Source: Actinomycetospora cinnamomea
GTDB taxonomy: Bacteria; Actinomycetota; Actinomycetes; Mycobacteriales; Pseudonocardiaceae
NCBI RefSeq assembly: GCF_003096675.1
Contig: NZ_QEKW01000005.1
Coordinates: 1-64,000 of the forward strand
Direction: 5' to 3'
DNA: 64,000 bases
The notes under the pieces were generated by a model. It was given only the letters and a program-made list of their open reading frames with translations, did no database searches and was not told the origin of the DNA. Made by a program: the position numbers and the translations under genes. Positions 1 through 64,000 of this stretch are shown here, one piece after another (position 1 is the stretch's first letter; the number at the start of each line of letters is the position of its first letter).

Positions 1-405
1 GCGGCGCGGGCGGGTTTCGTGAGCTCGATGGCCGGCAGCGAGGTGGGCGAGGCGGTCTCCGAGCTCCACGACCTGCGGCGCACGTTCACCGAGCGGGCGA
101 TGCTGGCCGGCACCGACCTCGTCGTCCGGCCGCTCGTGCGGGCGGGGACGACGCCGGAGCAGCTGGTCGGCATGACGCTGGCCGACGCGCCGGCGAGCGA
201 GGACCTGACCCGGTTGCGCGCCCGGCGTCGCGAGCTCGGGATCCCGGCCGACGACGACGCCCCGCTGGTGGTCGACGCGGCAGGCCGTGCCGTCGGGATC
301 GACGCGCTGCCGCTGCACCTGCGCAAGGCGCGCAGCTACCAGGTGGGCGTCGACGCGAACACCAGCATCTGCCGCGGCCAGCTCGCGGCCCGCTACGGGC
401 TGTAG
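1..405 (+). CDS. C-terminal part of an unrecognised protein (enters from left edge)
   Basis: The frame is open from the first base to a TAG stop, giving at least 134 residues. GTG at 19 and ATG at 28 are possible starts, but neither is preceded by a ribosome-binding sequence, so the gene probably begins outside the window. The protein is polar and Arg-rich, with a double-Arg segment near its middle and the C-terminus LAARYGL. I see no catalytic motif, signal peptide or membrane segment. It is followed 28 bp downstream by the next gene on the same strand, so it is probably the first visible gene of an operon reaching 2461. No function is assigned. Confidence 0.55.
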   Translation, partial: AARAGFVSSMAGSEVGEAVSELHDLRRTFTERAMLAGTDLVVRPLVRAGTTPEQLVGMTLADAPASEDLTRLRARRRELGIPADDDAPLVVDAAGRAVGIDALPLHLRKARSYQVGVDANTSICRGQLAARYGL

Positions 406-433
406 AGCAGCCCGCCGAGAGGAGGGGCGCGCC

Positions 434-1066
434 ATGGCGCCCGTGCCGTCCGAGCCGGTACGGCTCGACCCCGGCAACCACGAGGACGCGGGCGCCGGGC
501 GCTGCCTCATGGAGCACGTCTCGGTGCTCGCGGGCGAGCCCTTCCGGGCCTGGCCGCGGTGCACCCATCCCGCCGTGGCGGCGCTGGCCACCCAGGTCAA
601 CGACCGCTGCTCGACCGACGGCCGCCGGGCGCTCCTGCGCCGGGCGGAGGCCCTGACGCTGGCCGACAGCGACGACCCGGCGCTGACGTGGCGACTGGTC
701 GCCGTGGCCGCCGGGACGGTGCTCGCGCTGCGTCCGGGCGACCCGGTGGCGACCCGGCGCCTCGCCCGCGCCCGCCGGGCCCGGCGGGTGTGGGGTGCGG
801 CGGTGCCCCGCGGGCTGGCGCGCCGGCTCCCGCGGTGGGCCGTCGTGGCCTGCGGGCTCGCCGCGCTCGACGATCTCGTCGCGGCGCTGTGGGCCGTCCT
901 CGCCGTCGCCGGGCCGCCGTGCACACCCCAGCGCGACGTCGTGCTCGTCGCCCTGCTCGACGCCGTCCTCGACGAGGTGCTCGACGAGGACCGTCCGTCC
1001 CCCGACGGCCCGCGGCGCGGCGGCATCGCCGCGCCCCGTGCCCCCCGAGAGGAGATGTGCGCATGA
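434..1066 (+). CDS. Hypothetical protein with GNH..G.CLMEHVS.LAGEP motif
   Basis: 210 residues; ATG 434 follows GAGGGG with good spacing. The N-terminus (residues about 11-60) carries a pattern I associate with a widespread uncharacterised family in actinobacteria and their phages: G-x-H, then G-x-C-x-ME, then LAGEP, then P-x-CTHP and a VND motif. The remainder is Arg/Ala-rich with one moderately hydrophobic stretch near residues 140-165 that may be amphipathic rather than membrane-spanning. The stop overlaps the next start (ATGA), so the two are probably translationally coupled. The phage association is recollection of similar proteins, not something shown here; no role is known. Confidence 0.7.
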   Translation: MAPVPSEPVRLDPGNHEDAGAGRCLMEHVSVLAGEPFRAWPRCTHPAVAALATQVNDRCSTDGRRALLRRAEALTLADSDDPALTWRLVAVAAGTVLALRPGDPVATRRLARARRARRVWGAAVPRGLARRLPRWAVVACGLAALDDLVAALWAVLAVAGPPCTPQRDVVLVALLDAVLDEVLDEDRPSPDGPRRGGIAAPRAPREEMCA

Positions 1067-1659
1067 CCGCTCCCAGCGAGACCCCGCGCACCGTCCGGCG
1101 CATCGCGTCCCCGGCCGCCGCCGCGCTGGCCGACCTCGCCGCGATCTTCGACGACCTGCAGACCGTGCTGCTGTGCTGCGAGCGCCTCGTGACGCAGCTG
1201 AGCGTCCCCGAGCCGGACCCGGTGGTCGTCGAGTCGCTGTGGACCACCGCGCTGCTGTCGTACTCCCGGTGCTTCGCGCCCGGCGGCCGCGGGATGGGCC
1301 TGACCGAGGCCGACGTCGAGGGCCTCGAGCTCGAGGGCGAGGTGCTGGCCTGGCACAAGATGGTCCGCCAGATCAAGAAGCACTACGCCGACCCGGCCGT
1401 GAACCCGCGCGAGACCTTCGAGGTCGGTGTGGCCGTGTCCGACGGGACGCCGCAGGGCGTGGCGATCACCTCGACCCGCCAGGCGCTGCCGGACACGATC
1501 TCCGTGCACCAGACCGGGGCCATCGCCTACCAGCTCAGCCAGCTCGTCGACGCCCGCATCGGCGAGCACCAGGCGACGGTGCTGGAGGGCGCCCGCACGT
1601 TGAGCCCGGCGGAGCTGGAGACGCTGGACGAGGTGGAGCTGACCGAGGGGAGCGAGTAG
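1063..1659 (+). CDS. Hypothetical cytoplasmic protein, about 198 aa
   Basis: ATG 1063 overlaps the upstream stop by four bases and is preceded by GAGAGGAG. The protein is soluble and mostly helical in character. It has a Cys-Cys pair near residue 43, a segment SLWTTALLSYSRCFAPGG around residues 65-82, and a Glu-rich turn followed by LAWHKMVRQIKKHYADP (about residues 97-113). The conserved-looking HKMVRQIKKHYADP-NPRE block suggests a real family, but I do not recognise it. The Glu-rich C-terminal tail ends in EGSE. The next gene starts directly after the stop (TAG-GTG), so it belongs to the same operon. Confidence 0.7.
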   Translation: MTAPSETPRTVRRIASPAAAALADLAAIFDDLQTVLLCCERLVTQLSVPEPDPVVVESLWTTALLSYSRCFAPGGRGMGLTEADVEGLELEGEVLAWHKMVRQIKKHYADPAVNPRETFEVGVAVSDGTPQGVAITSTRQALPDTISVHQTGAIAYQLSQLVDARIGEHQATVLEGARTLSPAELETLDEVELTEGSE

Positions 1660-1914
1660 GTGATCGAGAAGTACAACCCGTGGACGGTCGTCAACGTCGT
1701 CTTCCGTCACCTCGCGGAGCAGGGCCTGCACCCCGTGCTCGGGGAGTCCGGCGACCCGTCGGCCGCCGCGTCCCAGCTGCTCGAGGCGCTCGGGATCACC
1801 CCGGGCGACCCCTCGTGGGGTGAGGGCCAGGACGCCGAGCGCGTGCGCAACGACCTCGCCGCGCTGCGGGAGGCCTTCGAGGCCGACGAGTCGACGTCGT
1901 CGCGGGACCGATGA
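1660..1914 (+). CDS. Small acidic hypothetical protein (84 aa)
   Basis: A GTG start sits immediately after the upstream TAG, consistent with translational coupling. The 84-residue product begins IEKYNPWTVVNVVFRHLAEQG, then has a Gly/Ser/Asp-rich middle and a Glu/Asp-rich helical C-terminus. There is no signal peptide or transmembrane segment. The aromatic N-terminus followed by a helix could be a protein-interaction module, but this is speculation. It is the fourth of five closely spaced genes ending with the bifunctional-nuclease-domain gene. Confidence 0.62.
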   Translation: MIEKYNPWTVVNVVFRHLAEQGLHPVLGESGDPSAAASQLLEALGITPGDPSWGEGQDAERVRNDLAALREAFEADESTSSRDR

Positions 1915-1927
1915 GGGGGGAGCCACG

Positions 1928-2461
1928 GTGGCGGAGGTCCGGTTCGCACGGCTCGCGGTGCACCGCATGACCCGGGAGCCGTTGGCGCTGCTCGTCGAGA
2001 CGGGGGGCGATCGCTGCGTCGTGGTGTCGGTGCGTGCCCCGCAGGCCGAGGTCATCGACCGCGGGGCCCGCACGGACGACGGGGACGAGGACGGGCGGAT
2101 GACCCAGGACCTCGTCGCGGACCTGGCGGCCCTGGTCGGGCGGCGGCTCGAGCGGGCGGCGATCACGGAGCTCGTCGACGACCGGTTCCGCGCCGAGCTC
2201 GTCCTCGACGACGGCGCGCGCCTGCCCGGCCGGCCCAGCGACGTCCTGGCCGTCGGCGTGCGGGAGGGGCTGCGCCTCGAGGTCGCGGACGCGGTGCTCG
2301 ACGCGGTCGGCCAGTCGTTCGCCGAGCTCGGCGGCGACCGGTCCGAGCCGGCACGCGAGGCCGCCGAGGAGGTCGAGCGGATGCGGGAGTTCCTCGAGGG
2401 GGCGACGGCGCAGGACTTCGGGGCACCGGGCGCGGACGGCGGGGAGCGCGGTCCCGGCTGA
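1928..2461 (+). CDS. Bifunctional nuclease (BFN/DUF151) domain protein
   Basis: 177 residues from GTG 1928, preceded by GGGGAG. The N-terminal 115 residues fit the BFN family: a starting beta-strand rich in VRFARLAVHRM, a LALLVETGGDRCVVV strand, an acidic loop, then MTQDLVADLAALVGRRLERA, and the family-typical ELVDDRFRAELVLDDG and RPSDVLAVGVR strands. BFN proteins are small cytosolic proteins with reported weak nuclease activity; their role in actinobacteria is unclear. The C-terminal 45 residues are a Glu-rich helix often seen in actinobacterial members. It ends the first operon of the window; a hairpin-forming repeat follows at 2487-2525. Confidence 0.8.
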   Translation: MAEVRFARLAVHRMTREPLALLVETGGDRCVVVSVRAPQAEVIDRGARTDDGDEDGRMTQDLVADLAALVGRRLERAAITELVDDRFRAELVLDDGARLPGRPSDVLAVGVREGLRLEVADAVLDAVGQSFAELGGDRSEPAREAAEEVERMREFLEGATAQDFGAPGADGGERGPG

Positions 2462-2486
2462 CCAGCACGGAACGTCGGACGGTCCT

Positions 2487-2525
2487 GACCTGCGACGTCG
2501 TCTCGATCCGAGACAGTCGCAGGTC
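2487..2525. promoter_or_regulatory. Imperfect hairpin containing a TGTCTCG-GAT-CGAGACG inverted repeat
   Basis: The outer arms GACCTGCGAC (2487-2496) and GTCGCAGGTC (2516-2525) are perfectly complementary. Inside them is the 17-bp inverted repeat 2498-2514, which on the minus strand reads TGTCTCG-GAT-CGAGACG. A very similar repeat lies at 5359-5375 upstream of the IclR gene. The location, about 90 bp upstream of the AcoR-type gene, suits an autoregulatory operator; the outer stem could also end transcription of the preceding operon. Both roles are inferred. Confidence 0.5.
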
Positions 2526-2602
2526 TCCTCCGAGGCCCCGTCCGGCCGTACCATGTCGTGTTGCGCATCACTCCGGTGTGGGCGCAGATGGCGAGGTGGC
2601 CC

Positions 2603-4462
2603 ATGGACCGACGCGCCGAGAGCGACCTCGGCCGCGCCCGCGAGCACTTCGTCGACCGCGGTGCGGTGGACGCCCGCAGCGTGGTCCGGCCCGAGATCGT
2701 CGACTCCTGGGAGCGATCCCGGCGCGCCGGTGTGGACGCCACCCAGCTGGCGTTGCCCTACGAGCCCGACCTCGACTTCGACGGGAGCCTCGCCAACTGC
2801 GCGCGCCCGGTGCTCGACGACCTCGCCGAGCGCCTCTCGGGGATGTCGGTCGCGGTCGTGCTCACCGACGCCGACGGGCGCGTGCTCGAGCGGCGCGTCG
2901 GCGAGGGTGAGCTGCAGCGCCGGCTCGACGCGATCTCGCTCGCGCCCGGGTTCAGCTACGCCGAGGAGTTCGCGGGCACCAACGGCGTCGGCACGGCGCT
3001 GGAGGGGGCCATGCCGGCCCTCGTCGTCGGCGCGGAGCACTTCAGCGAGCGGCTCCAGGGGTTCGCCTGCGCCGGCGCGCCGGTCCGCGGCCCCGACGGC
3101 GGGCTCGCCGGCATCCTCGACGTCACGTGCCTGCGCGCCGAGGCCAACGACCTCATGCGCTTCCTGGCCCAGCAGGCGGCCACCGACATCGAGGACGTGC
3201 TGCGCGAACGCGGCGGCGCCGGGCTGCGCCGGTTGATGGCGGCGTTCCGGTCCACGTGCGGGCGCAGCCGCGGGCCGGTGTTCGCCCTGACCGACGATCT
3301 GGTCATGGCCAACCGGGCGGCCCGGGTGCTCTCGGGCGCGGACCAGGAGCGCATCGCCGTCCGGGCCGTCGAGCGCGGTCACCCCGCCCGGCCACGGCAG
3401 GACCGGGTGCTGCTCGCCGACGGGCCGGCGCGCCTGATGATCACGCCCGTGCCGGCCGGGCGCCCCGCGGGGGTGGTCGTCGAGGTCGTGCGCAGCCGCA
3501 GCAGCCTGCGGCTCGCGGGCGGGGACGACGCGCCCCCGGCGCTGCTGTCCGTGCCCGCGGGCGGCCACGAACCGCCGGCCCAGGACCGTCCGCTCCCCGG
3601 GCTCGCCGGCACCTCGCGCCCGTGGCGGACCGCGGCGGCCGGGCTCCGCGCGGCCGCGGGGTCGGGGCGCAGCACCGTCGTGGTGGGCGAGCCGGGCACC
3701 GGCAAGACCGTCGCGGTCCGCGCGGTGCACGGCGAGGTGCGGCCGACGGCGCGGTGGATCACCGTCGACGGCGCCGACCCCGACGCGGCCGTGGTGCTCG
3801 CCGGCTACGCCGCGGAGGCGTCGGGGACCCACGGGCGCGCCGGACCCGCCGGGCCGGCGGGCGCGGGCGGTCCGGGGCCGGCCACCGTGGTCGTCCGGCA
3901 CGCCGAGGCGCTCGACGCCGCCGGGGCGGGGGCGCTCACCGCGCTGCTCGGGGAGGTCCCGTCGACGTGGTGGGTGGTGGGGCTCGTCAGCGGCGAGCGC
4001 GCGCCGGAGGACGGCCCCGTCGGTGCCGTGCTGTCCGGGTTCGCGACGTCGGTGGTGATCGAGCCGTTGCGCCGGCGCCCGGACGACGTCCCGCTGCTCG
4101 CCGCCGCGCTGCTCGCGCGGCTCGCCCCGGCGCGACGTGCGCGGTGCACCGCCGAGACCACCGCGCTGCTCGCCGGCGCCCGCTGGCCAGGCAACGTCAC
4201 CCAGCTCGCCGACGTGCTGCGCCGGGCGCTGGCCGCGCGGCCGGCCGGCGACATCGAGCCGTCCGACCTGCCCGCGGAGTTCGCGGTGCACGGCACCCGG
4301 CGCCGGCTGACCCCGCTGGAGGCCGCGGAGCGCGACCTGATCGTCTCGGCCCTGCTCGAGGCGGGCGGCAACCGCTCGGCGGCCGCGGCGGCCCTCGGGA
4401 TGGGCCGGGCGACGCTCTACCGCCGGCTGCGGGCCTTCGGGATCACCGACGTGGGCCGCTGA
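2603..4462 (+). CDS. GAF-domain AcoR-family transcriptional activator with degenerate AAA+ domain
   Basis: 619 residues from ATG 2603 (preceded by GAGGTGG; an in-frame ATG at 2588 is the alternative). A GAF sensor spans about residues 75-200 (…AVVLTDADGRVL…EFAGTNGVGTALEG). A linker follows, then an AAA+ domain with Walker A GEPGTGKT at about 361-368. The Walker B position reads VVVRHAEAL rather than an Asp-Glu pair, and the GAFTGA loop that contacts sigma-54 is missing. A Fis-type helix-turn-helix (NRSAAAAALGMGRATLYRRL) lies near 585-610. AcoR-like proteins control alcohol, ketone and acetoin metabolism. Loss of GAFTGA agrees with actinobacteria lacking sigma-54, so this one probably works with sigma-70-type polymerase. 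It converges on the IclR gene with a 20-bp overlap. Confidence 0.88.
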   Translation: MDRRAESDLGRAREHFVDRGAVDARSVVRPEIVDSWERSRRAGVDATQLALPYEPDLDFDGSLANCARPVLDDLAERLSGMSVAVVLTDADGRVLERRVGEGELQRRLDAISLAPGFSYAEEFAGTNGVGTALEGAMPALVVGAEHFSERLQGFACAGAPVRGPDGGLAGILDVTCLRAEANDLMRFLAQQAATDIEDVLRERGGAGLRRLMAAFRSTCGRSRGPVFALTDDLVMANRAARVLSGADQERIAVRAVERGHPARPRQDRVLLADGPARLMITPVPAGRPAGVVVEVVRSRSSLRLAGGDDAPPALLSVPAGGHEPPAQDRPLPGLAGTSRPWRTAAAGLRAAAGSGRSTVVVGEPGTGKTVAVRAVHGEVRPTARWITVDGADPDAAVVLAGYAAEASGTHGRAGPAGPAGAGGPGPATVVVRHAEALDAAGAGALTALLGEVPSTWWVVGLVSGERAPEDGPVGAVLSGFATSVVIEPLRRRPDDVPLLAAALLARLAPARRARCTAETTALLAGARWPGNVTQLADVLRRALAARPAGDIEPSDLPAEFAVHGTRRRLTPLEAAERDLIVSALLEAGGNRSAAAAALGMGRATLYRRLRAFGITDVGR

Positions 4463-5324
4463 CGAGGTCGTCCCGCCCGACCGGCGCGTCGGGCACCGGG
4501 GGCACCGGGCGGGCCGCGAGCTCGCCGGCCCACTGGACGGTCGCCCGCTCCGCCACCGCGCGGACGGTCGCGAGGAGCTCGTCGCCGTCGGCGGCCAGCC
4601 GGCGCGCCGAGCAGGACACGCCGATCGCCACCGTCGAGGTGCCCGACGGGGCGACCACGGGGGCGGCGACGGTGGCGAAGCCCTCGGCGTACTCCTCGCG
4701 GTCGACCGCCACACCGTCGCGGAGCACGCCCTCGAGCTCGCGACGCAGCGCCTCGGTGTCGGTGATGGTGGCCGGGGTCAGCCGGGCGAGCGGCTCGCCC
4801 TCCACCGCCTCCCGGTACACCGGCGAGGTGGCGAGCAGCACCTTGGTCAGCGCGAGGGCGTGCGCGTGGTGCGGCGGGATGTGCTGGCCCAGGCCCGGGA
4901 GCTTGGCCAGCCCCTGGTGGCCGCGGGTGTCGGTGACCGACGCGACCACGGTGCCGGTGCGTCGTACGAGGTAGGCGCGCTGGCGCGTGCGCCGGTACAG
5001 CTCGGTGGCGGCCTCGGCCAGCACGGCGCCCGGGTCGGGGTCGCCGGGCACCGGGCTCGCGGGCTCGGTGGTGCCCCACGCGCCCCACGGCGGGGCGTCG
5101 GTGAGGCGACAGCGTCCCGAGCCGTCCCGCTCGGCGTAGCCGGCGTCGCACATGGTGTTGATCATGTAGCGGGCGGTGGCGGCGCTCTTCCCGAGGTACT
5201 CGGCGAGGTCGGCGGCGCACAGGCCGCCGGGGTGGTCGCCGAGCAGGCGCAGCGCGCGCAGGACCGTCGCCGCGGTCTTGAGCGACCGCGAGCCCCCACC
5301 CGTCACCACTCCGTCGTCGTCCAC
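4443..5324 (-). CDS. IclR-family transcriptional regulator
   Basis: 293 residues if GTG 5324 is the start (GGGGAC upstream). The longer frame from ATG 5384 would place the 17-bp inverted repeat at 5359-5375 inside the gene, so I prefer the internal start. A winged helix-turn-helix occupies about residues 12-75 (AADLAEYLGKSAATARYMIN), followed by an IclR effector domain (AYLVRRTGTVVASVTDT … ALALTKVLLATSP … REEYAEGFATVAAPV). IclR regulators sense small metabolites of catabolic pathways. The gene converges on the AcoR-type gene and is bordered upstream by a 40-bp palindromic repeat. No adjacent catabolic target is evident, so its regulon may be elsewhere. Confidence 0.88.
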   Translation of the reverse strand: MDDDGVVTGGGSRSLKTAATVLRALRLLGDHPGGLCAADLAEYLGKSAATARYMINTMCDAGYAERDGSGRCRLTDAPPWGAWGTTEPASPVPGDPDPGAVLAEAATELYRRTRQRAYLVRRTGTVVASVTDTRGHQGLAKLPGLGQHIPPHHAHALALTKVLLATSPVYREAVEGEPLARLTPATITDTEALRRELEGVLRDGVAVDREEYAEGFATVAAPVVAPSGTSTVAIGVSCSARRLAADGDELLATVRAVAERATVQWAGELAARPVPPVPDAPVGRDDLVSGPRR

Positions 5325-5358
5325 GTCCCCGAACGTAGGGCGTCCGGGGTATGACGCC

Positions 5359-5375
5359 TGTCTCAATGTGGGACG
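5359..5375. promoter_or_regulatory. 17-bp inverted repeat TGTCTCA-ATG-TGGGACG, candidate AcoR-type operator
   Basis: Arms TGTCTCA and TGGGACG around a 3-bp spacer, 35 bp upstream of the chosen IclR start. It matches the spacing and most positions of the repeat at 2498-2514 upstream of the AcoR-type gene (consensus TGTCTCR-N3-YGRGACG). Two copies, one before each of the two regulator genes, suggest both respond to the same protein. The binding protein is inferred. Confidence 0.5.
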
Positions 5376-5384
5376 GCCACCCAC

Positions 5385-5424
5385 GTGCGTGATCTTCTGA
5401 CCTATAGCTCAGAAGATCACGCAC
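5385..5424. repeat. 40-bp palindromic element, class I copy 1
   Basis: The left half GTGCGTGATCTTCTGACCTA and right half TAGCTCAGAAGATCACGCAC are complementary at 19 of 20 positions. A second copy at 63512-63551 is nearly identical. Similarity between the two extends beyond the palindrome to a CCAC left flank and a TAGGGG(A)CCACCGCG right flank, so the repeated unit is about 60 bp. Both strands read in the same phase are open and give related peptides (VRDLLTYSSEDHAR and VRDLLSYRSEDHAR). Here it is intergenic, between the IclR promoter region and the end of the YcaO gene. Confidence 0.85.
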
Positions 5425-5463
5425 GTAGGGGACCACCGCGGACCGGCCCCACGAGCTTCCCAG

Positions 5464-6963
5464 TCAGCGGAGGTCGACGGGCTCGCCGGCGTCGGCGCGG
5501 GCGAGCGCGTGGCGGCCGGGCTCGCGGTAGAGCGGGTAGAGCTCGCCGACGGTGCGGTCGACGGCCGCGCGGTCGAGCCACGCGGATCCGCCCAGGCGCT
5601 CGCGGCCCTCGGCGGTCAACGCGACGGGGGCCGCGCCGGCGTGCGGCGGCTCGCCGAGGCCGGCCAGCGTGCTGCCGCGGGCCAGGAGCCGCTCGACTCC
5701 CCGCGCGCCGATCCGCCCGTAGGACATCGTCTCGGCCTCGAGCCCCGGCACGATCACCTTGACCGCGGCCGCCGCGCCCGTGTCCGCGACGACCGTGAGC
5801 ACGTCGAAGCCGTCGAGACGGGCCAGCAGGTCGTCGAGGACGGCGCCCGGGTCGTCCAGCCCGGGGGTGTGCGGGAGGTCGGTGAACGCCACCGTCCCAC
5901 GGTGCGACAGCACGGTCGGGGCCAGCAGGTCGCGCAGCTCGGTGGCGGTGCGCCCGACCCAGTCGGCCATCGCCTCGAACGCCCGGCGCTCCTCGGCGTG
6001 CGGGGGCCGGGCGAGCTCGCGTTCCCAGTAGTCCGCGTCCATCAGCGGCCGCACGGCGTCCAGGTCGGCGTGGGCCACGAGCTTGCGGACCCGCGCCGCG
6101 CAGAACTCCAGCAGCGCCTTCTGCAGCGCGGCCTCCCGGTCGGCGTGCGCGGCCTCCCCGCACGCCGTCACCGCGATCGGGTGCGGGGCGTCCTCCGGGT
6201 CGGTGTCGTGGCCGACGACGTGCAGGACGGTGACGCCGAAGTCGGTCGAGGCGAGCTTGGCCGTCACCGTGACGCCGACGTCGGCGAGGTGGTCGAGCAG
6301 GCGACACGTCTCCGGGTCGCTCACCCCGGCGGTGTCGATGACGATGCCGCGGTCCATGGCGCGGAACGCCGTGGTGTTGCCGTCGCGCTGCAGCAGCTCG
6401 CCCAGCCCGTGCCCGACGGCGCGCTCGACGGTGTCGCCCGCCCCGCAGCCGTTGGTGATGACGGTGATCAGCCGCTCGTCGGCGGGCTGCCAGTCGATGT
6501 CCACCGGGTACGGAGCGGCGAACTCGGCGGGGACCAGCACCTCCTCGCCCGTGCGCCACCGCGTGGTGGGCAGCCACCAGCGCGGCCGGTCGGGGTCGTA
6601 GGCGGTGCCCGCGGGCAGCACGAGGGACACGGGGTCGGCGACGCGGTCGTCGCCGCGGGCCGCGCGCAGGTCGGTGTACGACCCGCGCACCGGCTCCAGC
6701 TCGCGCAGGCGCCGCGAGAGCAGCATCTCCTCGGCCAGCTCGGCGTGGGCGGCGACGCGGGCCCGCGACGCGGAGAAGCCGTAACCGAAGGCGGCGCTGC
6801 GCGGCCACCGCCCGGACGGGTCGGCGTAGTCGGCGCTCACCACCGCGACGCCCGTGCGGTCGGCGCCGTGGACCTCGTGGTCGCCCACCTCCCCGGGCGG
6901 CAGCGCCGCGTCGAGGTCCGCGGTGACGCGGTCGTGGGTCCCGTCGGCCGACGACCCGGTCAC
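5464..6963 (-). CDS. YcaO-domain protein
   Basis: 499 residues. YcaO signatures: FSASRARVAAHAELAEEML (about residues 83-101, the first ATP-binding helix), NGCGAGDTVERAVGHGLGEL followed by LQRDGNT (about 190-217), and the C-terminal half motif ACGEAAHADREAALQKALLEF. YcaO enzymes use ATP to activate backbone amides, forming azolines, thioamides or amidines in peptides, and some act outside peptide pathways. No Pro-rich C-terminus typical of azoline cyclodehydratases is present (it ends GEPVDLR), and no E1-like partner or precursor peptide gene is nearby. It is the last gene of a six-gene operon; its start overlaps the MBL stop. Substrate unknown. Confidence 0.85.
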   Translation of the reverse strand: MTGSSADGTHDRVTADLDAALPPGEVGDHEVHGADRTGVAVVSADYADPSGRWPRSAAFGYGFSASRARVAAHAELAEEMLLSRRLRELEPVRGSYTDLRAARGDDRVADPVSLVLPAGTAYDPDRPRWWLPTTRWRTGEEVLVPAEFAAPYPVDIDWQPADERLITVITNGCGAGDTVERAVGHGLGELLQRDGNTTAFRAMDRGIVIDTAGVSDPETCRLLDHLADVGVTVTAKLASTDFGVTVLHVVGHDTDPEDAPHPIAVTACGEAAHADREAALQKALLEFCAARVRKLVAHADLDAVRPLMDADYWERELARPPHAEERRAFEAMADWVGRTATELRDLLAPTVLSHRGTVAFTDLPHTPGLDDPGAVLDDLLARLDGFDVLTVVADTGAAAAVKVIVPGLEAETMSYGRIGARGVERLLARGSTLAGLGEPPHAGAAPVALTAEGRERLGGSAWLDRAAVDRTVGELYPLYREPGRHALARADAGEPVDLR

Positions 6964-7805
6964 GAGAGCTCCTCCAGCGGGATCGGGCCGGCCAGCGGCT
7001 GGGCGGAGAGCAGCCGGTCGTAGAGCGCGATGACCTGCTTGGTGGAGATCCCCGCCGCGTACTCGAACGGCGTGGCCACGGCCTCGAAGTCGAGCCGCTC
7101 GATCACCGCGTAGGCGTCACGGATCTCCTGGTGCGACAGCGGGATCTGCGCGTGGAACGCCTTGTGCGCCGACAGACCGACGGGCCGGCCGTCGGCGTCG
7201 AAGCTCGCCTTGAGCATGTCGCCGCAGAAGAGGATCCCGCGGCGCTCGTCGTGCAGCACCATGTGGCCGTCGAAGTGGCCGCCCGTGCGGTGGGCGACGA
7301 GCCCGGGCGCGAACTCGTGGCGGTCGTCGAGCGGCCACGTGACCCGGAAGGCCTTGGTCCACTCCAGGTCGCGGACCCCGATCGCCACCACCGGCGGGTC
7401 CAGCTCGTCCTGCAGCTGGAAGAGCGCGCCGTACCCGTGCACGTGGCTCGACGCCAGGGCCGCGAGCCCGCCGCGGCGGCGCAGCTCCTCGATCGCCGCC
7501 GGCGGGTAGAGCCCCGCGGCCTCCCAGCCGACCAGGCTCGTGCCACCCCCCGGGGGCCCGGTCTCGATCACCCAGCCACAGGTGCCCAGCCCGACCTGCG
7601 GCTCGCACCAGAACCCGGTGACGCCGGGCGTCACCTCCTCCCACCGGGCCTCGCGGCCGACGGCGAGGTCGTCGAACGCGCGGAACTCCCACCCGTCGGA
7701 GGGCAGGGCGTTGCGCACGTCGACACACACCGGGCACTGCGGCGGCGCCGCGAACCAGCGCTGCCAGTGACCGCAGTTGGTGCAGGTCCAGGCGCTCAGG
7801 GGCAT
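6960..7805 (-). CDS. MBL-fold protein with N-terminal zinc ribbon, degenerate metal motif
   Basis: 281 residues from ATG 7805, overlapping the upstream oxidoreductase by 10 bp. The N-terminus carries a rubredoxin-like ribbon, C8-x2-C11 and C24-x2-C27 (WTCTNCGHWQRW…PQCPVC). The rest fits the metallo-beta-lactamase fold: a GTCGWVIETG strand, LASSHVHGYGALFQLQ at the usual H-x-H-x-D-H position, GGHFDGHMVLH, and an FCGDML metal-ligand strand. The canonical H-x-H-x-D-H is reduced to HVHGYG, so one metal site should be altered or lost. It may be a divergent hydrolase, an electron-transfer partner or a binding protein for the pathway. Its position between YcaO and Gfo/Idh genes ties it to the biosynthetic operon. 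Confidence 0.8.
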   Translation of the reverse strand: MPLSAWTCTNCGHWQRWFAAPPQCPVCVDVRNALPSDGWEFRAFDDLAVGREARWEEVTPGVTGFWCEPQVGLGTCGWVIETGPPGGGTSLVGWEAAGLYPPAAIEELRRRGGLAALASSHVHGYGALFQLQDELDPPVVAIGVRDLEWTKAFRVTWPLDDRHEFAPGLVAHRTGGHFDGHMVLHDERRGILFCGDMLKASFDADGRPVGLSAHKAFHAQIPLSHQEIRDAYAVIERLDFEAVATPFEYAAGISTKQVIALYDRLLSAQPLAGPIPLEELS

Positions 7806-8794
7806 GCCGCCTCCATCAGCAGGGCGTGCAGGGCGAGGTCGCGCTCGAGCGGGTAGGGCCAGGCCGTCTCGCCGCGCACCGCGGCACCGAACGCGGCGAG
7901 CTGGCGGGAGAAGGGGCCGGCTTCGGCGTCGAACGCGACGGGTTCGGCCACCCCGGTCACGGCGTCGATCCGCGTGAGCCGGCCGCCGGGGTCCTGGCCG
8001 AGGGTGTCCTCGGCGACGGCCTGGGCGCGGGTCCCGACGACCTCGAGACGCCGGCGGGGCAGCGGGTCCGCGGTGGAGAAGCTGACGTGCTGTGTCAGCA
8101 ACGTGCCGCTCGCCGTGCGGCCGGCCAGCACCGCGCCATCGTCGGGCCGCACGGCGTCGGCCGCCGTCCCGACGTAGTGGTGCACCCGGGTAGCGGTCAG
8201 CGCCACGAGGTCGACGAGGTCCTCGCCGAGGATCCGGCCGGTGAGGTCGACGCCGTGGGGGGCGAGGTCGATCATCGCGCCGCCGCCGGCGCGCGCCGGA
8301 TCCACGCGCCAGTTGTCCCGCCCGCCGGTCGGCGTCGCCCAGTCCGGTGGCAGCCAGCACCCGTAGACGATCCGCACGGTCGTCACGACGCCCAGCTCGC
8401 CGCCGGCGACCATCGCGGCGATCGCCTCGTGCGCGGGGTGGAAGCGCTGGTCGAACGCGGTGCCGGCGAGCAGCCCGGAGGCCGCCGCCACCATCTCCTT
8501 CGCGGTCGCCACGTCGTGGGCCAGCGGCTTCTCGCACAGCACCGGGATGCCGGCGGCCGCGACCGCCGCGACGACGGGCGCGTGCGCGTGGTTGGGCGTG
8601 GCGACGTACACCGCGTCGAGGCCCGGGGCGGCGAGCAGGGCGTCGAGGTCGCCGAACGCCGGCGCGAGCCCCTCCAGCGCCGCCGGGTCGCGGTCGTGGA
8701 CGCCGACCAGGTGGGCGGACGGGTCGGCGGTGACCGCGGGCAGGACGAAGTCGCGCGCCACCCACCCGGCGCCGACGACCCCCCAGCCGGTCAC
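7796..8794 (-). CDS. Gfo/Idh/MocA-family NAD(P)-dependent oxidoreductase
   Basis: 332 residues. GTG 8794 overlaps the upstream TGA in a GTGA junction. The Rossmann fold begins WGVVGAGWVARDFVLPAV (GxGxxA/G fingerprint), with DAVYVATPNHAHAPVVAAV and the family catalytic-lysine motif LCEKPLA at about residues 95-101. The C-terminal domain contains DLAPHGVDLTGRILG, matching the conserved histidine region. Family members oxidise or reduce sugars, inositols and other cyclitols using NAD(P). Next to an inositol-3-phosphate synthase gene, a cyclitol or sugar phosphate substrate is plausible, but this is inference from context. Confidence 0.88.
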   Translation of the reverse strand: MTGWGVVGAGWVARDFVLPAVTADPSAHLVGVHDRDPAALEGLAPAFGDLDALLAAPGLDAVYVATPNHAHAPVVAAVAAAGIPVLCEKPLAHDVATAKEMVAAASGLLAGTAFDQRFHPAHEAIAAMVAGGELGVVTTVRIVYGCWLPPDWATPTGGRDNWRVDPARAGGGAMIDLAPHGVDLTGRILGEDLVDLVALTATRVHHYVGTAADAVRPDDGAVLAGRTASGTLLTQHVSFSTADPLPRRRLEVVGTRAQAVAEDTLGQDPGGRLTRIDAVTGVAEPVAFDAEAGPFSRQLAAFGAAVRGETAWPYPLERDLALHALLMEAACP

Positions 8795-9951
8795 CACGGC
8801 TCCGGCAGGTCGACGAGCAGACGGCGGGCGACCGCGTCGCCGGGCAGCGGGTCGGGCCAGCGCCGGGGCAGGTAGGTCGACGCGCGCGGCCCGTACTCCT
8901 CGCCCCACACGGGGTTGGGCCAGCGCCGCTCGCCGTCGGCGTAGAGCGGGTTGGGACGCAGGTCGGCGCCCGGCGCGGGGTCGAGGAACCCGGGCTCGGG
9001 CACGGCGGCGCCCTCGTCGCGGGCCAGCGCCACGGCCTCGGTGTCGCCGAGATCCCCGGTGTCGGCGGACCGGGGCAGGCGACGCTCCAGGGTGGCCGAG
9101 GTCAGCTCCTCCTCGCCGTACGTGCTCGCCCCGGGCAGCAGTGCGGCCCAGCCCTCGGGCGGGCGCGGGTGACCGGGCCGGCCCGTGGTGTGGCAGTGCG
9201 CGGCGACGACGGCCCCGCCCGCCCCGGCGTGCTCCGCGGCCGTGGCGAGCACGGCGGCAGGGTCGTCGAGGAAGTAGAGGACGTCGTGCACGGCCACGTA
9301 GGCGTCCCCGGCCGGCGACACCGGCCACGGGTGGCCGAGGTCGGCGCAGACGAGGGCGACGTCGTCGCCGACGACGAACCGGCGGGCGAGCCAGAGCTTG
9401 GCGAAGACGACGTCGATGCCGGTCAGGGGTCCCTCGTGGGCCTGCGCGAGGCGGCGCAGCAGGTGCCCGGCCCCGCACGCGAGGTCGAGCACCGGGCGCC
9501 CGGCCGGCGGGTGCGCGGCGGTGAGGGCGAGCACCGCGAGGCCCGACGGGTCGTGGTCGCGGTGCAGGAAGTAGTCGCCCACCCGACCGAGGCCGAGCCC
9601 GGCCACGGCCTCCCGCAGCGTCGTGGCGTCGAGGACGGCGCGCAGCTGCTCGGCCGGCGGCGGGGGCTCGTCCCACCAGTCGTCGTTGTCGGCGAGCAGT
9701 ACGGCCGCGGCGTCCCGCTCCCGACCGTCGTCGAGGGCGGTGAGCGCGGCGTCCCGCACCGCGTCCCGCCCCGCCCGCAGGTACGGGACGCCCGCGAACA
9801 CCGGCCACCGCGTCGTGCCGTCGGTGAGGCTGTGCGGGGTGTCGGCGCGCAGCGCGGCCCCGTTCTCCGGGCTCCGCACGGCGGCAGCGAACGCGCGGTT
9901 CGCTGCTTCTATGCGCGCGAACTCCCCGTTCGCGGCACGCGGCGCGCTCAC
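8791..9951 (-). CDS. Class I SAM-dependent methyltransferase (large, about 386 aa)
   Basis: GTG 9951 overlaps the upstream TGA. The first 140 residues are an extra domain with a DNDDWWDEPPPPAEQ segment. The SAM-binding motif I is VLDLACGAGHLLRRLAQAH (about residues 155-173), followed by GIDVVFAKLWLARRF and a motif-like VHDVLYFLDD. The C-terminus is Trp/Pro-rich (RRWPNPVWGEEYGPRASTYLPRRWP), unusual for small-molecule methyltransferases. It is embedded in the six-gene operon and coupled on both sides, so a role in tailoring the operon's product is likely; the acceptor is unknown. Confidence 0.82.
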   Translation of the reverse strand: MSAPRAANGEFARIEAANRAFAAAVRSPENGAALRADTPHSLTDGTTRWPVFAGVPYLRAGRDAVRDAALTALDDGRERDAAAVLLADNDDWWDEPPPPAEQLRAVLDATTLREAVAGLGLGRVGDYFLHRDHDPSGLAVLALTAAHPPAGRPVLDLACGAGHLLRRLAQAHEGPLTGIDVVFAKLWLARRFVVGDDVALVCADLGHPWPVSPAGDAYVAVHDVLYFLDDPAAVLATAAEHAGAGGAVVAAHCHTTGRPGHPRPPEGWAALLPGASTYGEEELTSATLERRLPRSADTGDLGDTEAVALARDEGAAVPEPGFLDPAPGADLRPNPLYADGERRWPNPVWGEEYGPRASTYLPRRWPDPLPGDAVARRLLVDLPEPW

Positions 9952-10892
9952 GGCAGCAGCCCCGCCGCGTCGAGGACGGCGTTCTGGTGCGCCTGGACCG
10001 GCGAGGCGTGCACGAGCTCGAGGTCGACCAGCGCCTCGCGGGCCGTGAACGCGGCCGCGCGGGCGTGGTGGTGCACCTGCAGGACGCGGTCGAGCACGTC
10101 CGCGGCGTGGAACGTCGCGCCCAGCGGGGTGTGGGCGTCCGCACGCGCCGCGAGCAGGCCGCGGACCCGGTCGGCGAGCGGGCCCGGCAGCGTCGCCAGC
10201 TCCCGCTCGGCCAGCCGGTCCACGACGGCCTCGAGGTGCTCGCCCAGCAGCATCTCGCCGGCGAACCCGGCGTCGGGCATGGCGGCGTTGTGCAGGTGGT
10301 GGGCCAGCCCGAGCAGGAACGCCTCGCCCCGGTCGGCGCCGTGGTCCTCGGCCAGCAACGCCCCGTACACCGCGACCGCCCAGCAGTGCTCGCCGTGGTC
10401 CTCGGGCGGTTCGATGATCAGCCGCGGGCGGCCGGGCGCCGTCGCCCCGGCACGCGGCTGGCGGCACAGCGCGCCGACGAACGCCGGCGGCACGGTGGCC
10501 GTCGTCCCCGGGTCGGGCGCGGCGTGCAGGCGCTCCAGCGTCGTCGGGTGCAGCACGCCCGCGGCGACCTCGTCGATCGCCCGGTCCCGCACGGCGCGGG
10601 CCTCGTCGGCGGTCAGGCCCGCGAGCGCCAGGACGCCGGCGTCGATCCCCGCCAGCCGGGCGCCGGCCACGGCCGCCGCGGTCTCGGCGTCGGCGACCGA
10701 CACGGGGTCGGCCCCCTCGACGAGGGCCGCCCACGCGCGGACGAACGCCCGGGCGGCCATCGAGTCCTCGGCGTCCGCGGTCCGGACCCGCTTGAGGTCG
10801 CCGACCTCGCGCAGCAGGCCCGGGACCGCGGCGTAGCGCCCCGAGGGTCCCGACGGCGCGGGCAGGACGCCGCTCGACGCCCCGGCTGTCAC
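9948..10892 (-). CDS. HD-superfamily-like protein, possible metal-dependent enzyme
   Basis: 314 residues from GTG 10892 (GTGA overlap). The core has GEHCWAVAVYGALLAEDHG, then LLGLAHHLHNAAMPDAGF, and near the C-terminus FHAADVLDRVLQVHHHAR. This spacing of H, HH/HN and a late A-D-x-L-D-R-V motif resembles HD-domain proteins, although the usual HD doublet reads HH/HN. Most HD proteins are phosphohydrolases, but some are diiron oxygenases, including myo-inositol oxygenase. Coupling to inositol-3-phosphate synthase makes an oxygenase or phosphatase acting on a cyclitol conceivable. The fold assignment is moderate and the reaction unknown. Confidence 0.6.
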   Translation of the reverse strand: MTAGASSGVLPAPSGPSGRYAAVPGLLREVGDLKRVRTADAEDSMAARAFVRAWAALVEGADPVSVADAETAAAVAGARLAGIDAGVLALAGLTADEARAVRDRAIDEVAAGVLHPTTLERLHAAPDPGTTATVPPAFVGALCRQPRAGATAPGRPRLIIEPPEDHGEHCWAVAVYGALLAEDHGADRGEAFLLGLAHHLHNAAMPDAGFAGEMLLGEHLEAVVDRLAERELATLPGPLADRVRGLLAARADAHTPLGATFHAADVLDRVLQVHHHARAAAFTAREALVDLELVHASPVQAHQNAVLDAAGLLP

Positions 10893-12073
10893 GGGGCGCC
10901 CGCGCCGATCCACTCCCGCAGCACCTTCTCCTGCACGTGCAGGGCGTGCTCGGGACGCGAGCCGTCGCGGGTCACCGGTGCCTTGAAGAAGTAGCCCAGC
11001 TGCTCCTGGGCGCCGCCCTCGCCGCGGCGCTGCGCCTCGACGACGAGCCGGACGAGCTCGAGCACCAGCGGCGCGGCGAGCACCGAGTCGCGGCACATGA
11101 AGTCGACCTTGACCTGCATCTTCTGGCCGAGGAAGCCGACCAGGTCGATGTTGTCCCAGGCCTCCTTCTCGTCGCCGCGTGGGCGGTAGTAGTCGATCCG
11201 CACGACGTGGTCGTCGACCTTGTAGCCGAGGATGTCGTCGAGCACCGAGCCCTTGGTGTTGACCTTGCTGGACAGCGACGCCGGGTCGTCGAGGATCTCG
11301 CCGTCGCGGTTGCCGAGGATGTTGGTGGAGTACCAGCCGTCGACGGTCAGGGCACGCGAGCGGAACGCCGGCGCCAGCACGGTCTTCATCATCGTCTGGC
11401 CGGTCTTGCCGTCCTTGCCGGCGACCGGGACGCCGCGCGCCACCGCGAGCTCCTGCAGGGCGGGCACGTCGGCCGCCGCGCTCGGTGTGAAGTTGATGTA
11501 CGGGCAGCCCTCGGTGATCGCCGCGTAGGCGTAGACCATGCCCGGGGTGATCGCGGCGTCGTCGACGTCCAGGGCCTTCTCGAAACCCTCGACCGTGGCC
11601 AGGGCCGGCAGCGTCAGGTTCGGCCAGCGCTCGGTGGAGGCCAGGTTCACGACGACGAGGTGATCGAGGTCCTGCTCGACGCGGAACCGCCGCAGGTCCT
11701 CGGCGATGTGGGCGACCCGGTCGCGCAGCGCGGCGACGGCGACGAGGTTGTTGCCGCGGGCGTTGCGGCAGTACTCGGGGTCGGCGACGGCGGGCCACGG
11801 CTCGATGCCGGCGAGCGCCGGGCCAACGACCTCGATCTGCCGCGGGTCGAGCACGCGGTGCCCGTGGGCGGCCTTGGCGAGGTCGTCGCCGTCGACGTCC
11901 CAACCGGCGAACACCATCGACGTGTAGGGCACCAGGCCCTCGGCGTCGGCGAAGGGCAGACCGTCCCGCCCCATGGCGCCGAGCTTCATCATCTCGACGC
12001 CCGCCACCGCGGTGGTGGCGACCGCGCCACCGAGCCCGACGATGGCCACTCCCGTGCGTGCTGCTCCGGCCAC
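10889..12073 (-). CDS. Inositol-3-phosphate synthase family protein
   Basis: 394 residues from GTG 12073, with GAGGAGGACCGC upstream. The NAD-binding N-terminus is TGVAIVGLGGAVATTAVAG; family blocks are YCRNARGNNLVAV, LVVVNLASTE, GCPYINFTPS, VPVAGKDGKTGQTMMKTV and NILGNRDGEIL, all matching myo-inositol-1-phosphate synthases, with the conserved Lys/Asp-rich catalytic motif intact. The enzyme converts glucose-6-phosphate to inositol-3-phosphate using NAD. In actinobacteria inositol feeds mycothiol and phosphatidylinositol, but here the gene heads an operon with tailoring enzymes and YcaO, so it may be a dedicated paralogue making a cyclitol precursor. First gene of the operon. Confidence 0.88.
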   Translation of the reverse strand: MAGAARTGVAIVGLGGAVATTAVAGVEMMKLGAMGRDGLPFADAEGLVPYTSMVFAGWDVDGDDLAKAAHGHRVLDPRQIEVVGPALAGIEPWPAVADPEYCRNARGNNLVAVAALRDRVAHIAEDLRRFRVEQDLDHLVVVNLASTERWPNLTLPALATVEGFEKALDVDDAAITPGMVYAYAAITEGCPYINFTPSAAADVPALQELAVARGVPVAGKDGKTGQTMMKTVLAPAFRSRALTVDGWYSTNILGNRDGEILDDPASLSSKVNTKGSVLDDILGYKVDDHVVRIDYYRPRGDEKEAWDNIDLVGFLGQKMQVKVDFMCRDSVLAAPLVLELVRLVVEAQRRGEGGAQEQLGYFFKAPVTRDGSRPEHALHVQEKVLREWIGAGAP

Positions 12074-12312
12074 GCGGTCCTCCTCGACCCTGAGCCTCCA
12101 GGTCCGATCGGACCCCCGCCGAGGTACCAACGGTCGTGCGCGGTCGAAACGGTGATTCGGCGACGAGCGGTGCGGCCCGCCCGGTGCTCGGGGTCCCGAG
12201 GGGCACCCCGGGAAACGCCGGGGTCGGGCACGGAAGCCGCCGGCCGGACGTTGGGGGAGTGTCGGGAGCGAGGACCCCGGGAACGGCCCGGGGCACACGG
12301 AACGGAGGCGTC
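12074..12312. promoter_or_regulatory. Divergent intergenic region between the inositol operon and pspC
   Basis: 239 bp without a gene, between two divergent starts, so promoters for both sides should lie here. The GAGGAGGAC box at its left end serves the minus-strand gene and CGGAGG at 12303-12308 serves the plus-strand gene. I could not identify convincing -35/-10 pairs or operator palindromes. Confidence 0.4.
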
Positions 12313-12495
12313 ATGGCCACGCTGACCAGGCCACAGCACAACAAGGTGATCGCGGGTGTGTGCGCGGGACTGGCGGAGCGCTTCGGGATGTCGGCCGGGG
12401 TCGTGCGCCTGCTGTTCGTGCTGTCGTGCCTGCTGCCGGGCCCGCAGTTCGTGATCTACATCGCGCTGTGGGTGATCATGCCGAAGGCGTGGTGA
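12313..12495 (+). CDS. PspC-domain small membrane protein
   Basis: 60 residues from ATG 12313, preceded by CGGAGGCGTC. It is a complete stand-alone PspC domain: a basic N-terminus (LTRPQHNKVIAGVCAGLAER), GMSAGVVRLLFVLS, then a hydrophobic segment (LLPGPQFVIYIALWVIMP) forming one or two membrane passes. PspC proteins belong to the phage-shock envelope-stress response. Its neighbour is an SPFH protein, another membrane-microdomain component. No PspA homologue is visible here. Confidence 0.9.
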   Translation: MATLTRPQHNKVIAGVCAGLAERFGMSAGVVRLLFVLSCLLPGPQFVIYIALWVIMPKAW

Positions 12496-12589
12496 TTCAG
12501 CCCGCTCTCAGCTCCCGGTCAGGTGCCCACCAGGCGCCGATCAGGCACGGCGAGGATGGTGGACACCGACTCACCGAGAGGAGTCGGAC

Positions 12590-13540
12590 ATGGAAGCGTT
12601 CCTGATCGTCCTCGTCGTGATCGGGCTCCTGGCGCTGATCACGGGGGGATCCGCGATCCACGCCGTCCAGCAGTACCAGCGCGGGATCGTGCTGCGCTTC
12701 GGCCGGCTGCTGCCCGCCGTGCGCCAGCCCGGGCTGCGGGTGATCATCCCGTTCGTCGACCGGATGCGGAAGGTGCCGATCCAGACCACCGTCCTCGACG
12801 TGCCGTCCCAGAACGCGATCACGAAGGACAACGTGACGATCGGAGTCGACGCCGTCGTCTACTTCCGCGTCGACGACCCCGTCCGCGCGGTGATCAACGT
12901 GGACGACTACCTGCGCGCCACGTCCCAGGTCGCCCAGACGTCGCTGCGGTCGGTCATCGGCCGCGCCGACCTGGACACGCTGCTGTCCGATCGCGAGGCG
13001 ATCAACAGCGAGCTCAAGGCGGTCATCGACGCGCCGACCGAGGACTGGGGCGTGAGCATCGACCGCGTGGAGATCAAGGACATCGCGCTGCCCGAGGGCA
13101 TGCGGCGCTCGATGTCGCGCCAGGCCGAGGCCGAGCGCGATCGGCGGGCCCGCGTGATCTCGGCCGAGGGCGAGCTCGAGGCGTCGGAGAAGCTCACCCA
13201 GGCCTCCGAGCGCATGAGCGCCGCCCCCGGGGCGCTGCAGCTGCGCCTGCTGCAGACCGTCTCCGACGTGGCGTCGGACAAGAACTCCACGCTGGTCATG
13301 CCGATGCCGGTGGAGCTGCTGCGCTTCTTCGAGAACGCGACCGGGACGGCGACGGGGACCGCGAGCACGCCGGGCGTGACCGGTCAGGGCACGGGTCAGG
13401 GTGCAGCGACCGACCCCGAGGCCGCGCGTCGCGCGATCGAGGCGGCCGCCGAGCCGCTCGCCCGCGACGGCGCCGAGCCGTTCACGGACGACGAGGCGGA
13501 CGAGCCGGTCACCAGAGGTGACCGGGCAGGTCGCGGGTGA
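12590..13540 (+). CDS. SPFH/band 7 (stomatin-like) membrane protein
   Basis: 316 residues from ATG 12590, with GAGAGGAGTC upstream. An N-terminal membrane segment (FLIVLVVIGLLALI) is followed by the SPFH domain (VQQYQRGIVLRFGRLLP … VPIQTTVLDVPSQNAITKDNV … VYFRVDDP … LRSVIGRADLDTLLSDREAIN). A coiled-coil (residues about 180-225) and a stomatin-type LQLRLLQTVSDVASDKNSTLVMP region come next. The last 60 residues are Gly/Thr- then Asp/Glu-rich and probably disordered. Stomatins organise membrane microdomains and protease complexes; no NfeD partner is adjacent. Its 3-prime end overlaps the convergent DUF1707 gene by 32 bp. Confidence 0.92.
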   Translation: MEAFLIVLVVIGLLALITGGSAIHAVQQYQRGIVLRFGRLLPAVRQPGLRVIIPFVDRMRKVPIQTTVLDVPSQNAITKDNVTIGVDAVVYFRVDDPVRAVINVDDYLRATSQVAQTSLRSVIGRADLDTLLSDREAINSELKAVIDAPTEDWGVSIDRVEIKDIALPEGMRRSMSRQAEAERDRRARVISAEGELEASEKLTQASERMSAAPGALQLRLLQTVSDVASDKNSTLVMPMPVELLRFFENATGTATGTASTPGVTGQGTGQGAATDPEAARRAIEAAAEPLARDGAEPFTDDEADEPVTRGDRAGRG

Positions 13541-13694
13541 GGTCGGAGAGCTCGCCACGGGTCGTCGCGGCGTAGGCCGCGGCGACCCGTTGGTCGAATT
13601 CCTCGACGCTCAGCCGGCCGTTGCCGACGGCCCGCTGCAACCGTTCCACGGTGAGCTCGCGCTCGGAGTCCGAGGCCCGTACGTCGCGCTGCAC
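13509..13694 (-). CDS. DUF1707 (SHOCT-like) small protein
   Basis: 61 residues from GTG 13694. It is almost entirely a DUF1707 domain: VRASDSERELTVERLQRAVGNGRLSVEEFDQRVAAAYAATTRGELSDLTRDLP. The domain is very common in actinobacteria, usually attached to membrane segments or, as here, stand-alone with a Trp-containing tail (GHLW). Its function is unknown; it is thought to mediate oligomerisation or membrane-proximal interactions. The gene lies 8 bp downstream of the glutaminase stop on the same strand and converges on the SPFH gene. Confidence 0.85.
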   Translation of the reverse strand: MQRDVRASDSERELTVERLQRAVGNGRLSVEEFDQRVAAAYAATTRGELSDLTRDLPGHLW

Positions 13695-13701
13695 GACCCC
13701 A

Positions 13702-14730
13702 TCATGCCCGGGTCGGGGTCGAGCTCGGCTCCGCTGCGTCTCCCGCGGGCGTGGGCTGGGCGAGCCGGCCGAGGATGGCGTCCTGCGGGTCGGCGAACAC
13801 GTGCAGGCCGAAGACGGCCGACATCTCGCGGCACAGGGCCACCCCGCGCACCGAGTTGCCGTGCACGTCCAGGCCGGGGGAGTACACGCCGAACCCGAAG
13901 TACCGGGGCAGCACGAAGACGATGTCGCCGGACACGCCGCTCTTGGCCGGGATGCCGACCTCGCTGGCCCATTGACCCGCCGCGTCGTACATCCCGCAGG
14001 TCATCATGACGCTGACGATGTCGCGCACGTGCTCGCGCGCGACGGCCCGCTCCCCGGTGAGCGGGTTGACCCCGCCGTTCGCGAGCGTGGCGCCCATGAC
14101 GCTGAGGTCGGCGGCGTTCACCGTGATCGAGCACGCGGACAGGTAGGTCTCGACGACCTCGTCGATGTCGCCGTCGATCATGCCGAGCGAGCGCATGATG
14201 TAGCAGAGCCCGAGGTTGCGGTCGTTGCTGCGCAGCTGCTGGCGCAGGATCCGCTGGTCGACGGCCAGTTCCGGGTTGCCGGAGTACGCGCGGTAGCACG
14301 CGAGGATGCGGTCGACCTTCTCGTCGACGTCCCGGCCCGCGACGAGGTTCGCCGCCACCAGCGCGCCCGCATTGATCATCGGGTTGTGGGGCCGGTGGTT
14401 CGCCTCGTCGAAGGTGATCGAGTTGAAGGGGTCGCCGGAGGGCTCGACGCCGACGCGGCGCAGGACCTCCGCCGTGCCGTTGTCCTCCAGCGCGAGCCCG
14501 TAGGTGAAGACCTTGGACACCGAGTGCAGCGGGAAGCGCACCGAGCAGTCGCCGGCCTGCCACTGCGTGCCGTCGACGTTGGTCCCGGCGAGCCCGAAGT
14601 GGTGCCGCTCGTCGTCCGGCGCGTCCGGTGGGTAGTAGCCGACGACCTGGTCCTCGCCGAACGTCCGGTACTTCGCGTGGAGCTCGTCGAGCTGCCGCCG
14701 GACGAGCGCCTCCTCCTCCTTGTCGACCAT
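13702..14730 (-). CDS. glsA: Glutaminase A (first of a tandem pair)
   Basis: 342 residues from ATG 14730 (ATG 14739 also possible). Complete serine-dependent glutaminase: FPLHSVSKVFTYGLALE holds the S-x-x-K catalytic pair, followed by GVEPSGDPFNS, NPMINAGAL, NDRNLGLCYIMRS, CSITVNAADLSVMGATLANGGVNPLTG, MMTCGMYDAAG and GIPAKSGVSGDI. The enzyme hydrolyses glutamine to glutamate and ammonia in the cytosol. A paralogue lies 36-46 bp upstream, so the pair arose by tandem duplication. The unconserved C-terminal tail is Pro/Thr-rich. Confidence 0.93.
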   Translation of the reverse strand: MVDKEEEALVRRQLDELHAKYRTFGEDQVVGYYPPDAPDDERHHFGLAGTNVDGTQWQAGDCSVRFPLHSVSKVFTYGLALEDNGTAEVLRRVGVEPSGDPFNSITFDEANHRPHNPMINAGALVAANLVAGRDVDEKVDRILACYRAYSGNPELAVDQRILRQQLRSNDRNLGLCYIMRSLGMIDGDIDEVVETYLSACSITVNAADLSVMGATLANGGVNPLTGERAVAREHVRDIVSVMMTCGMYDAAGQWASEVGIPAKSGVSGDIVFVLPRYFGFGVYSPGLDVHGNSVRGVALCREMSAVFGLHVFADPQDAILGRLAQPTPAGDAAEPSSTPTRA

Positions 14731-14775
14731 GATCGGCATTCTGCCGTGGCCACCCGCCGTGGGGGAGTCCCGCCG

Positions 14776-15774
14776 TCAGGCCCGCGTCAACCGGGGCCCT
14801 CCGGTGCGGCCGAGGCGCCCGAAGCGGGTCTGGTCGGGGGTGGCGAACATGTGCAGCCCGTAACGGTCGGACAGCTCGCGGAACACCGCCTGGCCGCGCA
14901 CCGAGTTGCCGTGGGCGTCGAGGCCCGGCGAGAACGTCGCGAGCCCGAGGCGGCCCGGCATGACGGCGACGATCCCGCCGGACACGCCGCTCTTGGCGGG
15001 GATGCCGACGTCGGTGGTCCACTCGCCGACGGCGTCGTACATGCCGCAGGTCATCATCACGCTGACGACGTCGCGGACGTGCCCGGCGTCGAGGGCCCGC
15101 TCGCCGGTCAGCGGGTTGACCCCGCCGTTCGCCAGGGTCGCGCCGAGCACCGAGAGCTCGCAGGTGGTGACCCGCACCGAGCACATCGACAGGTACACCG
15201 CGAGGTTGTCCTCGATGTCGCCGGTGATCATGCCGAGCGAGCGCATGAGGTAGCTGATCGCGAGGTTGCGGTCGGCCGAGGCCAGCTGGTCGGCGAGGAG
15301 GTCGGTATCCACGACGAGGTCGGGCACGCCGGTGAACGCGCGCAGCCGCGCCAGGATCCGGCCGACCTTCTCGTCGAGCGTGTCGCCGTGCACGAGGTAC
15401 GCGGCGACGAGGGCGCCCGCGTTGATCATCGGGTTGTGCGGGCGCTGGTGCTCGTCGTCGAAGGCGATGGCGTTGAAAGGGTCGCCCGAGGGCTCGACGC
15501 CGACGTGGCGCAGCGTCGTCTCCCGCCCGTTGTCCTCGAGGGCGAGCGCGTAGGTGACGACCTTCGAGATGGACTGCAACGGGAAGCGGTGCTCGCAGTC
15601 GCCGACGGTCCACTGGGTGCCGTCGACCGCGGTGCCGGCCAGGCCGAAGATGTCCTCCTCGTCCTGGGCGGCGGGCAGCGCGATCGAGACGATGTCCTCG
15701 TCGTGCTGGTCGGCGTGATGGTCGTGCAGCTGCTCGAGCTGCTCCTGGACCAGGGCCTCCTCCGCGTCGCTCAC
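14776..15774 (-). CDS. glsA: Glutaminase A paralogue (second of a tandem pair)
   Basis: 332 residues from GTG 15774 (GTG 15777 is one codon earlier). All glutaminase blocks are kept: FPLQSISKVVTYALALE with the S-x-x-K pair, GVEPSGDPFNA, NPMINAGAL, ADRNLAISYLMRS, CSVRVTTCELSVLGATLANGGVNPLTG, and GIPAKSGVSGGI. The N-terminal 40 residues are His/Asp/Gln-rich (HDHHADQHDEDIV) and differ from the first copy, so the two may differ in regulation or partner. Divergence over most of the length shows an old duplication rather than a recent one. Confidence 0.93.
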   Translation of the reverse strand: MSDAEEALVQEQLEQLHDHHADQHDEDIVSIALPAAQDEEDIFGLAGTAVDGTQWTVGDCEHRFPLQSISKVVTYALALEDNGRETTLRHVGVEPSGDPFNAIAFDDEHQRPHNPMINAGALVAAYLVHGDTLDEKVGRILARLRAFTGVPDLVVDTDLLADQLASADRNLAISYLMRSLGMITGDIEDNLAVYLSMCSVRVTTCELSVLGATLANGGVNPLTGERALDAGHVRDVVSVMMTCGMYDAVGEWTTDVGIPAKSGVSGGIVAVMPGRLGLATFSPGLDAHGNSVRGQAVFRELSDRYGLHMFATPDQTRFGRLGRTGGPRLTRA

Positions 15775-15829
15775 CACGAGCGCGGATTGTCCATCCCGGC
15801 GGATCGGTTGTGCGTGACGGGGCTCGGAT

Positions 15830-15854
15830 CCTCGTCAGCGTCCGGACGACGAGG
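15830..15854 (-). terminator. Stem-loop downstream of the DUF4235 gene
   Basis: CCTCGTC (15830-15836) and GACGAGG (15848-15854) form a 7-bp stem with an 11-nt loop, just past the stop of the last gene in the holin/DUF3618/DUF4235 operon. No T-run follows, which is normal for high-GC actinobacterial terminators. The role is inferred from position. Confidence 0.35.
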
Positions 15855-15866
15855 GTCGTGCCGGGC

Positions 15867-16208
15867 TCAGTTGCCGGGCCACTCCCCGCTCCACCGCTCG
15901 AACGCCAGGGCGCCGGCGCGGTCGATGACGACCCTCACCACCGCGAAGATGGCTCCCTGCAGGCCCGCGGCGAGCAGGATCGTCTTGAGGTCGGTGCCGC
16001 TGTCCAGGGCGTCGGGGGGTTCGGGTGGCGCCGGGTGGGGAGCGACCCGCTGCCAGATCTTCGTGAAGATCATGTTGGCGATCAGGCCACCGAGCAGCGA
16101 GGCCACCATCCCGACCGGACGGTAGAGGACCTTCGCGCTGGTGCTGGTCGGTCCCGTGTCGTGCCGGCCCCTCTGGGCCTGCTGGGCCTGCTTGGTCTGC
16201 TGTGTCAT
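15867..16208 (-). CDS. DUF4235 membrane protein
   Basis: 113 residues from ATG 16208, overlapping the upstream DUF3618 stop (ATGA). A Gln-rich N-terminus is followed by KVLYRPVGMVASLLGGLIANMIFTKIW, the DUF4235 signature and first membrane helix. A Pro-rich linker leads to a second hydrophobic helix (TILLAAGLQGAIFAVVRVVIDR). DUF4235 proteins are small actinobacterial membrane proteins of unknown function, typically found with DUF3618 and phage-holin-like proteins, as here. Confidence 0.88.
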   Translation of the reverse strand: MTQQTKQAQQAQRGRHDTGPTSTSAKVLYRPVGMVASLLGGLIANMIFTKIWQRVAPHPAPPEPPDALDSGTDLKTILLAAGLQGAIFAVVRVVIDRAGALAFERWSGEWPGN

Positions 16209-16582
16209 CGGCGCACTTTCCTCCAGATCGCCCGGGTGACCACGAGCGCGACGAACCCGCCGGCGACCTTGATGGCGATGGCGCGGGCCTGCGGGGTGAG
16301 GTTGCCGTGGTCGTCGAGGGCGGCGTCCTTGACCTGCGCGTACACCTCGATGCCGCGGGCCTGGGCAAGACGGGCCTGGGCGGCGGCGCGCTGCCGGGCG
16401 TCCTCGACCGAGTCGCGGGCCTGGGCCTTCACGTCGAGCTTCTGGGTGAGCGCGTCGACGGTGTCGCCCAGCTCGGCGCGGGTGGCCTCGATGTCCGCGA
16501 CCAGCTCCTCGGCTCCGGCGTCGGGGCCGGGAGGCGCGGGGCGGGCCCCCGTAGGGCGCTCAGGACGGTCGGGTGTGCTCAC
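16205..16582 (-). CDS. DUF3618 membrane-anchored helical protein
   Basis: 125 residues from GTG 16582. A Pro-rich N-terminus leads to the DUF3618 motif ADIEATRAELGDTVDALTQKLDVKA (about residues 30-54), a long Ala/Gln/Arg-rich helix, and a C-terminal membrane segment (IKVAGGFVALVVTRAIW). It overlaps the upstream holin-family gene by 23 bp and the downstream DUF4235 gene by 4 bp, so the three are probably translated as a unit. Function unknown; a helical membrane tether is suggested by the sequence. Confidence 0.88.
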   Translation of the reverse strand: MSTPDRPERPTGARPAPPGPDAGAEELVADIEATRAELGDTVDALTQKLDVKAQARDSVEDARQRAAAQARLAQARGIEVYAQVKDAALDDHGNLTPQARAIAIKVAGGFVALVVTRAIWRKVRR

Positions 16583-17006
16583 GGTGACGGGCCTCCTGTA
16601 CCTGTTCCACGTCGCGGGAGACGTTGTCGATGGTCCGCTGGGGGGTGGGCGAGACCTGCTGGACCTCCTTCTTGCCGAGGAGACCTGCCACGCCCGCGGC
16701 GACGAACAGCGCCGCGGTCACGATCAGCGCGGACGCCCACAGGGGCAGCACCAGGGCGAGGGCGATGATCGCGGTGGCGATCGCGGCACCGAACCCGAAC
16801 AGGGCGAGCACGCCGGCCCCGCTGAGCAGCCCGGCGCCCTTCCCCGCCTGCCGGGCGCTGTCCTTGAGCTCGACCTGGGCCAGCGCGAGCTCGTCGCGGA
16901 CCAGCCGTGACGTCTGCTCGGAGAGCCGGGTCATCAGCTCGCCCACCGACGCGTCGGCCGGTGGGCCCGACGGCGGCGAGGATCGGTCGGGGGCGTGGTT
17001 GCTCAT
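16560..17006 (-). CDS. Phage holin superfamily III (DUF1469-type) membrane protein
   Basis: 148 residues from ATG 17006 with AGGAG upstream. The start ASVGELMTRLSEQTSRLVRDELALAQVELKDSARQAGKGAGLL is the typical amphipathic region. Two close hydrophobic helices follow (GAGVLALFGFGAAIATAIIALALVL and ASALIVTAALFVAAGVAGLLG), and a polar tail contains TIDNVSRDVEQV. Despite the family name these are chromosomal actinobacterial and proteobacterial membrane proteins, not prophage lysis genes; nothing else here suggests a prophage. First gene of the three-gene operon. Confidence 0.88.
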   Translation of the reverse strand: MSNHAPDRSSPPSGPPADASVGELMTRLSEQTSRLVRDELALAQVELKDSARQAGKGAGLLSGAGVLALFGFGAAIATAIIALALVLPLWASALIVTAALFVAAGVAGLLGKKEVQQVSPTPQRTIDNVSRDVEQVQEARHREHTRPS

Positions 17007-17146
17007 CAGCTCACTCCTGGAGGACGGTGCTCCTGCGGACGCTCGCCCGCGACGGCTGCGACGAGCCGCCCGACCCACCGCCGGGGTCGAGCCGGGACGC
17101 GTCGAGGTCGGCAGCGACGGGGCAGGGTGCCCGACGCCCCGGAGCG

Positions 17147-20100
17147 TTACGCCCGTCCCCCGGCCGGCGCCCGGAGCCCGGCCAACGCCTTCGTGATCCG
17201 CTGCTCGGAGACCGGGCCGGCCGTGCCGACCTCCTGGGCGAACGCGCTGACCCGCAGCTCCTGGAGCATCCAGCCGACCGCGTCGAAGGCGTCGCGGTCG
17301 AAGGTGCGCGGCTCGGCCGCCGCCCGCGTGCGCTGCTCGCGGTAGGCCGCCTCGACCCGGTGCACCACCGCGGTGGCCTCGGCGTCCCGGCGCGGCGCGG
17401 TCGGGAGCTTCTCCAGCCGCTTCTGCGCCGCGCGCAGGTAGCGGGCGACGTCGGGCAGCCGCGCGACCGGGGTGCGCGCGACGAAACGGTCGCCGACCAG
17501 GGTGTGCAGCTGGCCGCGGACGTCGTCGACGGCGTCGGTGAGCAGGCCGCCCGGCCGCGCGGCGACCTCGCCGAGGGCGAGCTCGACCCGTCCCGCCTCG
17601 GCGAGCACGGTCTCGGCGCGCGAGAGCACCTCGGCCGCGGCTGCCGGCAGCCGCGCCGCGACGTGGGCGCGCAGGGCCTCGAACGCCTCCGGGTCCCACG
17701 CCGGGCCGCCGCCCGTGGCCACGAGCGCGTCGACGGCGGCGTCCACGCAGTCCTCGGCGAGCGCGGTCACGTCCCGGTAGCCGCCCGCGGTCATGGCGCC
17801 GCGCAACCGCAGCACCGCGGTGTTGTCCAGCGAGCGCACCAGCGACTTCGCCGGCGACGGCACGGCGAGGCGCAGCAGCCGCCGGGTGCCGGCGCGCATC
17901 GCGTCGCGGGCCTCGAGCGGGGAGTCGAACACCCGCACGTCCACCGACGACCCGCGGTCGACGAGCGCGAGGTGGGCGGTGACGGTGCCGCCCGGGCGCT
18001 GCTGCTCGCGCGTCCGGGGCAGCGTGCCCACCTCGGCGAACGACGTCAGCCCGCGCCGCTCGACGCCGTCGGCGACCTTCGCGACCGCGGCGCGGGTCGC
18101 GTCGGCGTGCCGGCGGCGCAGCGCGCCCAGGTCCGGGCCCTCGGCGATCACCCCGTCGTCGTCGCCCACCACCCGGAACGTCAGCCGCAGGTGCGTCGGC
18201 AGGCTCGCGACGTTCCACGCCTCGACGGGCACGTCGAGCCCGGAGAGGCGCCTGACCGCCTCGGACAGCGCCGGCAGCAGCGGCTCGTCGCCGCGCGGGC
18301 GCCCGTCGTGGGCGAGGCGGGCGAGCAGCGCGCGGGCGGTGTCCGGCGCCGGCACCAGCGAGCGGCGCAGGGTCTTGGGCAGCGCGCGGACCAGCGCGGT
18401 GAGCATCTCCTCGCGCAGGCCGGGCACCTGCCACGCGAGGTCCTCGGCACGCACCTGCCCCAGCACCGCGAGCGGCACGGTGACCGTCACGCCGTCGGTC
18501 TCGGCGCCCGGCTCGAAGGCGTAGGACAGCGGCAGCGTCAGCCCGCCCGAGGTCCAGGTGTCGGGGAACTGCTCGGCGCTCGGGGCCTCCCCGGCCAGCA
18601 GCGCGGCGGGGTCGAGGTCGAGCAGGTGCGGGTCGCGCCGCTGGGCCTTCTGCCACCACCGGTCGAAGTGCCGCACCGAGACGACGTCGGAGGGCACCCG
18701 CGCGTCGTAGAACGCGAGGATCGTCTCGTCGTCGACGGCGAGCTCGCGGCGGGCGCGGCGCTCCATCTCCTCGACCTGCTCGAGGCGCTCACGGTTGCGC
18801 GTGACGAAGGCGTGGCGGGTGGTCCACTCGCCCTGCACCAGCGCGTGCCGGAGGAACAGGTCGCGGGCGACCTCGCGGTCGACCCGGTGGTAGTCGACGG
18901 TGCGGTCCATCGCCAGCGGCACCCCGAACAGCGACACCCGTTCGGAGGCGACGGCGGTGCCGCGACGCTTCGACCAGCGCGGTTCGGAGTACGTGCGGGT
19001 GACGAGGTCGCCGGCCGCACGCTCGACCCACGCCGGGTCGACGCCGGCGACGGTGCGCGCCCACAGCCGCGAGGTCTCGACGAGCTCGGCGGCCATGACC
19101 ATCGTCGGCGGCCGCTTCGCCACCGTCGAGCCGGGCCAGATCGCGAACCGGGCGCCGCGCGAGCCCTCGTACTCGATGAGCGCCCGGCGCCGCGGCTTGC
19201 CGGTCCTCGGGTCCTTCGGCGGCTCCTGCGCCAGTCCGATCTGCGAGAGCAGCCCGGTGAGCAGCGCCTGGTGGACGCGGTCGGCCAGATCCTTGGAGAC
19301 CTCGTCGGAAGGCTCGTTCCGCGTCAGGCCCAGCTCATCGGTGAGCTGGCGCAGCTGCGCGGCGAGGTCCTGCCACTCGCGGATGCGCAGGAAGTTCAGG
19401 AACTCGGCCTGGCAGCGCTTGCGGAACCGGTTCGACGAGAGCTCGCGCCGGCCGGACCGCACGTGCTCCCACAGGTGCACCCAGGACAGGAAGTCCGAGC
19501 GCGGGTCGGTGAAGCGCGCGTGCGCCGCGTCGGCCGCTGCGCCTTCTCCTCCTGGGGAACTCCTCCCGCCTGGCCGCTCCCTGGGGTCCTGCGCCGAGAG
19601 CCCGGCCGCGATCACGGTGACCTCGTGCAGGCAGCCCAGCTCCTCGGCCGCCAGCACCATCCGCCCGATGCGAGGGTCGACCGGCAGGCGCGCGAGCCGG
19701 CGGCCGGTGTCCGACAGGCGCGTGGCGTCGCCGCCGACGAGCGCGCCGAGCTCGGTGAGCAGGCGCACGCCGTCGCGGACCGCGAGCCGGTCGGGCGGGT
19801 CGACGAAGGGGAAGTCCTCGACGGGCCCGAGCTTCGCGCCCGCCATCTGCAGGATCACCGAGGCGAGGTTGGTGCGCTGGATCTCGGGGTCGGTGAACTC
19901 GGGCCGGGCGTCGAAGTCGTCCTCGGCGTAGAGGCGGATGCAGACGCCGTCGGCGACGCGACCGCAGCGCCCGGCGCGCTGGGTGGCCGAGGCCTGCGAG
20001 ATCGGCTCGATGGGCAGGCGCTGCACCTTCGTGCGCCGCGAGTAGCGCGAGATGCGCGCCAGGCCCGGATCGATCACGTAGCGGATGCCCGGGACGGTCA

Positions 20101-21223
20101 GCGACGTCTCGGCGACGTTGGTGGCGAGCACGACCCGTCGCCGCCCGCCCGACGCGGGTTCGAAGACGCGGTGCTGCTCGGCGGCGGACAGGCGCGCGTA
20201 GAGCGGCAGGACGTCGAGGTCCTCCACGTGGGCCTGCTCGGCGTGCTCGCGCAGCGCGTCGGCCGCGTCGCGGATCTCGCGCTCGCCGGAGAGGAAGACG
20301 AGGACGTCCCCCTCCGGACCCTCCCGGCGCAGCTCGTCGACCGCGTCGACGATCCCGTCGACCTGGTCGCGGGGCTGGGAGGGCGGGTCGGCAGCAGGGT
20401 CGACGAGCGGCCGGTAGCGGACCTCGACGGGGTACATCCGGCCGGAGACCTCGACGATCGGAGCGGGTTCGCCCGAGGGGCTCCGGAAGTGCTCGGCGAA
20501 ACGCTCGGGATCGATCGTCGCCGACGTGATGACCACCTTGAGGTCGGGGCGGCGCGGCAGGAGCTGGGCGAGGTAGCCGAGCAGGAAGTCGATGTTGAGG
20601 CTGCGCTCGTGCGCCTCGTCGATGATCAACGTGTCGTAGCGGCGCAGCAGCCGGTCCTGCTGGATCTCGGCGAGCAGGATGCCGTCGGTCATGAGCTTGA
20701 CCAGCGTGTCCTCGCTCGCGCGGCTGGTGAAGCGCACCTGGTAGCCGACGACGTCGCTGTCGGTGGTGCCCAGCTCCTCGGCCACGCGCTCGGCGACGGT
20801 CCGCGCGGCGATGCGCCGCGGCTGGGTGTGACCGATGGTGCCGAGCACGCCGCGCCCGAGCTCGAGCGCGATCTTCGGCAGCTGGGTCGTCTTCCCCGAA
20901 CCGGTCTCCCCGGCGACGACCACCACCTGGTGGGTCTCCAGTGCCGCCCGGATCTCCTCGACGCGGTCGCTGATCGGCAGCTCGGCCGGGTACGAGACGG
21001 CCGGCACCGACGCCCGCCGCCGCGCCAGCCGCTCCTCGGCCTCGGTGACGTCGCCGCCGATCGTCGCCAGCGTGCGGGCACGCCGCTCGGCGTCGTCGAT
21101 GCGCTCCGCGCCCGCGATGCGCCGCCGCAGGCGGTGCTCGTCGGCGGGTCCGAGGGCGGCGACGCGCGCCGTGAGGGTTCCGAGGTCGGCGAGGTCGGTG
21201 TCCCGGACGGTCGCGGCGGGCAC
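17147..21223 (-). CDS. hrpA: ATP-dependent DEAH-box RNA helicase HrpA
   Basis: 1358 residues from GTG 21223, which has AGGAG nine bases upstream; the frame stays open to ATG 21322 and beyond, so the start is uncertain. Helicase motifs are intact: Walker A GETGSGKTT, IGHTQPRRIAA, DTLIIDEAHERSLNIDFLLGY, ITSATID, and QRAGRCGR. The helicase-associated, OB-fold and long DUF3418 C-terminal regions follow (PLSYAFEPGAETDGVTVTVP; LVPAPDTARALL). The length matches bacterial HrpA. It unwinds RNA and has been linked to mRNA processing and ribosome rescue. A short Gly/Ser-rich insertion (PGGRSSPGGEG) follows the LSAQDPRERP motif. It is transcribed divergently from the sigma factor. Confidence 0.93.
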   Translation of the reverse strand: MPAATVRDTDLADLGTLTARVAALGPADEHRLRRRIAGAERIDDAERRARTLATIGGDVTEAEERLARRRASVPAVSYPAELPISDRVEEIRAALETHQVVVVAGETGSGKTTQLPKIALELGRGVLGTIGHTQPRRIAARTVAERVAEELGTTDSDVVGYQVRFTSRASEDTLVKLMTDGILLAEIQQDRLLRRYDTLIIDEAHERSLNIDFLLGYLAQLLPRRPDLKVVITSATIDPERFAEHFRSPSGEPAPIVEVSGRMYPVEVRYRPLVDPAADPPSQPRDQVDGIVDAVDELRREGPEGDVLVFLSGEREIRDAADALREHAEQAHVEDLDVLPLYARLSAAEQHRVFEPASGGRRRVVLATNVAETSLTVPGIRYVIDPGLARISRYSRRTKVQRLPIEPISQASATQRAGRCGRVADGVCIRLYAEDDFDARPEFTDPEIQRTNLASVILQMAGAKLGPVEDFPFVDPPDRLAVRDGVRLLTELGALVGGDATRLSDTGRRLARLPVDPRIGRMVLAAEELGCLHEVTVIAAGLSAQDPRERPGGRSSPGGEGAAADAAHARFTDPRSDFLSWVHLWEHVRSGRRELSSNRFRKRCQAEFLNFLRIREWQDLAAQLRQLTDELGLTRNEPSDEVSKDLADRVHQALLTGLLSQIGLAQEPPKDPRTGKPRRRALIEYEGSRGARFAIWPGSTVAKRPPTMVMAAELVETSRLWARTVAGVDPAWVERAAGDLVTRTYSEPRWSKRRGTAVASERVSLFGVPLAMDRTVDYHRVDREVARDLFLRHALVQGEWTTRHAFVTRNRERLEQVEEMERRARRELAVDDETILAFYDARVPSDVVSVRHFDRWWQKAQRRDPHLLDLDPAALLAGEAPSAEQFPDTWTSGGLTLPLSYAFEPGAETDGVTVTVPLAVLGQVRAEDLAWQVPGLREEMLTALVRALPKTLRRSLVPAPDTARALLARLAHDGRPRGDEPLLPALSEAVRRLSGLDVPVEAWNVASLPTHLRLTFRVVGDDDGVIAEGPDLGALRRRHADATRAAVAKVADGVERRGLTSFAEVGTLPRTREQQRPGGTVTAHLALVDRGSSVDVRVFDSPLEARDAMRAGTRRLLRLAVPSPAKSLVRSLDNTAVLRLRGAMTAGGYRDVTALAEDCVDAAVDALVATGGGPAWDPEAFEALRAHVAARLPAAAAEVLSRAETVLAEAGRVELALGEVAARPGGLLTDAVDDVRGQLHTLVGDRFVARTPVARLPDVARYLRAAQKRLEKLPTAPRRDAEATAVVHRVEAAYREQRTRAAAEPRTFDRDAFDAVGWMLQELRVSAFAQEVGTAGPVSEQRITKALAGLRAPAGGRA

Positions 21224-21520
21224 GAGGGCGGACTCCTGTCGGACGAGCGGTGTGGAGCGCGGGTCTCCCGCGTCGGCGGGACCACGACGGGACGGTGGTC
21301 TCCGGCGGGCTCGACCCTCCATTGTCAGCGCACGGAGCCGCAACGCTGTTCCCGCCCTCATTGGTCACGCACCGAAGCTAGAAGTAGGCTCAAAGAGTGA
21401 GTCGAGTGGTCGCAGTGTTGGACGCTGCGTAACGTCTCGCATGCTGGTGGGCTCGGTGGTGACCGCCGGTGACGCGGAGGCGGGCGATGGTGGGAGGAGG
21501 GACCGGTGGGAGGAGGGACC
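21224..21520. promoter_or_regulatory. Divergent hrpA / sigma-factor upstream region
   Basis: About 297 bp. The left 100 bp may encode an N-terminal extension of HrpA. Bases 21362-21440 are less GC-rich than the surroundings (for example AGCTAGAAGTAGGCTCAAAG) and are the likeliest promoter zone. The element GGTGGGAGGAGGGACCG occurs twice between 21489 and 21521; the second copy supplies the ribosome-binding site for the sigma gene. I cannot assign a specific sigma recognition sequence. Confidence 0.4.
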
Positions 21521-22075
21521 GTGGGCGTGGCAGGCGGGCGACCGGACACCGAGCTCGTGGTGCTCGCCGCGGGCGGCGACCAGGCGGCCTTCGCGGAGCT
21601 CATGACGCGGCACCGTCCCCGGCTCTACGCGGTGTGCCGGCGCATCACGGCCCACGACCAGGACGCCCAGGAGGCGCTGCAGGAGACGATGATCCTTGCC
21701 TGGAGGCGGCTCGGGGAGTTCGACGGCCGCTCGGCGGTCGGCACCTGGCTCTACCGGGTCGCCACCAACGCCGCGATCGACGAGGTGCGCCGCCGCAAGC
21801 GCACCCCCGAGCCGTCCGAGACGGTGCCCGAGCCCACCCCGTCCCGCGGCGCCGACGCCGCGGTCGTCGCCCGCACGGACGTCGACCGGGCGCTGGCCCA
21901 GCTGCCGCCGCAGTACCGGGCCGTGGTCGTGCTGCGCGAGCTCTGCGACCTGTCCTACTCCGAGATCGCGGAACTGCGCGACATCCCGGTCGACACCGTC
22001 AAGTCGCAGCTCTCCCGCGGACGCCGGGCCCTCGTCGAGCTGCTCACCGAGCGCCCGGCCGTCCAGCCGGCATGA
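21521..22075 (+). CDS. ECF-subfamily RNA polymerase sigma factor
   Basis: 184 residues from GTG 21521, which has AGGAGG at 21511-21516. Region 2: AFAELMTRHRPRLYAVCRRITAHDQDAQEALQETMILAWRRL, with FDGRSAVGTWLYRVATNAAIDEVRRRKR as the core-binding and -10 region. Region 4: LAQLPPQYRAVVVLRELCDLSYSEIAELRDIPVDTVKSQLSRGRRAL, the -35-binding helix-turn-helix. The length and motifs fit SigM/SigE-like ECF factors of actinobacteria. No anti-sigma factor gene follows; instead the start of the GTPase overlaps its stop (ATGA), suggesting the sigma factor is co-expressed with, and may drive, the dynamin-chaperone cluster. Confidence 0.92.
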   Translation: MGVAGGRPDTELVVLAAGGDQAAFAELMTRHRPRLYAVCRRITAHDQDAQEALQETMILAWRRLGEFDGRSAVGTWLYRVATNAAIDEVRRRKRTPEPSETVPEPTPSRGADAAVVARTDVDRALAQLPPQYRAVVVLRELCDLSYSEIAELRDIPVDTVKSQLSRGRRALVELLTERPAVQPA

Positions 22076-23619
22076 GCTCGCCCGTCGGCCCCGTCGGCCC
22101 CGTCGGCCCCGTCGGCCCCGTCACCTCGCGGCTCGTCGAGGTCTGCACGCGCACCCGCGAGCGGCTGCGCACGCCCGTGCTGCGCGACCGCGTCGACGGG
22201 CTGATCACCCGCCTCGGGGAGCCGCGCATCCGCGTGGCGGTCGGGGGCCGGATGAACGCGGGGAAGTCGACGCTGGTCAACGCCCTGCTCCAGGAGCGGC
22301 TCGCCGCCACCGGCGCGACGGAGACGACGCGGCTGGTGACGTGGTTCCGGCACTCCCACCAGGCGCGGATCCGCGTCCACCGCCGCGACGGCACCGAGCG
22401 GGTCCTGCCGCTCCCTGCGGGCGGGGGCGTGGGCGCCTCGGCGGGCTCGCTCGAGGACGCCGCGGGGATCGGCCACCTCACCGTCGAGACCCCCAACGAC
22501 ACGCTGACCCGGCACACGCTGGTGGACACGCCGGGCATGGACTCGCTGTCGAGGCTCGACCCCGACTCGCTCGCGGCCCTGGGCGACGCCGACGCGGTGG
22601 TCTACCTCATGCCGCACCCGGGCGAGCGCGACGTCGAGGCCATCGACGCGGTCCGCGGCTGGGCGGGCGGCCTGCGGCTCGGGGCGGCGAACATGCTCGG
22701 CGTCCTCAGCCGCGTCGACACCCTCTCGGGCGAGGACGACCCATGGCCGACGGCCCGCCGTGTGGCCGACCGCTACGCCGGCGAGCTGCGGGCCGTGCTC
22801 TCCGACGTCGTGCCCGTGGCCGGGCTGCTCGCCGAGACGGCGCGCGGACCGGACTTCACCGAGGCCGACGCGCGGGCCCTGCGCGCGCTGGCCGCCGCCG
22901 ACCGCGGCGGGGTGGCGCGGAAGCTGCGCACGGTGCAGCGGTTCCGTGGCTGGGCCGAGGCCCCCGTCGACGCCGGCGACCGCGAGCGCCTGCTCGAGCT
23001 GCTCGGCCTGCACGGCATCCGCGTCGGCCTCGAGCTGCTCGACGAGGGCCGCCGCTCCACGCCGGCGCTGCTCGAGGGCTTCGCGCAGCGCTCCGGGATC
23101 GCCACGGTGCTCGAGCGGATCGAGACCGTGTTCGTCGGCGGTGCCGACCGGCTGCGGGCCAGCGCGGGCATCGCCGCGCTCGAGCACCTCGGGTGGGACG
23201 CCCCCGACGAGGTCGACCGCCGCGCCCTGCTCGCGCTGCAGTCCGACCTCGACCGGCTGCGCCTCGAGCCCGCCCTGCGCCAGGTGGAGCTCGCGGGCGC
23301 GCTGGTCGACCTCGAGGCCGGGCGGATGCGCCTCGCCGGCGAGGACGTCGTGCGGCTGCGCGACCTCGCCACCGGCGCCGACGACGCGCGCCGGCTGGGC
23401 CTCGACGCGGGCGCAGGCCCCGAGGCGGTGGCCGCCGCGGCCGCCGCGCAGATCCCGCAGTGGCGCCGCCTCGAGGCCCGCCCGTCGCGGGTGCTGCAGC
23501 GCCACGCCCGCACGGCCCGCGAGCTGTGCGAGCACATCCTCTTCGCGGGGCCGGACGGCGCGGACCGACCAGCGGCGCCGACCCTGCCGACCTGGCAGGC
23601 TCGGTCGCCGAGCCGGTGA
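22072..23619 (+). CDS. Dynamin-family GTPase, IniC-like
   Basis: 515 residues from ATG 22072. An N-terminal VGP tandem repeat precedes the GTPase domain: G1 GRMNAGKS near residue 58, a TTR switch segment, G3 DTPGMDSL near 153, and a G4-like LSRVDTL near 211 that departs from the usual N/TKxD. The rest is helical with no clear transmembrane hairpin. Length and features resemble mycobacterial IniC, which pairs with the dynamin-like IniA in maintaining the plasma membrane under cell-wall stress. A second, larger dynamin with a membrane hairpin lies downstream (25334-27187), so the two may form a heteromeric pair. It overlaps the sigma gene on one side and abuts the kinase-like gene on the other. 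Confidence 0.85.
   Translation: MSSPVGPVGPVGPVGPVTSRLVEVCTRTRERLRTPVLRDRVDGLITRLGEPRIRVAVGGRMNAGKSTLVNALLQERLAATGATETTRLVTWFRHSHQARIRVHRRDGTERVLPLPAGGGVGASAGSLEDAAGIGHLTVETPNDTLTRHTLVDTPGMDSLSRLDPDSLAALGDADAVVYLMPHPGERDVEAIDAVRGWAGGLRLGAANMLGVLSRVDTLSGEDDPWPTARRVADRYAGELRAVLSDVVPVAGLLAETARGPDFTEADARALRALAAADRGGVARKLRTVQRFRGWAEAPVDAGDRERLLELLGLHGIRVGLELLDEGRRSTPALLEGFAQRSGIATVLERIETVFVGGADRLRASAGIAALEHLGWDAPDEVDRRALLALQSDLDRLRLEPALRQVELAGALVDLEAGRMRLAGEDVVRLRDLATGADDARRLGLDAGAGPEAVAAAAAAQIPQWRRLEARPSRVLQRHARTARELCEHILFAGPDGADRPAAPTLPTWQARSPSR
22084..22119 (+). repeat. Four tandem copies of GTCGGCCCC encoding VGP repeats
   Basis: A 9-bp unit repeated four times in frame near the start of the IniC-like GTPase, giving (VGP)4 at about residues 5-16. 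Short G/C tandem repeats are prone to slippage, and unit-length changes would keep the frame, so N-terminal length may vary between strains. The last partial unit reads GTCACC. Confidence 0.9.
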
Positions 23620-23660
23620 GCCCGGTGCCGTCGGTGCCGTCGACGCGTGGGGAGGAGGCC

Positions 23661-24473
23661 GTGGTGGGCGTGCCGCCCCGTGCCGGCCCTGCGCGGGCCG
23701 CCCTCGGGCCCTACGTGCTGGGCGACGTCATCCACCGCGGGCGCTCCGGAGAGGTCGTCCGCGCGCACGACACCGCGCACGACCGCGTCGTCGCCTTGCG
23801 GCTGCTCGCCCCCGACGGCGCCGACCGCGAGTACCGGGCCCGGTTCGACCGCGCGTGCGGCATCGTGCGCACGCTGCGCGAGCCGCACGTGCTGCCCGTG
23901 CTCGACCACGGCGAGCAGCACGGCCGCCTCTACGTCGCGACGCCGCTGCTCGCCGGGCCCGACCTGCGCACCCTGCTCTCCCGCGTCGAGGTCCTCGCGC
24001 CCGAGCGCGCGGTCGCCGTCGTCGAGCAGGCGGCCCGGGCCCTGGCCGCCGCCCACGGCCGCGGCCTGGCCCACCGCAACGTCAAGCCGTCGAACGTGCT
24101 CTTCGCCGACCCCGCGGCCACCGAGGTCCGCGTCGGCGACTTCGGGCTGGTCTCGCGCAACGGCCTCTCGCTCGACCACACCGCGCCCGAGCGCTTCCGC
24201 GGCGGGGCGACCGACCACCGCGAGGACGTCTACGCCCTGGGCTGCGTGCTCTACACCTGCCTCACCGGCACCCGCCCCTACCCGGGGCGCAGCCTGCCCG
24301 AGCGGATGCGTGGGCACCTCGAGAGCCCGGTCCCGCGGCCGTCGGAGCAGCGGCCGGGCGTGCCCGCCGCGTTCGACGACGTGATCGCCGGGGCGCTCGC
24401 GAAGACACCGGCCGAGCGGACCGTCACCGTCGGCACCCTCGCCGCGGCCGCCCGCGCCGCGCTCGGCGGGTAG
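23661..24473 (+). CDS. Serine/threonine kinase-like protein, probable pseudokinase
   Basis: 270 residues from GTG 23661; GGAGGAGG directly upstream supports it (GTG 23664 also fits, and GTG 23616 would overlap the GTPase stop). The kinase fold is clear: a glycine-rich segment HRGRSGEVVRA, PHVLPVLDHGEQHGRLYVATPLL, DFGLVS, APERFRGG and DVYALGCVLYTCLTGTRPYPG. Key residues are altered: the VAIK lysine is Arg (VALRLL), the alpha-C glutamate position reads RACG, and the HRD aspartate is Asn (HRNVKPSN). There is no transmembrane or sensor domain. It probably binds nucleotide weakly or acts as a scaffold for the adjacent GTPases; residual activity cannot be excluded because DFG and the HRN-loop Lys and Asn remain. 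Confidence 0.85.
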   Translation: MVGVPPRAGPARAALGPYVLGDVIHRGRSGEVVRAHDTAHDRVVALRLLAPDGADREYRARFDRACGIVRTLREPHVLPVLDHGEQHGRLYVATPLLAGPDLRTLLSRVEVLAPERAVAVVEQAARALAAAHGRGLAHRNVKPSNVLFADPAATEVRVGDFGLVSRNGLSLDHTAPERFRGGATDHREDVYALGCVLYTCLTGTRPYPGRSLPERMRGHLESPVPRPSEQRPGVPAAFDDVIAGALAKTPAERTVTVGTLAAAARAALGG

Positions 24474-24584
24474 ATCCGGCGCAGATTTCTCCCCCGACGC
24501 CGGAACATCCGCCGGCCCCCGGCACGTCACAGTCGCGAACGGTCCACCGACGGCGGTGGGCCCGCGCACCCGGGGCAGGACACG

Positions 24585-24917
24585 ATGAGCGGCTCGACCG
24601 GCGAGATGTACTTCAGCGCCGACGGCGGGGTGTACGACGCCTCCGGCACGATGATCGGCACCTACGAGACCGACGACGCGGGCCGCGTGGACGTCGTCTC
24701 CACCGACACCGACGCCGACGGCGTGCTCGACACGACGGTCTCCGACACCGACGGCAACGGCACCTTCGAGACCGGCGTGGTGGACACCGACGGCGACGGC
24801 TACTACGACACGATGATCGTGGACACCGACGGCGACGGCGACTTCGACACCGCCGCGATCGACACCGACCGCGACGGCCGGGCCGACACCGCCGCCCACG
24901 ACCCGGCCGGTTTCTGA
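24585..24917 (+). CDS. Asp-rich repeat protein, probable Ca2+-binding
   Basis: 110 residues from ATG 24585. After a 35-residue lead (STGEMYFSADGGVYDASG), the protein consists of about five 13-residue repeats of the form DTDxDGxxDTxxx (for example DTDGDGYYDTMIV). This resembles calcium-binding loops of dockerins and thrombospondin type 3 repeats. There is no signal peptide, so it is presumably cytosolic or leaves by an unrecognised route. It lies inside the GTPase/Hsp70 cluster between the kinase-like and GrpE-like genes. Calcium binding is inferred from the repeat pattern. Confidence 0.78.
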   Translation: MSGSTGEMYFSADGGVYDASGTMIGTYETDDAGRVDVVSTDTDADGVLDTTVSDTDGNGTFETGVVDTDGDGYYDTMIVDTDGDGDFDTAAIDTDRDGRADTAAHDPAGF

Positions 24918-24929
24918 GCGCACACCGCC

Positions 24930-25337
24930 ATGGCCTCACTGCCGACGACCCCGCATCCCGGCGCCCGCGGTCCCGCGCCCGACGAGAGCGTCACCGCCCC
25001 GGTGACGCTGCCGGGCGGGGCCGACGCCGCCGGGGAGCGGGACGCGCTCATCGCGCTGTGCATCGACCTCGCCGACCGGCTGCGTACCACCGCGCCCGGC
25101 CTGCGGGCTCGGCTCCACCGCGGGCTCGCCGAGGTCGGCGTCGTCCCCCTCGAGCCCGACGGCCGCCCGTTCGACCGCGCCCGGCACGACGCGGTCGACC
25201 GCGAGCCCACCACCGACCCCGCCCGCGACCGCACGGTCGCGAGCACCGAACGCCCCGGCTACGCCGACCGGGGGCGCGTCCTGCGCCGCCCCGAGGTCGT
25301 CGTCCACGCGCTGGAGCACCCCGGAGATCCCGCATGA
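24930..25337 (+). CDS. Minimal GrpE-like nucleotide exchange factor
   Basis: 135 residues from ATG 24930. The C-terminal part matches the GrpE head: LCIDLADRLRTTAPGLRARLHRGLAEVGVVPLEPDG, PFDRARHDAV, then ERPGYADRGRVLRRPEVVVH, which parallels the GY…G+VLRPA.V.V end of GrpE. The long N-terminal coiled coil of canonical GrpE is reduced to a short Pro/Gly-rich lead. GrpE releases ADP from Hsp70. An Hsp70-family gene lies two genes downstream, so this is probably its private exchange factor. It overlaps the dynamin start (ATGA). Confidence 0.8.
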   Translation: MASLPTTPHPGARGPAPDESVTAPVTLPGGADAAGERDALIALCIDLADRLRTTAPGLRARLHRGLAEVGVVPLEPDGRPFDRARHDAVDREPTTDPARDRTVASTERPGYADRGRVLRRPEVVVHALEHPGDPA

Positions 25338-27187
25338 CCACCACCACTGACGCGCCGCCGACCGGGCGGCGGCCCCACCCGCTGACCGACGAGGTCCTGC
25401 GGTTGGTGGCCGGCGTGCGCGCGGCCGCCGTCGAGGACGGCGAGCAGGCCGCGGCCGAGGCGCTCGACACCGACGTCGCCCGCGTCCGCGCCGCCCACGC
25501 CGCGGTGGTCGTGGTCGGGGAGAAGAAGCGCGGCAAGAGCTCGCTGATCAACGCGCTGGTCGGGCGACCGGGCCTGCTGCCCGTCGACGCCGACGTCGCC
25601 ACCTGCGTGCACATCGTCGTGTCGCACGGACCCGACGGCGCCACCGTCGTGCTCGGCGGCGGGCCGACCGGGCGTGAGGTGGGGCTCGACGACATCGCCG
25701 AGTACGCCGCGCTCGACCCCGGCGCGCGCGCCCCGGAGCACGAGGACGTCAGCCAGGTGCAGGTCCGGGTGCCGGCGCCGGTGCTCGCCGGCGGGCTCGA
25801 GCTGATCGACACCCCGGGCGTCGGCGGGCTGGTCGCCGGCCACGCCGCCCTGACCCTCGCCACGCTGGACCGCGCGGACGCGCTGGTGTTCGTCCTCGAC
25901 GGCTCCAGCGAGATCACCGCCTCCGAGCTCGCGTTCCTCGAGCGCGCCACCGAGCGGATCGCCACGGTCGTCTTCGCGCTGACCAAGATCGACCAGTTCC
26001 CGGCGTGGGAGGAGGTGCAGGCCCGCGACGTCGCGCTGATCGCGCAGCACGCCCCGCGCTACGCCGACGCGCCCTGGTTCGGCGTCTCGAGCCGCGCGGC
26101 CGCCGACGCCCTCGAGGCCGAGGCCGACGGCGAGCTCACCGAGGCCGCCGAGGAGCGGGCCGCGAGCGGCATCGACCCGCTGACCGACCACCTCGCCGGG
26201 CTCGCCGAGGGCGCCGACGGCCTCCGCCTGGCCAACCTCGTCCACCAGGCGACGGCGACGGCCAAGCGGCTCTCCGGCCTGCAGGTGCGCCGGGCTCTCT
26301 CGCTCTCGCTCTCCGGCGAGTTCGCCGAGCTGGTCACGAAGGAGAAGGCGGCGCTCACCGCGCTGCAGGGCCAGAACGCGACGTGGCGCCAGACGCTCGG
26401 CGAGCGCTCGGCGCGCCTCGAGCAGCGGATGCGCACCGAGCTCGCGCGGCGGATCGAGGACCTGCGCAAGGAGGTCGGCGACCGCATCGCCACCGGCAGC
26501 AGCAAGGTCTTCGACGAGGTCGCCACCGACCTCCCGCCGCGCGCGCAGGCCCTGTGGATCGAGATGGACACGCTGCTGCGCCGCGAGCTCACCGCGCTGG
26601 GCGAGGCGCTGCTCGCCGACCTGGAGGGCGTCGAGGTCGACCTCTCCGGCGTCGTCCCCGACGCCCCCGAGCGGCTCGCGCAGCTGCCCGAGGCCGCCCG
26701 CGGCCAGGGCAGCACGAGCTTCGCCGAGCAGGGCGTCATGGCCGCCGGCCTCGGGATGGGGCTCGGGCACCTCGTGGCGCTGGTGGTCGCCCCGCCGGTC
26801 GGCATCCTGGCGGGACTGGGCGCGGTCGGGTTCTTCTCCTGGCGGCGCTGGAGCAAGGAGCGCGGTGCCCGCAGCCGGGAGGACGCCCGCCGCTACCTCG
26901 GCGAGGTGACCACGCGGCTGAACAACGAGATCCCGCCGGTGGTGGCCCAGGCGGTCACCGGGGCACGGGAGGTGCTCGGCCGCCAGATCACCACCGCGCT
27001 GGCGCAGGAGAAGGACCGGCTCACCGCGAGCCTGGCCGAGCACGAGAAGAACCTGGCCGCCGAGAAGAGCGCGCTGGCCCGCCGCAAGGCCGAGGTCGAC
27101 GCCCGGCTGAAGAAGCGCAACGAGTTGCGGGAGACCGCCGAGCAGCTGGTCAGGAAGCTGCCGGCCCACCGAGGGGAGTCGTCGTGA
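25334..27187 (+). CDS. Dynamin-family GTPase with membrane hairpin, IniA-like
   Basis: 617 residues from ATG 25334. GTPase motifs: G1 GEKKRGKSS near residue 63, a T-C-V switch segment, G3 DTPGVGGL near 158, and G4 TKID near 216. A long helical stalk follows, then a hydrophobic hairpin GLGHLVALVVAPPVGILAGLGAVGFF near residues 475-500, and a C-terminal coiled coil rich in Lys/Glu. This layout matches bacterial dynamin-like proteins such as mycobacterial IniA, which remodel or repair the cell membrane. The upstream GTPase is IniC-sized. Next come the acidic protein and Hsp70, each coupled by a GTGA overlap. Confidence 0.88.
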   Translation: MTTTTDAPPTGRRPHPLTDEVLRLVAGVRAAAVEDGEQAAAEALDTDVARVRAAHAAVVVVGEKKRGKSSLINALVGRPGLLPVDADVATCVHIVVSHGPDGATVVLGGGPTGREVGLDDIAEYAALDPGARAPEHEDVSQVQVRVPAPVLAGGLELIDTPGVGGLVAGHAALTLATLDRADALVFVLDGSSEITASELAFLERATERIATVVFALTKIDQFPAWEEVQARDVALIAQHAPRYADAPWFGVSSRAAADALEAEADGELTEAAEERAASGIDPLTDHLAGLAEGADGLRLANLVHQATATAKRLSGLQVRRALSLSLSGEFAELVTKEKAALTALQGQNATWRQTLGERSARLEQRMRTELARRIEDLRKEVGDRIATGSSKVFDEVATDLPPRAQALWIEMDTLLRRELTALGEALLADLEGVEVDLSGVVPDAPERLAQLPEAARGQGSTSFAEQGVMAAGLGMGLGHLVALVVAPPVGILAGLGAVGFFSWRRWSKERGARSREDARRYLGEVTTRLNNEIPPVVAQAVTGAREVLGRQITTALAQEKDRLTASLAEHEKNLAAEKSALARRKAEVDARLKKRNELRETAEQLVRKLPAHRGESS

Positions 27188-27558
27188 CCGCGCAGGGAGC
27201 CGGGGGAGCCGGTCGGGACGTCTGGCTGGACATGTCGCGCTACCCCGACACGGACCCCGACGCCGTGCTCACCGGGGCGGAGCAGGACCTGCTCTCGAGC
27301 TCGCTCACGGTCGACGACGGCGAGCTGCCCGACGCGGTGTGGGAGCACATGCTCGCCGTCGTGACGGGGCCCGACGCCGGCGCCGACGACGCCGACGACG
27401 CCGACGACGGGGACGCCACCGACCCCCCGGGCGACGCCCCGGCGGGCTGGGACGCCGACCCGACGGTGGAGGTCCACGACGACGGCGATCCGGGCGGGGA
27501 GCCGGCCGAGCTCGGGGACGCCTGGGAGGACGGCGCGTGGGACGGCGGGGCGGTGTGA
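27184..27558 (+). CDS. Acidic low-complexity protein coupled to dynamin and Hsp70 genes
   Basis: 124 residues from GTG 27184, overlapping both neighbours by GTGA junctions. A short N-terminal part (RDVWLDMSRYPDTDPDAVLTGAEQDLLSSSL … PDAVWEHMLAVV) could fold. The remainder is Asp/Gly-rich with AD-D repeats and is probably disordered. No family recognised. Its position between the IniA-like dynamin and Hsp70 suggests an adaptor or chaperone client in the same system. Mycobacterial iniB also encodes a low-complexity protein with a short conserved N-terminus, but I see no clear sequence match. Confidence 0.7.
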   Translation: MTAQGAGGAGRDVWLDMSRYPDTDPDAVLTGAEQDLLSSSLTVDDGELPDAVWEHMLAVVTGPDAGADDADDADDGDATDPPGDAPAGWDADPTVEVHDDGDPGGEPAELGDAWEDGAWDGGAV

Positions 27559-29240
27559 TCCCCCCGGGCCGCGGCTGGGACCTCGCGATCGACTTCGGGA
27601 CCTCGTTCACCACGACCGCCACGCTGGTCGACGGGCGCACCGAGGTGCTGGAGATCGACGGCTCGAAGTACGTGCCGTCGCTGGTGTGCCTCGACGACGA
27701 CGGCACGATCCTCGTGGGCCGCGACGCGCTCAACGAGTCGGCGATGGCGCCCGACCGCACCGAGCGGGTGCCCAAGCGGGCGCTCGTCGCCTCCGAGCAC
27801 GTGCTGCTGGGGCCGCGGACCGTGGCCACCGTCGACCTCGTCGCGGCCGTGCTCGACCGGGTCGCCGGGGAGGCCGTGCGCCGGTTCTCGGGGCGGCGTC
27901 CGGGACGCGTCGTGCTGACCCACCCGGCGCGCTGGCAGGCCGGCGGGCTCGAGCTGCGCCGGCTCACCGAGGCCGCCGAGCGCGCGGGCCTGGGCGAGCC
28001 CGACCTCGTCGCCGAGCCCGTGGCCGCCGCGCACCACTACGTGCGCAGCGGCTCGGACGACCAGGCGGTGCCCGACGGCGGCATGATCGGGGTCTACGAC
28101 TTCGGCGGCGGCACGTTCGACACCGCCGTCCTGCGCCGCCGCGGGGTCGGCTTCGAGCTCGCGGGCTCGCCCGGCGGCGACGTCGCCCTCGGCGGCGAGG
28201 ATCTCGACGCCGCGTTCATGGAGATCCTCGCCGAGCACGCCGAGGCGCTCGACGCCGACCGGTGGACCGAGCTGTGGGAGGCGCCCGGGCGCGTCGCCGA
28301 GCGTCACCGCACGTTGCTGCGCCGCGACGTCACCCAGGCGAAGGAGGCGCTCTCGCGCCTGCCCGCGGTGAACCTGTGGGTGCCCGGCTACGACGACGAG
28401 ATCCGCGTGACGCGCCGCGAGTACGAGCGCGCCGTCGAGCCGCTGCTCGCCCGCAGCGTCGCCGAGCTGCAGGACACCATCGGCCGCGCCGGCACCACCC
28501 CCGACGCGCTCGTCGACGTCTTCCTCACCGGCAGCACCAGCCGGACCCCGCGGATCAGCACGCTGCTCGCCGACCTGCTCGGGCACGTGCCCGGGATGCG
28601 CGACGACCCGAAGGCGGTCGTCGCGCTCGGGGCGCTCGCGACCGTGCCGGGTTCGGTGAGCGCGACGATGCACGTCCGGCTCCCGGGAGAACCCGCGCGC
28701 GGGCGCCGACCCGGCGGGCACCCGGCCCGGCCCGGCGTCCCGTCGCCGCCACCGCACGCGCCGCCCGCGCGGCCCACTCCGCCGCTGACACCGGCGGGCT
28801 TCCCCGCGCCCGAGCCTCCGCCGGACGGGGCCACGACGATCCGCCGACCGTCGAGCGGGCCGTCACGGGTGCCGCCCGGACGGCACGCCGCACCGGAGGT
28901 CACCGAGAGCGCCGCCGAGGACCTCGACGAGATCGCCCGGGAGATCGGCGCCGTCGCCGAGGCCGCCGGCGTCGCCGACCGGCTCGGGGCGCCGACCGTG
29001 CGCACCGGCGCGGGGGACGCTGCCGCACGGCGGCGGCTGGAGACCGCGCTGGAGGAGGTGGGCAGCGCGATCGGGGCGCGCTTCAGCCCGTTCCCCGGCC
29101 TGCCGCCCGCGGTCGCGCTGCAGGTGCTGCGCGAGGGACGCGACGAGCTCGGTGGCCTCGGGCGTTGCCTCGAGCGCCTCGACGCGGTGGCCGAACGGCT
29201 GGCCGGGTGGGCGACGTCGTCGGCCGTTCGGCCAGGGTGA
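27555..29240 (+). CDS. Hsp70-family ATPase lacking a substrate-binding domain
   Basis: 561 residues from GTG 27555. The Hsp70/actin ATPase motifs are intact: DLAIDFGTSFTTTA (phosphate 1), VAEPVAAAHHYV, GVYDFGGGTFDTAVL (phosphate 2), ALGGEDLDAAF and DVFLTGSTSRTPRI (adenosine). The beta-sandwich substrate domain and lid of DnaK are missing. Instead there is a Pro-rich linker at about residues 380-445 and a helical C-terminal domain (about 450-560) ending in SAVRPG. It may act on the dynamins as a specialised chaperone or molecular switch, helped by the minimal GrpE upstream. Last gene of the cluster; a perfect stem-loop follows directly. Confidence 0.88.
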   Translation: MIPPGRGWDLAIDFGTSFTTTATLVDGRTEVLEIDGSKYVPSLVCLDDDGTILVGRDALNESAMAPDRTERVPKRALVASEHVLLGPRTVATVDLVAAVLDRVAGEAVRRFSGRRPGRVVLTHPARWQAGGLELRRLTEAAERAGLGEPDLVAEPVAAAHHYVRSGSDDQAVPDGGMIGVYDFGGGTFDTAVLRRRGVGFELAGSPGGDVALGGEDLDAAFMEILAEHAEALDADRWTELWEAPGRVAERHRTLLRRDVTQAKEALSRLPAVNLWVPGYDDEIRVTRREYERAVEPLLARSVAELQDTIGRAGTTPDALVDVFLTGSTSRTPRISTLLADLLGHVPGMRDDPKAVVALGALATVPGSVSATMHVRLPGEPARGRRPGGHPARPGVPSPPPHAPPARPTPPLTPAGFPAPEPPPDGATTIRRPSSGPSRVPPGRHAAPEVTESAAEDLDEIAREIGAVAEAAGVADRLGAPTVRTGAGDAAARRRLETALEEVGSAIGARFSPFPGLPPAVALQVLREGRDELGGLGRCLERLDAVAERLAGWATSSAVRPG

Positions 29241-29260
29241 GTACCCCGCCCGCGGGGTAC
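29241..29260 (+). terminator. Perfect stem-loop directly after the Hsp70 stop
   Basis: GTACCCCGC and GCGGGGTAC form a 9-bp perfect stem around CC, starting at the first base after the Hsp70 stop codon. It has no T-run, but its position at the end of the eight-gene cluster suits a transcription terminator or mRNA-stabilising hairpin. Confidence 0.5.
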
Positions 29261-29289
29261 GCCGGGCACGACGACGACGAAGGAGCCCC

Positions 29290-29700
29290 ATGACCCACAC
29301 CGCGACCCGACGCCCGACCGCGGCGCCCGCCGTCGTCACGGCCCTGCGCGTCCTGTCGGTGCTCACGGTCGTCGCCCTGCTGTTCCAGTTCCTGACCGCC
29401 GGCGGGCTCGTCGGCCAGAGCGGGGGCGGGGGCGCCCTGGCGGCCCACGCGACGGGGGCGATCGTGCTGCACGTCCTGTCCGGCCTGACGATGGTCGCGG
29501 CCGCGCTGGCGTGGCGGGGCGGCGCGGCGCTGTGGCCGCTGGTCGTCGCCGCCCTGGTGTTCGCCCTGAGCTTCCTGCAGGCCTACGTCGGCAGCTACGG
29601 GCCGCTGCTCGTGCACATCCCCGGCGCGATGGTGCTGACCGTCGGCTCGGTGCTCGTCGCGGCCTGGTCGTTCACCCGCGGGGCGACCGGGGCCCGGTAG
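29290..29700 (+). CDS. Four-helix integral membrane protein of unknown function
   Basis: 136 residues from ATG 29290, with AAGGAGC upstream. Four hydrophobic segments can be read: ALRVLSVLTVVALLFQFLTAG, AIVLHVLSGLTMVAAALAW, LWPLVVAALVFALSFLQAYVG and PLLVHIPGAMVLTVGSVLVAAW. Two conserved-looking His residues in helices 2 and 4 (VLHVLSG, VHIPGA) resemble the haem or metal ligands of small cytochrome-b-like four-helix proteins, but assignment is uncertain. It stands alone between the Hsp70 cluster and a methyltransferase. Confidence 0.75.
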   Translation: MTHTATRRPTAAPAVVTALRVLSVLTVVALLFQFLTAGGLVGQSGGGGALAAHATGAIVLHVLSGLTMVAAALAWRGGAALWPLVVAALVFALSFLQAYVGSYGPLLVHIPGAMVLTVGSVLVAAWSFTRGATGAR

Positions 29701-29789
29701 CACGGGGCGAGCCCGCGGGTCCCCTTCTCCCCGCCGGTCTGTCACGCTGCCCCACGGGCGGAGCCGTCCAGGCAGCGAGGAGGCCGACC

Positions 29790-30554
29790 GTGACCGACCG
29801 GATCGCGGAGCACTACGAGCGCCTCGCACGCGCCGACGACGACCACTGGGCCTACGACCCCGACCACGTACGGCGCTTCGCCCAGGCGATGGCCGACACC
29901 CTGCGGCTGATCCGGACCGACACGATCGCCGACGTCGGCTGCGGCACCGGCCTCTACACGCGGCGGCTCTGCGAGTACGTCGAACCGGAGCGGCCCGTCC
30001 TGTGCGTCGACCCCGTCGCGGCGATGCTCGAGCGGCTCCCCGCCCTCCCGGGGCTGCGGCCCCTGCACGCGTCCGCGGAGGACCTCGCGTCGGGCCGGGT
30101 GGCGCTGCCGGACGACCGCGCGCTGGACGCGGTCGTCATGAAGGAGGCGATCCACCACGTCGCCGACCGGAGGGCCACGCTCGAGGGGCTCGTCGGCCTG
30201 CTGTCACCGCACGGTCGGATCCTCGTCGTGATGCTCCCGCGGACCATCCACCACCCGTTGTTCCGGGCGGCCCACGAGCGCTTCCGCGAGCTGCAGCCCG
30301 AGCCCGGCGAGATCGCCGACCTCGTCTCCGCCGCCGGGCTGCGGGCGTCGGTGAGCTACCGGACGTTCCACGTCGCGATCGAGCGGGAGCGCTACATCCG
30401 CATGCTCGAGTCGCGCTACATGTCGGTGCTGGGCGAGTTCTCCGAGGACGAGCTGCAGGCCGGCATCGACCAGTTCCGCCACGCCTACCGCGACCCGGTC
30501 CTGCGGTTCGACGACCACTTCGCCTTCGTGAAGGGTTGGGTCCCGCCGCGCTAG
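29790..30554 (+). CDS. Class I SAM-dependent methyltransferase
   Basis: 254 residues from GTG 29790, with GAGGAGG upstream. It starts ITERIAEHYERLA-like (TDRIAEHYERLARADDDHW). SAM motif I is IADVGCGTGLYTRRLCEYV; VLCVDPVAAMLERLPAL is motif II; DAVVMKEAIHHVADR marks the active-site strand. C-terminal EIADLVSAAGLRASVSYRTF is typical of ubiE/UbiG-like small-molecule methyltransferases. Substrate unknown. It is a single gene; a small GC-rich stem-loop follows at 30567-30586. Confidence 0.85.
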   Translation: MTDRIAEHYERLARADDDHWAYDPDHVRRFAQAMADTLRLIRTDTIADVGCGTGLYTRRLCEYVEPERPVLCVDPVAAMLERLPALPGLRPLHASAEDLASGRVALPDDRALDAVVMKEAIHHVADRRATLEGLVGLLSPHGRILVVMLPRTIHHPLFRAAHERFRELQPEPGEIADLVSAAGLRASVSYRTFHVAIERERYIRMLESRYMSVLGEFSEDELQAGIDQFRHAYRDPVLRFDDHFAFVKGWVPPR

Positions 30555-30566
30555 GGACGGGCCGGA

Positions 30567-30586
30567 CGGCGGCATCCCTGCCGCCG
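30567..30586 (+). terminator. GC-rich stem-loop downstream of methyltransferase
   Basis: CGGCGGCA and TGCCGCCG form an 8-bp perfect stem around TCCC, 12 bp past the methyltransferase stop. It lacks a T-run; terminator role is inferred from position. Confidence 0.35.
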
Positions 30587-30711
30587 CGTGCGTCGGCCGT
30601 TCCCCCGACCGCCGGTACCGCTCAGCGGACAGTGACGGGGAGGGAAAGTGATCACCGCCACGACCAGGCATGATGGGTCGGGCAACGACCCCGATCACCG
30701 GAGTGGCGACA

Positions 30712-31722
30712 GTGAGTGCCGGACCTGACCACGGGCGGCATGGTGATGCGGTCGGGGCGTTGGTCCATCCCGCGCTGTTCTACGCCGACGACCAGACCTA
30801 CCTCGCCGGCACCGTCCCGTTCCTGCGCGAGGGGCTCGAGGCCGGGGAGCCGGTCATGATGGCGGCGCCGCCGACGAAGCTCGACCTGGTCCGCCAGGCG
30901 CTCGGACCGGTGGCCGCCGAGGTCGGCCTGCACGACATGACGCTCGCGGGCCGCAACCCCGGGCGCATCATCGCCGGGGTGCTGCGTGCGTTCGTCGACG
31001 AGCACGCCCACGCCGGACGGGTCCGCATCATCGGCGAGCCGATCTGGGCCGGCCGCAGCCCCCAGCAGTACGCGGCCGCCGTGCAGCACGAGGCACTGAT
31101 CAACGTGGCGCTGGCGGACCGGCCGGCGACGGTGCTCTGCCCCTACGACACGACGGCGCTCGCCCCGGCGGTGATCGCCGACGCCCGCCGGACGCACCCC
31201 GTCGTCGTCGAGCGGGACACGACCACCACCAGCGAGCGCTACGCCGACCCCACCGACGTCGCCCAGTGGTTCAGCGGACCCCTGGCCGAGCCCACCGAGA
31301 TCGGCGAGACGCTCGTCTTCAGCGCCCCCGACGGGCCCCGCATCGTCCGCCACGCGGTCGCCGAGCACGCCCTGCGTGCGGGGGTCGACGAGGACCGGGT
31401 CGCCGACCTGTGCCTGGCCGCGTACGAGGTCGCGGTGAACACCGTCGTGCACACCGGCCGGCCGGGTCTGCTCGCGCTCTGGACGCGGGAGTCCGGCTCC
31501 GCGTCGGGATGGGAGGCGGCGGAGCCGGCCGCGGTGGTGTGCGAGGTGCAGGACAGCGGGTGGATCGCCGACCCGCTCGTGGGGCGCCACCCCTGCGGTC
31601 CGGCCGACGGCCGCGGCTACGGCCTGCGCCTGGCCCACCAGCTCTGCGACCTCGTGCAGGTGCACAGCGACCCGAGCCTCGGGACGACCGTCCGGATGAC
31701 GATGCACCGGGACGAGCCGTGA
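30712..31722 (+). CDS. MEDS-domain sensor with RsbW-type anti-sigma ATPase domain
   Basis: 336 residues from GTG 30712 (GGAG nine bases upstream; ATG 30670 is an alternative). The MEDS domain covers about residues 15-190 (HPALFYADDQTYLAGTVPFLREGLEAGEPVMMAAPP … GRNPGRIIAGVLRAFVDEHA … LCPYDTTAL). The HATPase_c domain covers about 210-336, with N-box CLAAYEVAVNTVVHTGRP and G-box GRGYGLRLAHQLCD-VQVHS…GTTVRM. Such proteins act as serine-kinase anti-sigma factors that sense signals through the MEDS domain and titrate SigB/SigF-like factors. It overlaps a glyoxalase gene (GTGA). Confidence 0.87.
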   Translation: MSAGPDHGRHGDAVGALVHPALFYADDQTYLAGTVPFLREGLEAGEPVMMAAPPTKLDLVRQALGPVAAEVGLHDMTLAGRNPGRIIAGVLRAFVDEHAHAGRVRIIGEPIWAGRSPQQYAAAVQHEALINVALADRPATVLCPYDTTALAPAVIADARRTHPVVVERDTTTTSERYADPTDVAQWFSGPLAEPTEIGETLVFSAPDGPRIVRHAVAEHALRAGVDEDRVADLCLAAYEVAVNTVVHTGRPGLLALWTRESGSASGWEAAEPAAVVCEVQDSGWIADPLVGRHPCGPADGRGYGLRLAHQLCDLVQVHSDPSLGTTVRMTMHRDEP

Positions 31723-32078
31723 ACGTGACGCACGTGGGTCTTCCGGTGCGCGACGCGGAGCGCAGCGTCGCGTTCTACGCCTCCCACTTCGGCTTCGACC
31801 CCGCCACGGCGACCACCCACGACGACGGCACGGTCATCGTCCGCAACCGCGACGCCTTCGACCTCGCGCTGCACCCCGACGCGGGCGTGGCCGCCCCGTT
31901 GCACCCGTTCCTGCACGTCGGGTTCCGGCTCACCGACGCCGACGCGGTGCGCGCCGTCCTCGCGGACCTCCGCGCGGCCGGGGCCGAGATCGTCGAGGAG
32001 TGGGACGAGCCGGGCTACGTGGCCCTCAAGTGCGCGGACCCCGACGGCCACCGCGTCGAGGTCTACTGGGAGCCCTAG
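31719..32078 (+). CDS. Glyoxalase/bleomycin-resistance (VOC) family protein
   Basis: 119 residues from GTG 31719, coupled to the MEDS gene. Single VOC module pair: VTHVGLPVRDAERSVAFYASHFGFDP, then DLALHPD, FLHVGFRLTDADAVRAVLADLRAAGAEIVEEW, and YVALKCADPDGHRVEVYWEP. The first-strand His and last-strand Glu expected for metal binding are present. VOC proteins catalyse isomerisations, dioxygenations or sequester antibiotics; the substrate cannot be deduced. It ends 4 bp inside the convergent DinB-like gene. Confidence 0.87.
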   Translation: MNVTHVGLPVRDAERSVAFYASHFGFDPATATTHDDGTVIVRNRDAFDLALHPDAGVAAPLHPFLHVGFRLTDADAVRAVLADLRAAGAEIVEEWDEPGYVALKCADPDGHRVEVYWEP

Positions 32079-32716
32079 GACCGCTCCCGCAGCACGGCCA
32101 CGCCGTCACCGGCGAGCTCGTCGAGCACCGGGGGCCGCCCGACCATCGCGAGCACGAGCAGGCGCAGCGGACCGCTCACCTCGGGCCCGTCGCCGACCGA
32201 CCAGTCCGTGTCGGTGGCGCGCAGGCGCAGCCCCGCGATGCGCTTCTGGGCGCCGACCAGCGGCTGCATGCCGCTCGCGGTGTCGGCCGCCGCGCGCAGG
32301 GCCCGCTCGTCGTGGGCGATCGTCGTGCCGGTCGGGTGGGCGATGTCCTCCCCGTGGGCGACGGTCTCGACCAGCCACGAAGCGGTCGGGCCGGGGGGTC
32401 CGGTCCGGGCGTGGATCCCGCGCTCGAGGCGGGCGAGCAGGCTCGCGACGGGCTCGGCGCCGAGCTCCTGGATGTTGCGGCCGACCATCCGCGGGAACGA
32501 GAAGCCGCTGCGCGCGAGGCCGAGGACGAACCGGGGTGGGGTCATCTCGAGGGTCGAGACGATGTGGGCGAGCGTGTCCTTCGTCGTCCAGCCCTCGCAG
32601 AGGGCGGGCCGGGACCACGCGGCGTCGTCGAGCCCCACGAGCGCCTCGTGCAGCCGGCGGCGCTCGGTGGCGATCAGGTCCCAGGTGTCGGCCGTGGTGC
32701 GCTTCGTTTCGCTCAT
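32075..32716 (-). CDS. Maleylpyruvate isomerase-like / DinB-fold protein (TIGR03083-type)
   Basis: 213 residues from ATG 32716. N-terminus TWDLIATERRRLHEALVGLDDAAWSRPALCEGWTTKDTLAHIVSTLEM is the mycothiol-dependent maleylpyruvate isomerase N-domain pattern with its metal-ligand His; VETVAHGEDIAHPTG supplies the second H-x-x-D motif. The family uses mycothiol as cofactor or acts as metal-dependent thiol transferases. It is divergent from an ArsR-SRPBCC regulator 48 bp away, which may control it. Substrate unknown. Confidence 0.82.
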   Translation of the reverse strand: MSETKRTTADTWDLIATERRRLHEALVGLDDAAWSRPALCEGWTTKDTLAHIVSTLEMTPPRFVLGLARSGFSFPRMVGRNIQELGAEPVASLLARLERGIHARTGPPGPTASWLVETVAHGEDIAHPTGTTIAHDERALRAAADTASGMQPLVGAQKRIAGLRLRATDTDWSVGDGPEVSGPLRLLVLAMVGRPPVLDELAGDGVAVLRERS

Positions 32717-32764
32717 CGACGAATGAGACTGCCGGCGAAACAGCCGGTCAAGGACGGAGGCGCG

Positions 32765-33548
32765 GTGGACGACAGCCGAGGAGTGCTGCAGGCGCTGGCG
32801 TCCCCGACCCGACGGGAGATCCTCTGGATGCTCGGCGACGAGGAGCGCGCGGCCGGCGAGATCGCCGCGGCGCTGCGGGTCACCGCCCCGACCGTGTCGG
32901 AGCACCTGCGGGTGTGGCGCGAGGCCGGCCTGGTCGCGATGGGGGGCGACGGCAGCTTCCGGCGCTACCGCGCCCGCCGCCCGGTGCTCGGCGCCGTGCA
33001 GGAGCTGCTCGGACAGGGCACCGAGCGCTGGACCCCGGCCGATGACGTCCCCGAGCGCGAGCGTGCCTCGGCGCGCACCGGCCACGTCGCCAGCGCGTCG
33101 GTCGAGCTGGCCTGTTCCCGGGGCCGGGTGTTCGAGGCGTTCACCGACGCGCAGCTGTACTCGCGGTGGCTCGGCGCGCCGGTCAGCGTCGTGGACGGGC
33201 ACGTCTCGGCCACGCTGGAGTGGGGCACGCAGGTGCGGGGCCGCTACGAGCACGTCGTCGAGCCCGAGCTGATCGTCATGTGGTGGGACTTCGCCGACGA
33301 CCAGGTGCCGGTCCCCGGCGGTGAGCAGCGCGCGTACGCCCACTTCAGCGACGCCGTGGACGGGGGGGGGGCGCGTCGAGGTCCACCAGCTGGTGGACAC
33401 CCTGGAGCAGGCCACGTTCATGCACCACGCGTGGCGGCTGGTCCTGGGCCGACTCGCCGAGGCCGCCCCGCACCTCGTCGACGACGCGGCGGCGGCCGAA
33501 CCGCGCTCCCGCCGGCCCAAGCACCGTGGGACGCCCCCGACCGGCTGA
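32765..33548 (+). pseudogene. ArsR-family regulator fused to SRPBCC/AHSA1 domain, frameshifted at a G10 run
   Basis: GTG 32765 has GGAGG upstream. Residues about 3-95 are an ArsR winged helix (VLQALASPTRREILWMLGDEERAAGEIAAALRVTAPTVSEHLRVW). An SRPBCC/AHSA1 domain follows (ASVELACSRGRVFEAFTDAQLYSRWLGAPVS … YEHVVEPELIVMWW). After AHFSDAVDGGG at 33362-33371 the frame shifts; the expected ending VEVHQLVDTLEQATFMHHAW … stops at 33548 in the +1 frame. A run of nine rather than ten G would restore one protein of about 260 residues. In the written frame translation runs on toward the Usp gene. The cause may be sequencing error, mutation or phase variation. Confidence 0.8.
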
Positions 33549-33685
33549 ACCCGGCCGGCGGGCGGGCCGGCTGGTCCGGCGCCGTTGGTCCCGGCGGGGG
33601 TGTCCCGCTGGTCCCTCCCCCGGCGACCGTCGCCCGGCGAGGCTGGGCGGCGAGCGGCGGGCGCCGCCGGGAGGAGGACCCGCAG

Positions 33686-34171
33686 ATGAGCACGGAGCAC
33701 GACGCCGAGACCGGAGCCGGCACGGTCGTGGTCGGCGTGGACGGGTCGGCCGGCGCGCGGGTCGCGCTCGACCGGGCGCTTCGCGAGGGCGCGCGGCTGG
33801 GCACCGACGTCACCGCCGTCGCCGCGTTCTCGCCGTCGGACCAGTGGGCGATCGAGCTCGGCTCGGCGCCGCCCGATCTCGAAGCGGTGGGCGAGAGGGT
33901 CCGCGCCGGCGTGCAGAGGACCGTCGACGACGCCGTCGCGGCGGCGAAGGGGGAGGGTGTGGACGTCCCGGAGGTGCGGGTCGTCGCGGACGCGGGCGCG
34001 CCCGCGGACGTGCTGTGCCGCGTCGCCCGCGACGCCGAGCTGCTCGTCGTCGGGCACCGCGGCCGGGGCGCGCTCGCCACGCGGCTGATCGGCTCGGTCG
34101 GCCTCGGCGTCGTCGTGCACGCAAGGTGCCCGGTGCTCGTGGTGCGCGCGCCGGAGACCGCCGACGCCTGA
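33686..34171 (+). CDS. Universal stress protein (UspA family)
   Basis: 161 residues from ATG 33686, with GGAGGAGG upstream. Single Usp domain: TVVVGVDGSAGARVALDRALREGARLGTDVTAVAAFS, ending LLVVGHRGRGALATRLIGSVGLGVVVHARCPVLVVR. The G-2x-G-9x-G-S ATP-binding signature is recognisable as GHRGRGALATRLIGSVG. These proteins bind ATP and are induced by hypoxia or stasis in actinobacteria. A LuxR-type response regulator follows 30 bp downstream, the usual DosR-like pairing. Confidence 0.92.
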   Translation: MSTEHDAETGAGTVVVGVDGSAGARVALDRALREGARLGTDVTAVAAFSPSDQWAIELGSAPPDLEAVGERVRAGVQRTVDDAVAAAKGEGVDVPEVRVVADAGAPADVLCRVARDAELLVVGHRGRGALATRLIGSVGLGVVVHARCPVLVVRAPETADA

Positions 34172-34201
34172 GACCGCGGGCTCGCCGCCTACGCTCGCGG
34201 C

Positions 34202-34840
34202 GTGATCCGTGTGTTCCTCGTCGACGACCACGAGGTGGTGCGCCGGGGCGTGGCGGACCTGCTCGCCGGCGAGCCCGACCTCGCGGTGGCGGGCGAGGCC
34301 GGCACGGTGGACGAGGCCCTCGCCCGCATCGGGGTCGTGGCGCCCGACGTCGCCGTCCTCGACGTGCGCCTTCCGGACGGCAACGGCGTCGAGCTGTGCC
34401 GCGAGCTGCGGTCCCGCCACCCCGAGCTCGCCTGCCTGATGCTGACCTCGTTCACCGACGAGCAGGCGATCCTCGACGCCGTGCTCGCGGGCGCGAGCGG
34501 CTACGTCGTCAAGGACGTGCGCGGCAGCGACATCGCCGCAGCGGTGCGCGACGTCGCGTCGGGGCGCAGCCTGCTCGACCACCGGGCCGCCGCCGTGGTC
34601 ATGGCGACGTTGCGCACGCCGTCGGGGCCCCCGGACCCCACCGCCGAGCTGACCCCGCAGGAGCGCGCGGTGCTCGACCTCGTCGGCGACGGGCTCACCA
34701 ACCGCCAGATCGGCGAGCGGCTCCACCTGGCCGAGAAGACGGTCAAGAACCACGTCACCCGGTTGCTCGCCAAGCTCGGCCTCGAGCGCCGGGTGCAGGC
34801 CGCGAAGGTCGCGACCGAGGCGCGGCGCCGTCGCGGCTGA
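34202..34840 (+). CDS. NarL/LuxR-family response regulator (DevR/DosR-like)
   Basis: 212 residues from GTG 34202. Receiver domain: [18 protein letters not shown] with the acidic pair, phosphoacceptor Asp in [13 protein letters not shown], Thr in [10 protein letters not shown], Lys in GYVVKDVRG. LuxR helix-turn-helix at the C-terminus: [48 protein letters not shown]. It resembles DevR/DosR hypoxia regulators. No histidine kinase is adjacent, so it is an orphan here. It ends back to back with the convergent CoA-binding gene (no intergenic bases). Confidence 0.9.
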
Positions 34841-35326
34841 TCACCGCTTGCGGGCGCTGATGACCCCCGTGTCGAAGCCCGCGAGATGCAGCCCGCCGTG
34901 GAAGCGGGCGTGCTCGACCTTGAGGCAACGGTCCATCACCACGGTCAGGCCGGCCTCGACACCGCGGTGCGCGAGCTGCTCGTCGTAGAGGCCGAACTGC
35001 GTCCAGAACGTCGCCGCCCCGGCCGCGATCGTCGCGTCGAGGACGTCGGGCAGGTCCTCGAGACGGCGGAAGACGTCGACGAGGTCGGGCGTCACCGGCA
35101 GCGCGTCCAGCGACGGGTACACCGGCCGGCCGAGGATCTCGCTCGCATTCGGGTTGACGAACCAGACGTCGTAGTCGGTGGACCCGAGCAGGTAGGTCGC
35201 GACGAAGTTCGACGCCCGTGCCGGGTTCGGCGAGGCGCCGACCATCGCGACGGTGCGCGTGCGGCGCAGGACGGCCTGGCGCTCCTGCGCGGTCGGCGGG
35301 GTCCAGGTGCCCGCGGTGCTCGTCAT
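34841..35326 (-). CDS. CoA-binding (Rossmann) domain protein
   Basis: 161 residues from ATG 35326, overlapping the MetY-like stop (ATGA). CoA-binding fold: VLRRTRTVAMVGASPNPARASNFVATYLLGS, YDVWFVNPNASEILGRPVYPSLDALPVTPDLVDVFRRLEDLPDVL, FWTQFGLYDEQLAHRGVEAGLTVVMDRCLKVEHARF. The conserved Cys in MDRCLKVEH is present; in the YccU-type family it is near the CoA site. Its coupling with a homocysteine-forming enzyme gene is common in actinobacteria. Confidence 0.87.
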   Translation of the reverse strand: MTSTAGTWTPPTAQERQAVLRRTRTVAMVGASPNPARASNFVATYLLGSTDYDVWFVNPNASEILGRPVYPSLDALPVTPDLVDVFRRLEDLPDVLDATIAAGAATFWTQFGLYDEQLAHRGVEAGLTVVMDRCLKVEHARFHGGLHLAGFDTGVISARKR

Positions 35327-36648
35327 CGGCCGGACTCCTTCGTCGCCTCGGTGAGCGCCTGGTCGAGGTCCCACAGGATGTCGTCGGCATCCTCGATCCC
35401 CACGCTGATGCGGATGAGGTCGGGCCGCACGCCGCCCTCGCGCAGCTGGTCGGCGGTCAGCTGCTGGTGGGTGGTGGACGCGGGGTGCAGCACGAGCGTG
35501 CGCGCGTCGCCGATGTTGGCGAGGTGGCTGCACAGCTGCACCGACTCGATGAACCGCCGGCCCGCCGCCCGGGCCGAGTTCACCGGGTCCTCGTCGGCAC
35601 CGCGGACCCCGAAGCTGAACACCGCTCCGGGGCCGGCCGGCAGGTACCGGCGCGCCCGCTCGTGGTGCGGGTGGCTCGGCAGCCCCGCGTAGCTCACCCA
35701 CGCGACCCGCTCGTCGGCCTCGAGCCACTCGGCGACGCGCCGGGCGTTCGCGACGTGGGCCTCCATCCGCTGGGGAAGCGTCTCGACGCCCTGGAGCAGC
35801 AGGAACGCCGAGTGCGCCGACAGCGTCGCCCCGACGTCGCGCAGCTGCTCCGAACGGATCTTGGTGAGGAAGCCGTACTCCTGGAAGTTGCCCCACCAGG
35901 TCAGCCCGCCGTACGACGGGATCGGGTCGGTCATCTGGGGGAAGTTGCCGTTGCCCCAGTCGAACCGGCCCGACTCGAGGATCACCCCGCCGAGGGTGGT
36001 GCCGTGCCCGCCGAGGAACTTCGTCGCCGAGTGGATGACGATGTCGGCGCCGTGCTCCATGGGCCGGCACAGGTACGGCGTGGCCATGGTGGCGTCGATG
36101 ATCAGCGGCAGACCGCGCTCGTGGGCCACCTCGGCCAGCGCGGCCACGTCGGTCACCTCGCCCGACGGGTTCGCGATGATCTCGGCGAACACGCAGCGCG
36201 TCCGGTCGGTCATCGCGGCGCGGAAGGCCTCGGGGTCGTCGCCGGCGACGAACGTCGTGTCCACGCCGAAGCGGCGCAGGGTGACGTCGAGCTGGGTGAC
36301 CGTGCCCCCGTAGAGCGCGGCCGCGGCCACGATGTGGTCGCCCGCGCCCGCGAGCGTCGCGAAGGTGAGGAACTCCGCGGCCTGCCCGGAGCTGGTGGCC
36401 ACGGCGCCGAGCGCGCCCTCGAGGCTGGCCAGGCGCTCCTCGAGCGCGGCGACCGTGGGGTTGGCGATGCGGCTGTAGATGTTGCCGTACTTCTGCAGCG
36501 CGAACAGGTTCGCGGCGTCGGCGGTGTCGTCGAAGACGAAGCTCGTCGTCTGGTAGATCGGCACCGCGCGGGCGCCCGTCGCGGCGTCGGGCACGGCGCC
36601 GGCGTGCACGGCGCGGGTGCGGAACCCCCAGGGACGGTCAGCGGCCAC
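35323..36648 (-). CDS. metY: O-acetylhomoserine sulfhydrylase (PLP-dependent)
   Basis: 441 residues from GTG 36648. Cys/Met-metabolism PLP enzyme: TRAVHAGAVPDAATGARAVPIYQTTSFVF, SRIANPTVAALEERLASLEGALGAVATSSGQAA, FAEIIANPSGEVTDVAALAEVAHERGLPLIIDATMATPYLCRP, PLP lysine in IHSATKFLGGHGTTLGG, and RISVGIEDADDILWDLDQAL. Its length and the central insertion (…GNFPQMTDPIPSYGGLTWW…) identify the OAH sulfhydrylase subgroup rather than cystathionine synthase. It makes homocysteine from O-acetylhomoserine and sulfide. Confidence 0.93.
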   Translation of the reverse strand: MAADRPWGFRTRAVHAGAVPDAATGARAVPIYQTTSFVFDDTADAANLFALQKYGNIYSRIANPTVAALEERLASLEGALGAVATSSGQAAEFLTFATLAGAGDHIVAAAALYGGTVTQLDVTLRRFGVDTTFVAGDDPEAFRAAMTDRTRCVFAEIIANPSGEVTDVAALAEVAHERGLPLIIDATMATPYLCRPMEHGADIVIHSATKFLGGHGTTLGGVILESGRFDWGNGNFPQMTDPIPSYGGLTWWGNFQEYGFLTKIRSEQLRDVGATLSAHSAFLLLQGVETLPQRMEAHVANARRVAEWLEADERVAWVSYAGLPSHPHHERARRYLPAGPGAVFSFGVRGADEDPVNSARAAGRRFIESVQLCSHLANIGDARTLVLHPASTTHQQLTADQLREGGVRPDLIRISVGIEDADDILWDLDQALTEATKESGR

Positions 36649-36752
36649 CCCGCCGTTCTACCGCACGACGACGGCACCCGGACGACCGGCGAATGATTGC
36701 CGACGGCGCATGGGTGGGAAGGCCTGCCACTCGTCGACACGGGAGGACCACC

Positions 36753-36986
36753 ATGGCCGTCTGCGAGACCTGCGGGAACGACTACGAGCTGGCGTTCGAG
36801 ATCACGGCGCAGGGTGCGACGCACACCTTCGACAGCTTCGAGTGCGCGATCCACAAGATGGCCCCGCGCTGCGAGCACTGCGGCGTCACGATCGTCGGCC
36901 ACGGCCACCAGGCCGATGGCCGGTTCTTCTGCTGCGCCCACTGCGCCTCGGCGTCCGTCGGGGCGTCGACGGTCGACCACGCCTGA
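36753..36986 (+). CDS. Small Cys-rich zinc-binding protein
   Basis: 77 residues from ATG 36753 with GGGAGGA upstream. Cys/His pattern: C4-E-T-C7 near the N-terminus, FECAIHKMAPRCEHCGVTIVGHGHQADGRFFCCAHCA further on, giving several potential Zn2+ sites. The sequence resembles small prokaryotic metallothionein-like or YHS/treble-clef proteins of actinobacteria (CETCGNDY … F-x-CAIHKMAP-C-x-HC). Probably a metal store or nucleic-acid binder; precise role unknown. It stands alone between convergent and divergent neighbours. Confidence 0.8.
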   Translation: MAVCETCGNDYELAFEITAQGATHTFDSFECAIHKMAPRCEHCGVTIVGHGHQADGRFFCCAHCASASVGASTVDHA

Positions 36987-37397
36987 TCAGCGGAAGTAGG
37001 CGTTCGCCGGCGCCTGGAAGGAGAACAGGATCGCCGCGACGATGAGCGCGGCCTGCAGGAGGCTGACGGTCGTCGACAGGAGGCCGAGGTTGACGCCGAG
37101 GCCCGCGGTGAGCAGGACGCCGAGCACGGTGAACACCGCGGAGATGCCGCCGAGGACGGTCAGCGCGATGCGGGCCCAGTTCTCGCCGCGGCGCAGGCGC
37201 AGCGCGCAGTAGACGATCGCGCCGAGGAAGAGCAGGCCGATGATCGCGCCGACGATGGTCCCCGCGGCCGCGGTAGCGCCCGGGGCCGCGGGCATCGTCG
37301 CGAACGAGAGGGCGCTGCCGAGGACGCCGACGACCACGGCGGCGATCCAGAGCCGGAACGAGCGTTCGACGGGGGTCGGCGGGGCGGGGGTGGTCAC
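36987..37397 (-). CDS. Integral membrane protein of unknown function (four helices)
   Basis: 136 residues from GTG 37397, overlapping the GNAT stop. Pro-rich N-terminus, then four hydrophobic segments: FRLWIAAVVVGVLGSALSFA, GTIVGAIIGLLFLGAIVYCALRL, IALTVLGGISAVFTVLGVLLTAG and VSLLQAALIVAAILFSFQ. The RRGENWARI turn between helices 2 and 3 is typical of a small actinobacterial membrane family. No catalytic residues seen. Its stop is back to back with the end of the Cys-rich gene. Confidence 0.75.
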   Translation of the reverse strand: MTTPAPPTPVERSFRLWIAAVVVGVLGSALSFATMPAAPGATAAAGTIVGAIIGLLFLGAIVYCALRLRRGENWARIALTVLGGISAVFTVLGVLLTAGLGVNLGLLSTTVSLLQAALIVAAILFSFQAPANAYFR

Positions 37398-37930
37398 GGG
37401 CGCACGGTAGGGCACCGCAGGTCCCGTGCCCACCGCCAGACCGTGCCCTCCTCGGGGTCCGTGGCCTCGCCGTCGCGGAGGAAGCCGTGGCGGCGCAGCA
37501 CCGTCGTCGACGCGGTCTCCTCGGGCCGGGTGTGCGCCACGACCCGGCGCAGCCCGGCCGCGGTGGCGTGCGCGAGCCACAGCCCGACCGCCGCCGTCGC
37601 CACGCCCCGGCCCCGACGCGAGGGCGCGACCGAGTAGCCGATCTCGACCTGGCCGTCGACCGGAGGGCCGGTGAAGCCGCCGAGCCCCACCACCTCGTCC
37701 CCCTCGACGACCAGGTGGGCGAACCACGCCGGGTCGACCCCGCCCTCGAGCGCGGTGACGGTGGGCTCCAGCGCCTCCGGGAACGCCAGGAACCCCTCGA
37801 CCGGCGTGAGCCCGAAGCGCTCGGCGAACGCCTCCGGCTCGGTCAGCAGCGTCACCGCCTGTTCGGGCTGCAGCGGCACGACCTCGATCCCCACGTGAGC
37901 GATGTTCGCGGCTACAGCCGTGAATTTCAC
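37394..37930 (-). CDS. GNAT-family N-acetyltransferase
   Basis: About 178 residues from GTG 37930, or 166 from GTG 37894. The first 12 residues of the longer form are encoded by the 40-bp palindrome at 37895-37934, so the shorter start, giving VGIEVVPLQPEQ, is probably the ancestral one. The acetyl-CoA site is EIGYSVAPSRRGRGVATAAVGLWLAHA (R-x-x-G-x-G/A motif), followed by ASTTVLRRHGFLRDG. Substrate unknown. It is immediately downstream of the acyl-CoA dehydrogenase stop and overlaps the next gene, so it may be the tail of the catabolic operon. Confidence 0.82.
   Translation of the reverse strand: MKFTAVAANIAHVGIEVVPLQPEQAVTLLTEPEAFAERFGLTPVEGFLAFPEALEPTVTALEGGVDPAWFAHLVVEGDEVVGLGGFTGPPVDGQVEIGYSVAPSRRGRGVATAAVGLWLAHATAAGLRRVVAHTRPEETASTTVLRRHGFLRDGEATDPEEGTVWRWARDLRCPTVRP

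Positions 37931-37934
<4 letters not shown>
37895..37934. repeat. 40-bp palindromic element, class I copy 2
   Basis: Halves GTGAGCGATGTTCGCGGCTA and CAGCCGTGAATTTCACTCAC match as inverted repeats at 15 of 20 positions, with GTGAGY ends. The element supplies the stop codon of the acyl-CoA dehydrogenase on the minus strand (the TGA of GTGAG) and the first codons of the longer GNAT reading. Read from each strand in the element phase it gives VSDVRGYSREFHSH and VSEIHGCSREHRSR. Confidence 0.8.
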
Positions 37935-39088
<1,154 letters not shown>

Positions 39089-40630
39089 CTACGACCCCTT
39101 CTGCACGCGCCGGCGGAGGACGGCTTTCTGGATCTTCCCGGCCGGTGTCAGCGGCAACTCGTCGACGAACTCGACGACGCGCGGCACCTTGTAGTCCGCC
39201 AGGCGCTCGGCGGCGAGGGCGACGAGCTCGTCGGCGGTGACGGTGCTGCCCTCGCGGCGGACCACGAAGTAGTGCCCGACCTCGCCGTGGGTGTCGTCGG
39301 GCTCGCCCACCCCGGCCGCCATCGCGACGCCCGGGTGCGCGCCGAGGACGTTCTCGACCTCGACGGGGTAGACGTTGTAGCCGCCGGAGATGAACATCTC
39401 CTTGAGCCGCCCGCGCAGCGCCAGGTGGTCGCCCCGCACGCGGGCGACGACGTCACCCGTCGCCAACCAGCCGTCGGGACGGAACGTCGCGGCGTCGGGC
39501 ACGTTGCGGTAGCCCGCCGCGACCGACGGGCCGCGCAGCCAGAGCTCGCCCTCGTCGGCGTCGGTGCCCTCGATGGGGTCCACGACCCGCGCCTCGATCC
39601 CCGGCAGCGGTACACCGAGCGTGCCGGCGACGGTGTCGGCGTCGTCGTCGAGCGCCGACATCACCGCGGCGCCGGAGGTCTCCGACAACCCGTAGAGGTT
39701 GACGACGCGGGCGTGCGGGGCGGCGGCGGTGATCGCCGCGCACAGGGCGGGCTCGACGTTGGAGCCGCCCGCGACGGCGTAGCGCAGCGTCTCCAGCGTG
39801 CCGACGCCGGCGCGGGCCATCTCGGCGAGCAGCAGCGTCCACATCGTCGGCACGCCGGCGAAGACCGTGACGCCGTGGGTGGTGACGTCGCGCAGCGCGC
39901 CCGCCGGGGAGAAGCCGGGGGTCAGCACGACCTCGCTTCCCGCGACGAGTGCCGAGAGGAGCGTGCAGGTCAGCCCGCCGACGTGCGTGAACGGCATGGT
40001 CGCGAGGAACCGGTCGTCGCGGCCGAGCCCGAGGTGCTCCGCCTCCGCCCCCGCCGAGGCCAGCAGGCTGCCGTGCGTGAGCACCGCGCCCTTCGGTGCC
40101 CCGGTGGTGCCCGAGGTGTAGAGCAGGACGGCCGGATCGCCGGTGCCCGCCTCGTCGCCCCGGGCCGCGGCCGGCGCCCCGCCGACGAGCTCGTCCGCGT
40201 CGGTGACCACGTGCTCGAGTCCCGGCAGCCGGGGCCGCAGCTCGGCGTAGAGGGCGGTGAGGTCGGTGTCGCCGGCCTCGGGCACGGTCACGACCAGGCG
40301 CGCCCCGGAGTCGCCGAGCATGTGCTCGAGCTCGCTCCCGCGGTAGCGGACGTTGAGGGTGACGAGCACGGCGCCGAGCCGGGTCGTGGCGAACAGCAGG
40401 CCGACCCACGCCGCCCCGTTGGGCAACGCCACGCCGACGCGGTCGCCCGGCCCGACGCCCCGCGCGGCGAGTCCCGCCGCGAGCCGGTCGACGTGCTCGT
40501 CGAGCTCGGCGAGAGTGACGGCCCCGGGTTCCCGCGCCACGGAGCGCAGCCGGCCGGGCTCCGCCTCGCGGAGGAACACGGCGTCCGGGCGGTCCCGGGC
40601 CGCGGTGCGCAGGAGGCCCGAGATGCTCAT
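39089..40630 (-). CDS. Acyl-CoA synthetase (AMP-dependent ligase)
   Basis: 513 residues from ATG 40630, ATGA-coupled to the LLM oxidoreductase. ANL superfamily motifs: LLYTSGTTGAPKGAVLTH (P-loop), NLYGLSETSGA, DGWLATGDV, and GRLKEMFISGGYNVYPVEVE; PAGKIQKAVLRR supplies the catalytic Lys. It activates a carboxylic acid to its CoA ester through an acyl-AMP. Two ligases flank this operon (the other at 49313-50824), probably handling early and later intermediates or different substrates. Confidence 0.92.
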   Translation of the reverse strand: MSISGLLRTAARDRPDAVFLREAEPGRLRSVAREPGAVTLAELDEHVDRLAAGLAARGVGPGDRVGVALPNGAAWVGLLFATTRLGAVLVTLNVRYRGSELEHMLGDSGARLVVTVPEAGDTDLTALYAELRPRLPGLEHVVTDADELVGGAPAAARGDEAGTGDPAVLLYTSGTTGAPKGAVLTHGSLLASAGAEAEHLGLGRDDRFLATMPFTHVGGLTCTLLSALVAGSEVVLTPGFSPAGALRDVTTHGVTVFAGVPTMWTLLLAEMARAGVGTLETLRYAVAGGSNVEPALCAAITAAAPHARVVNLYGLSETSGAAVMSALDDDADTVAGTLGVPLPGIEARVVDPIEGTDADEGELWLRGPSVAAGYRNVPDAATFRPDGWLATGDVVARVRGDHLALRGRLKEMFISGGYNVYPVEVENVLGAHPGVAMAAGVGEPDDTHGEVGHYFVVRREGSTVTADELVALAAERLADYKVPRVVEFVDELPLTPAGKIQKAVLRRRVQKGS

Positions 40631-41661
40631 GTCGGGAGCCCGTGCAGGTAGGCCAGGGCCGGACCCCAACGGTCGGTCTGCGAGCCGGTGGGGGCGTAGA
40701 GCGGGATCCGCTGGGCGACGCTGCCGAAGCGCCGCTCGAGAGCGGGGCCGACCTGGTCGGGCTCGGCGACGATCGCGATGGTGTGCAGGACCTCGTCGTC
40801 GAGCGCGTCGCCCATGGCCTCCCACTGAGTCGGATCCTCGGCCGCTCGCTTGGACAGGGTGTTGAGCTCACGGGCGAGCTCGCCCCAGCCGTGCAGCTCG
40901 AGCACCGGGTGATAGGCCGGGGTCGAGCCGTAGAACGCGACCTGGCGGCGCACCTCCCGGACCGACGCGGCGAACTCCTCCTCGGTGTCGCCCGTCGCGA
41001 TGAGCGCCGTGGCCGAGAACTCGAACCCGCTCCCGTCGCGGCCGGCGCGCTCGAAGCCCCGGTGCAGGGCGGGCAGCGTCACCTCGTGCAGGTAGCGCTC
41101 CGTGGAGAACGCGTGGGCCATGAAGCCGTCGGCGACCTCTCCGGCGACCGCGGTCATCCGCGGGCCGACGCCGGCGAGGTGGATCGGTGGGTGGCCGTGG
41201 GGGTTCGGGCCGGGCGAGAAGAAGGGCGTCATCAGCGTGTGCGTGTAGAACTCGCCGCGGAACTCGAGGCGCTCGCCCGTGGCCCAGGCGTCCCAGATCG
41301 CCCGCACGGCGCGGATGTACTCGTGCATCCGGTCGGCGGGGCGCGACCAGGGCATCGAGAACCGCTTGGTGACGTGCGGCTTGATCTGCGTGCCGAGCCC
41401 CAGGACGTAGCGCCCGCCGGTGACGAGGTGCAGGTCGTTGGCGGTCATCGCGGTCGTCATCGGGGTGCGGGCGAACGCGACGGAGATCGCCGTGCCGAGG
41501 GTGATGCGCTCGGTCCGCGTCGCCGCCAGCGTGATCATGACGGCGGGGTCGTGCTGGGTCTCCGACGCCCACACCGCGTCGTAGCCGGCCTTCTCCGCGG
41601 TCACCGCGTCGTCGGCGAAGCTGTCCAGCCCGCCGGTCACCACGGTCGCGTCGACCTTCAT
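40627..41661 (-). CDS. F420-dependent LLM-class oxidoreductase (TIGR03617-like)
   Basis: 344 residues from ATG 41661. Luciferase-like fold: MKVDATVVTGGLDSFADDAVTAEKAGYDAVWASETQHDPAVMITLAA, RITLGTAISVAFARTPMTTAMTANDLHLVTGGRYVLGLGTQIKPHVTKRF, PPIHLAGVGPRMTAVAGEVADGFMAHAFS. Such TIGR03617-type enzymes use F420 in actinobacteria and often occur in acyl-CoA degradation loci. Coupled both ways by ATGA overlaps. Reaction unknown; a reductive or oxidative step on an unsaturated acyl-CoA is plausible. Confidence 0.9.
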   Translation of the reverse strand: MKVDATVVTGGLDSFADDAVTAEKAGYDAVWASETQHDPAVMITLAATRTERITLGTAISVAFARTPMTTAMTANDLHLVTGGRYVLGLGTQIKPHVTKRFSMPWSRPADRMHEYIRAVRAIWDAWATGERLEFRGEFYTHTLMTPFFSPGPNPHGHPPIHLAGVGPRMTAVAGEVADGFMAHAFSTERYLHEVTLPALHRGFERAGRDGSGFEFSATALIATGDTEEEFAASVREVRRQVAFYGSTPAYHPVLELHGWGELARELNTLSKRAAEDPTQWEAMGDALDDEVLHTIAIVAEPDQVGPALERRFGSVAQRIPLYAPTGSQTDRWGPALAYLHGLPT

Positions 41662-43517
41662 CGCAGCAGCTCCTCGGGTACCTCGACGTGTCGGGCCCGC
41701 ACGAACTCGCCGAGCCCCTTGGCCTGTGGGTCGAGCGCGAGGTTGTCGGCCACGCCGCGGCCGAGGAACCCGACGACGGTCACCCCCACCGCGCGCAGCT
41801 CCGGCAGCGCCCAGAGCCGCAACGGGCAGCCCGCCGCGTCCTCGCCGAGCAGCCACGTGACGTGCTCGTCGTCCCACCAGCCGGCGAGCCAGTCGTACGC
41901 CGCGTCGTCCCGTGCCCACAACCCCAGCGTCGCGTTGCCGCCCTTGTCGCCCGACCGCGCGCCGACCAGCCGCCCGAGCGGGACGCGGGCGGCGGGGCTG
42001 GGGGCGGCGGGGCTGGGGGTGGCGGAGCTGGGGGTGGCGGGGCTGGGGGAGCGAGGGACGCCTTCGCTGCGTGCGACGCAGTCGGGGCGTCCTTCGCTGC
42101 TCGGGCGGGCGGCAGGGTTCTCGGTGCGAGGGGCTCCTTCGCTGCGTGCGACGCCGTCGGGGCGTCCTTCGCTGCTCGGGCGGGCGGCGGGCGGGTCGAC
42201 GGTCCGGACCCGGTCGCCGAGGCCCACGAGCTGGGGCAGGTCGGCGGCGGGCAGGAGGATCGGCCAGAAGACGCTCGCGGCGCTGCCCGGGCCGGGCGGG
42301 GCCGTGGCGAAGAAGCCCGGGTAGCCGGCGAGAGCGGTCTCCACGGCGGCACGCGACAGGCGTCCCGCGGCCTCCTTGGTGCCCGCGACGGCCACGGTGA
42401 GCAGGGCGACCGCCTCGGTCATGCGTGCCGGGTCGGGGCGGTCGGCGCGCAGCAGCCGGGTCTCGACGCGGTCGAACGCCTTCCGCCCGCCCGGCACTCC
42501 GGCCCACAGCGCGGCGAGCGCGTGCTCCGCCTTCGCCTCGACGTCGAGACCCGTGAGCACGAAGGTCATCTCGTTGTGCCAGCCGGCGGGCACGACCGCG
42601 CCGACCTTGACGGTGTCCGGCGGCGCCTCGCCGCGGGTCCCGGCGATCCGCACGCGATCGGGCGCCTCCTGCGTGAGGGCGACGGTGTCGAGGCGCGCGG
42701 TGACGTCCGGGGTGAGGTAGCGCGGCCCGTCGACCTCGTAGAGCAGCTGCGCGGTGACCGTCTCCACGGTCACCGCCCCGCCCGTCCCCGCCGCCTTGGT
42801 GACGACCGCGGAACCGTCGGCCTCGATCTCGGCGACGGGGAAGCCGACGTGCTCGGTGCCGTCGAGCTCGCCGGCGAACGAGAAGTTGCCGCCCGTGGCC
42901 TGTGCGCCGCACTCGATGACGTGCCCGGCGACGACCGCGCCGGCGAGGGCGTCGAGGTCGTCGGCATCCCAGCCGTGGTGCCACGCCGCGGGGCCCACGA
43001 CGACCGCGGCGTCGGTGACCCGGCCCGTGACGACGACGTTCGCGCCGTCGGCGAGCGCCGCGACGATACCGCGGCAGCCGAGGTAGGCGTTGGCGACGAC
43101 CGGCGTGTCGGGCAGCGGCTCGCCGGTCTCGAGGTGCGCGGTCTGCTCGGGCGGCAGGGCGCGCACACGGTCGGTGACGTCGTCCCCGCCCACCCAGGCG
43201 ACCACGGCGCGCTCGTCGATCGCGGCGATATCCGCGGCGCAGCCGGCGGGATCGAGCCCGCCCGCGTTGGCGACGACGAGGATGCCGGCGTCGAGGCAGT
43301 CGGCGAGCACGTCGCGCATCTGGCGCACGAACGTCGATGCCCAGCCGCCGGCGCCGCGCTCGCGCTGCTTGGCGAGCAGGCCCATCGTGAGCTCGGCGAG
43401 CCAGTCACCGGTGAGGACGTCGACGTGGACGCGGCCCTCGCGGTGGGCGTCGACGATCTCGCGGGCGGCGGCGAGCCGGTCGCCGTAGAACCCGGACACG
43501 TTGGCGATCGCGATCAC
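41658..43517 (-). CDS. AtuA family protein (DUF1446 plus C-terminal ferredoxin-fold domain) with repeat-derived linker
   Basis: 619 residues from GTG 43517 (GTGA with the biotin carboxylase). The N-terminal DUF1446 domain covers about 1-440: AIANVSGFYGDRLAAAREIV, DVLTGDWLAELTMGLLAKQR, VVANAGGLDPAGCAADI, VVTGRVTDAAVVVGPAAWHHGW, AGHVIECGAQATGGNFSF. The C-terminal AtuA-like domain starts VPLGRLVGARSGDKGGNATLGLW (about 515-619). Between them lies a 70-residue Pro/Ser/Arg linker made of two 25-residue copies of PAARPSSEGRPDGVARSEG and four 5-residue PS(P/S)A(A/T) repeats. AtuA is named from acyclic terpene utilisation in Pseudomonas; its exact reaction is unsettled. Confidence 0.88.
   Translation of the reverse strand: MIAIANVSGFYGDRLAAAREIVDAHREGRVHVDVLTGDWLAELTMGLLAKQRERGAGGWASTFVRQMRDVLADCLDAGILVVANAGGLDPAGCAADIAAIDERAVVAWVGGDDVTDRVRALPPEQTAHLETGEPLPDTPVVANAYLGCRGIVAALADGANVVVTGRVTDAAVVVGPAAWHHGWDADDLDALAGAVVAGHVIECGAQATGGNFSFAGELDGTEHVGFPVAEIEADGSAVVTKAAGTGGAVTVETVTAQLLYEVDGPRYLTPDVTARLDTVALTQEAPDRVRIAGTRGEAPPDTVKVGAVVPAGWHNEMTFVLTGLDVEAKAEHALAALWAGVPGGRKAFDRVETRLLRADRPDPARMTEAVALLTVAVAGTKEAAGRLSRAAVETALAGYPGFFATAPPGPGSAASVFWPILLPAADLPQLVGLGDRVRTVDPPAARPSSEGRPDGVARSEGAPRTENPAARPSSEGRPDCVARSEGVPRSPSPATPSSATPSPAAPSPAARVPLGRLVGARSGDKGGNATLGLWARDDAAYDWLAGWWDDEHVTWLLGEDAAGCPLRLWALPELRAVGVTVVGFLGRGVADNLALDPQAKGLGEFVRARHVEVPEELLR
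42001..42050. repeat. 15-bp tandem repeats encoding Pro/Ser/Ala pentapeptides
   Basis: GGCGGGGCTGGGGG-type units of 15 bp are repeated about four times from about 41990 to 42050, encoding PSPAT, PSSAT, PSPAA and PSPAA in the AtuA linker. They adjoin the class IV palindrome pair, so the whole inter-domain linker is built from repeats. Unit changes keep the frame. Confidence 0.75.
42051..42172. repeat. Two tandem 47-bp palindromic elements, class IV copies 1 and 2
   Basis: Copy 1 spans 42051-42097 (left arm 42051-42072, right arm 42076-42097, loop GCG; 17 of 22 paired). Copy 2 spans 42126-42172. The start-to-start distance is 75 bp, exactly 25 codons, so the pair is an in-frame tandem duplication within the AtuA linker. 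Peptides on the minus strand are SSEGRPDCVARSEGVPR and SSEGRPDGVARSEGAPR. A third copy is at 49233-49279 in an acyl-CoA dehydrogenase. Confidence 0.8.
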
Positions 43518-45526
43518 TCGGCGACTCCCAGCGTGACCAGCGTCGCGTGCGCGTCGACGTACTGGCCGACCGCGACGTGCACGGTCTCGACGACCCCGTC
43601 GGCGGCCGCGAGCGCCGGGTGCTCCATCTTCATCGCCTCCAGGACGACGAGCTTCTGGCCGGCGACGACGTGCTCGCCCTCGCGGACCAGCACCTCGACC
43701 ACCGTGCCGGGCACCTCGCTGACCGGCCCCGCCCCGCCCGCCGCGGCGTCGGGAGCGGGCAGGCGGGGCACCTCGCGCCAGGTGCTGTGACCCTCGCCGT
43801 CGTCGACGTACGCGGCGCCGTCGTGCTGGGCGACACGGCAGCGGTACTCCACGCCGTCGAGGGTGAGACGGACGGTCCCCGGGGTGAGGTCGCGGAGGCC
43901 GAGGTGGTGGTCGATGCCGTCGACGGTAAGGGTCAGGCCGGTGGCGTCGAGGCGGTGGCTGACGGCGACCTCGCCGTCGGGGCCGGCCCAGCGGATGACC
44001 GGGCGGGGCGTGTTCCGGAGCGTGCGCCACCCGGGCGGGGCGAGGGGGGCCCGGGGGTCGTGGGCGCGCCGGGCCGCGGTGGTGGCGGCGACGGCGGCCG
44101 CGAGGTGCACGAGGCGCGGGGTCGCGGGTTCCGGGGTGCGCAGGTCCCGGTGGGTGTCGAGGAAGTCGGTGCGGGTGGCGCCGGCGAGGAAGTCGGGGTC
44201 GCGCAGGACGGCGACGAGCAGGTCGCGGTTGGTGGTCGGCCCGTGGATCTCGGCGTGCGCGAGCCCGGCGGCGAGCTTCCTCGCGGCCGCGGTGCGCGTC
44301 GGGGCGTGAGCGACGACCTTGGCGATCATGGGGTCGTAGAACGCGCTGACCTCGCCGCTCGTCCCGAGCGCGTCCTCCCAGCGGAGGGTGTCGTCATGGC
44401 GGTAGTGGTGCAGGGTGCCCGGGCTCGGCCGGTCGCCCGCCGCCGGGTCCTCGGCGTAGAGCCGCACCTCGATCGCGTGCCCCCGAGGCCGCACGTCGTC
44501 CTGCGTGAACGGCAGCGGCTCCCCGTCGGCGATCGCGAGCTGCAGCGCGACCAGATCGACGCCGTACACCTCCTCGGTGACCGGGTGCTCCACCTGGAGC
44601 CTGGTGTTCATCTCGAGGAAGAAGAAGTCGAACTCGGGGAGTTCGAGCAATGCGGCTTTGCTGGCGTCAGACGCCAGGAACTCCGCATCCTCGATGAGGA
44701 ACTCGACGGTCCCCACGCCCACGTAGCCCAGCTTCTCCGCCAGCGCGACAGCCGTGGCGCCCATGCGCTCACGCAAGGCCGGGGACACGACCGGCGACGG
44801 CGCCTCCTCGACGACCTTCTGGTGCCGGCGCTGGATCGAGCACTCGCGCTCGCCGAGGTGGACGACGCGCCCGTGCGCGTCGCCCACCACCTGGATCTCC
44901 ACGTGCCGGGGGGCGTCGAGCAGGCGCTCGAGGAACACTGTGCCGTCGCCGAAGCTCCGCGCGGCCTCGGTGCGGGCGGAGCGGACGGCGTCGGCGAGCG
45001 CGTCGGACGAACGGACCTCCCGCATCCCGCTGCCCCCGCCGCCCGACGAGGCCTTGACCAGCAGCGGGAAGCCCACGGCGTCGGCCGCGCGGGCCCAGTC
45101 GCCGGGGTCGTCGGTGTCGAGCAACGCGTCGGGCAGCGTCGGCACGCCGGCCTCGCGGGCCAGCGCTTTGGCGGTGTGCTTGACGCCCATCGCCTCGATC
45201 GCCGCCGGGTCGGGGCCCACCCACGTCAGGCCGGCGGCGGCGCACGCGCGGGCGAAGGACGCGTTCTCCGACAGGAACCCGTAGCCGGGGTGCACGGCGT
45301 CGGCGCCGGTGGCGCGCGCCGCGGCGAGGACCTGGTCGACGTCGAGGTAGGTCTCGGTGCTCGTCGACCCGCGCAGTGCCACCGCCCGGTCGGCCTCGCC
45401 CACGTGCGGGGCGTCGGCGTCGGGCTCGGAGTAGATCGCGACCGTGCGGACGCCGAGGGTGCGCGCCGCCCGGATCACCCGCCGCGCGATCTCCCCGCGG
45501 TTGGCCACGAGCAGCGTGCTGATCAC
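43514..45526 (-). CDS. Acyl-CoA carboxylase alpha subunit (biotin carboxylase plus biotin carrier)
   Basis: 670 residues from GTG 45526. Biotin carboxylase: STLLVANRGEIARRVIRAARTLG, GYGFLSENASFARACAAAGLTWVGP, ATP-grasp loop ASSGGGGSGMREV, FLERLLDAPRHVEIQVVGD, FFFLEMNTRLQVEHPVTEEVYGVDLV. The C-terminal carrier has VLEAMKMEH with the biotinylated Lys near residue 633. At about residues 280-293 a class II palindrome inserts roughly 20 residues (AEFLASDASKAALLELP) into the beta-hairpin between GTVEFLIED and FFFLEMN, next to the active site. With the carboxyltransferase upstream it should carboxylate an acyl-CoA, possibly geranyl-, methylcrotonyl- or propionyl-type. Confidence 0.92.
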   Translation of the reverse strand: MISTLLVANRGEIARRVIRAARTLGVRTVAIYSEPDADAPHVGEADRAVALRGSTSTETYLDVDQVLAAARATGADAVHPGYGFLSENASFARACAAAGLTWVGPDPAAIEAMGVKHTAKALAREAGVPTLPDALLDTDDPGDWARAADAVGFPLLVKASSGGGGSGMREVRSSDALADAVRSARTEAARSFGDGTVFLERLLDAPRHVEIQVVGDAHGRVVHLGERECSIQRRHQKVVEEAPSPVVSPALRERMGATAVALAEKLGYVGVGTVEFLIEDAEFLASDASKAALLELPEFDFFFLEMNTRLQVEHPVTEEVYGVDLVALQLAIADGEPLPFTQDDVRPRGHAIEVRLYAEDPAAGDRPSPGTLHHYRHDDTLRWEDALGTSGEVSAFYDPMIAKVVAHAPTRTAAARKLAAGLAHAEIHGPTTNRDLLVAVLRDPDFLAGATRTDFLDTHRDLRTPEPATPRLVHLAAAVAATTAARRAHDPRAPLAPPGWRTLRNTPRPVIRWAGPDGEVAVSHRLDATGLTLTVDGIDHHLGLRDLTPGTVRLTLDGVEYRCRVAQHDGAAYVDDGEGHSTWREVPRLPAPDAAAGGAGPVSEVPGTVVEVLVREGEHVVAGQKLVVLEAMKMEHPALAAADGVVETVHVAVGQYVDAHATLVTLGVAE
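44649..44689. repeat. 41-bp palindromic element, class II copy 1
   Basis: An odd palindrome centred on TGGCGTCAGACGCCA; the 20-bp halves pair at 16 positions. On the coding (minus) strand it encodes AEFLASDASKAAL inside biotin carboxylase. A second copy at 45541-45581 lies in the opposite orientation 0.85 kb away; similarity including flanks (TCGAGRATGYGG … GCATTGCT) covers about 49 bp. Confidence 0.82.
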
Positions 45527-45540
45527 TGGCTCACCTCGAG

Positions 45541-45581
45541 AATGTGGAGTTCCTGGCGTCTGACGCCAGCAAAGCCGCATT
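45541..45581. repeat. 41-bp palindromic element, class II copy 2
   Basis: AATGTGGAGTTCCTGGCGTC, then a central T and the complementary half. It is intergenic, 15 bp upstream of the biotin carboxylase start. A perfect small hairpin (TGGCACAC / GTGTGCCA, 45583-45601) adjoins it. The inverted relation to copy 1 flanks the first third of the biotin carboxylase gene. Confidence 0.82.
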
Positions 45582-45622
45582 GCTGGCACACCCCGTGTGC
45601 CACCACCCACCCGAGCACGCGC

Positions 45623-47248
45623 TCACATCCGGAACGGCGCGAAGCGGGTCGCACCGGTGATCGGGGCCGAGTGGACGGCCGAGAGCGCCAGCCCCAGGAC
45701 CGTCCGCGTGTCGCGGGGGTCGATCACGCCGTCGTCCCACATCCGCCCCGAGGCGTACACCGCGTTCGACTGGGCCTCGACGGCGTCCTCGATCGCCTTG
45801 CGGGTCGCGCGGTCGGTCTCCTCGTCGTACTCCCGGCCCGCCCGCTCGGCCGAGCGCCGCTGCACCATCGACATCACCCCCGCCAGCTGCGTCCCGCCCA
45901 TGACCGCGATGCGGTGGTTGGGCCAGGTGAACACGAACCGCGGGTCGTAGGCGCGCCCGGACATGCCGTAGTTCCCGGCGCCGTAGGACGCGCCGACCAT
46001 CAGCGTCAGGTGCGGGACCTCGGAGTTCGACACCGCGTTGATCAGCTTCGCGCCGTCCTTGATGATCCCGCCCCGCTCGTAGGCCGAGCCCACCATGAAC
46101 CCCGTGATGTTCTGGACGAACAGCAGCGGGATCGATCGCGCGTTGGCGAGCTGGACGAACTGCGCGCCCTTCTGCGACTCCTCGGAGAACAGGATCCCGT
46201 TGTTCGCCAGCACGCCGACCGGGAAACCGCCGATCGAGCCCCAGCCGCACACCAGCGTCGTGCCGTAGAGCGGTTTGTGCTCGTCGAACCGCGAGCCGTC
46301 GAGCACGCGGGCCAGGACGTCGCGCACCTCGACCGAACGCTTCGGATCGCTCGCGGCGCAGGCCAGCAGTTCCTCGGCGTCGAACCGCGGCGGGTCCGCC
46401 GGCAGCGACGGCCCCGGTCCACCGCGACGCCAGCCCAGGTCGGCGACGATCCGCCGCCCGATCCGCAGGGCGTCGCGCTCGTCGGCCGCGAGGTGGTCGG
46501 CGAGCCCCGACTCGCGGGCGTGCATCTCCGCCCCGCCGAGGGTCTCGTCGTCGACGTCCTCGTTGATCGCCATCTTCACCAGCGGCGGCCCGCCCAGGTA
46601 CACCGTCGCCTGCCCGCGGACGAACACCGTGTACTCGCTCATCCCCGGCATGTACGCCCCGCCGGCCGTCGACGAGCCGAAGACCAGCGCGATCGTCGGG
46701 ATGCCCCGCGCCGAGAGCCGCGTCATCTCCCGGAACGTCCGCCCGCCCGGCACGAACAGGTCGGCCTGGCGGGGCAGGTCGGCGCCTCCGGACTCGACGA
46801 GCGCGATCACCGGCAGCCGGTTGCGCTCGGCGATCTCCAGGGCCCGCAGCTGCTTGGTGACGCCGATCGGCGTGATCGACCCACCCTTGACGGTGGGCTC
46901 GTTCGCGACGACCAGGCACTCGACGCCGCTGACCGCCCCGATCCCGACGACGAGCCCCGCGCCCGGCCTGGTCAGGTCCGGTTCGTGGGCGCCGGCGAGC
47001 GCACCGATCTCGAGGAACGCGGCGTCGGGGTCGAGGAGCAGGTCGACGCGCTCGCGCGCGGTGAGGCGGCCCCGGTCGTGGTGCCGGTCGACGTACTTCG
47101 CCCCGCCGGCCTCGAGCACCGTCGCGGCCACCTCGTCGACACCGGCCAGTGTGGCGAGCATCGCCTCGCGGTCGGCGGCGTACTCGGGCGAGGACGGGTC
47201 GAGCCGCGAGCCCAGCACCGCGGCGGGCGAGATCTCCGGGACGCTCAT
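45623..47248 (-). CDS. Acyl-CoA carboxylase beta subunit (carboxyltransferase)
   Basis: 541 residues from ATG 47248 (ATGA with TIGR03084 gene). Carboxyltransferase signatures: KYVDRHHDRGRLTARERVDLLLDPDAAFLEIG, VVANEPTVKGGSITPIGVTKQLRALEIAERNRLPVIALVESGGADLPRQA, IALVFGSSTAGGAYMPGMSEYTVFVRGQATVYLGGPPLVKMA, and LFVQNITGFMVGSAYERGGIIKDGAKLINAVSNSEVPHLTLMVGASYGAGNYGM. This matches methylcrotonyl/geranyl-CoA carboxylase beta subunits. A partner alpha subunit follows after a 96-bp gap that contains a palindromic element. Confidence 0.93.
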   Translation of the reverse strand: MSVPEISPAAVLGSRLDPSSPEYAADREAMLATLAGVDEVAATVLEAGGAKYVDRHHDRGRLTARERVDLLLDPDAAFLEIGALAGAHEPDLTRPGAGLVVGIGAVSGVECLVVANEPTVKGGSITPIGVTKQLRALEIAERNRLPVIALVESGGADLPRQADLFVPGGRTFREMTRLSARGIPTIALVFGSSTAGGAYMPGMSEYTVFVRGQATVYLGGPPLVKMAINEDVDDETLGGAEMHARESGLADHLAADERDALRIGRRIVADLGWRRGGPGPSLPADPPRFDAEELLACAASDPKRSVEVRDVLARVLDGSRFDEHKPLYGTTLVCGWGSIGGFPVGVLANNGILFSEESQKGAQFVQLANARSIPLLFVQNITGFMVGSAYERGGIIKDGAKLINAVSNSEVPHLTLMVGASYGAGNYGMSGRAYDPRFVFTWPNHRIAVMGGTQLAGVMSMVQRRSAERAGREYDEETDRATRKAIEDAVEAQSNAVYASGRMWDDGVIDPRDTRTVLGLALSAVHSAPITGATRFAPFRM

Positions 47249-48069
47249 GCGCGGACCGGACCCTTCCCCGGCGTCCCCGCGAACGCCTGCCCCAGCAGCA
47301 TCCACTCACGCGCGGCGTCGCCGGTGACGACGAGCCCGGTGTCGTCGACGTGGCGCCGCCGCACGAGCACGAGGCAGAACTCCTCGACGTCGCCGGTGAT
47401 GGCGTCGCCACGTGAGCGATCCGGGTCGTCATGGCGACCCGGATCACTCACGCGAGCTCCGCTCATCCACCCCCACACCGCGCCGGACGGACCGGTGAGC
47501 TCGACGCGGACGGGGGTGTCGGGGACGTCCATCCCGCGCACGCGGTAGCCCTGTGCGCGGGCGCGGACGGCGAGGTCGGCGACGTGGCGCAGGCGGTCGG
47601 ACGGCGGCAGCCGCGTCCCCAGCGCGTCGGCGACGTCCGCGCCGTGCGCCCAGGTCTCCATGATCCGGCTGGTGATCGCCGACCGCAGCGACATCGCCGG
47701 CCCGAACCAGGGCAGCCGCGCGGTGGGGTCGCAGGCCCGGGCGGCGCGGTCGAAGGCGACGGCCGCCTCCTGCCAGGCCGCGAGCGCCGCCGGCCCGGAC
47801 GCCGGCACCTGTGCGTTCGCGGCGTCGACGAAGCCCTCGACGTCGGTGATCGCGTCACGCTCGGCCTCGAACGCCTCGGGCGTGGAGATCGCGCGGGCGA
47901 ACGCGCCGTCGAACCACGCGAGGTGGGCGACCTGGTCGCGCACCGTCCACGGCTCCGCCCGCGTCGGGCGCGACCAGTCCGCGGGCGGCCGGTCACGCAG
48001 CAACGCCATCACCGCGGCGCGCTCGTCGTCGAGGTCGGCCAGCAGCTCGTCGACCGAGGGCCCGGCCAT
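47245..48069 (-). CDS. TIGR03084-family metal-binding protein with an in-frame palindromic insertion
   Basis: 274 residues from ATG 48069, which overlaps the upstream dehydrogenase stop by one base. DinB-like N-terminus: ELLADLDDERAAVMALLRDRPPADWSRPTRAEPWTVRDQVAHLAWFDGAFARAI with a metal-ligand His. ITSRIMETWAHGADVADALG adds H-x-x-D, and the C-terminus FCLVLVRRRHVDDTGLVVTGDAAREWMLLGQAFAG is the family signature. Residues 207-220 (VSDPGRHDDPDRSR) come from the class I palindrome at 47412-47451, inserted in the loop after SGAVWGWM. The family recurs in actinobacterial acyl-CoA degradation clusters; reaction unknown. Confidence 0.87.
   Translation of the reverse strand: MAGPSVDELLADLDDERAAVMALLRDRPPADWSRPTRAEPWTVRDQVAHLAWFDGAFARAISTPEAFEAERDAITDVEGFVDAANAQVPASGPAALAAWQEAAVAFDRAARACDPTARLPWFGPAMSLRSAITSRIMETWAHGADVADALGTRLPPSDRLRHVADLAVRARAQGYRVRGMDVPDTPVRVELTGPSGAVWGWMSGARVSDPGRHDDPDRSRGDAITGDVEEFCLVLVRRRHVDDTGLVVTGDAAREWMLLGQAFAGTPGKGPVRA
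47412..47451. repeat. 40-bp palindromic element, class I copy 3 (inside TIGR03084 gene)
   Basis: Halves GTGAGCGATCCGGGTCGTCA and TGGCGACCCGGATCACTCAC pair at 18 of 20 positions. In frame with the surrounding gene. Plus- and minus-strand readings in element phase give VSDPGRHGDPDHSR and VSDPGRHDDPDRSR, almost the same peptide. Confidence 0.85.
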
Positions 48070-49316
48070 CAGCCGTCCAACCCGAGCCGGCCCGCCACGA
48101 CCTCGTTCATGATCTCGGTCGTGCCGCCGCCGATACCGAGGATCCGCGCGTCGCGGTAATGGCGCTCGACCTCCACGCCGTGCATGTAGCCCATCCCTCC
48201 GTGCAGCTGGACGGCGCGGTCGACGACGGCGTCACACGCCGCGACCGCGGTGTTCTTGGCCATCGCCAGCTCGGTGACGACGTCGGTGTCGGACGAGCCC
48301 GCCTGCCACCGCGCCAGCACGTCGCGCACGTACGTGCGGGCGACCGTCGCCTCGCGGGCCATCTCGGCGACCTGGTGGCGCACCACCTGGCGCCGGGCCA
48401 GCGGCTCGCCGAACGTGCGGCGGCGGCGGACCCAGTCGACGGTCAGGTCGACGCACCGCTGCGCGGTGGCGTAGGCCTGGACCGCGAGCGACAGCCGCTC
48501 GGCGGCGAAGTTGACCATGATCTGGCGGAAGCCCGTACCCTCGGCGCCGACGAGGTTCGACGTCGGCACGCGCACGCCGTCGAAGCGCAGCTCGGCGGTG
48601 TCGCTGCAGTGCCAGCCCATCTTGCGCAGGCGGGTGCGCGACACCCCGGGCCGGTCGGTCTCGACCACGAGCAGCGAGACGCCGCGGTGTCCCGGCCCGC
48701 CGGTGCGCACGGCCGTGGTGACGAAGTCCGCGCGCGTCCCCGAGGTGATGTAGGTCTTGGCGCCGTCGACGACGTACTCGTCACCCTCGCGGCGGGCGCG
48801 CGTGGTGATCGCCGCGACGTCGGAGCCGGTGTCGGGCTCGGTGATGCCGAGGCTCGCGATCGCCCGCCCCGCCAACGCCGGGCGCACGAAACGGTCGATC
48901 TGCTCGCGGTCGCCGGCGGCGGCGATGTGGGGGACGCCGATGCCGTGGGTGAACAGGCCCGCGCACACGCCGCTCGTCCCGCCGGAGAGGATCAGCTGCT
49001 CGGCGACGAGCAGGGAGTCGACGTGGTCGCCGGCGCCGCCCGCGGCGGCGGGGAAGCCGAGCTCGAGCAGGCCCAGGTCGCCGGCGCGCTCGTGCAGCGA
49101 CCGCGGCAGGGCGCCCTCGTCCTCCCAGCGCGCGAGGTGCGGGACGACCTCGCGCTCGGTGAACTCGGCGACCAGCGCCCGCAGCGCCCGCCGCTCCGGA
49201 GTCGCCCAGGCGTCGTGCGCCGAGCCGGGGGAGCGAGGGTCGCCCTCGCTGCGTCCCACGCATCCAGGGCGTCCCTCGCTGCGCTCGTGGACCGCGTCGC
49301 CGGGGCGCGCCGTCAC
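48069..49316 (-). CDS. Acyl-CoA dehydrogenase
   Basis: 415 residues from GTG 49316 (GTGA with the ligase). Residues about 13-28 (ERSEGRPGCVGRSEGDP) are a class IV repeat insertion before the true domain, which starts WATPERRALRALVAEFTEREVVPHLARWEDEG. Core motifs: ASLGITEPDTGSDVAAITTRA, YVVDGAKTYITSGTRADF, WHCSDTAELRFDGVRVP, GFRQIMVNFAAERL, VQLHGGMGYMHGVEVERHYRDARILGIGGGTTEIM. It belongs to the bacterial citronellyl/isovaleryl/long-chain ACAD group; AtuD of terpene catabolism is a possible counterpart. Confidence 0.91.
   Translation of the reverse strand: MTARPGDAVHERSEGRPGCVGRSEGDPRSPGSAHDAWATPERRALRALVAEFTEREVVPHLARWEDEGALPRSLHERAGDLGLLELGFPAAAGGAGDHVDSLLVAEQLILSGGTSGVCAGLFTHGIGVPHIAAAGDREQIDRFVRPALAGRAIASLGITEPDTGSDVAAITTRARREGDEYVVDGAKTYITSGTRADFVTTAVRTGGPGHRGVSLLVVETDRPGVSRTRLRKMGWHCSDTAELRFDGVRVPTSNLVGAEGTGFRQIMVNFAAERLSLAVQAYATAQRCVDLTVDWVRRRRTFGEPLARRQVVRHQVAEMAREATVARTYVRDVLARWQAGSSDTDVVTELAMAKNTAVAACDAVVDRAVQLHGGMGYMHGVEVERHYRDARILGIGGGTTEIMNEVVAGRLGLDG
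49233..49279. repeat. 47-bp palindromic element, class IV copy 3
   Basis: Left arm 49233-49254 (GCGAGGGTCGCCCTCGCTGC…) and right arm 49258-49279 pair at 19 of 22 positions around a CCC loop. It aligns with the two copies in the AtuA gene over the palindrome and a GGGGGA left flank. In frame in the N-terminal extension of acyl-CoA dehydrogenase. Confidence 0.83.
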
Positions 49317-50824
49317 CGTGCGACCGCCTCGGCCCGGCCGGCGTAGCGCTCGCGCAGCACGCGCTTGAGCAGCTTGCCCGTGGCGTTGCGGGGCAGCTCG
49401 TCGACGATCTCCACGCGCCGCGGCGCCTTGAAGTGCGCGATGCGCTCGCGGGCGAACCCGATCACCTCGTCGGGGTCGACGGACCCCTCGGGCACGACGA
49501 CCGCCACCACCGTCTCGCCCCACGTCGGGTCGCCGACGCCGATCACCGCGACGTCCGCGACGCCCGGGTGGCGGTGCAGTACCTGCTCGACCTCGACCGG
49601 GTAGACGTTCTCGCCGCCCGAGATGATCATGTCCTTCTTGCGGTCGACGAGCGTCACGAAGCCGTCGGCGTCGCGGATCCCGAGGTCGCCGGAGTGGAAC
49701 CACCCGTCACGGACCACCTCGGCGGTCGCCTCGGGCCGGTTCCAGTAGCCCGCGAACACCGTCGGCCCGCGCAGCGCCAGCTCGCCGACCTCCCCGACGC
49801 CCACCTCCTCGCCGGACCCGTCCACCAGCTGCGCGTCGACGTGCATGAACGGGCGCCCGACCGATCCGGCGTGGGTGAGCACGTCGCGCGCGTCGAGGAA
49901 GAGCGCGGCGGGGGAGAGCTCGGTCATCCCGAAGCCCTCGGTGAACGTCCAGCCGAGGCGGGTGAAGTGCTCGATGACGGTGACGGGGCAGGGCGCGCCG
50001 CCCGAGATCGCCCAGCGCAGATCGCGCATCGGGGGTACCGCCGCCAGCCGGGTCAGCGCCGCCCACATCGCGGGGACGAGGAACTGGGTGGTGACGCCCT
50101 CGCGGGCCATGAGCTCGACGAACGCCGCCGGGGCGAACGACGGCACGACGACCACGGTGCCGCCGGCGTAGAGCGGGGGGAGCGCCGAGAGCCCCAGCGC
50201 GCCGATGTGGAACAGGGGCGCCGCCGCGATCGTCACGTCGGTGCCGCCGATGCCCGGCCCCGCGGTGACCATGTTGATCGCGTTCCACAGCATGTTGTCG
50301 TGCGTGAGCACCGCGCCCTTGGGCACGCCGGTGGTGCCCGAGGTGTACATGATCACGCAGGGGTCGTCGCCCGCGACCGGGCGCGCCTCGAGGGCCTGGT
50401 CGCCCGGCTCCTCGGCGAGCTCGACGACCGACGACACCGAGCCCACCGCGTCGCCGCCGGCCGCGAGGGCGTCCTCGGCCAGCGTCGCGAACGCCGCCGA
50501 GCGCACCAGCACCGTCGCCCCCGAGTCGGCGAGGACGTGGGCCACCTCGCCCGGCGCCAGACGGTGGTTGACCGGGACGGTGATCGCCCCGAGCCTCGCG
50601 GCCCCGAAGAGCCATTCCAGGTAGGCCGCGGAGTTCTCGCCGAGCAGCGCGACCCGGGCGCCCGCGCCGACCCCGAGGGCGGCGAGCGCAGCGGCCCGCG
50701 CCCCGATCCGGCGGTCGAGCGCGGCGTAGGTGTGCCGGGCGCCGGTGGCGACGTCGACCAGCGCCTCCGCCTCGGGGCGCCGCAGCGCCCGCCGCGCGAT
50801 CCAGTCGGCGATCCCACCGTCCAT
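49313..50824 (-). CDS. Acyl-CoA synthetase (AMP-dependent ligase), first gene of catabolic operon
   Basis: 503 residues from ATG 50824, with AGGAGG upstream. ANL motifs: VIMYTSGTTGVPKGAVLTHDNM, EGFGMTELSPAALFL, DGWFHSGDLGIRDADGFVTLVDRKKDMIISGGENVYPVEVE, and the catalytic Lys in NATGKLLKRVLRE. It likely activates the primary substrate acid. Divergent from a TetR gene 85 bp away whose product probably represses the operon; inverted repeats lie between them. Confidence 0.92.
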   Translation of the reverse strand: MDGGIADWIARRALRRPEAEALVDVATGARHTYAALDRRIGARAAALAALGVGAGARVALLGENSAAYLEWLFGAARLGAITVPVNHRLAPGEVAHVLADSGATVLVRSAAFATLAEDALAAGGDAVGSVSSVVELAEEPGDQALEARPVAGDDPCVIMYTSGTTGVPKGAVLTHDNMLWNAINMVTAGPGIGGTDVTIAAAPLFHIGALGLSALPPLYAGGTVVVVPSFAPAAFVELMAREGVTTQFLVPAMWAALTRLAAVPPMRDLRWAISGGAPCPVTVIEHFTRLGWTFTEGFGMTELSPAALFLDARDVLTHAGSVGRPFMHVDAQLVDGSGEEVGVGEVGELALRGPTVFAGYWNRPEATAEVVRDGWFHSGDLGIRDADGFVTLVDRKKDMIISGGENVYPVEVEQVLHRHPGVADVAVIGVGDPTWGETVVAVVVPEGSVDPDEVIGFARERIAHFKAPRRVEIVDELPRNATGKLLKRVLRERYAGRAEAVAR

Positions 50825-50847
50825 CGCCGTCCTCCTCGAGAGATGAC

Positions 50848-50861
50848 CCACGCCGGCGTGG
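50848..50861. promoter_or_regulatory. Perfect 14-bp palindrome CCACGCCGGCGTGG
   Basis: It lies in the 84-bp divergent region between the ligase and TetR genes, 24 bp upstream of the ligase start. A perfect palindrome in this place is a candidate operator for the adjacent TetR protein. Inferred from position only. Confidence 0.4.
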
Positions 50862-50873
50862 CCTGGGCTACTC

Positions 50874-50891
50874 TGCCCGTACGTGCGGTCA
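50874..50891. promoter_or_regulatory. 18-bp imperfect inverted repeat TGCCCGTACGTGCGGTCA, candidate TetR operator
   Basis: The outer bases TG…CA and the CCG/CGG cores pair (14 of 18 symmetric positions). It lies 18 bp upstream of the TetR start. The T-G-N-C-C-G … C-G-G-N-C-A pattern is typical of TetR regulators of acyl-CoA genes. Binding is inferred. Confidence 0.42.
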
Positions 50892-50908
50892 GTTCACAAG
50901 GGGGCGCG

Positions 50909-51592
50909 ATGACGGAGCCGGTGGTGGCCCCGGGGCGGGCCCGCGGCGGGCGGCGCGACGAGATCCTGGCGACCTTCACCCGGCACGTCGCCGAGCGCGG
51001 CTACGACCGTGCGAACTTCGGCGACGTCGCCGCCGAGCTGGGAATGAGCAAGGGCACGATCGTCCACCATTTCGGCACCAAGCACCGGTTGCTGGCCGAG
51101 GTGCAGGAGCGCTACATGCGCCGCCGCCTCGACGAGGCCCACGCCCTGCTGGCGCGGCTGCCCGCGCCGGAGCAGCGGATCGCGGCGTTCGTGCACGCAG
51201 GCGTGCGCTACTCCACCGACGAGCCGGCGACGACGGTCGCCTTCCAGCGCGAGGTCGTGCGCCTGACCGACGAGCCCGGGATGGAGACCGCGCGGGCCCA
51301 GCGCGACGCGTACCGCGACCTGGTGGTGGCCGTCCTGCAGGACGGGGCCGACGCCGGGGTCTTCCTGCCCGGCGACGCCCGGCTGCGCAGCCTGCAGATG
51401 TTCGGCTCGCTGCACTGGATGTGGACGTGGTTCGACCCGGCGGGCCGGCTGCGGCCCGGGGACGTGGCCGCGGAGTTCTGTCGCACGCTGCTGCGCGGCC
51501 TCGGCGTCCCCGAGGACGAGACCGCCACGGCCGCCGACCCCGACGGGCCGGTCGCGCGCTGCGTCGCGGAGGTGTGCGCTCCGCGCCCGTGA
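50909..51592 (+). CDS. TetR-family repressor of the adjacent acyl-CoA operon
   Basis: 227 residues from ATG 50909. Helix-turn-helix: RRDEILATFTRHVAERGYDRANFGDVAAELGMSKGTIVHHFGTKHRLLAEVQERYM (about residues 15-70), in the subgroup that regulates fatty-acid and steroid catabolism. The ligand domain includes VVRLTDEPGMETARAQRDAYRDLVVAVLQDGADAGVF and LQMFGSLHWMWTWF. It is divergent from the ten-gene operon and probably senses an acyl-CoA. Its stop codon TGA is the second to fourth base of the palindrome at 51589-51628. Confidence 0.9.
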   Translation: MTEPVVAPGRARGGRRDEILATFTRHVAERGYDRANFGDVAAELGMSKGTIVHHFGTKHRLLAEVQERYMRRRLDEAHALLARLPAPEQRIAAFVHAGVRYSTDEPATTVAFQREVVRLTDEPGMETARAQRDAYRDLVVAVLQDGADAGVFLPGDARLRSLQMFGSLHWMWTWFDPAGRLRPGDVAAEFCRTLLRGLGVPEDETATAADPDGPVARCVAEVCAPRP

Positions 51593-51628
51593 GCACTCTC
51601 GACTGCTCCAGCACCCGGAAGTGCTCAC
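51589..51628. repeat. 40-bp palindromic element, class I copy 4
   Basis: Halves GTGAGCACTCTCGACTGCTC and CAGCACCCGGAAGTGCTCAC pair at 15 of 20 positions (outer nine perfect). The left end carries the TetR stop codon, and the right end overlaps the last codons of the convergent membrane-protein gene. It could double as a bidirectional terminator. Element-phase peptides are VSTLDCSSTRKCSH and VSTSGCWSSRECSR. Confidence 0.78.
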
Positions 51629-52434
51629 ACGCGCGTCAGCGCACCAGCCCACTCCGCGAAGCCGGGGCTGGTCGGCGGCCAGAGCCAGCCCAGGGCGAGC
51701 TGGGCGACGGCGACGACGGCCAGCGCGAACACCAGCCCGCGCCGCGGACGGCGCGGGACGGCGATGAGCGCGAGGAGGGTGAACAGCACGGTGGTGCTGA
51801 CCTGTGTGAACAGCAGCCCCGTCCAGACCGCGACGACCGACCCGGCGATGGGCAGGAGGTAGCCGATCAGCGGCAGCGGTTCGCGGATGCCCATGGAGAC
51901 CGCCATGAGCAGATACAGCGGGGCGTGCAGCAGGCCGAGGCCGACGGTGACGGTGGCGGCACCGAGCGAGGCCCAGACCCCGCCGGGGAAGGCGAGGAAA
52001 CCGGGGCTGTCGACGAGCGTCGCGAACGCCGCGCCGGAGAAGCGCCACTGCAGGAACGTCCACGCCGCGATGACGAACACGACGGGGAAGACCACGACGC
52101 CGACCGTCGCGGGGACGGCGGAGGGCTCGTCGCGGAAGCGTTCCCGCGCCAGGAAGACGGTCGAGGCGCCGAGTGCGAGCGCGAACGGCACGGTGATCGG
52201 ACTGAAGCAGAACGCGAGGGCCAGGGCGAGACCGGCGCTGAACCCGCCCTCGGTGCTGCGCTCGCGCGCGAACCGCACGAAGCCCTGGACGGCGATCGCG
52301 AGCAGCGAGAGCGTCGCGATGCCGGGCAGGCTCTCGCTGACGAGGTAGGCCACCGCCGGCACGCCGAGGATCGGCAGGAGCAGCAGCCCGACCAGCCACC
52401 ACGGGACGTCCCGCCGAACGGAGCACGCGCGCAA
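51625..52434 (-). CDS. Multi-spanning membrane protein of unknown function
   Basis: 269 residues from GTG 52434. About seven hydrophobic helices are visible: WWLVGLLLLPILGVPAVAYLV, GIATLSLLAIAVQGFV, FSAGLALALAFCFSPITVPFALALG, VGVVVFPVVFVIAAWTFLQW, AATVTVGLGLLHAPLYLLMAV, LPLIGYLLPIAGSVVAVWTGLLFTQV and GLVFALAVVAVAQLALGWLW. No family recognised and no charged membrane motif typical of a transporter. The C-terminal codons overlap the class I palindrome by a few bases. Upstream lies a strong hairpin. Confidence 0.72.
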   Translation of the reverse strand: MRACSVRRDVPWWLVGLLLLPILGVPAVAYLVSESLPGIATLSLLAIAVQGFVRFARERSTEGGFSAGLALALAFCFSPITVPFALALGASTVFLARERFRDEPSAVPATVGVVVFPVVFVIAAWTFLQWRFSGAAFATLVDSPGFLAFPGGVWASLGAATVTVGLGLLHAPLYLLMAVSMGIREPLPLIGYLLPIAGSVVAVWTGLLFTQVSTTVLFTLLALIAVPRRPRRGLVFALAVVAVAQLALGWLWPPTSPGFAEWAGALTRV

Positions 52435-52435
52435 G

Positions 52436-52471
52436 GGGCCCGGGACCGCTCGATCGAGTGGTCCCGGGCCC
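52436..52471. terminator. Strong GC-rich hairpin between membrane-protein and reductase genes
   Basis: GGGCCCGGGACC (52436-52447) pairs perfectly with GGTCCCGGGCCC (52460-52471); the 12-nt loop contains the palindrome TCGATCGA. It sits directly after the stop of the RibD-like gene on the minus strand and just before the next start, so it is probably a terminator. No T-run. Confidence 0.55.
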
Positions 52472-52480
52472 TCGGGGTGC

Positions 52481-53077
52481 TCAGCGGGCGCGGCGGTACG
52501 AGCAGATCACCACGCCGGTCGTCGCCTGCTCGACGGACACGAGCTCGAGCGTCCGCGCGTTCCCGGACGTCGGGAAGACGCCCTTGCCGCCTCCGAGCAG
52601 GATCGGCTCGATCATCAGGCGGTACTCGTCGACGAGGTCGGCGTCCGCGAGCTGGGTCGCGAGCGACGCGCTCCCCTGCACCAGGAGGTCGCCGCCGTCC
52701 CGCTCGCGCAGGTCGCGCACGGCCCCGATCGCCCCGTCGGCGGCGTCGGAGGGCAGGAGCCGCGAGTTCTCCCACGTCAGGTCGGCCCCGGTGAGCGTGC
52801 GGGAGGCGACGTACTTGGTCATCCCGTTGATCCGGTCGGCGAACGGGTCGTCGGTCTGGTGCGGCCACACCGCCGCCGAGACCTCCCAGGTCCGCCGGCC
52901 GAACAGCATGGCCTCGGCGTCGCGCAGCGAGCGGTCCCACGTCGCGCCCAGGGTCTCGTCGAAGTAGGGCACGGACCAGCCGCCGTGGGCGAACCCGCCG
53001 TCGGTGTCCTCGTCGGGCCCGCCGGGGGCCTGGGTGACGCCGTCGAGGCTGGTGAACTGGGTGACGACGATGCGCAC
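52481..53077 (-). CDS. Dihydrofolate reductase / RibD C-terminal-fold protein
   Basis: 198 residues from GTG 53077. RibD_C fold: MRIVVTQFTSLDGVTQAPGG, EAMLFGRRTWEVSAAVWP, YVASRTLTGADLTWENSRLL, LLVQGSASLATQLADADLVDEYRLMIEPILLGGGKGVF. This stand-alone group is widespread in actinobacteria and resembles dihydrofolate reductases, but the physiological substrate is unknown. NADPH dependence is inferred from the fold. Confidence 0.88.
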   Translation of the reverse strand: MRIVVTQFTSLDGVTQAPGGPDEDTDGGFAHGGWSVPYFDETLGATWDRSLRDAEAMLFGRRTWEVSAAVWPHQTDDPFADRINGMTKYVASRTLTGADLTWENSRLLPSDAADGAIGAVRDLRERDGGDLLVQGSASLATQLADADLVDEYRLMIEPILLGGGKGVFPTSGNARTLELVSVEQATTGVVICSYRRAR

Positions 53078-53107
53078 GGTGGTCTCCCTCGGTCGGGGGG
53101 CGGGTGA

Positions 53108-53548
53108 TCAGCGGCGGGTGAAGGCGGGAACGAGGACGGCGGCGACCGCCAGGTGGATCAGGGTCAGGCCGACGCGGGTGGACGGCGACGCCTCGACGAG
53201 GCCGACCGGGATCATCGAGAGGGCGAGGACGCCGACGGCGAGCACGGTCCAGGCGGTGCGGCCCCACCGCGCGACCCGCTCGGCCAGCGCGAGCACGCCC
53301 CAGCCGACGAGGCCGATGATCGCGGTGCACGCGGCGGTGGTGGGCGCGTCGACGCGGGCCGTGCCCTGGGCGTCGGTGATCCAGTAGTCGGCGCCGGCGA
53401 GCGCGCCGACCGCCCAGGCGACGAGCGCGGCGGCGACGGCGCCGACGATGCCGAGCGCGCGGGTGCGGCGGCGGGAGCGGACCGGCGCGTCGGTCTCGGT
53501 GGAGGTGGCCGCGGTGGTGGTTGCGGCGGTGGCGGTGGCGGTGGACAT
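53108..53548 (-). CDS. DUF6069-like four-helix membrane protein
   Basis: 146 residues from ATG 53548. Thr/Ala-rich N-terminus, basic RSRRRTRALG, then four hydrophobic segments (GIVGAVAAALVAWAVGALAG, TTAACTAIIGLVGWGVLALAERV, AWTVLAVGVLALSMIPVG, VGLTLIHLAVAAVLVPAF). The loop DAPTTAACTAIIGLVGWGVLALAERV resembles the DUF6069 group of small actinobacterial membrane proteins. Function unknown. Confidence 0.75.
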   Translation of the reverse strand: MSTATATAATTTAATSTETDAPVRSRRRTRALGIVGAVAAALVAWAVGALAGADYWITDAQGTARVDAPTTAACTAIIGLVGWGVLALAERVARWGRTAWTVLAVGVLALSMIPVGLVEASPSTRVGLTLIHLAVAAVLVPAFTRR

Positions 53549-53633
53549 GGTGACCTCCGGTGGGCTTCGGGGCTGGTGCTGCCCCTAGGTCGAACGGCGG
53601 TCACCGCTTTCGACACAGCCCTCGGAGAAATCG

Positions 53634-54080
53634 TCACTCCGGTCCGCCGATGTCCTCCAGCCACGCCTCGGGGTGCTCGGTGGCGAAGCGCTGCATCAGC
53701 GCCGCGCAGTCGGGGTCGTCGAGCACGGTGACCTCGACGCCGTTCTCCGCGAGCCACGCGTGCTGCCCGCCGAAGTTCTCCGCCTCGCCCACCACCAGGC
53801 GCGGGATGCGGAACTGGCGGATCAGCCCCGCGCAGAACCAGCACGGCGACAGCGTCGTCACCATCGTCGTGCCGCGGTAGTGCGGGCGCCGCCCGGCGGC
53901 CCGGAACGCCGCGGTCTCGCCGTGCGTCGCGGGGTCGCCGTCCTGGACGCGGCGGTTGTGCCCGCGTCCGAGCAGCTCGCCGTCCGGCCCGAACAGCGCC
54001 GCGCCCACGGGCACCCCGCCCGCCGCGGCCCCGGCGCGGGCCTCCTCGAGCGCGACGGCGAGCATGTCCCGGGGCTCCAT
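53634..54080 (-). CDS. Cytosine/guanine deaminase-family nucleoside deaminase
   Basis: 148 residues from ATG 54080 (GTG 54092 also possible). CDA fold with zinc motifs: THGETAAFRAAGR (H-x-E) and LSPCWFCAGLIRQF (PC-x2-C). It starts MLAVALEEARAGAAAGGVPVGAALFGPDGELLGRGHNRR, and EAWLEDIGG near the end is typical of yeast-type cytosine deaminases and related Fcy1-like enzymes. It hydrolytically deaminates a base such as cytosine. A perfect 57-bp palindrome lies between it and the divergent fpg gene. Confidence 0.88.
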   Translation of the reverse strand: MEPRDMLAVALEEARAGAAAGGVPVGAALFGPDGELLGRGHNRRVQDGDPATHGETAAFRAAGRRPHYRGTTMVTTLSPCWFCAGLIRQFRIPRLVVGEAENFGGQHAWLAENGVEVTVLDDPDCAALMQRFATEHPEAWLEDIGGPE

Positions 54081-54106
54081 CACGCGGCTCACCGTGCCAC
54101 GTGCCG

Positions 54107-54163
54107 GTGTCAGCGGTGTGGCACCACGGACACTGGGTGTCCGTGGTGCCACACCGCTGACAC
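54107..54163. repeat. Perfect 57-bp palindromic element, class III
   Basis: Arms 54107-54133 and 54137-54163 (27 bp each, starting GTGTCAGCGGTGTGGCACCA) are perfectly complementary around TGG. Both strands are open in the second phase and give CQRCGTTDTGCPWCHTADT and CQRCGTTDTQCPWCHTADT. It lies 33 bp upstream of the fpg start in the divergent intergenic region. It may fold into a very stable hairpin, and is a single copy in this window. Confidence 0.88.
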
Positions 54164-54196
54164 GCCGAACGGCGCGCGCGAGGCATGCTGGGCCCC

Positions 54197-55033
54197 GTGC
54201 CGGAGCTCCCCGAGGTCGAGAACGCGCGTCAGGTCGTCGAGAAGGCCCTCGACCGGGTGATCACCGGCGTCGACGACCGCGACGAGTTCGTCTGCCGTCC
54301 CCACCGTCCCGGGGAGATCGACACCGCGCTCAAGGGCGGCCGGCTCGTCGCCGCGCACCGCCGTGGCAAGACGATGTGGTGCGACACGGTCACCGCCGAC
54401 GGCGCCGAGGGTCCGCACCTCGGCATCCACCTCGGGATGGGCGGACGGGTCTTCGTCACCGGCCCGGACGGCGACGCCGACAGCCTCTACGCCGGCGGCG
54501 ACCCGCACGTCGGCGGCATGCCGCGGAAGGCCGGCGAGCGCCCGGACAGACCCGACTGGGATCGGGTGCGGATCACGTTCGACGACGGCGGTGAGCTGCG
54601 GCTGTTCGACAAGCGCCGCCTCGGGCGCGTGCACCTCGAGCCCGACCTCGACGCGCTCGGCCCCGACGCCGCCGAGATCACCCGGGACGAGTTCCGGGCC
54701 CGCGTCGGCAAGGGCACGGCCCCGATCAAGGCCCGGCTGCTCGACCAGTCGGTGCTCGCCGGCGTCGGCAACCTGCTCGCCGACCAGACGCTCTGGCAGG
54801 CCCGCCTGAACCCGGCGCGGCCCGCGGGCGAGCTGTCGACCGAGGAGCTCGACGCGCTGCGCCGCGAGCTGCGCAAGGCCACGCGCAGCGCGATCTCCCG
54901 CGGCGGCGTGCACACCGGCGACGTCATTCCGCACCGCGCGAAGGACGAGACGTGCCCTCGCTGCGGTGCCCCGATGGAGCGCGGCACGGTGGGGGGACGG
55001 ACGACCTGGTGGTGCACGCTCGAGCAGGCGTGA
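54197..55033 (+). CDS. Formamidopyrimidine-DNA glycosylase family protein (Fpg/Nei)
   Basis: 278 residues from GTG 54197, chosen because it yields the obligatory (M)PELPEVE start with catalytic Pro2 and Glu3. Helix-two-turn-helix: APIKARLLDQSVLAGVGNLLADQTLWQARLNPARP. The zinc finger is C-P-R-C-x16-C-T-L-E: the fourth Cys is replaced by Glu, so metal binding should differ from canonical Fpg. It excises oxidised bases; the G-L-P lysine loop (about residue 50) reads LKGGRLVAAHRRGK, as expected. Confidence 0.9.
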   Translation: MPELPEVENARQVVEKALDRVITGVDDRDEFVCRPHRPGEIDTALKGGRLVAAHRRGKTMWCDTVTADGAEGPHLGIHLGMGGRVFVTGPDGDADSLYAGGDPHVGGMPRKAGERPDRPDWDRVRITFDDGGELRLFDKRRLGRVHLEPDLDALGPDAAEITRDEFRARVGKGTAPIKARLLDQSVLAGVGNLLADQTLWQARLNPARPAGELSTEELDALRRELRKATRSAISRGGVHTGDVIPHRAKDETCPRCGAPMERGTVGGRTTWWCTLEQA

Positions 55034-55132
55034 TAGCACGCGCCGTCACCAGAAGTCCGAGACCGGGTAGCCCGATCAGGTGGAGAGCGCCGCAAGGTCG
55101 TCACACAGAAGTATTTGAACGGTCGACTTGTC

Positions 55133-55855
55133 GTGCGCAACCAAGCCGCCCGGCATCGCCGACCGTCGCCGCTCGCCGTTCTCAAGGGGACCGTACGGGC
55201 CTCGGGGACGGACCTCGCCCTCGCCGCCGCCTTCGCCCTCGGCACGCTGCCCGGCGCCGTGGTGCTCCTCGTGACCTGGCTGCCCGGCAGCCCTCTGATC
55301 GGGCTCGCCCTGCTCCTGCCCGGAGCGTTCGCCGTCGGCGGCGAGCGCCTCAGCCGCCGCCCCGCGGGTCCCGACATCCACGACCGCCAGCTCGACCACA
55401 TCGTCGCCGCCCTCGTGGCGGTCGCCGCGGTCACGCTCGTCGCGGCGGGCTCCGTCGCCGGCGGGACGACGCAGCGCTCCACGCTCGTGCTCGCGACGCC
55501 GCTGCTCGCGGTCGGCCTCAGCGCGCTCCTGCACGGCACCCGGCGGCTCTGGCAGCAGCGCGCCGCCCCGCTCCTGCTGCTGCTCGCCTGGCCGGTGCCG
55601 TGGGAGGCCGCGCTGGCCCCGGTGACGGCGCGGGTCGGGCGGGAGGACCTGGCGCTCGCGGTCACCGCCCTGGTCGTGGCCCTGCTGGCCGTGCTGCTCG
55701 TCGCGCCGCGGCGCCGCGCGGCGGCCACGCGGATCGCGGCACCGGCCCCGGCCGCCGGACCCCGGGCCCTCGTGGTCGTCCCGCATGAGCCCGTCACGAC
55801 CACACTGCCCGTCGCGGTCGCGGAGACGGTCGCCGCGCCGAGGGCCGCGGCGTGA
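55133..55855 (+). CDS. Multi-helix membrane protein, possibly exosortase-like
   Basis: About 240 residues from GTG 55133 (TTG 55115 also possible); the upstream 60 bp are unusually AT-rich. Hydrophobic segments: LALAAAFALGTLPGAVVLLVTWLP, LIGLALLLPGAFAVGG, QLDHIVAALVAVAAVTLVAAGSVAGG, STLVLATPLLAVGLSALL, APLLLLLAWPVPWEAAL, and LALAVTALVVALLAVLLV. LLLAWPVPWEAALAPV resembles the conserved exosortase region, but there is no catalytic Cys, so it may be truncated or only distantly related. It overlaps the glycosyltransferase start. Confidence 0.55.
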   Translation: MRNQAARHRRPSPLAVLKGTVRASGTDLALAAAFALGTLPGAVVLLVTWLPGSPLIGLALLLPGAFAVGGERLSRRPAGPDIHDRQLDHIVAALVAVAAVTLVAAGSVAGGTTQRSTLVLATPLLAVGLSALLHGTRRLWQQRAAPLLLLLAWPVPWEAALAPVTARVGREDLALAVTALVVALLAVLLVAPRRRAAATRIAAPAPAAGPRALVVVPHEPVTTTLPVAVAETVAAPRAAA

Positions 55856-57353
55856 GCGCCCCCGCCACGATCGCCGCCCGGTACGCCCTCGCGCGGTACA
55901 CGAGCCCCGCCGAGCAGCTGGCGCTCACCGCCGACGGGTTCGCGGACGCCCACCCCGAGCTCTCGGCGCGCCCGCGGCCGCTGCGCCGCCGCGTCCGCGT
56001 GGTGTTCCTCGCCGTGCTGGCCGTCGTCGGGGTCTGCCTCGTGCTGTGGCCGGCGACCGTCGCGGCCACCGTCGTCGGGGCCTTCGTGCTGCTGCACTGC
56101 GCGACGACCCTCCATCGCCTCGAGCTCATCCGCCGCGCCGTGGCCGACGACCCGACGATCGAGGTCACCGACGAGGACGCCCGGGCGGTGCCGGACGCGG
56201 CGCTGCCGCACTACACCGTGCTGGTGCCGGCCTACCGCGAGCCGGAAGTGATCGCCCGGGTCGTCGCCGGCATGACCGCCCTGGAGTACCCCGCGGACCG
56301 GCTGGAGGTCCTGCTGCTGCTCGAGGCCGACGACGGCGAGACCCTCGCCGCCGCGCGGGCCGCGCTGGGCGGCGAGCGGCGGGGACCGATCGCGATCGTC
56401 GAGGTCCCGCCCGGCGAGCCGCGCACGAAGCCGAAGGCCTGCAACATCGGCCTGCTGCGTTCGCACGGGCAACTGGTGACGATCTTCGACGCGGAGGACC
56501 GGCCGGAGCCGCTGCAGCTGCGCCGCGCGGTGGTGGCGTTCACCCGTCTCGGGCCGCGCGTGGCGTGCCTGCAGGCGCGGCTGACCTACCACAACGCCGA
56601 GCAGAACCTGCTGACGCGCTGGTTCACCGTCGAGTACGACACGTGGTTCCGCTGGTTGCTCCCCGGACTCATGGCCACCGGCGCCCCCATCCCGCTGGGC
56701 GGCACGTCCAACCACATCCGCCGCGAGGCCCTCGTGGCGGTCGGCGGCTGGGACCCGTGGAACGTCACCGAGGACGCGGACCTCGGGCTGCGCCTGGCGC
56801 GCTGCGGCTACGAGGTGGCGATGCTCGGCAGCACCACCGAGGAGGAGGCCAACTCCGACGCCATCAACTGGGTCAAGCAGCGGTCCCGCTGGTACAAGGG
56901 CTACCTGCAGAGCTTCGCCGTGCACGTCCGGCGCCCCGTCGCCCTCACCCGCGAGATCGGGCTCCGCGGTGTCCTCGGCCTCGTGCTCTTCGTCGCCGCG
57001 ACCCCCGTGCTCGCCATGGTCAACCCGGTGTTCTGGGGCCTGACCGCCCTGTGGATCCTCGCGCGGCCACCGGCCGTCGCCGCCGTGTTCCCCCGGTCGT
57101 GTACTACCCGGGGCTCGCGGTGTGGATGGTCGGCGGGCTCGCCGCGATCCTCGCCGGCGTCGCCAACGCGCGCGCGGCCGGCAAGCCCCACCTCGCCGCC
57201 GCCGCGCTCGTCGCGCCCCTGTACTGGGTCCTCATGTCGCTCGCCGCGATCAAGGCCGGGGTGCAGCTCGTCGCCGCGCCCTCCTACTGGGAGAAGACCA
57301 CCCACGGCCTCGACGTCGCGCCCGAGAAGCCCGAGCAGGAGGTGGCCGCGTGA
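55852..57353 (+). pseudogene. Membrane glycosyltransferase family 2 (cellulose/hyaluronan-synthase type), frameshifted
   Basis: GTG 55852 overlaps the previous stop. Two N-terminal helices (VRVVFLAVLAVVGVCLVLWP, AATVVGAFVLLHCAT) precede a GT2 domain: LPHYTVLVPAYREPEVIARVVAGM, FDAEDRPEPLQLRRAV (D-x-D-type), GGTSNHIRREALVAVGGWDPWNVTEDADLGLRL, and QRSRWYKGYLQSF (Q/RxxRW). At a C5 run (57090-57094) the frame shifts: the true C-terminus VVYYPGLAVWMVGGLAAILAG … PEKPEQEVAA ends at 57353 one base out of phase. One extra C would restore about 500 residues. The GTGA coupling of the restored stop to the next gene supports the restored frame. Confidence 0.85.
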
Positions 57354-58730
57354 CCGACCTCGCGACCCGCCCGCTCCTGCCCGGAGCCCTGCCGCCGGCG
57401 GAACGGACCCGCCCGCCCCGCCGGCGTCCGGGTGCCGCCGGCGCCTGGTTCCTCGCCGCCCTGGCCCTCTACGTCGCCGCCGGCGTCGTACTGGTCGGGG
57501 TCCACGACGGGGTCATGGAGGACGCGCTCGCGCGGCTGTCCGCGGCCTCGTCGGTGTGGTCGTCGAGCGACCCCGAGCTCACCGCCATCGGGTACGTCTG
57601 GACCCCGCTGCCGGCGCTGCTGATGGTCCCGTTCACGCCGCTGCGCGTGCTGTGGCCGGCACTGGTGTCGCAGGGCTACCTCGCGGCGCTGCTCTCCGCC
57701 GTCGCGAGCGCCGCCGCCGTCGCCACCACCTGGGGGCTCCTGGGCGACGTCCGGGTCCGCCCGTTCCGTGGGGCTCGTGGCCGGCCCGGTGGCGGCGGCG
57801 TTCGTGCTCTGGGCGCTCGTGAGCTGGCTGGTGGTGGGCTCGCCGTTCGAGCAGTTCACCTCCGCCTACGGCAACGCGACCCTGCTCGCGAGCGCCGACG
57901 CCGCCGCGGTGTCCGTCGCCCTGCCCGCGCGCCAGCTGCTGTGGCTGGCGCCCGCGCTGCTGCCCGTGCTGGTCCTCGTCCTCGCGCGGGCCCTGGGGCG
58001 GACCCGGCCCGCAGGGCGGGGCCGCGCGCTCGCCCTGGTCGCGGTGCCCGTGGTGCTGTTCGGCACGGTGCTGGCGTTCGAGTGGGTCACCTACCTGTCC
58101 GGGAACCTGCTCGGCTTCCTGCGCTACCAGATCACGGCCATCCCGCTGGTGGTCGTGCTGCTCGGCCTGCTGCTCGCCCGCGACGACGAGGACCGGGGTC
58201 GGGAGAGCGGACTCCTGCGGGCGTCGGCCGGCGGGCTGGTCGTGGTGGCCGTGCTCGGCGCGGGCATCGTCACCTCCGCGCGGGCGATGGTCGCCGAGCC
58301 GGTGGACGCCACGCAGGAGTACCACCGGGTCGCCCCGCTGGTCGGGGCCGCGGGTCCGGACGTGTCGGCCCTGGGGATGTGGGCCGAGGACCGCGAGGTC
58401 GCCGCCCGGATCGACGGGATGGACCTCCCCCCGGCGAGCGTGCTCGTCGACTCCGGCAGCGGCTTCGCCGTGGTCGCCGCGAGCCGGCACCCCGAACGCT
58501 TCCTCATCACCTCGGACGACGGCTTCGCGGCGGCCCTCGCCGACCCGCCGGGGCACGGCATCCGTGTCGTCCTGCGCTCCGAGGCCGGCGGCGTCGACGC
58601 GGTGCGCACCCGCTGGGCCTCCCTCGGCACGCCCGGGGCGCCCGCGTGGGCGCGGTCGCTCGGCGCGGTCGCACCGGCCACGCCGTTCTCCCCCACCTGG
58701 ACGCTCTGGGCGGTGACCGGGCGCCCCTGA
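57350..58730 (+). pseudogene. Dolichyl-phosphate-mannose mannosyltransferase-like membrane protein, internally broken
   Basis: The first part (GTG 57350) starts TDLATRPLLPGALPPAERT with a helix AGAWFLAALALYVAAGVVLVG, ASSVWSSSDPELTAIGYVWTPLPALLMVPFTPLRVLWPAL and SAVASAAAVATTWGLLGDVRVRPF. Near 57760 the frame breaks, and the remainder continues out of phase as GLVAGPVAAAFVLWALVSWLVVGSPFEQFTSAYGNA … to 58730, including FLRYQITAIPLVVVLLGLLLA and a soluble end. In related GT39-like proteins I would expect 150-200 more residues with several helices between these parts, so an internal deletion is suspected. Its partner GT2 is also broken. Confidence 0.7.
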
Positions 58731-58816
58731 CGGAGCGGACTCGACTGATGCGCTCTACCGGCGGGTACACGACGGACCGCACCCGAACGGACGACGACGT
58801 CGGTGGGAGAACCCGG

Positions 58817-60190
58817 ATGGCGCGAGCACGCAGGAACGACGACCGGCGGCCCCCGGCCGAGGTCACGGCGCAGGTCCGGGAAGTGTGGCGCGACGTGCTG
58901 CGCCGGGACCCGCACCAGCGGCTGTTCCACGGGGACGTGCGCGGTGTGCTGACCAGCATCGGCCCGGTGCTCGCCGAGCATCCCGAGTACGTCGACGTGG
59001 TCGGGCGTCTGTGCGAGCCCGAGCGCCAGATCGTCTTCCGGGTGCCGTGGGTCGACGACGCCGGGCGCACGCGTGTCAACCGCGGCTTCCGCGTCCAGTT
59101 CAACTCCGCGCTCGGCCCCTACAAGGGCGGCCTGCGGTTCGCGCCGTCGCTGGACCTCGACACGGTCAAGTTCCTCGGCTTCGAGCAGGTGTTCAAGAAC
59201 GCGCTGACCGGCCAGGACATCGGCGGCGGCAAGGGCGGCGCCGACGTCGACCCCAAGACCTGCTCGCCGGGTGAGCTGATGCGCTTCTGCCAGGCGTTCG
59301 GGACCGAGCTCGCCGCCCACGTCGGGGCCGCCACCGACGTGCCCGCCGGCGACATGGGCGTCGGGCCGCGGGAGATCGGCTGGATCTACGGCCAGTACCA
59401 GCGCATCATCGGCTTCCACGAGCCCGGCGCGTTCACGGGCAAGCCGTTCGTGCTCGGCGGGTCGGCGCTGCGGCCCGAGGCCACCGGCTACGGCGTCGTC
59501 TACTTCACCCAGCGCATGCTCGCCGAGCAGGGCCGCGACCTCGACGGCGCCCGCGTCGTCGTCTCCGGCAGCGGCAACGTGGCGACCTACGCCATGGACC
59601 GGGCGATCACCGCGGGGGCGACCGTCGTGGGCTGCTCGGACTCGCGCGGCGCGATCTCCGAGCCCGACGGTGTCGACGTCGATGCGCTGCGCGAGGTCAA
59701 GGCCCGGGGCGGCTCGGTGGCCGACTACGCCGAGAAGCGCTCGGGCGCCACGACCTCCTCGGCGTCGCCGTTCACGCTGGAGTGCGACGTCGCCCTGCCG
59801 TGCGCGACGCAGAACGAGATCGGCCCCGCCGAGGCGCGCACCCTCGTGGAGAACGGGTGCTGGGTCGTCGTCGAGGGCGCCAACGGGCCGGTCACCCCGG
59901 CCGCGCGCGAGGTGCTGCGCGACGCCGGCGTCGGCTTCGGTCCCGGCAAGGCGGCCAACGCCGGCGGCGTGGCCGTCTCGGCCCTGGAGATGCAGCAGAA
60001 CGCCGGCCGCGAGCGCTGGCGCGCCGAGGACGTCGACGAGAGCCTCTTCCGGATCATGAGCGACATCCACGACCGCGCCCGTCACGCCGGCGAGCGCTAC
60101 TGCGGCGACCCCACCGACTACGAGAACGGCGCCAACGCCGCCGGCTTCCTGCGCGTCGCGGACGCGGTGCACAGCCTCGGTGTGGTGTAG
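58817..60190 (+). CDS. gdhA: NADP-specific glutamate dehydrogenase
   Basis: 457 residues from ATG 58817 (GGGAGA upstream). Family motifs: REVWRDVLRRDPHQRLF, ERQIVFRVPWVDDAGRTRVNRGFRVQFNSALGPYKGGLRFAPSLDLDTVKFLGFEQVFKNALTG, GGGKGGADVDPKTCSPGELMRFCQAFGTEL with catalytic Lys, DVPAGDMGVG, and the nucleotide-binding VVVSGSGNVATYAMDRAI. Hexameric GDH (about 450 residues) reversibly aminates 2-oxoglutarate, chiefly for ammonium assimilation. A possible metabolic link to the glutaminases in the window. Confidence 0.95.
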   Translation: MARARRNDDRRPPAEVTAQVREVWRDVLRRDPHQRLFHGDVRGVLTSIGPVLAEHPEYVDVVGRLCEPERQIVFRVPWVDDAGRTRVNRGFRVQFNSALGPYKGGLRFAPSLDLDTVKFLGFEQVFKNALTGQDIGGGKGGADVDPKTCSPGELMRFCQAFGTELAAHVGAATDVPAGDMGVGPREIGWIYGQYQRIIGFHEPGAFTGKPFVLGGSALRPEATGYGVVYFTQRMLAEQGRDLDGARVVVSGSGNVATYAMDRAITAGATVVGCSDSRGAISEPDGVDVDALREVKARGGSVADYAEKRSGATTSSASPFTLECDVALPCATQNEIGPAEARTLVENGCWVVVEGANGPVTPAAREVLRDAGVGFGPGKAANAGGVAVSALEMQQNAGRERWRAEDVDESLFRIMSDIHDRARHAGERYCGDPTDYENGANAAGFLRVADAVHSLGVV

Positions 60191-60200
60191 GACGGCACCC

Positions 60201-61769
60201 ATGGAGCGCGTCACACCGGCCCCCTTCAGCTTCACCGAGCTGACGCCCACGGCCTTCCTCGACCGGTCGGCGCACGCGTTCGCCTCCCGCGACGCGATCG
60301 TCGACGAGGGAGTCCGCTTCACCTACGCCGAGTTCGGGGCGCGCTCGCGGCGGCTCGCCGGCGCCCTGCACGAGCTCGGTATCGAGCCGGGTGACCGCGT
60401 CGCGGCGCTGTGCACGAACAGCCACGTGATGCTCGAGTGCCACCACGGCGTGCCCTACGCGGGCGCGGTGCTCGTGCCGCTGAACACCCGGCTCTCGGTC
60501 GACGAGATCGTCCACATCGTCGAGCACTCCGGCGCGCGCCTGCTGATCGTCACCCGCGAGCTCGTGACGCAGGCGCGGGCGGTCGCCGAGCGGACCGGCG
60601 TGGAGCTCGTCGAGGAGGGCGAGCGCTACGAATCGATCGTGGCCGAGGCCCCGGAGCGGGTCGTGCCCGTCGGCGACGAGCGCGGTCTGCTCGCGATCAA
60701 CTACACCTCGGGCACGACCGGGCGACCCAAGGGCGTCATGTACCACCACCGGGGCGCGAACCTGCAGGCCCTGGCCATGGCGTTCCACCTGCGGCTCGAG
60801 CCCGCCTCGCGCTACCTGTGGACGCTGCCGATGTTCCACTGCGACGGCTGGTGCTTCCCCTGGGCGGTCACGGCGGCCGGCGCGCTGCACGTGTGCCTGC
60901 GGGCGATCGACGCCGAGGAGATCTGGCGTCTCATCCGCACCGAGGGCGTCACCCACTACTGCGCGGCGCCCACCGTGCTGACGATGATCGCCCACGCGCA
61001 GGCCGCGAAGGAGGGCCCGGCGCCCGAGCGCGTCACGGTCGCGACGGGCGGGGCCCCGCCCTCCCCGACGCTGCTGGCGCAGATGGACGAGCTCGGCATG
61101 TCGATCACCCACCTCTACGGCCTGACCGAGACCTACGGCCCGGCCGCGGTCAACGACTGGCAGCCGGAGTGGGACCACCTCGACGCGACCGAGCAGGCGC
61201 GGCTCAAGGCCCGTCAGGGGGTCGGCAACGTGATCGCGCAGCGGCTGCGCGTGCTCGACGAGCAGACCGGCGTGGAGGTGCCGTCCGACGGCGAGACGAT
61301 GGGCGAGCTCGTGCTGCGCGGCAACGACGTCATGCTCGGCTACTACCGCGACCCCGAGGCCACCGCCGAGGTGGATGCCAGAATTCCGGGAGAGCATGCC
61401 GATAGGGGGTGGTTCCGGACCGGTGACCTCGGCGTCGTGCACCCCGACGGCTACGTGGAGATCCGCGACCGCAGCAAGGACGTGATCATCTCCGGTGGGG
61501 AGAACATCGCGTCGGTCGAGGTCGAGCGCGTGCTGGACAGCCACCCCGCGGTCATCGAGTCGGCGGTGGTCGGCGCCCCGGACGAGCGGTGGGGCGAGGT
61601 GCCCGTGGCGTACGTGGCGGTGCGCGAGGAGGTCGCCCCGGACGAGCTGATCGCGCACGTGCGCACCCACCTGGCCCGGTTCAAGGCCCCGAAGCGGATC
61701 GTGTTCGGCGAGCTGCCGAAGACGTCCACCGGGAAGATCCAGAAGAACGTGCTCCGCGATCAGGGGTGA
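60201..61769 (+). CDS. Acyl-CoA synthetase (AMP-dependent ligase, FadD/alkK-type)
   Basis: 522 residues from ATG 60201. Motifs: LLAINYTSGTTGRPKGVMYHHRGAN, PMFHCDGWCFPWAVTAAGAL, HLYGLTETYGPAAV, and RDRSKDVIISGGENIASVEVE; catalytic Lys in STGKIQKNVLRD. The FHCDGW motif is characteristic of medium/short-chain acyl-CoA ligases of the alkK/DmdB group. Around residues 391-402 is an unusual AT-richer stretch (61372-61410) encoding VDARIPGEHADRG before GWFRTGDLG, where relatives have a much shorter loop. Confidence 0.92.
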   Translation: MERVTPAPFSFTELTPTAFLDRSAHAFASRDAIVDEGVRFTYAEFGARSRRLAGALHELGIEPGDRVAALCTNSHVMLECHHGVPYAGAVLVPLNTRLSVDEIVHIVEHSGARLLIVTRELVTQARAVAERTGVELVEEGERYESIVAEAPERVVPVGDERGLLAINYTSGTTGRPKGVMYHHRGANLQALAMAFHLRLEPASRYLWTLPMFHCDGWCFPWAVTAAGALHVCLRAIDAEEIWRLIRTEGVTHYCAAPTVLTMIAHAQAAKEGPAPERVTVATGGAPPSPTLLAQMDELGMSITHLYGLTETYGPAAVNDWQPEWDHLDATEQARLKARQGVGNVIAQRLRVLDEQTGVEVPSDGETMGELVLRGNDVMLGYYRDPEATAEVDARIPGEHADRGWFRTGDLGVVHPDGYVEIRDRSKDVIISGGENIASVEVERVLDSHPAVIESAVVGAPDERWGEVPVAYVAVREEVAPDELIAHVRTHLARFKAPKRIVFGELPKTSTGKIQKNVLRDQG

Positions 61770-61858
61770 GGGTCGGTCCGCGCTGCGGTGTCGGCTTCCG
61801 TCCGGTCCGAGACGGGTGCACAGTGAGGGGCGTCACGGCACGTGAGGAGGGGTGCGCC

Positions 61859-62383
61859 ATGGCGACCTCACGATGGGGCCGGCTCTTCGGCCGCGGATCG
61901 AGGGCCGGTCGCGACGACCGGGCGACCGACACCACGCCGCCCGCGTACACGGGCATCGGTGCGCCCCGCCCCTACGACCCGCCGCCCGGGGCGCCCGGCC
62001 CCCCGCCGCCGGCCGGACCGGCCGCACCGCGGCTCGCCGACCCGGCGCCGACCCGCGTCGGCCCACCGGTGCCCGGCCCGCGTCCCGCCCCGTCCCCGTA
62101 CGAGCACGCCTCGACGGTGACGCGCGCGCAGTACGACGAGGCGGTCCGGCGCCGCCGGGCGGCCGACCAGCAGGTGGGCGTGTTCGAGCGCTTCGAGGCC
62201 AAGCTGACCGAGCAGATCCACCACGCGACCGAGCAGGAGCGGCACGACTACGTGCGCGAGCTGCTGAGCCGGCGCATCGCCGTGCGGTCGCGGCTCGAGG
62301 AGGCGACCCTGCGGCGCAACCGGCTCCTCGAGCGCGAGCAGGAGCTCGGCGCGGGCCTCGCGCCGTCGGCGGGGTGGCGGTGA
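61859..62383 (+). CDS. Pro-rich/coiled-coil hypothetical protein
   Basis: 174 residues from ATG 61859, with GAGGAGGGG upstream. A short basic N-terminus (TSRWGRLFGRGSRAGRDDR) leads to a 50-residue Pro/Gly/Ala-rich disordered stretch. The C-terminal 90 residues form a likely coiled coil (YDEAVRRRRAADQQVGVFERFEAKLTEQIHHATEQERHDYVRELLSRRIAVRSRLEEATLRRNRLLEREQEL). No known family; coiled-coil assembly is inferred. It is unlikely to be membrane-bound. Confidence 0.7.
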   Translation: MATSRWGRLFGRGSRAGRDDRATDTTPPAYTGIGAPRPYDPPPGAPGPPPPAGPAAPRLADPAPTRVGPPVPGPRPAPSPYEHASTVTRAQYDEAVRRRRAADQQVGVFERFEAKLTEQIHHATEQERHDYVRELLSRRIAVRSRLEEATLRRNRLLEREQELGAGLAPSAGWR

Positions 62384-62411
62384 CGTCCTGCGCCGTCCTG
62401 GCGCCGGCGTC

Positions 62412-62795
62412 CTACCGCTGGGCGGTGGGCACCACGTAGACCGCGGTGCCGTAGGCGGCGATCTCGCTCGCGGAGTTGGCGATCTCGTTGCAGTCGAAGC
62501 GCATCGCCAGCACCGCGTTCGCGCCGCGCGCCAGCGCCTCCTGCGACAGCCGCGCCAGGGCCTCGTGCCGCGAGTCCGACAGCAGCTTCGACAGCCCCTT
62601 GAGCTCGCCGCCCGCCATCGCCTTGAAGCCCGCACCCATGGTCGAGAACATGTTGCGGCTGCGGACGGTGAGGCCGAAGACCTCGCCGAAGACGCGGACG
62701 ACCTGGTAGCCGGGCAGGTCGTTCATCGTCGAGAGCAGGATCGGGTACTGCTGCCCCCCGTACTGGAACTGTTGGTCCTGCTGCTGCGGCTGCAC
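62412..62795 (-). CDS. YbjQ/heavy-metal-binding-domain family protein
   Basis: 127 residues from GTG 62795. After a Gln-rich start (PQQQDQQFQYGGQQYP) comes the YbjQ core: ILLSTMNDLPGYQVVRVFGEVFGLTVRSRNMFSTMGAGFKAMAGGELKGLSKLLSDSRHEALARLSQEALARGANAVLAMRFDCNEI and AAYGTAVYVVP. This 100-residue homopentameric fold is conserved in bacteria with unknown function (a metal role was proposed from the domain name). Longer starts would add an unlikely Arg/Ala-rich lead. Confidence 0.88.
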   Translation of the reverse strand: MQPQQQDQQFQYGGQQYPILLSTMNDLPGYQVVRVFGEVFGLTVRSRNMFSTMGAGFKAMAGGELKGLSKLLSDSRHEALARLSQEALARGANAVLAMRFDCNEIANSASEIAAYGTAVYVVPTAQR

Positions 62796-62836
62796 GGCGC
62801 GGAGCGTAGCGGCGCGCGATCGCGCCCCGGGCGACG

Positions 62837-63406
62837 TCACCCCGGGCGGGCGTGCAGGGCCGCGCGCGTCATGGCGACGAGCACCGGCGCGGCGACCGCG
62901 GCGCGGGTGTGGCCCGCGCTGCGGGGGGTCGAGTTCATCAGCCCGAACGCCGCGTGCGCACCGACCCGCGCGGTCTCCTCGCCGGCCGCGAGCCCCGCGC
63001 GCCGCAGCGCGTCCACCCAGATCTCGACGTACGCCCGCTGCAGCCCCCGCACGCGGCGCCGGGCGGCGTCGGGGAGGTTGGCGAGATCCCGGTCCTGCAC
63101 GGTGATGAGCTCGGGCTGGCGCAGCGCGAAGTCGGTGTGGAACGCGATGAGCGCGTCGAGCAGCGCGTCCGGGTCGCCGTGCTCGGCGGCGAGCTCCTGT
63201 CCGCCGGCGAGCAGGTGCTCGCTGATGCCGACGAGCATCTCGGCGAGCAGGCCCTCCTTCGACGGGAAGTGGCGGTAAAGCGCCGGGCCGCTGACGCCCA
63301 CCGCCGCGCCGATGCCGTCGATGGACACCCCGTGGAAGCCGTGGCGGGCGAACAGCCGCGCGGCCTCGGCGAGGATCTGCTCGCGGCGGGACGTCGTGAC
63401 GGGCAC
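62837..63406 (-). CDS. TetR-family repressor divergent from a carboxylase gene
   Basis: 189 residues from GTG 63406. Helix-turn-helix: SRREQILAEAARLFARHGFHGVSIDGIGAAVGVSGPALYRHFPSKEGLLAEM, followed by an all-helical ligand domain (DALIAFHTDFALRQPELITVQDRDLANLPDAARRRVRGLQRAYVEIWVDALR), typical of SACE_7040-like regulators next to acyl-CoA carboxylase/dehydrogenase operons. It is divergent from the carboxyltransferase at 63488 with an inverted repeat between. Ligand probably a branched acyl-CoA. Confidence 0.9.
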   Translation of the reverse strand: MPVTTSRREQILAEAARLFARHGFHGVSIDGIGAAVGVSGPALYRHFPSKEGLLAEMLVGISEHLLAGGQELAAEHGDPDALLDALIAFHTDFALRQPELITVQDRDLANLPDAARRRVRGLQRAYVEIWVDALRRAGLAAGEETARVGAHAAFGLMNSTPRSAGHTRAAVAAPVLVAMTRAALHARPG

Positions 63407-63444
63407 GCTCGCACCCTACGACCCCTTGCCAGGGGACGTGAACG

Positions 63445-63466
63445 AACGCTAACGTGAATGAGCGTT
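63445..63466. promoter_or_regulatory. Inverted repeat AACGCT-N10-AGCGTT, candidate TetR operator
   Basis: Arms AACGCT (63445-63450) and AGCGTT (63461-63466) around AACGTGAATG, in the 81-bp divergent region between TetR and carboxylase genes. The locally lower GC (GTGAATGAGCGTTAAC) suits a promoter/operator. Spacing and sequence fit TetR acyl-CoA regulators; binding is inferred. Confidence 0.5.
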
Positions 63467-63487
63467 AACACGACGAGGAGGTCGAGC

Positions 63488-64000
63488 GTGGCCGCGCCGA
63501 GCACCGACCACGTGCGTGATCTTTCGAGCTATAGCTCAGAAGATCACGCACATAGGGGCCACCGCGCGCTCGTCGCCGACCTGCGGGAGCGGCTGGCCGC
63601 CGCGCGGCTCGGCGGGCCGGAGCGCTCGCGGGAGCGCCACGTCGAGCGGGGCAAGCTCCTGCCGCGCGACCGGGTGGACGCGCTGCTCGACCCGTCGAGC
63701 CCGTTCCTGGAGCTCTCGCCGCTTGCGGCGACGGGGATGTACGGCGACGCCGCGCCGGGCGCGGGGATCATCACCGGGGTCGGGCGCATCGCCGGGCGCG
63801 AGTGCGTGGTCGTCGCCAACGACGCCACCGTCAAGGGCGGCACCTACTACCCGATGACGGTGAAGAAGCACCTGCGCGCCCAGGAGGTGGCGCTGCACAA
63901 CCGGCTGCCGTGCGTCTATCTCGTCGACTCGGGCGGGGCGTTCCTGCCCGAACAGGACCAGGTGTTCCCCGACCGCGAGCACTTCGGGCGCATCTTCTAC
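63488..64000 (+). CDS. Acyl-CoA carboxylase beta subunit (5-prime part; runs off the right edge)
   Basis: 171 codons from GTG 63488 (GAGGAGGTC upstream) to the window end with no stop. [52 protein letters not shown], then [73 protein letters not shown]: the methylcrotonoyl/propionyl-CoA carboxyltransferase N-domain. Residues 9-22 ([14 protein letters not shown]) come from a class I palindrome inserted in frame. Probably the first gene of a leucine- or propionate-type operon regulated by the divergent TetR protein. Confidence 0.92.
63512..63551. repeat. 40-bp palindromic element, class I copy 5 (inside carboxyltransferase gene)
   Basis: Halves GTGCGTGATCTTTCGAGCTA and TAGCTCAGAAGATCACGCAC pair at 18 of 20 positions. 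Nearly identical to copy 1 at 5385-5424, including the flanks CCAC and TAGGGG-CCACCGCG. It sits in frame between DH and RA of the expected N-terminus [13 protein letters not shown], adding about 18 residues. Confidence 0.88.

What the first reader, a model, noticed from the sequence alone, without database searches (positions are those of the whole stretch)
5385..63551. Family of 40-bp palindromes with GTGMGY ends, five copies, different cores
Five elements (5385-5424, 37895-37934, 47412-47451, 51589-51628, 63512-63551) share exact 40-bp length, palindromic symmetry (15-19 of 20 pairs) and ends GTG(A/C)G(T/C)…(A/G)C(G/T)CAC, but except for copies 1 and 5 their central sequences differ. Conserved length and structure with changed paired cores is what one expects if the folded form or its mobilisation is selected. 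No transposase or insertion sequence is nearby. Read in the phase starting at GTG, every copy is open on both strands and gives related 14-residue peptides (V-S/R-x…S/A-R/H). Resemblance to Rickettsia palindromic elements is by analogy.
Basis: partly seen in the sequence, partly recalled or inferred. Interest (0 to 1): 0.9.

Follow-up and report, generated by a model that had tools for sequence, protein, structure and literature searches.

The report
Hairpin DNA inserted inside bacterial genes
A bacterium and its relatives carry scores to hundreds of 40-letter mirror-symmetric DNA units, some sitting in frame inside genes, and at the same gene position different species hold different versions that resemble copies elsewhere in their own genome, as if resident copies were repeatedly overwritten.

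Summary
The five 40-bp palindromes are real. They belong to a genome-wide family: 192 pattern matches against 7 for the reversed control, also in 17 of 17 congeners. The genus is Actinomycetospora. Exactly 40 bp is privileged.

Most copies lie at gene 3' ends. Some lie inside unrelated genes: 15 found, 14 distinct sites, all in the open GTG phase. Window copy 3 is one. Orthologues without the unit exist.

In MocR-type, GT9 and PfkB/HldE-like genes, nine species of one clade carry the unit at the same position, with different, mostly still palindromic cores. In 18 of 18 testable cases the core is closer to a copy elsewhere in its own genome than to the sister species' orthologue. Type A or near-A cores occupy these sites nine times and need nine changes on the tree. 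The asymmetric variant at window 63512 occurs at only one other place in 18 genomes, inside the GT9 gene.

It works like a Rickettsia palindromic element with in-place overwriting, but is not a member of that family (length, ends). No Y1 transposase was found (0 of 18). The machinery is unknown.

The parts
5385..5424 (.). type A 40-bp palindrome, 19/20 pairs, between an IclR-type gene (4443-5324 -) and a YcaO gene (5464-6963 -)
37895..37934 (.). type E palindrome, 15/20 pairs; holds the stop codon of the acyl-CoA dehydrogenase gene 37931-39088 (-); the eight relatives aligned across the site have a 40-bp palindrome there with another core
47412..47451 (.). type C palindrome, 18/20 pairs, in frame inside the gene 47245-48069 (-)
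47245..48069 (-). host gene, MDMPI_N-domain protein; the insert reads VSDPGRHDDPDRSR. Of nine genomes aligned across the position, 3 carry the unit, 1 has a remnant, 5 lack it
51589..51628 (.). palindrome nearest to type D, 15/20 pairs, between convergent genes 50909-51592 (+, TetR-type) and 51625-52434 (-, no Pfam match), both of which end at stop codons inside the element
63512..63551 (.). type A palindrome with an asymmetric variant, 18/20 pairs; the identical variant occurs at one other place among 18 genomes, inside the GT9 gene (G000:C9:172444-172483 -)

Best explanation
A family of selfish repeats built on one 40-bp palindromic unit. Shown: the unit is repeated genome-wide; it is present in some species and absent in others at orthologous sites; it occupies intergenic 3' ends and protein-coding genes (in the phase that stays open on both strands); and at fixed sites its core differs between sister species far more than the flanks do, resembling other copies of the same genome. 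Inferred: copies spread by a non-reciprocal, gene-conversion-like copying of the unit. A resident or incoming hairpin (cruciform or folded single strand) is opened, and the conserved ends GTGMGY...RCKCAC plus the exact 40-bp length let another copy serve as template. Because every unit is 40 bp, overwriting does not shift the reading frame, so coding copies persist as short expendable peptides. At 3' ends the units are tolerated, often supply stop codons and probably a transcript-end hairpin. The copying machinery is not identified.
For: Family and length. In-frame coding copies, 15 of 15 found in phase 0 (14 distinct sites). Orthologues without the unit: HldE-like site, 7 of 7 aligned members of the other clade; MDMPI_N gene, 5 of 9; convergent stop codons TGA|TCA without insert in G000 and G017 where G010 has 52 bp more. 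Same coding position with different cores: MocR and GT9, 9 of 9 species of one clade; HldE-like, 8 aligned plus G012. In twelve sister comparisons the unit differs at 140 of 480 positions and the 80-bp flanks at 162 of 1888. MocR coding site: 94.4% of cells paired, 8 of 18 pairs with a change on both sides (4 of 500 shuffles reach 8), covariation score 0.383 against 0.142 shuffled (0 of 500) and at most 0.101 when slid. 18 of 18 coding-site units are closer to another copy in their own genome than to the sister's orthologue. Type A or near-A (0-2 differences) at these sites: 3, 4 and 2 occurrences, needing at least 3, 4 and 2 changes on a tree whose four sister pairs have 100/100 support. Exact type A: 24, 8, 8 and 1 copies in four genomes, 0 in 14, including the sisters G007, G008 and G011 (G007 is 84% complete). 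Shared asymmetric variant at window 63512 and in GT9 only. Foreign codon usage of the inserts: mean log-odds -0.52 to -0.63, gene-window median 0.37, first percentile -0.22.
Against: No trans-acting factor is linked to the units. Only Y1_Tnp was sought, and it is absent. No lone half-elements of type A, which could be ends of a larger transposon, were found in the sampled stretches. No target-site duplication was seen. Own-genome closeness compares the best of 6 to 43 distinct copies with one orthologue, which favours the own genome; against the best of all orthologues it is 10 closer, 7 tied (all type A or near-A), 1 farther (GT9 in G002, 5 against 2, only 7 copies known there). The change counts cannot tell gain of type A from its loss in the sisters (stated by the tool). 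Type A is identical across species, so horizontal transfer of gene segments was not excluded site by site. Next to the unit, some sister flanks differ by a 3-nt shift (GT9, MocR) or by about 11-12 nt on one side (MocR), so exchange is not always confined to 40 bp. One of the covariation measures, further pair types, is not exceptional (12 against 9.7; 42 of 500 shuffles reach it). Out-of-phase insertions mostly meet a stop codon and would be missed or called as gene ends by my gene script, so the 15 of 15 in phase is partly a selection effect.
Confidence: 0.6

Rival explanations
1. The units are bidirectional, I-shaped transcription terminators or 3'-end mRNA hairpins under selection for structure, not mobile DNA; in-gene copies are accidents.
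For: Density per 10 kb is 9.5 in convergent gaps, 3.1 in co-directional, 0.46 in divergent and 0.04 in coding DNA. 24 of 48 nearby gene ends take their stop codon from the unit. Predicted RNA hairpins of -20 to -33 kcal/mol for six units. At 37895 the eight relatives aligned across the site keep a palindrome.
Against: Conserved occupancy of three protein-coding sites, with paired core changes tested at one of them, where termination would be harmful. Exact 40-bp length is not needed by terminators. Identical type A copies in genomes with diverged flanks. No run of four T within 15 nt on either side of 46 units, though actinobacterial terminators are said to do without (recalled).
Confidence: 0.15
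2. In-place template switching during replication copies one arm onto the other, so palindromes drift as symmetric units without exchange between loci.
For: Paired changes are common; the mechanism is discussed for coding palindromes in PMC6649704 (passages seen).
Against: It does not readily give the exact type A in separate lineages, nor switches between unrelated subfamilies at one site (D against C, E against C; A against D at GT9), nor the shared asymmetric variant. It may still act alongside.
Confidence: 0.08
3. Excision followed by fresh insertion at the same hot spots by an unknown transposase, rather than overwriting of residents.
For: Sites with and without units exist; small flank indels accompany some exchanges.
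Against: No empty allele among the nine species at the MocR, GT9 and HldE-like sites; boundaries often exact to the base.
Confidence: 0.17

Closest known systems
Rickettsia palindromic elements (RPE)
   Same: Palindromic repeats in many copies, about half of them in frame inside protein genes (PMC10969869, passages).
   Different: RPEs are about 150 bp, end in CGTC in R. conorii (PMC3733652, passages), and were found to lose repeat identity over time (as cited in PMC6649704, passages). Here 40 bp, GTGMGY ends, symmetry largely kept, cores exchanged in place.
GTAG REPs / REPINs with RAYT transposases
   Same: 20-40 bp palindromes, mostly downstream of genes, often supplying stop codons, some inside ORFs; different REPs at about the same site of recB in two Xanthomonas species (PMC3733652, abstract in listing and passages; REPINs: PMC3116915, passages).
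   Different: No GTAG tag at the ends of the 40-bp unit; no Y1 transposase in 18 of 18 genomes.
GC clusters of yeast mitochondria (var1)
   Same: Short palindromes, some in frame in a coding gene, associated with gene conversion, new forms by shuffling (PMC8811140, passages).
   Different: Mitochondrial; terminal AG/TAG repeats; no fixed 40-bp unit reported in what I read; no sequence relation tested.

Membership tests
Rickettsia palindromic elements | In-frame insertion into unrelated protein genes, with orthologues lacking it | tested here: met
Rickettsia palindromic elements | Length about 150 bp | tested here: not met
   unit 40 bp; about 70 bp with side hairpins, read; family length
Rickettsia palindromic elements | CGTC tag at one end | tested here: not met
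   ends GTGMGY/RCKCAC; tag from PMC3733652
Rickettsia palindromic elements | Repeat symmetry decays over time | tested here: not met
   94.4% of cells paired at the MocR site in nine species; single units at coding sites fall to 14 of 20 pairs, so some decay occurs
REP / REPIN | GTAG tetranucleotide at one end | tested here: not met
   GTAG occurs beside some type A copies only as flank
REP / REPIN | Companion Y1 (RAYT) transposase | tested here: not met
   PF01797: 0 of 18 genomes, 5 of 14 controls positive
REP / REPIN | 20-40 bp palindrome, mainly downstream of genes | tested here: met
Intrinsic terminator | Stops transcription at the hairpin | not testable with these tools
   no RNA data; position bias fits
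MITE derived from a known transposon | Ends shared with a full-length transposon; target-site duplication | tested here: inconclusive
   no lone half-elements of type A in the sampled stretches; no duplication seen by eye at the sites compared

The most novel reading that the evidence does not exclude
A homing-like cassette-exchange system acts genome-wide on 40-bp palindromes: an unknown factor recognises the common ends and length and replaces the core of resident units, including those translated inside proteins, so that one recent master sequence rewrites the same peptide insert in several unrelated enzymes of one species. The same 40-bp, GTGAG-ended, often TATA-centred design with its own cores in two other genera of the family would make it an old system of the Pseudonocardiaceae.
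Probability: 0.35. Interest if true: 0.92.

Novelty: new variant of a known kind. Interest (0 to 1): 0.8.

Why it matters
Palindromic DNA that enters protein genes in frame is best known from Rickettsia and from mitochondria (passages), with cases among REPs. Here it is found in a high-GC actinobacterial genus with 18 searchable genomes that allow direct comparison. It shows whole-core exchange at conserved coding positions, in separate lineages, that keeps length, frame and most of the symmetry; I did not find this reported in my ten paper searches. The closest precedent seen is the remark on recB in Xanthomonas. It makes the open question of how such tiny elements copy themselves directly testable.

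Tried and rejected
Rfam: no family in the window. RAYT/IS200-type mobilisation: PF01797 absent in 18 of 18 genomes. Larger transposon with the same ends: no lone type A half-sites in the sampled stretches; half-site matches of other types are few and look like chance or decayed copies, and one 43-bp variant of type B exists in G017, so 40 bp is not absolute. Mobile carriers: type A pattern 0 hits in viral contigs; no BLAST match in plasmids or phages. I first took extra palindromy of flanks for insertion into older hairpins. Counting showed instead that types B, C and D often carry small 4-6 bp side hairpins (15 of 26, 12 of 16 and 11 of 14 flanks; random 10%), whereas A and E do not (0 of 32, 3 of 40). 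The AlphaFold2 model of the HldE-like protein (mean pLDDT 73) puts the insert between two helices at modest confidence; I ran no fold search. My first palindrome survey without fixed ends was uninformative.

Gene calls come from a simple codon-usage script of my own, not a standard annotator. An earlier count said 11 closer and 6 tied; the correct counts are 10 and 7. Copy numbers printed include double listings (G000 53 entries are 43 copies; 3 of the A. callitridis copies are listed twice). One search was superseded, which excludes copies that share flanks with the site. In one search G012 has no label at the HldE-like site because my alignment had dropped its locus; one search shows that it carries an insert. 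G004, incomplete, lacked usable loci for the three coding sites and is not in the tree. Of the seven HldE-like orthologues without the unit, G003, G009 and G013 have some other extra bases there. Names for G005, G011 and G002 (straminea, lutea, chibensis) are inferred from matching sequences and flanks; G017 and G010 (callitridis, succinea) from equal contig lengths.
Full report
OBSERVATION. The five elements are as described: 40 bp, with 19, 15, 18, 15 and 18 of 20 dyad pairs. Five matches in the window compare with 0.45 expected; none of 100 shuffles reaches five. The genome (5.97 Mb, 50 contigs) has 192 matches against 7 for the reversed pattern. The 17 congeners have 71-277 against 1-11. 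In other genera of the family some are rich (91, 51, 279, 164) and many are near background. In 1.264 Mb of the genome (C1:1-800000, C2:1-400000 and the window) the length 40 stands out sharply: 46 end pairs, 41 with at least 60% of the pairs inside the ends; all other lengths from 20 to 80 together give 5. The genus belongs to the Pseudonocardiaceae.

ANATOMY. I sorted the units into five subfamilies that share ends and length: A (GATCTTCYGAGCTATAGC...), E (GANNTTCNNGGCTATAGC...), B (TGCTTGTCCGTGCC...), C (GATCCGGGTCG...), D (AGCAG or AGCAC...GTGCT...). Assignment is by nearest reference, and some units are far from any. B, C and D are often flanked by small hairpins of 4-6 bp, commonly with a GGA loop; A and E are not. 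In two other genera the same 40-bp, GTGAG-ended design, often with a TATA-like centre, has its own cores (G030, G019; G021 and G020 were counted but not listed).

WHERE THEY LIE. In the sample, 43 units with at least 15 pairs divide into 21 co-directional gaps, 14 convergent, 2 divergent, 5 coding and 1 edge. Per 10 kb the first four are 3.1, 9.5, 0.46 and 0.04. An earlier count by end pattern alone gave 22, 12, 5, 5 and 2 of 46. In the 80 loci: 25 co-directional, 39 convergent, 2 divergent, 8 coding, 6 edge. Of 48 gene 3' ends near a unit, 24 take the stop codon from it. So they gather at 3' ends, as REPs do.

INSIDE GENES. Fifteen units were found inside genes, 15 of 15 in the GTG phase. The A. 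callitridis MocR site was counted twice, so 14 sites. The other phases usually hold stops (open in 8 to 33 of 64 units), so out-of-phase insertions would tend to look like gene ends. Hosts by Pfam: an MDMPI_N protein (window copy 3); a GntR/aminotransferase (MocR-type) regulator, between its two domains; a family 9 glycosyltransferase; a PfkB plus cytidylyltransferase protein (HldE-like; the name is recalled); and a two-module NRPS whose two adenylation domains each hold a unit at the same place. One more unit lies in the neighbouring large gene, which I took for an NRPS from its motifs (recalled). Insert codons are foreign to these genomes (GC3 0.38-0.54, gene median 1.0).

PRESENCE AND ABSENCE. 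The HldE-like gene lacks the unit in 7 of 7 aligned members of the second clade. The MDMPI_N gene has it in 3 of 9, a remnant in 1, none in 5. Between two convergent genes G000 and A. callitridis read TGA directly followed by TCA, where A. succinea has 52 bp more. No target-site duplication was seen.

EXCHANGE IN PLACE. At window copy 2 the eight relatives aligned across the site have a 40-bp palindrome at the same place, with different cores and even a different subfamily. The same holds inside genes. At the MocR and GT9 sites nine of nine species of one clade carry a unit; at the HldE-like site eight aligned ones do, and G012 also has an insert. At the MocR site cores differ yet remain paired: 94.4% of cells, 8 of 18 pairs changed on both sides (4 of 500 shuffles reach this), covariation score 0.383 against 0.142 shuffled, 0 of 500; one further measure is unexceptional. 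Over twelve sister comparisons the unit differs at 29% of positions and the flanks at 8.6%, often with the boundary exact to the base, sometimes with up to about 12 nt of one flank changed. A tree from the flanks of the three genes gives four sister pairs at 100/100. Type A or near-A occurs 3, 4 and 2 times at the three sites and needs at least 3, 4 and 2 changes; the count does not give the direction. In all 18 cases that could be tested (three sites, six genomes with known dispersed copies) the coding unit is closer to another copy in its own genome than to the sister's unit at the same site. Against the best of all orthologues it is 10 closer, 7 tied, 1 farther. Exact type A: 24, 8, 8 and 1 copies in four genomes and none in 14, including three sister species; this makes a recent spread of A the simpler direction. 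The variant of window copy 5, asymmetric and therefore recognisable, occurs at exactly one other place in 18 genomes, inside the GT9 gene of the same genome.

HOW IT MOST LIKELY WORKS. Shown: repetition, presence and absence at orthologous sites, in-frame residence, different whole cores at fixed sites, and a rare variant shared by an intergenic and a coding copy. Inferred: non-reciprocal copying between units, using the common ends and equal length, perhaps started by cruciform or hairpin processing. The equal length explains why coding copies can be rewritten without frameshift. Terminator function alone does not explain coding copies; arm-to-arm template switching alone does not explain subfamily switches or identical type A. 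Excision and reinsertion is not excluded.

COMPARISON. It behaves like Rickettsia palindromic elements (about 150 bp, in frame) and like REPs, which also supply stop codons and enter ORFs. It fails their defining length or tags, and no Y1 transposase was found in 18 of 18 genomes. Yeast GC clusters are near in behaviour: palindromes in frame in var1, gene conversion. Papers were read as passages only; one RPE paper that I asked for is not held. Ten paper searches gave no report of these units (listed under why it matters); the library lacks most subscription journals.

Noticed in passing
window 54107-54163: A second palindrome family: 27-bp perfect inverted repeat with a 3-nt loop (GTGTCAGCGGTGTGGCACCACGGACAC...). 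Similar sequences recur elsewhere in the genome sample, and related arrays sit at the GT9 site in the other clade (G016, G003, G001, G014).
   Followed up: partly
G000 C1:551679 and C1:554817: Two adenylation domains of one NRPS protein carry the unit at the same position after the ...WSTA.H motif.
   Followed up: partly
window 52434-52473: Another strong 40-bp palindrome (17 of 20 pairs) without the family ends.
   Followed up: no
L129, MocR linker: In the second clade the MocR linker of this genome holds a different inverted repeat (CGTCGTTGCCGTC...GACGGCGACGACG).
   Followed up: no
L073 and L083 (both G007): Two contigs of G007 cover the same region with different units, one like that of G017; possibly mixed or contaminated assembly.
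   Followed up: no
L100 (G002), MDMPI_N gene: A partial remnant that keeps only one end of the unit suggests loss by deletion.
   Followed up: no
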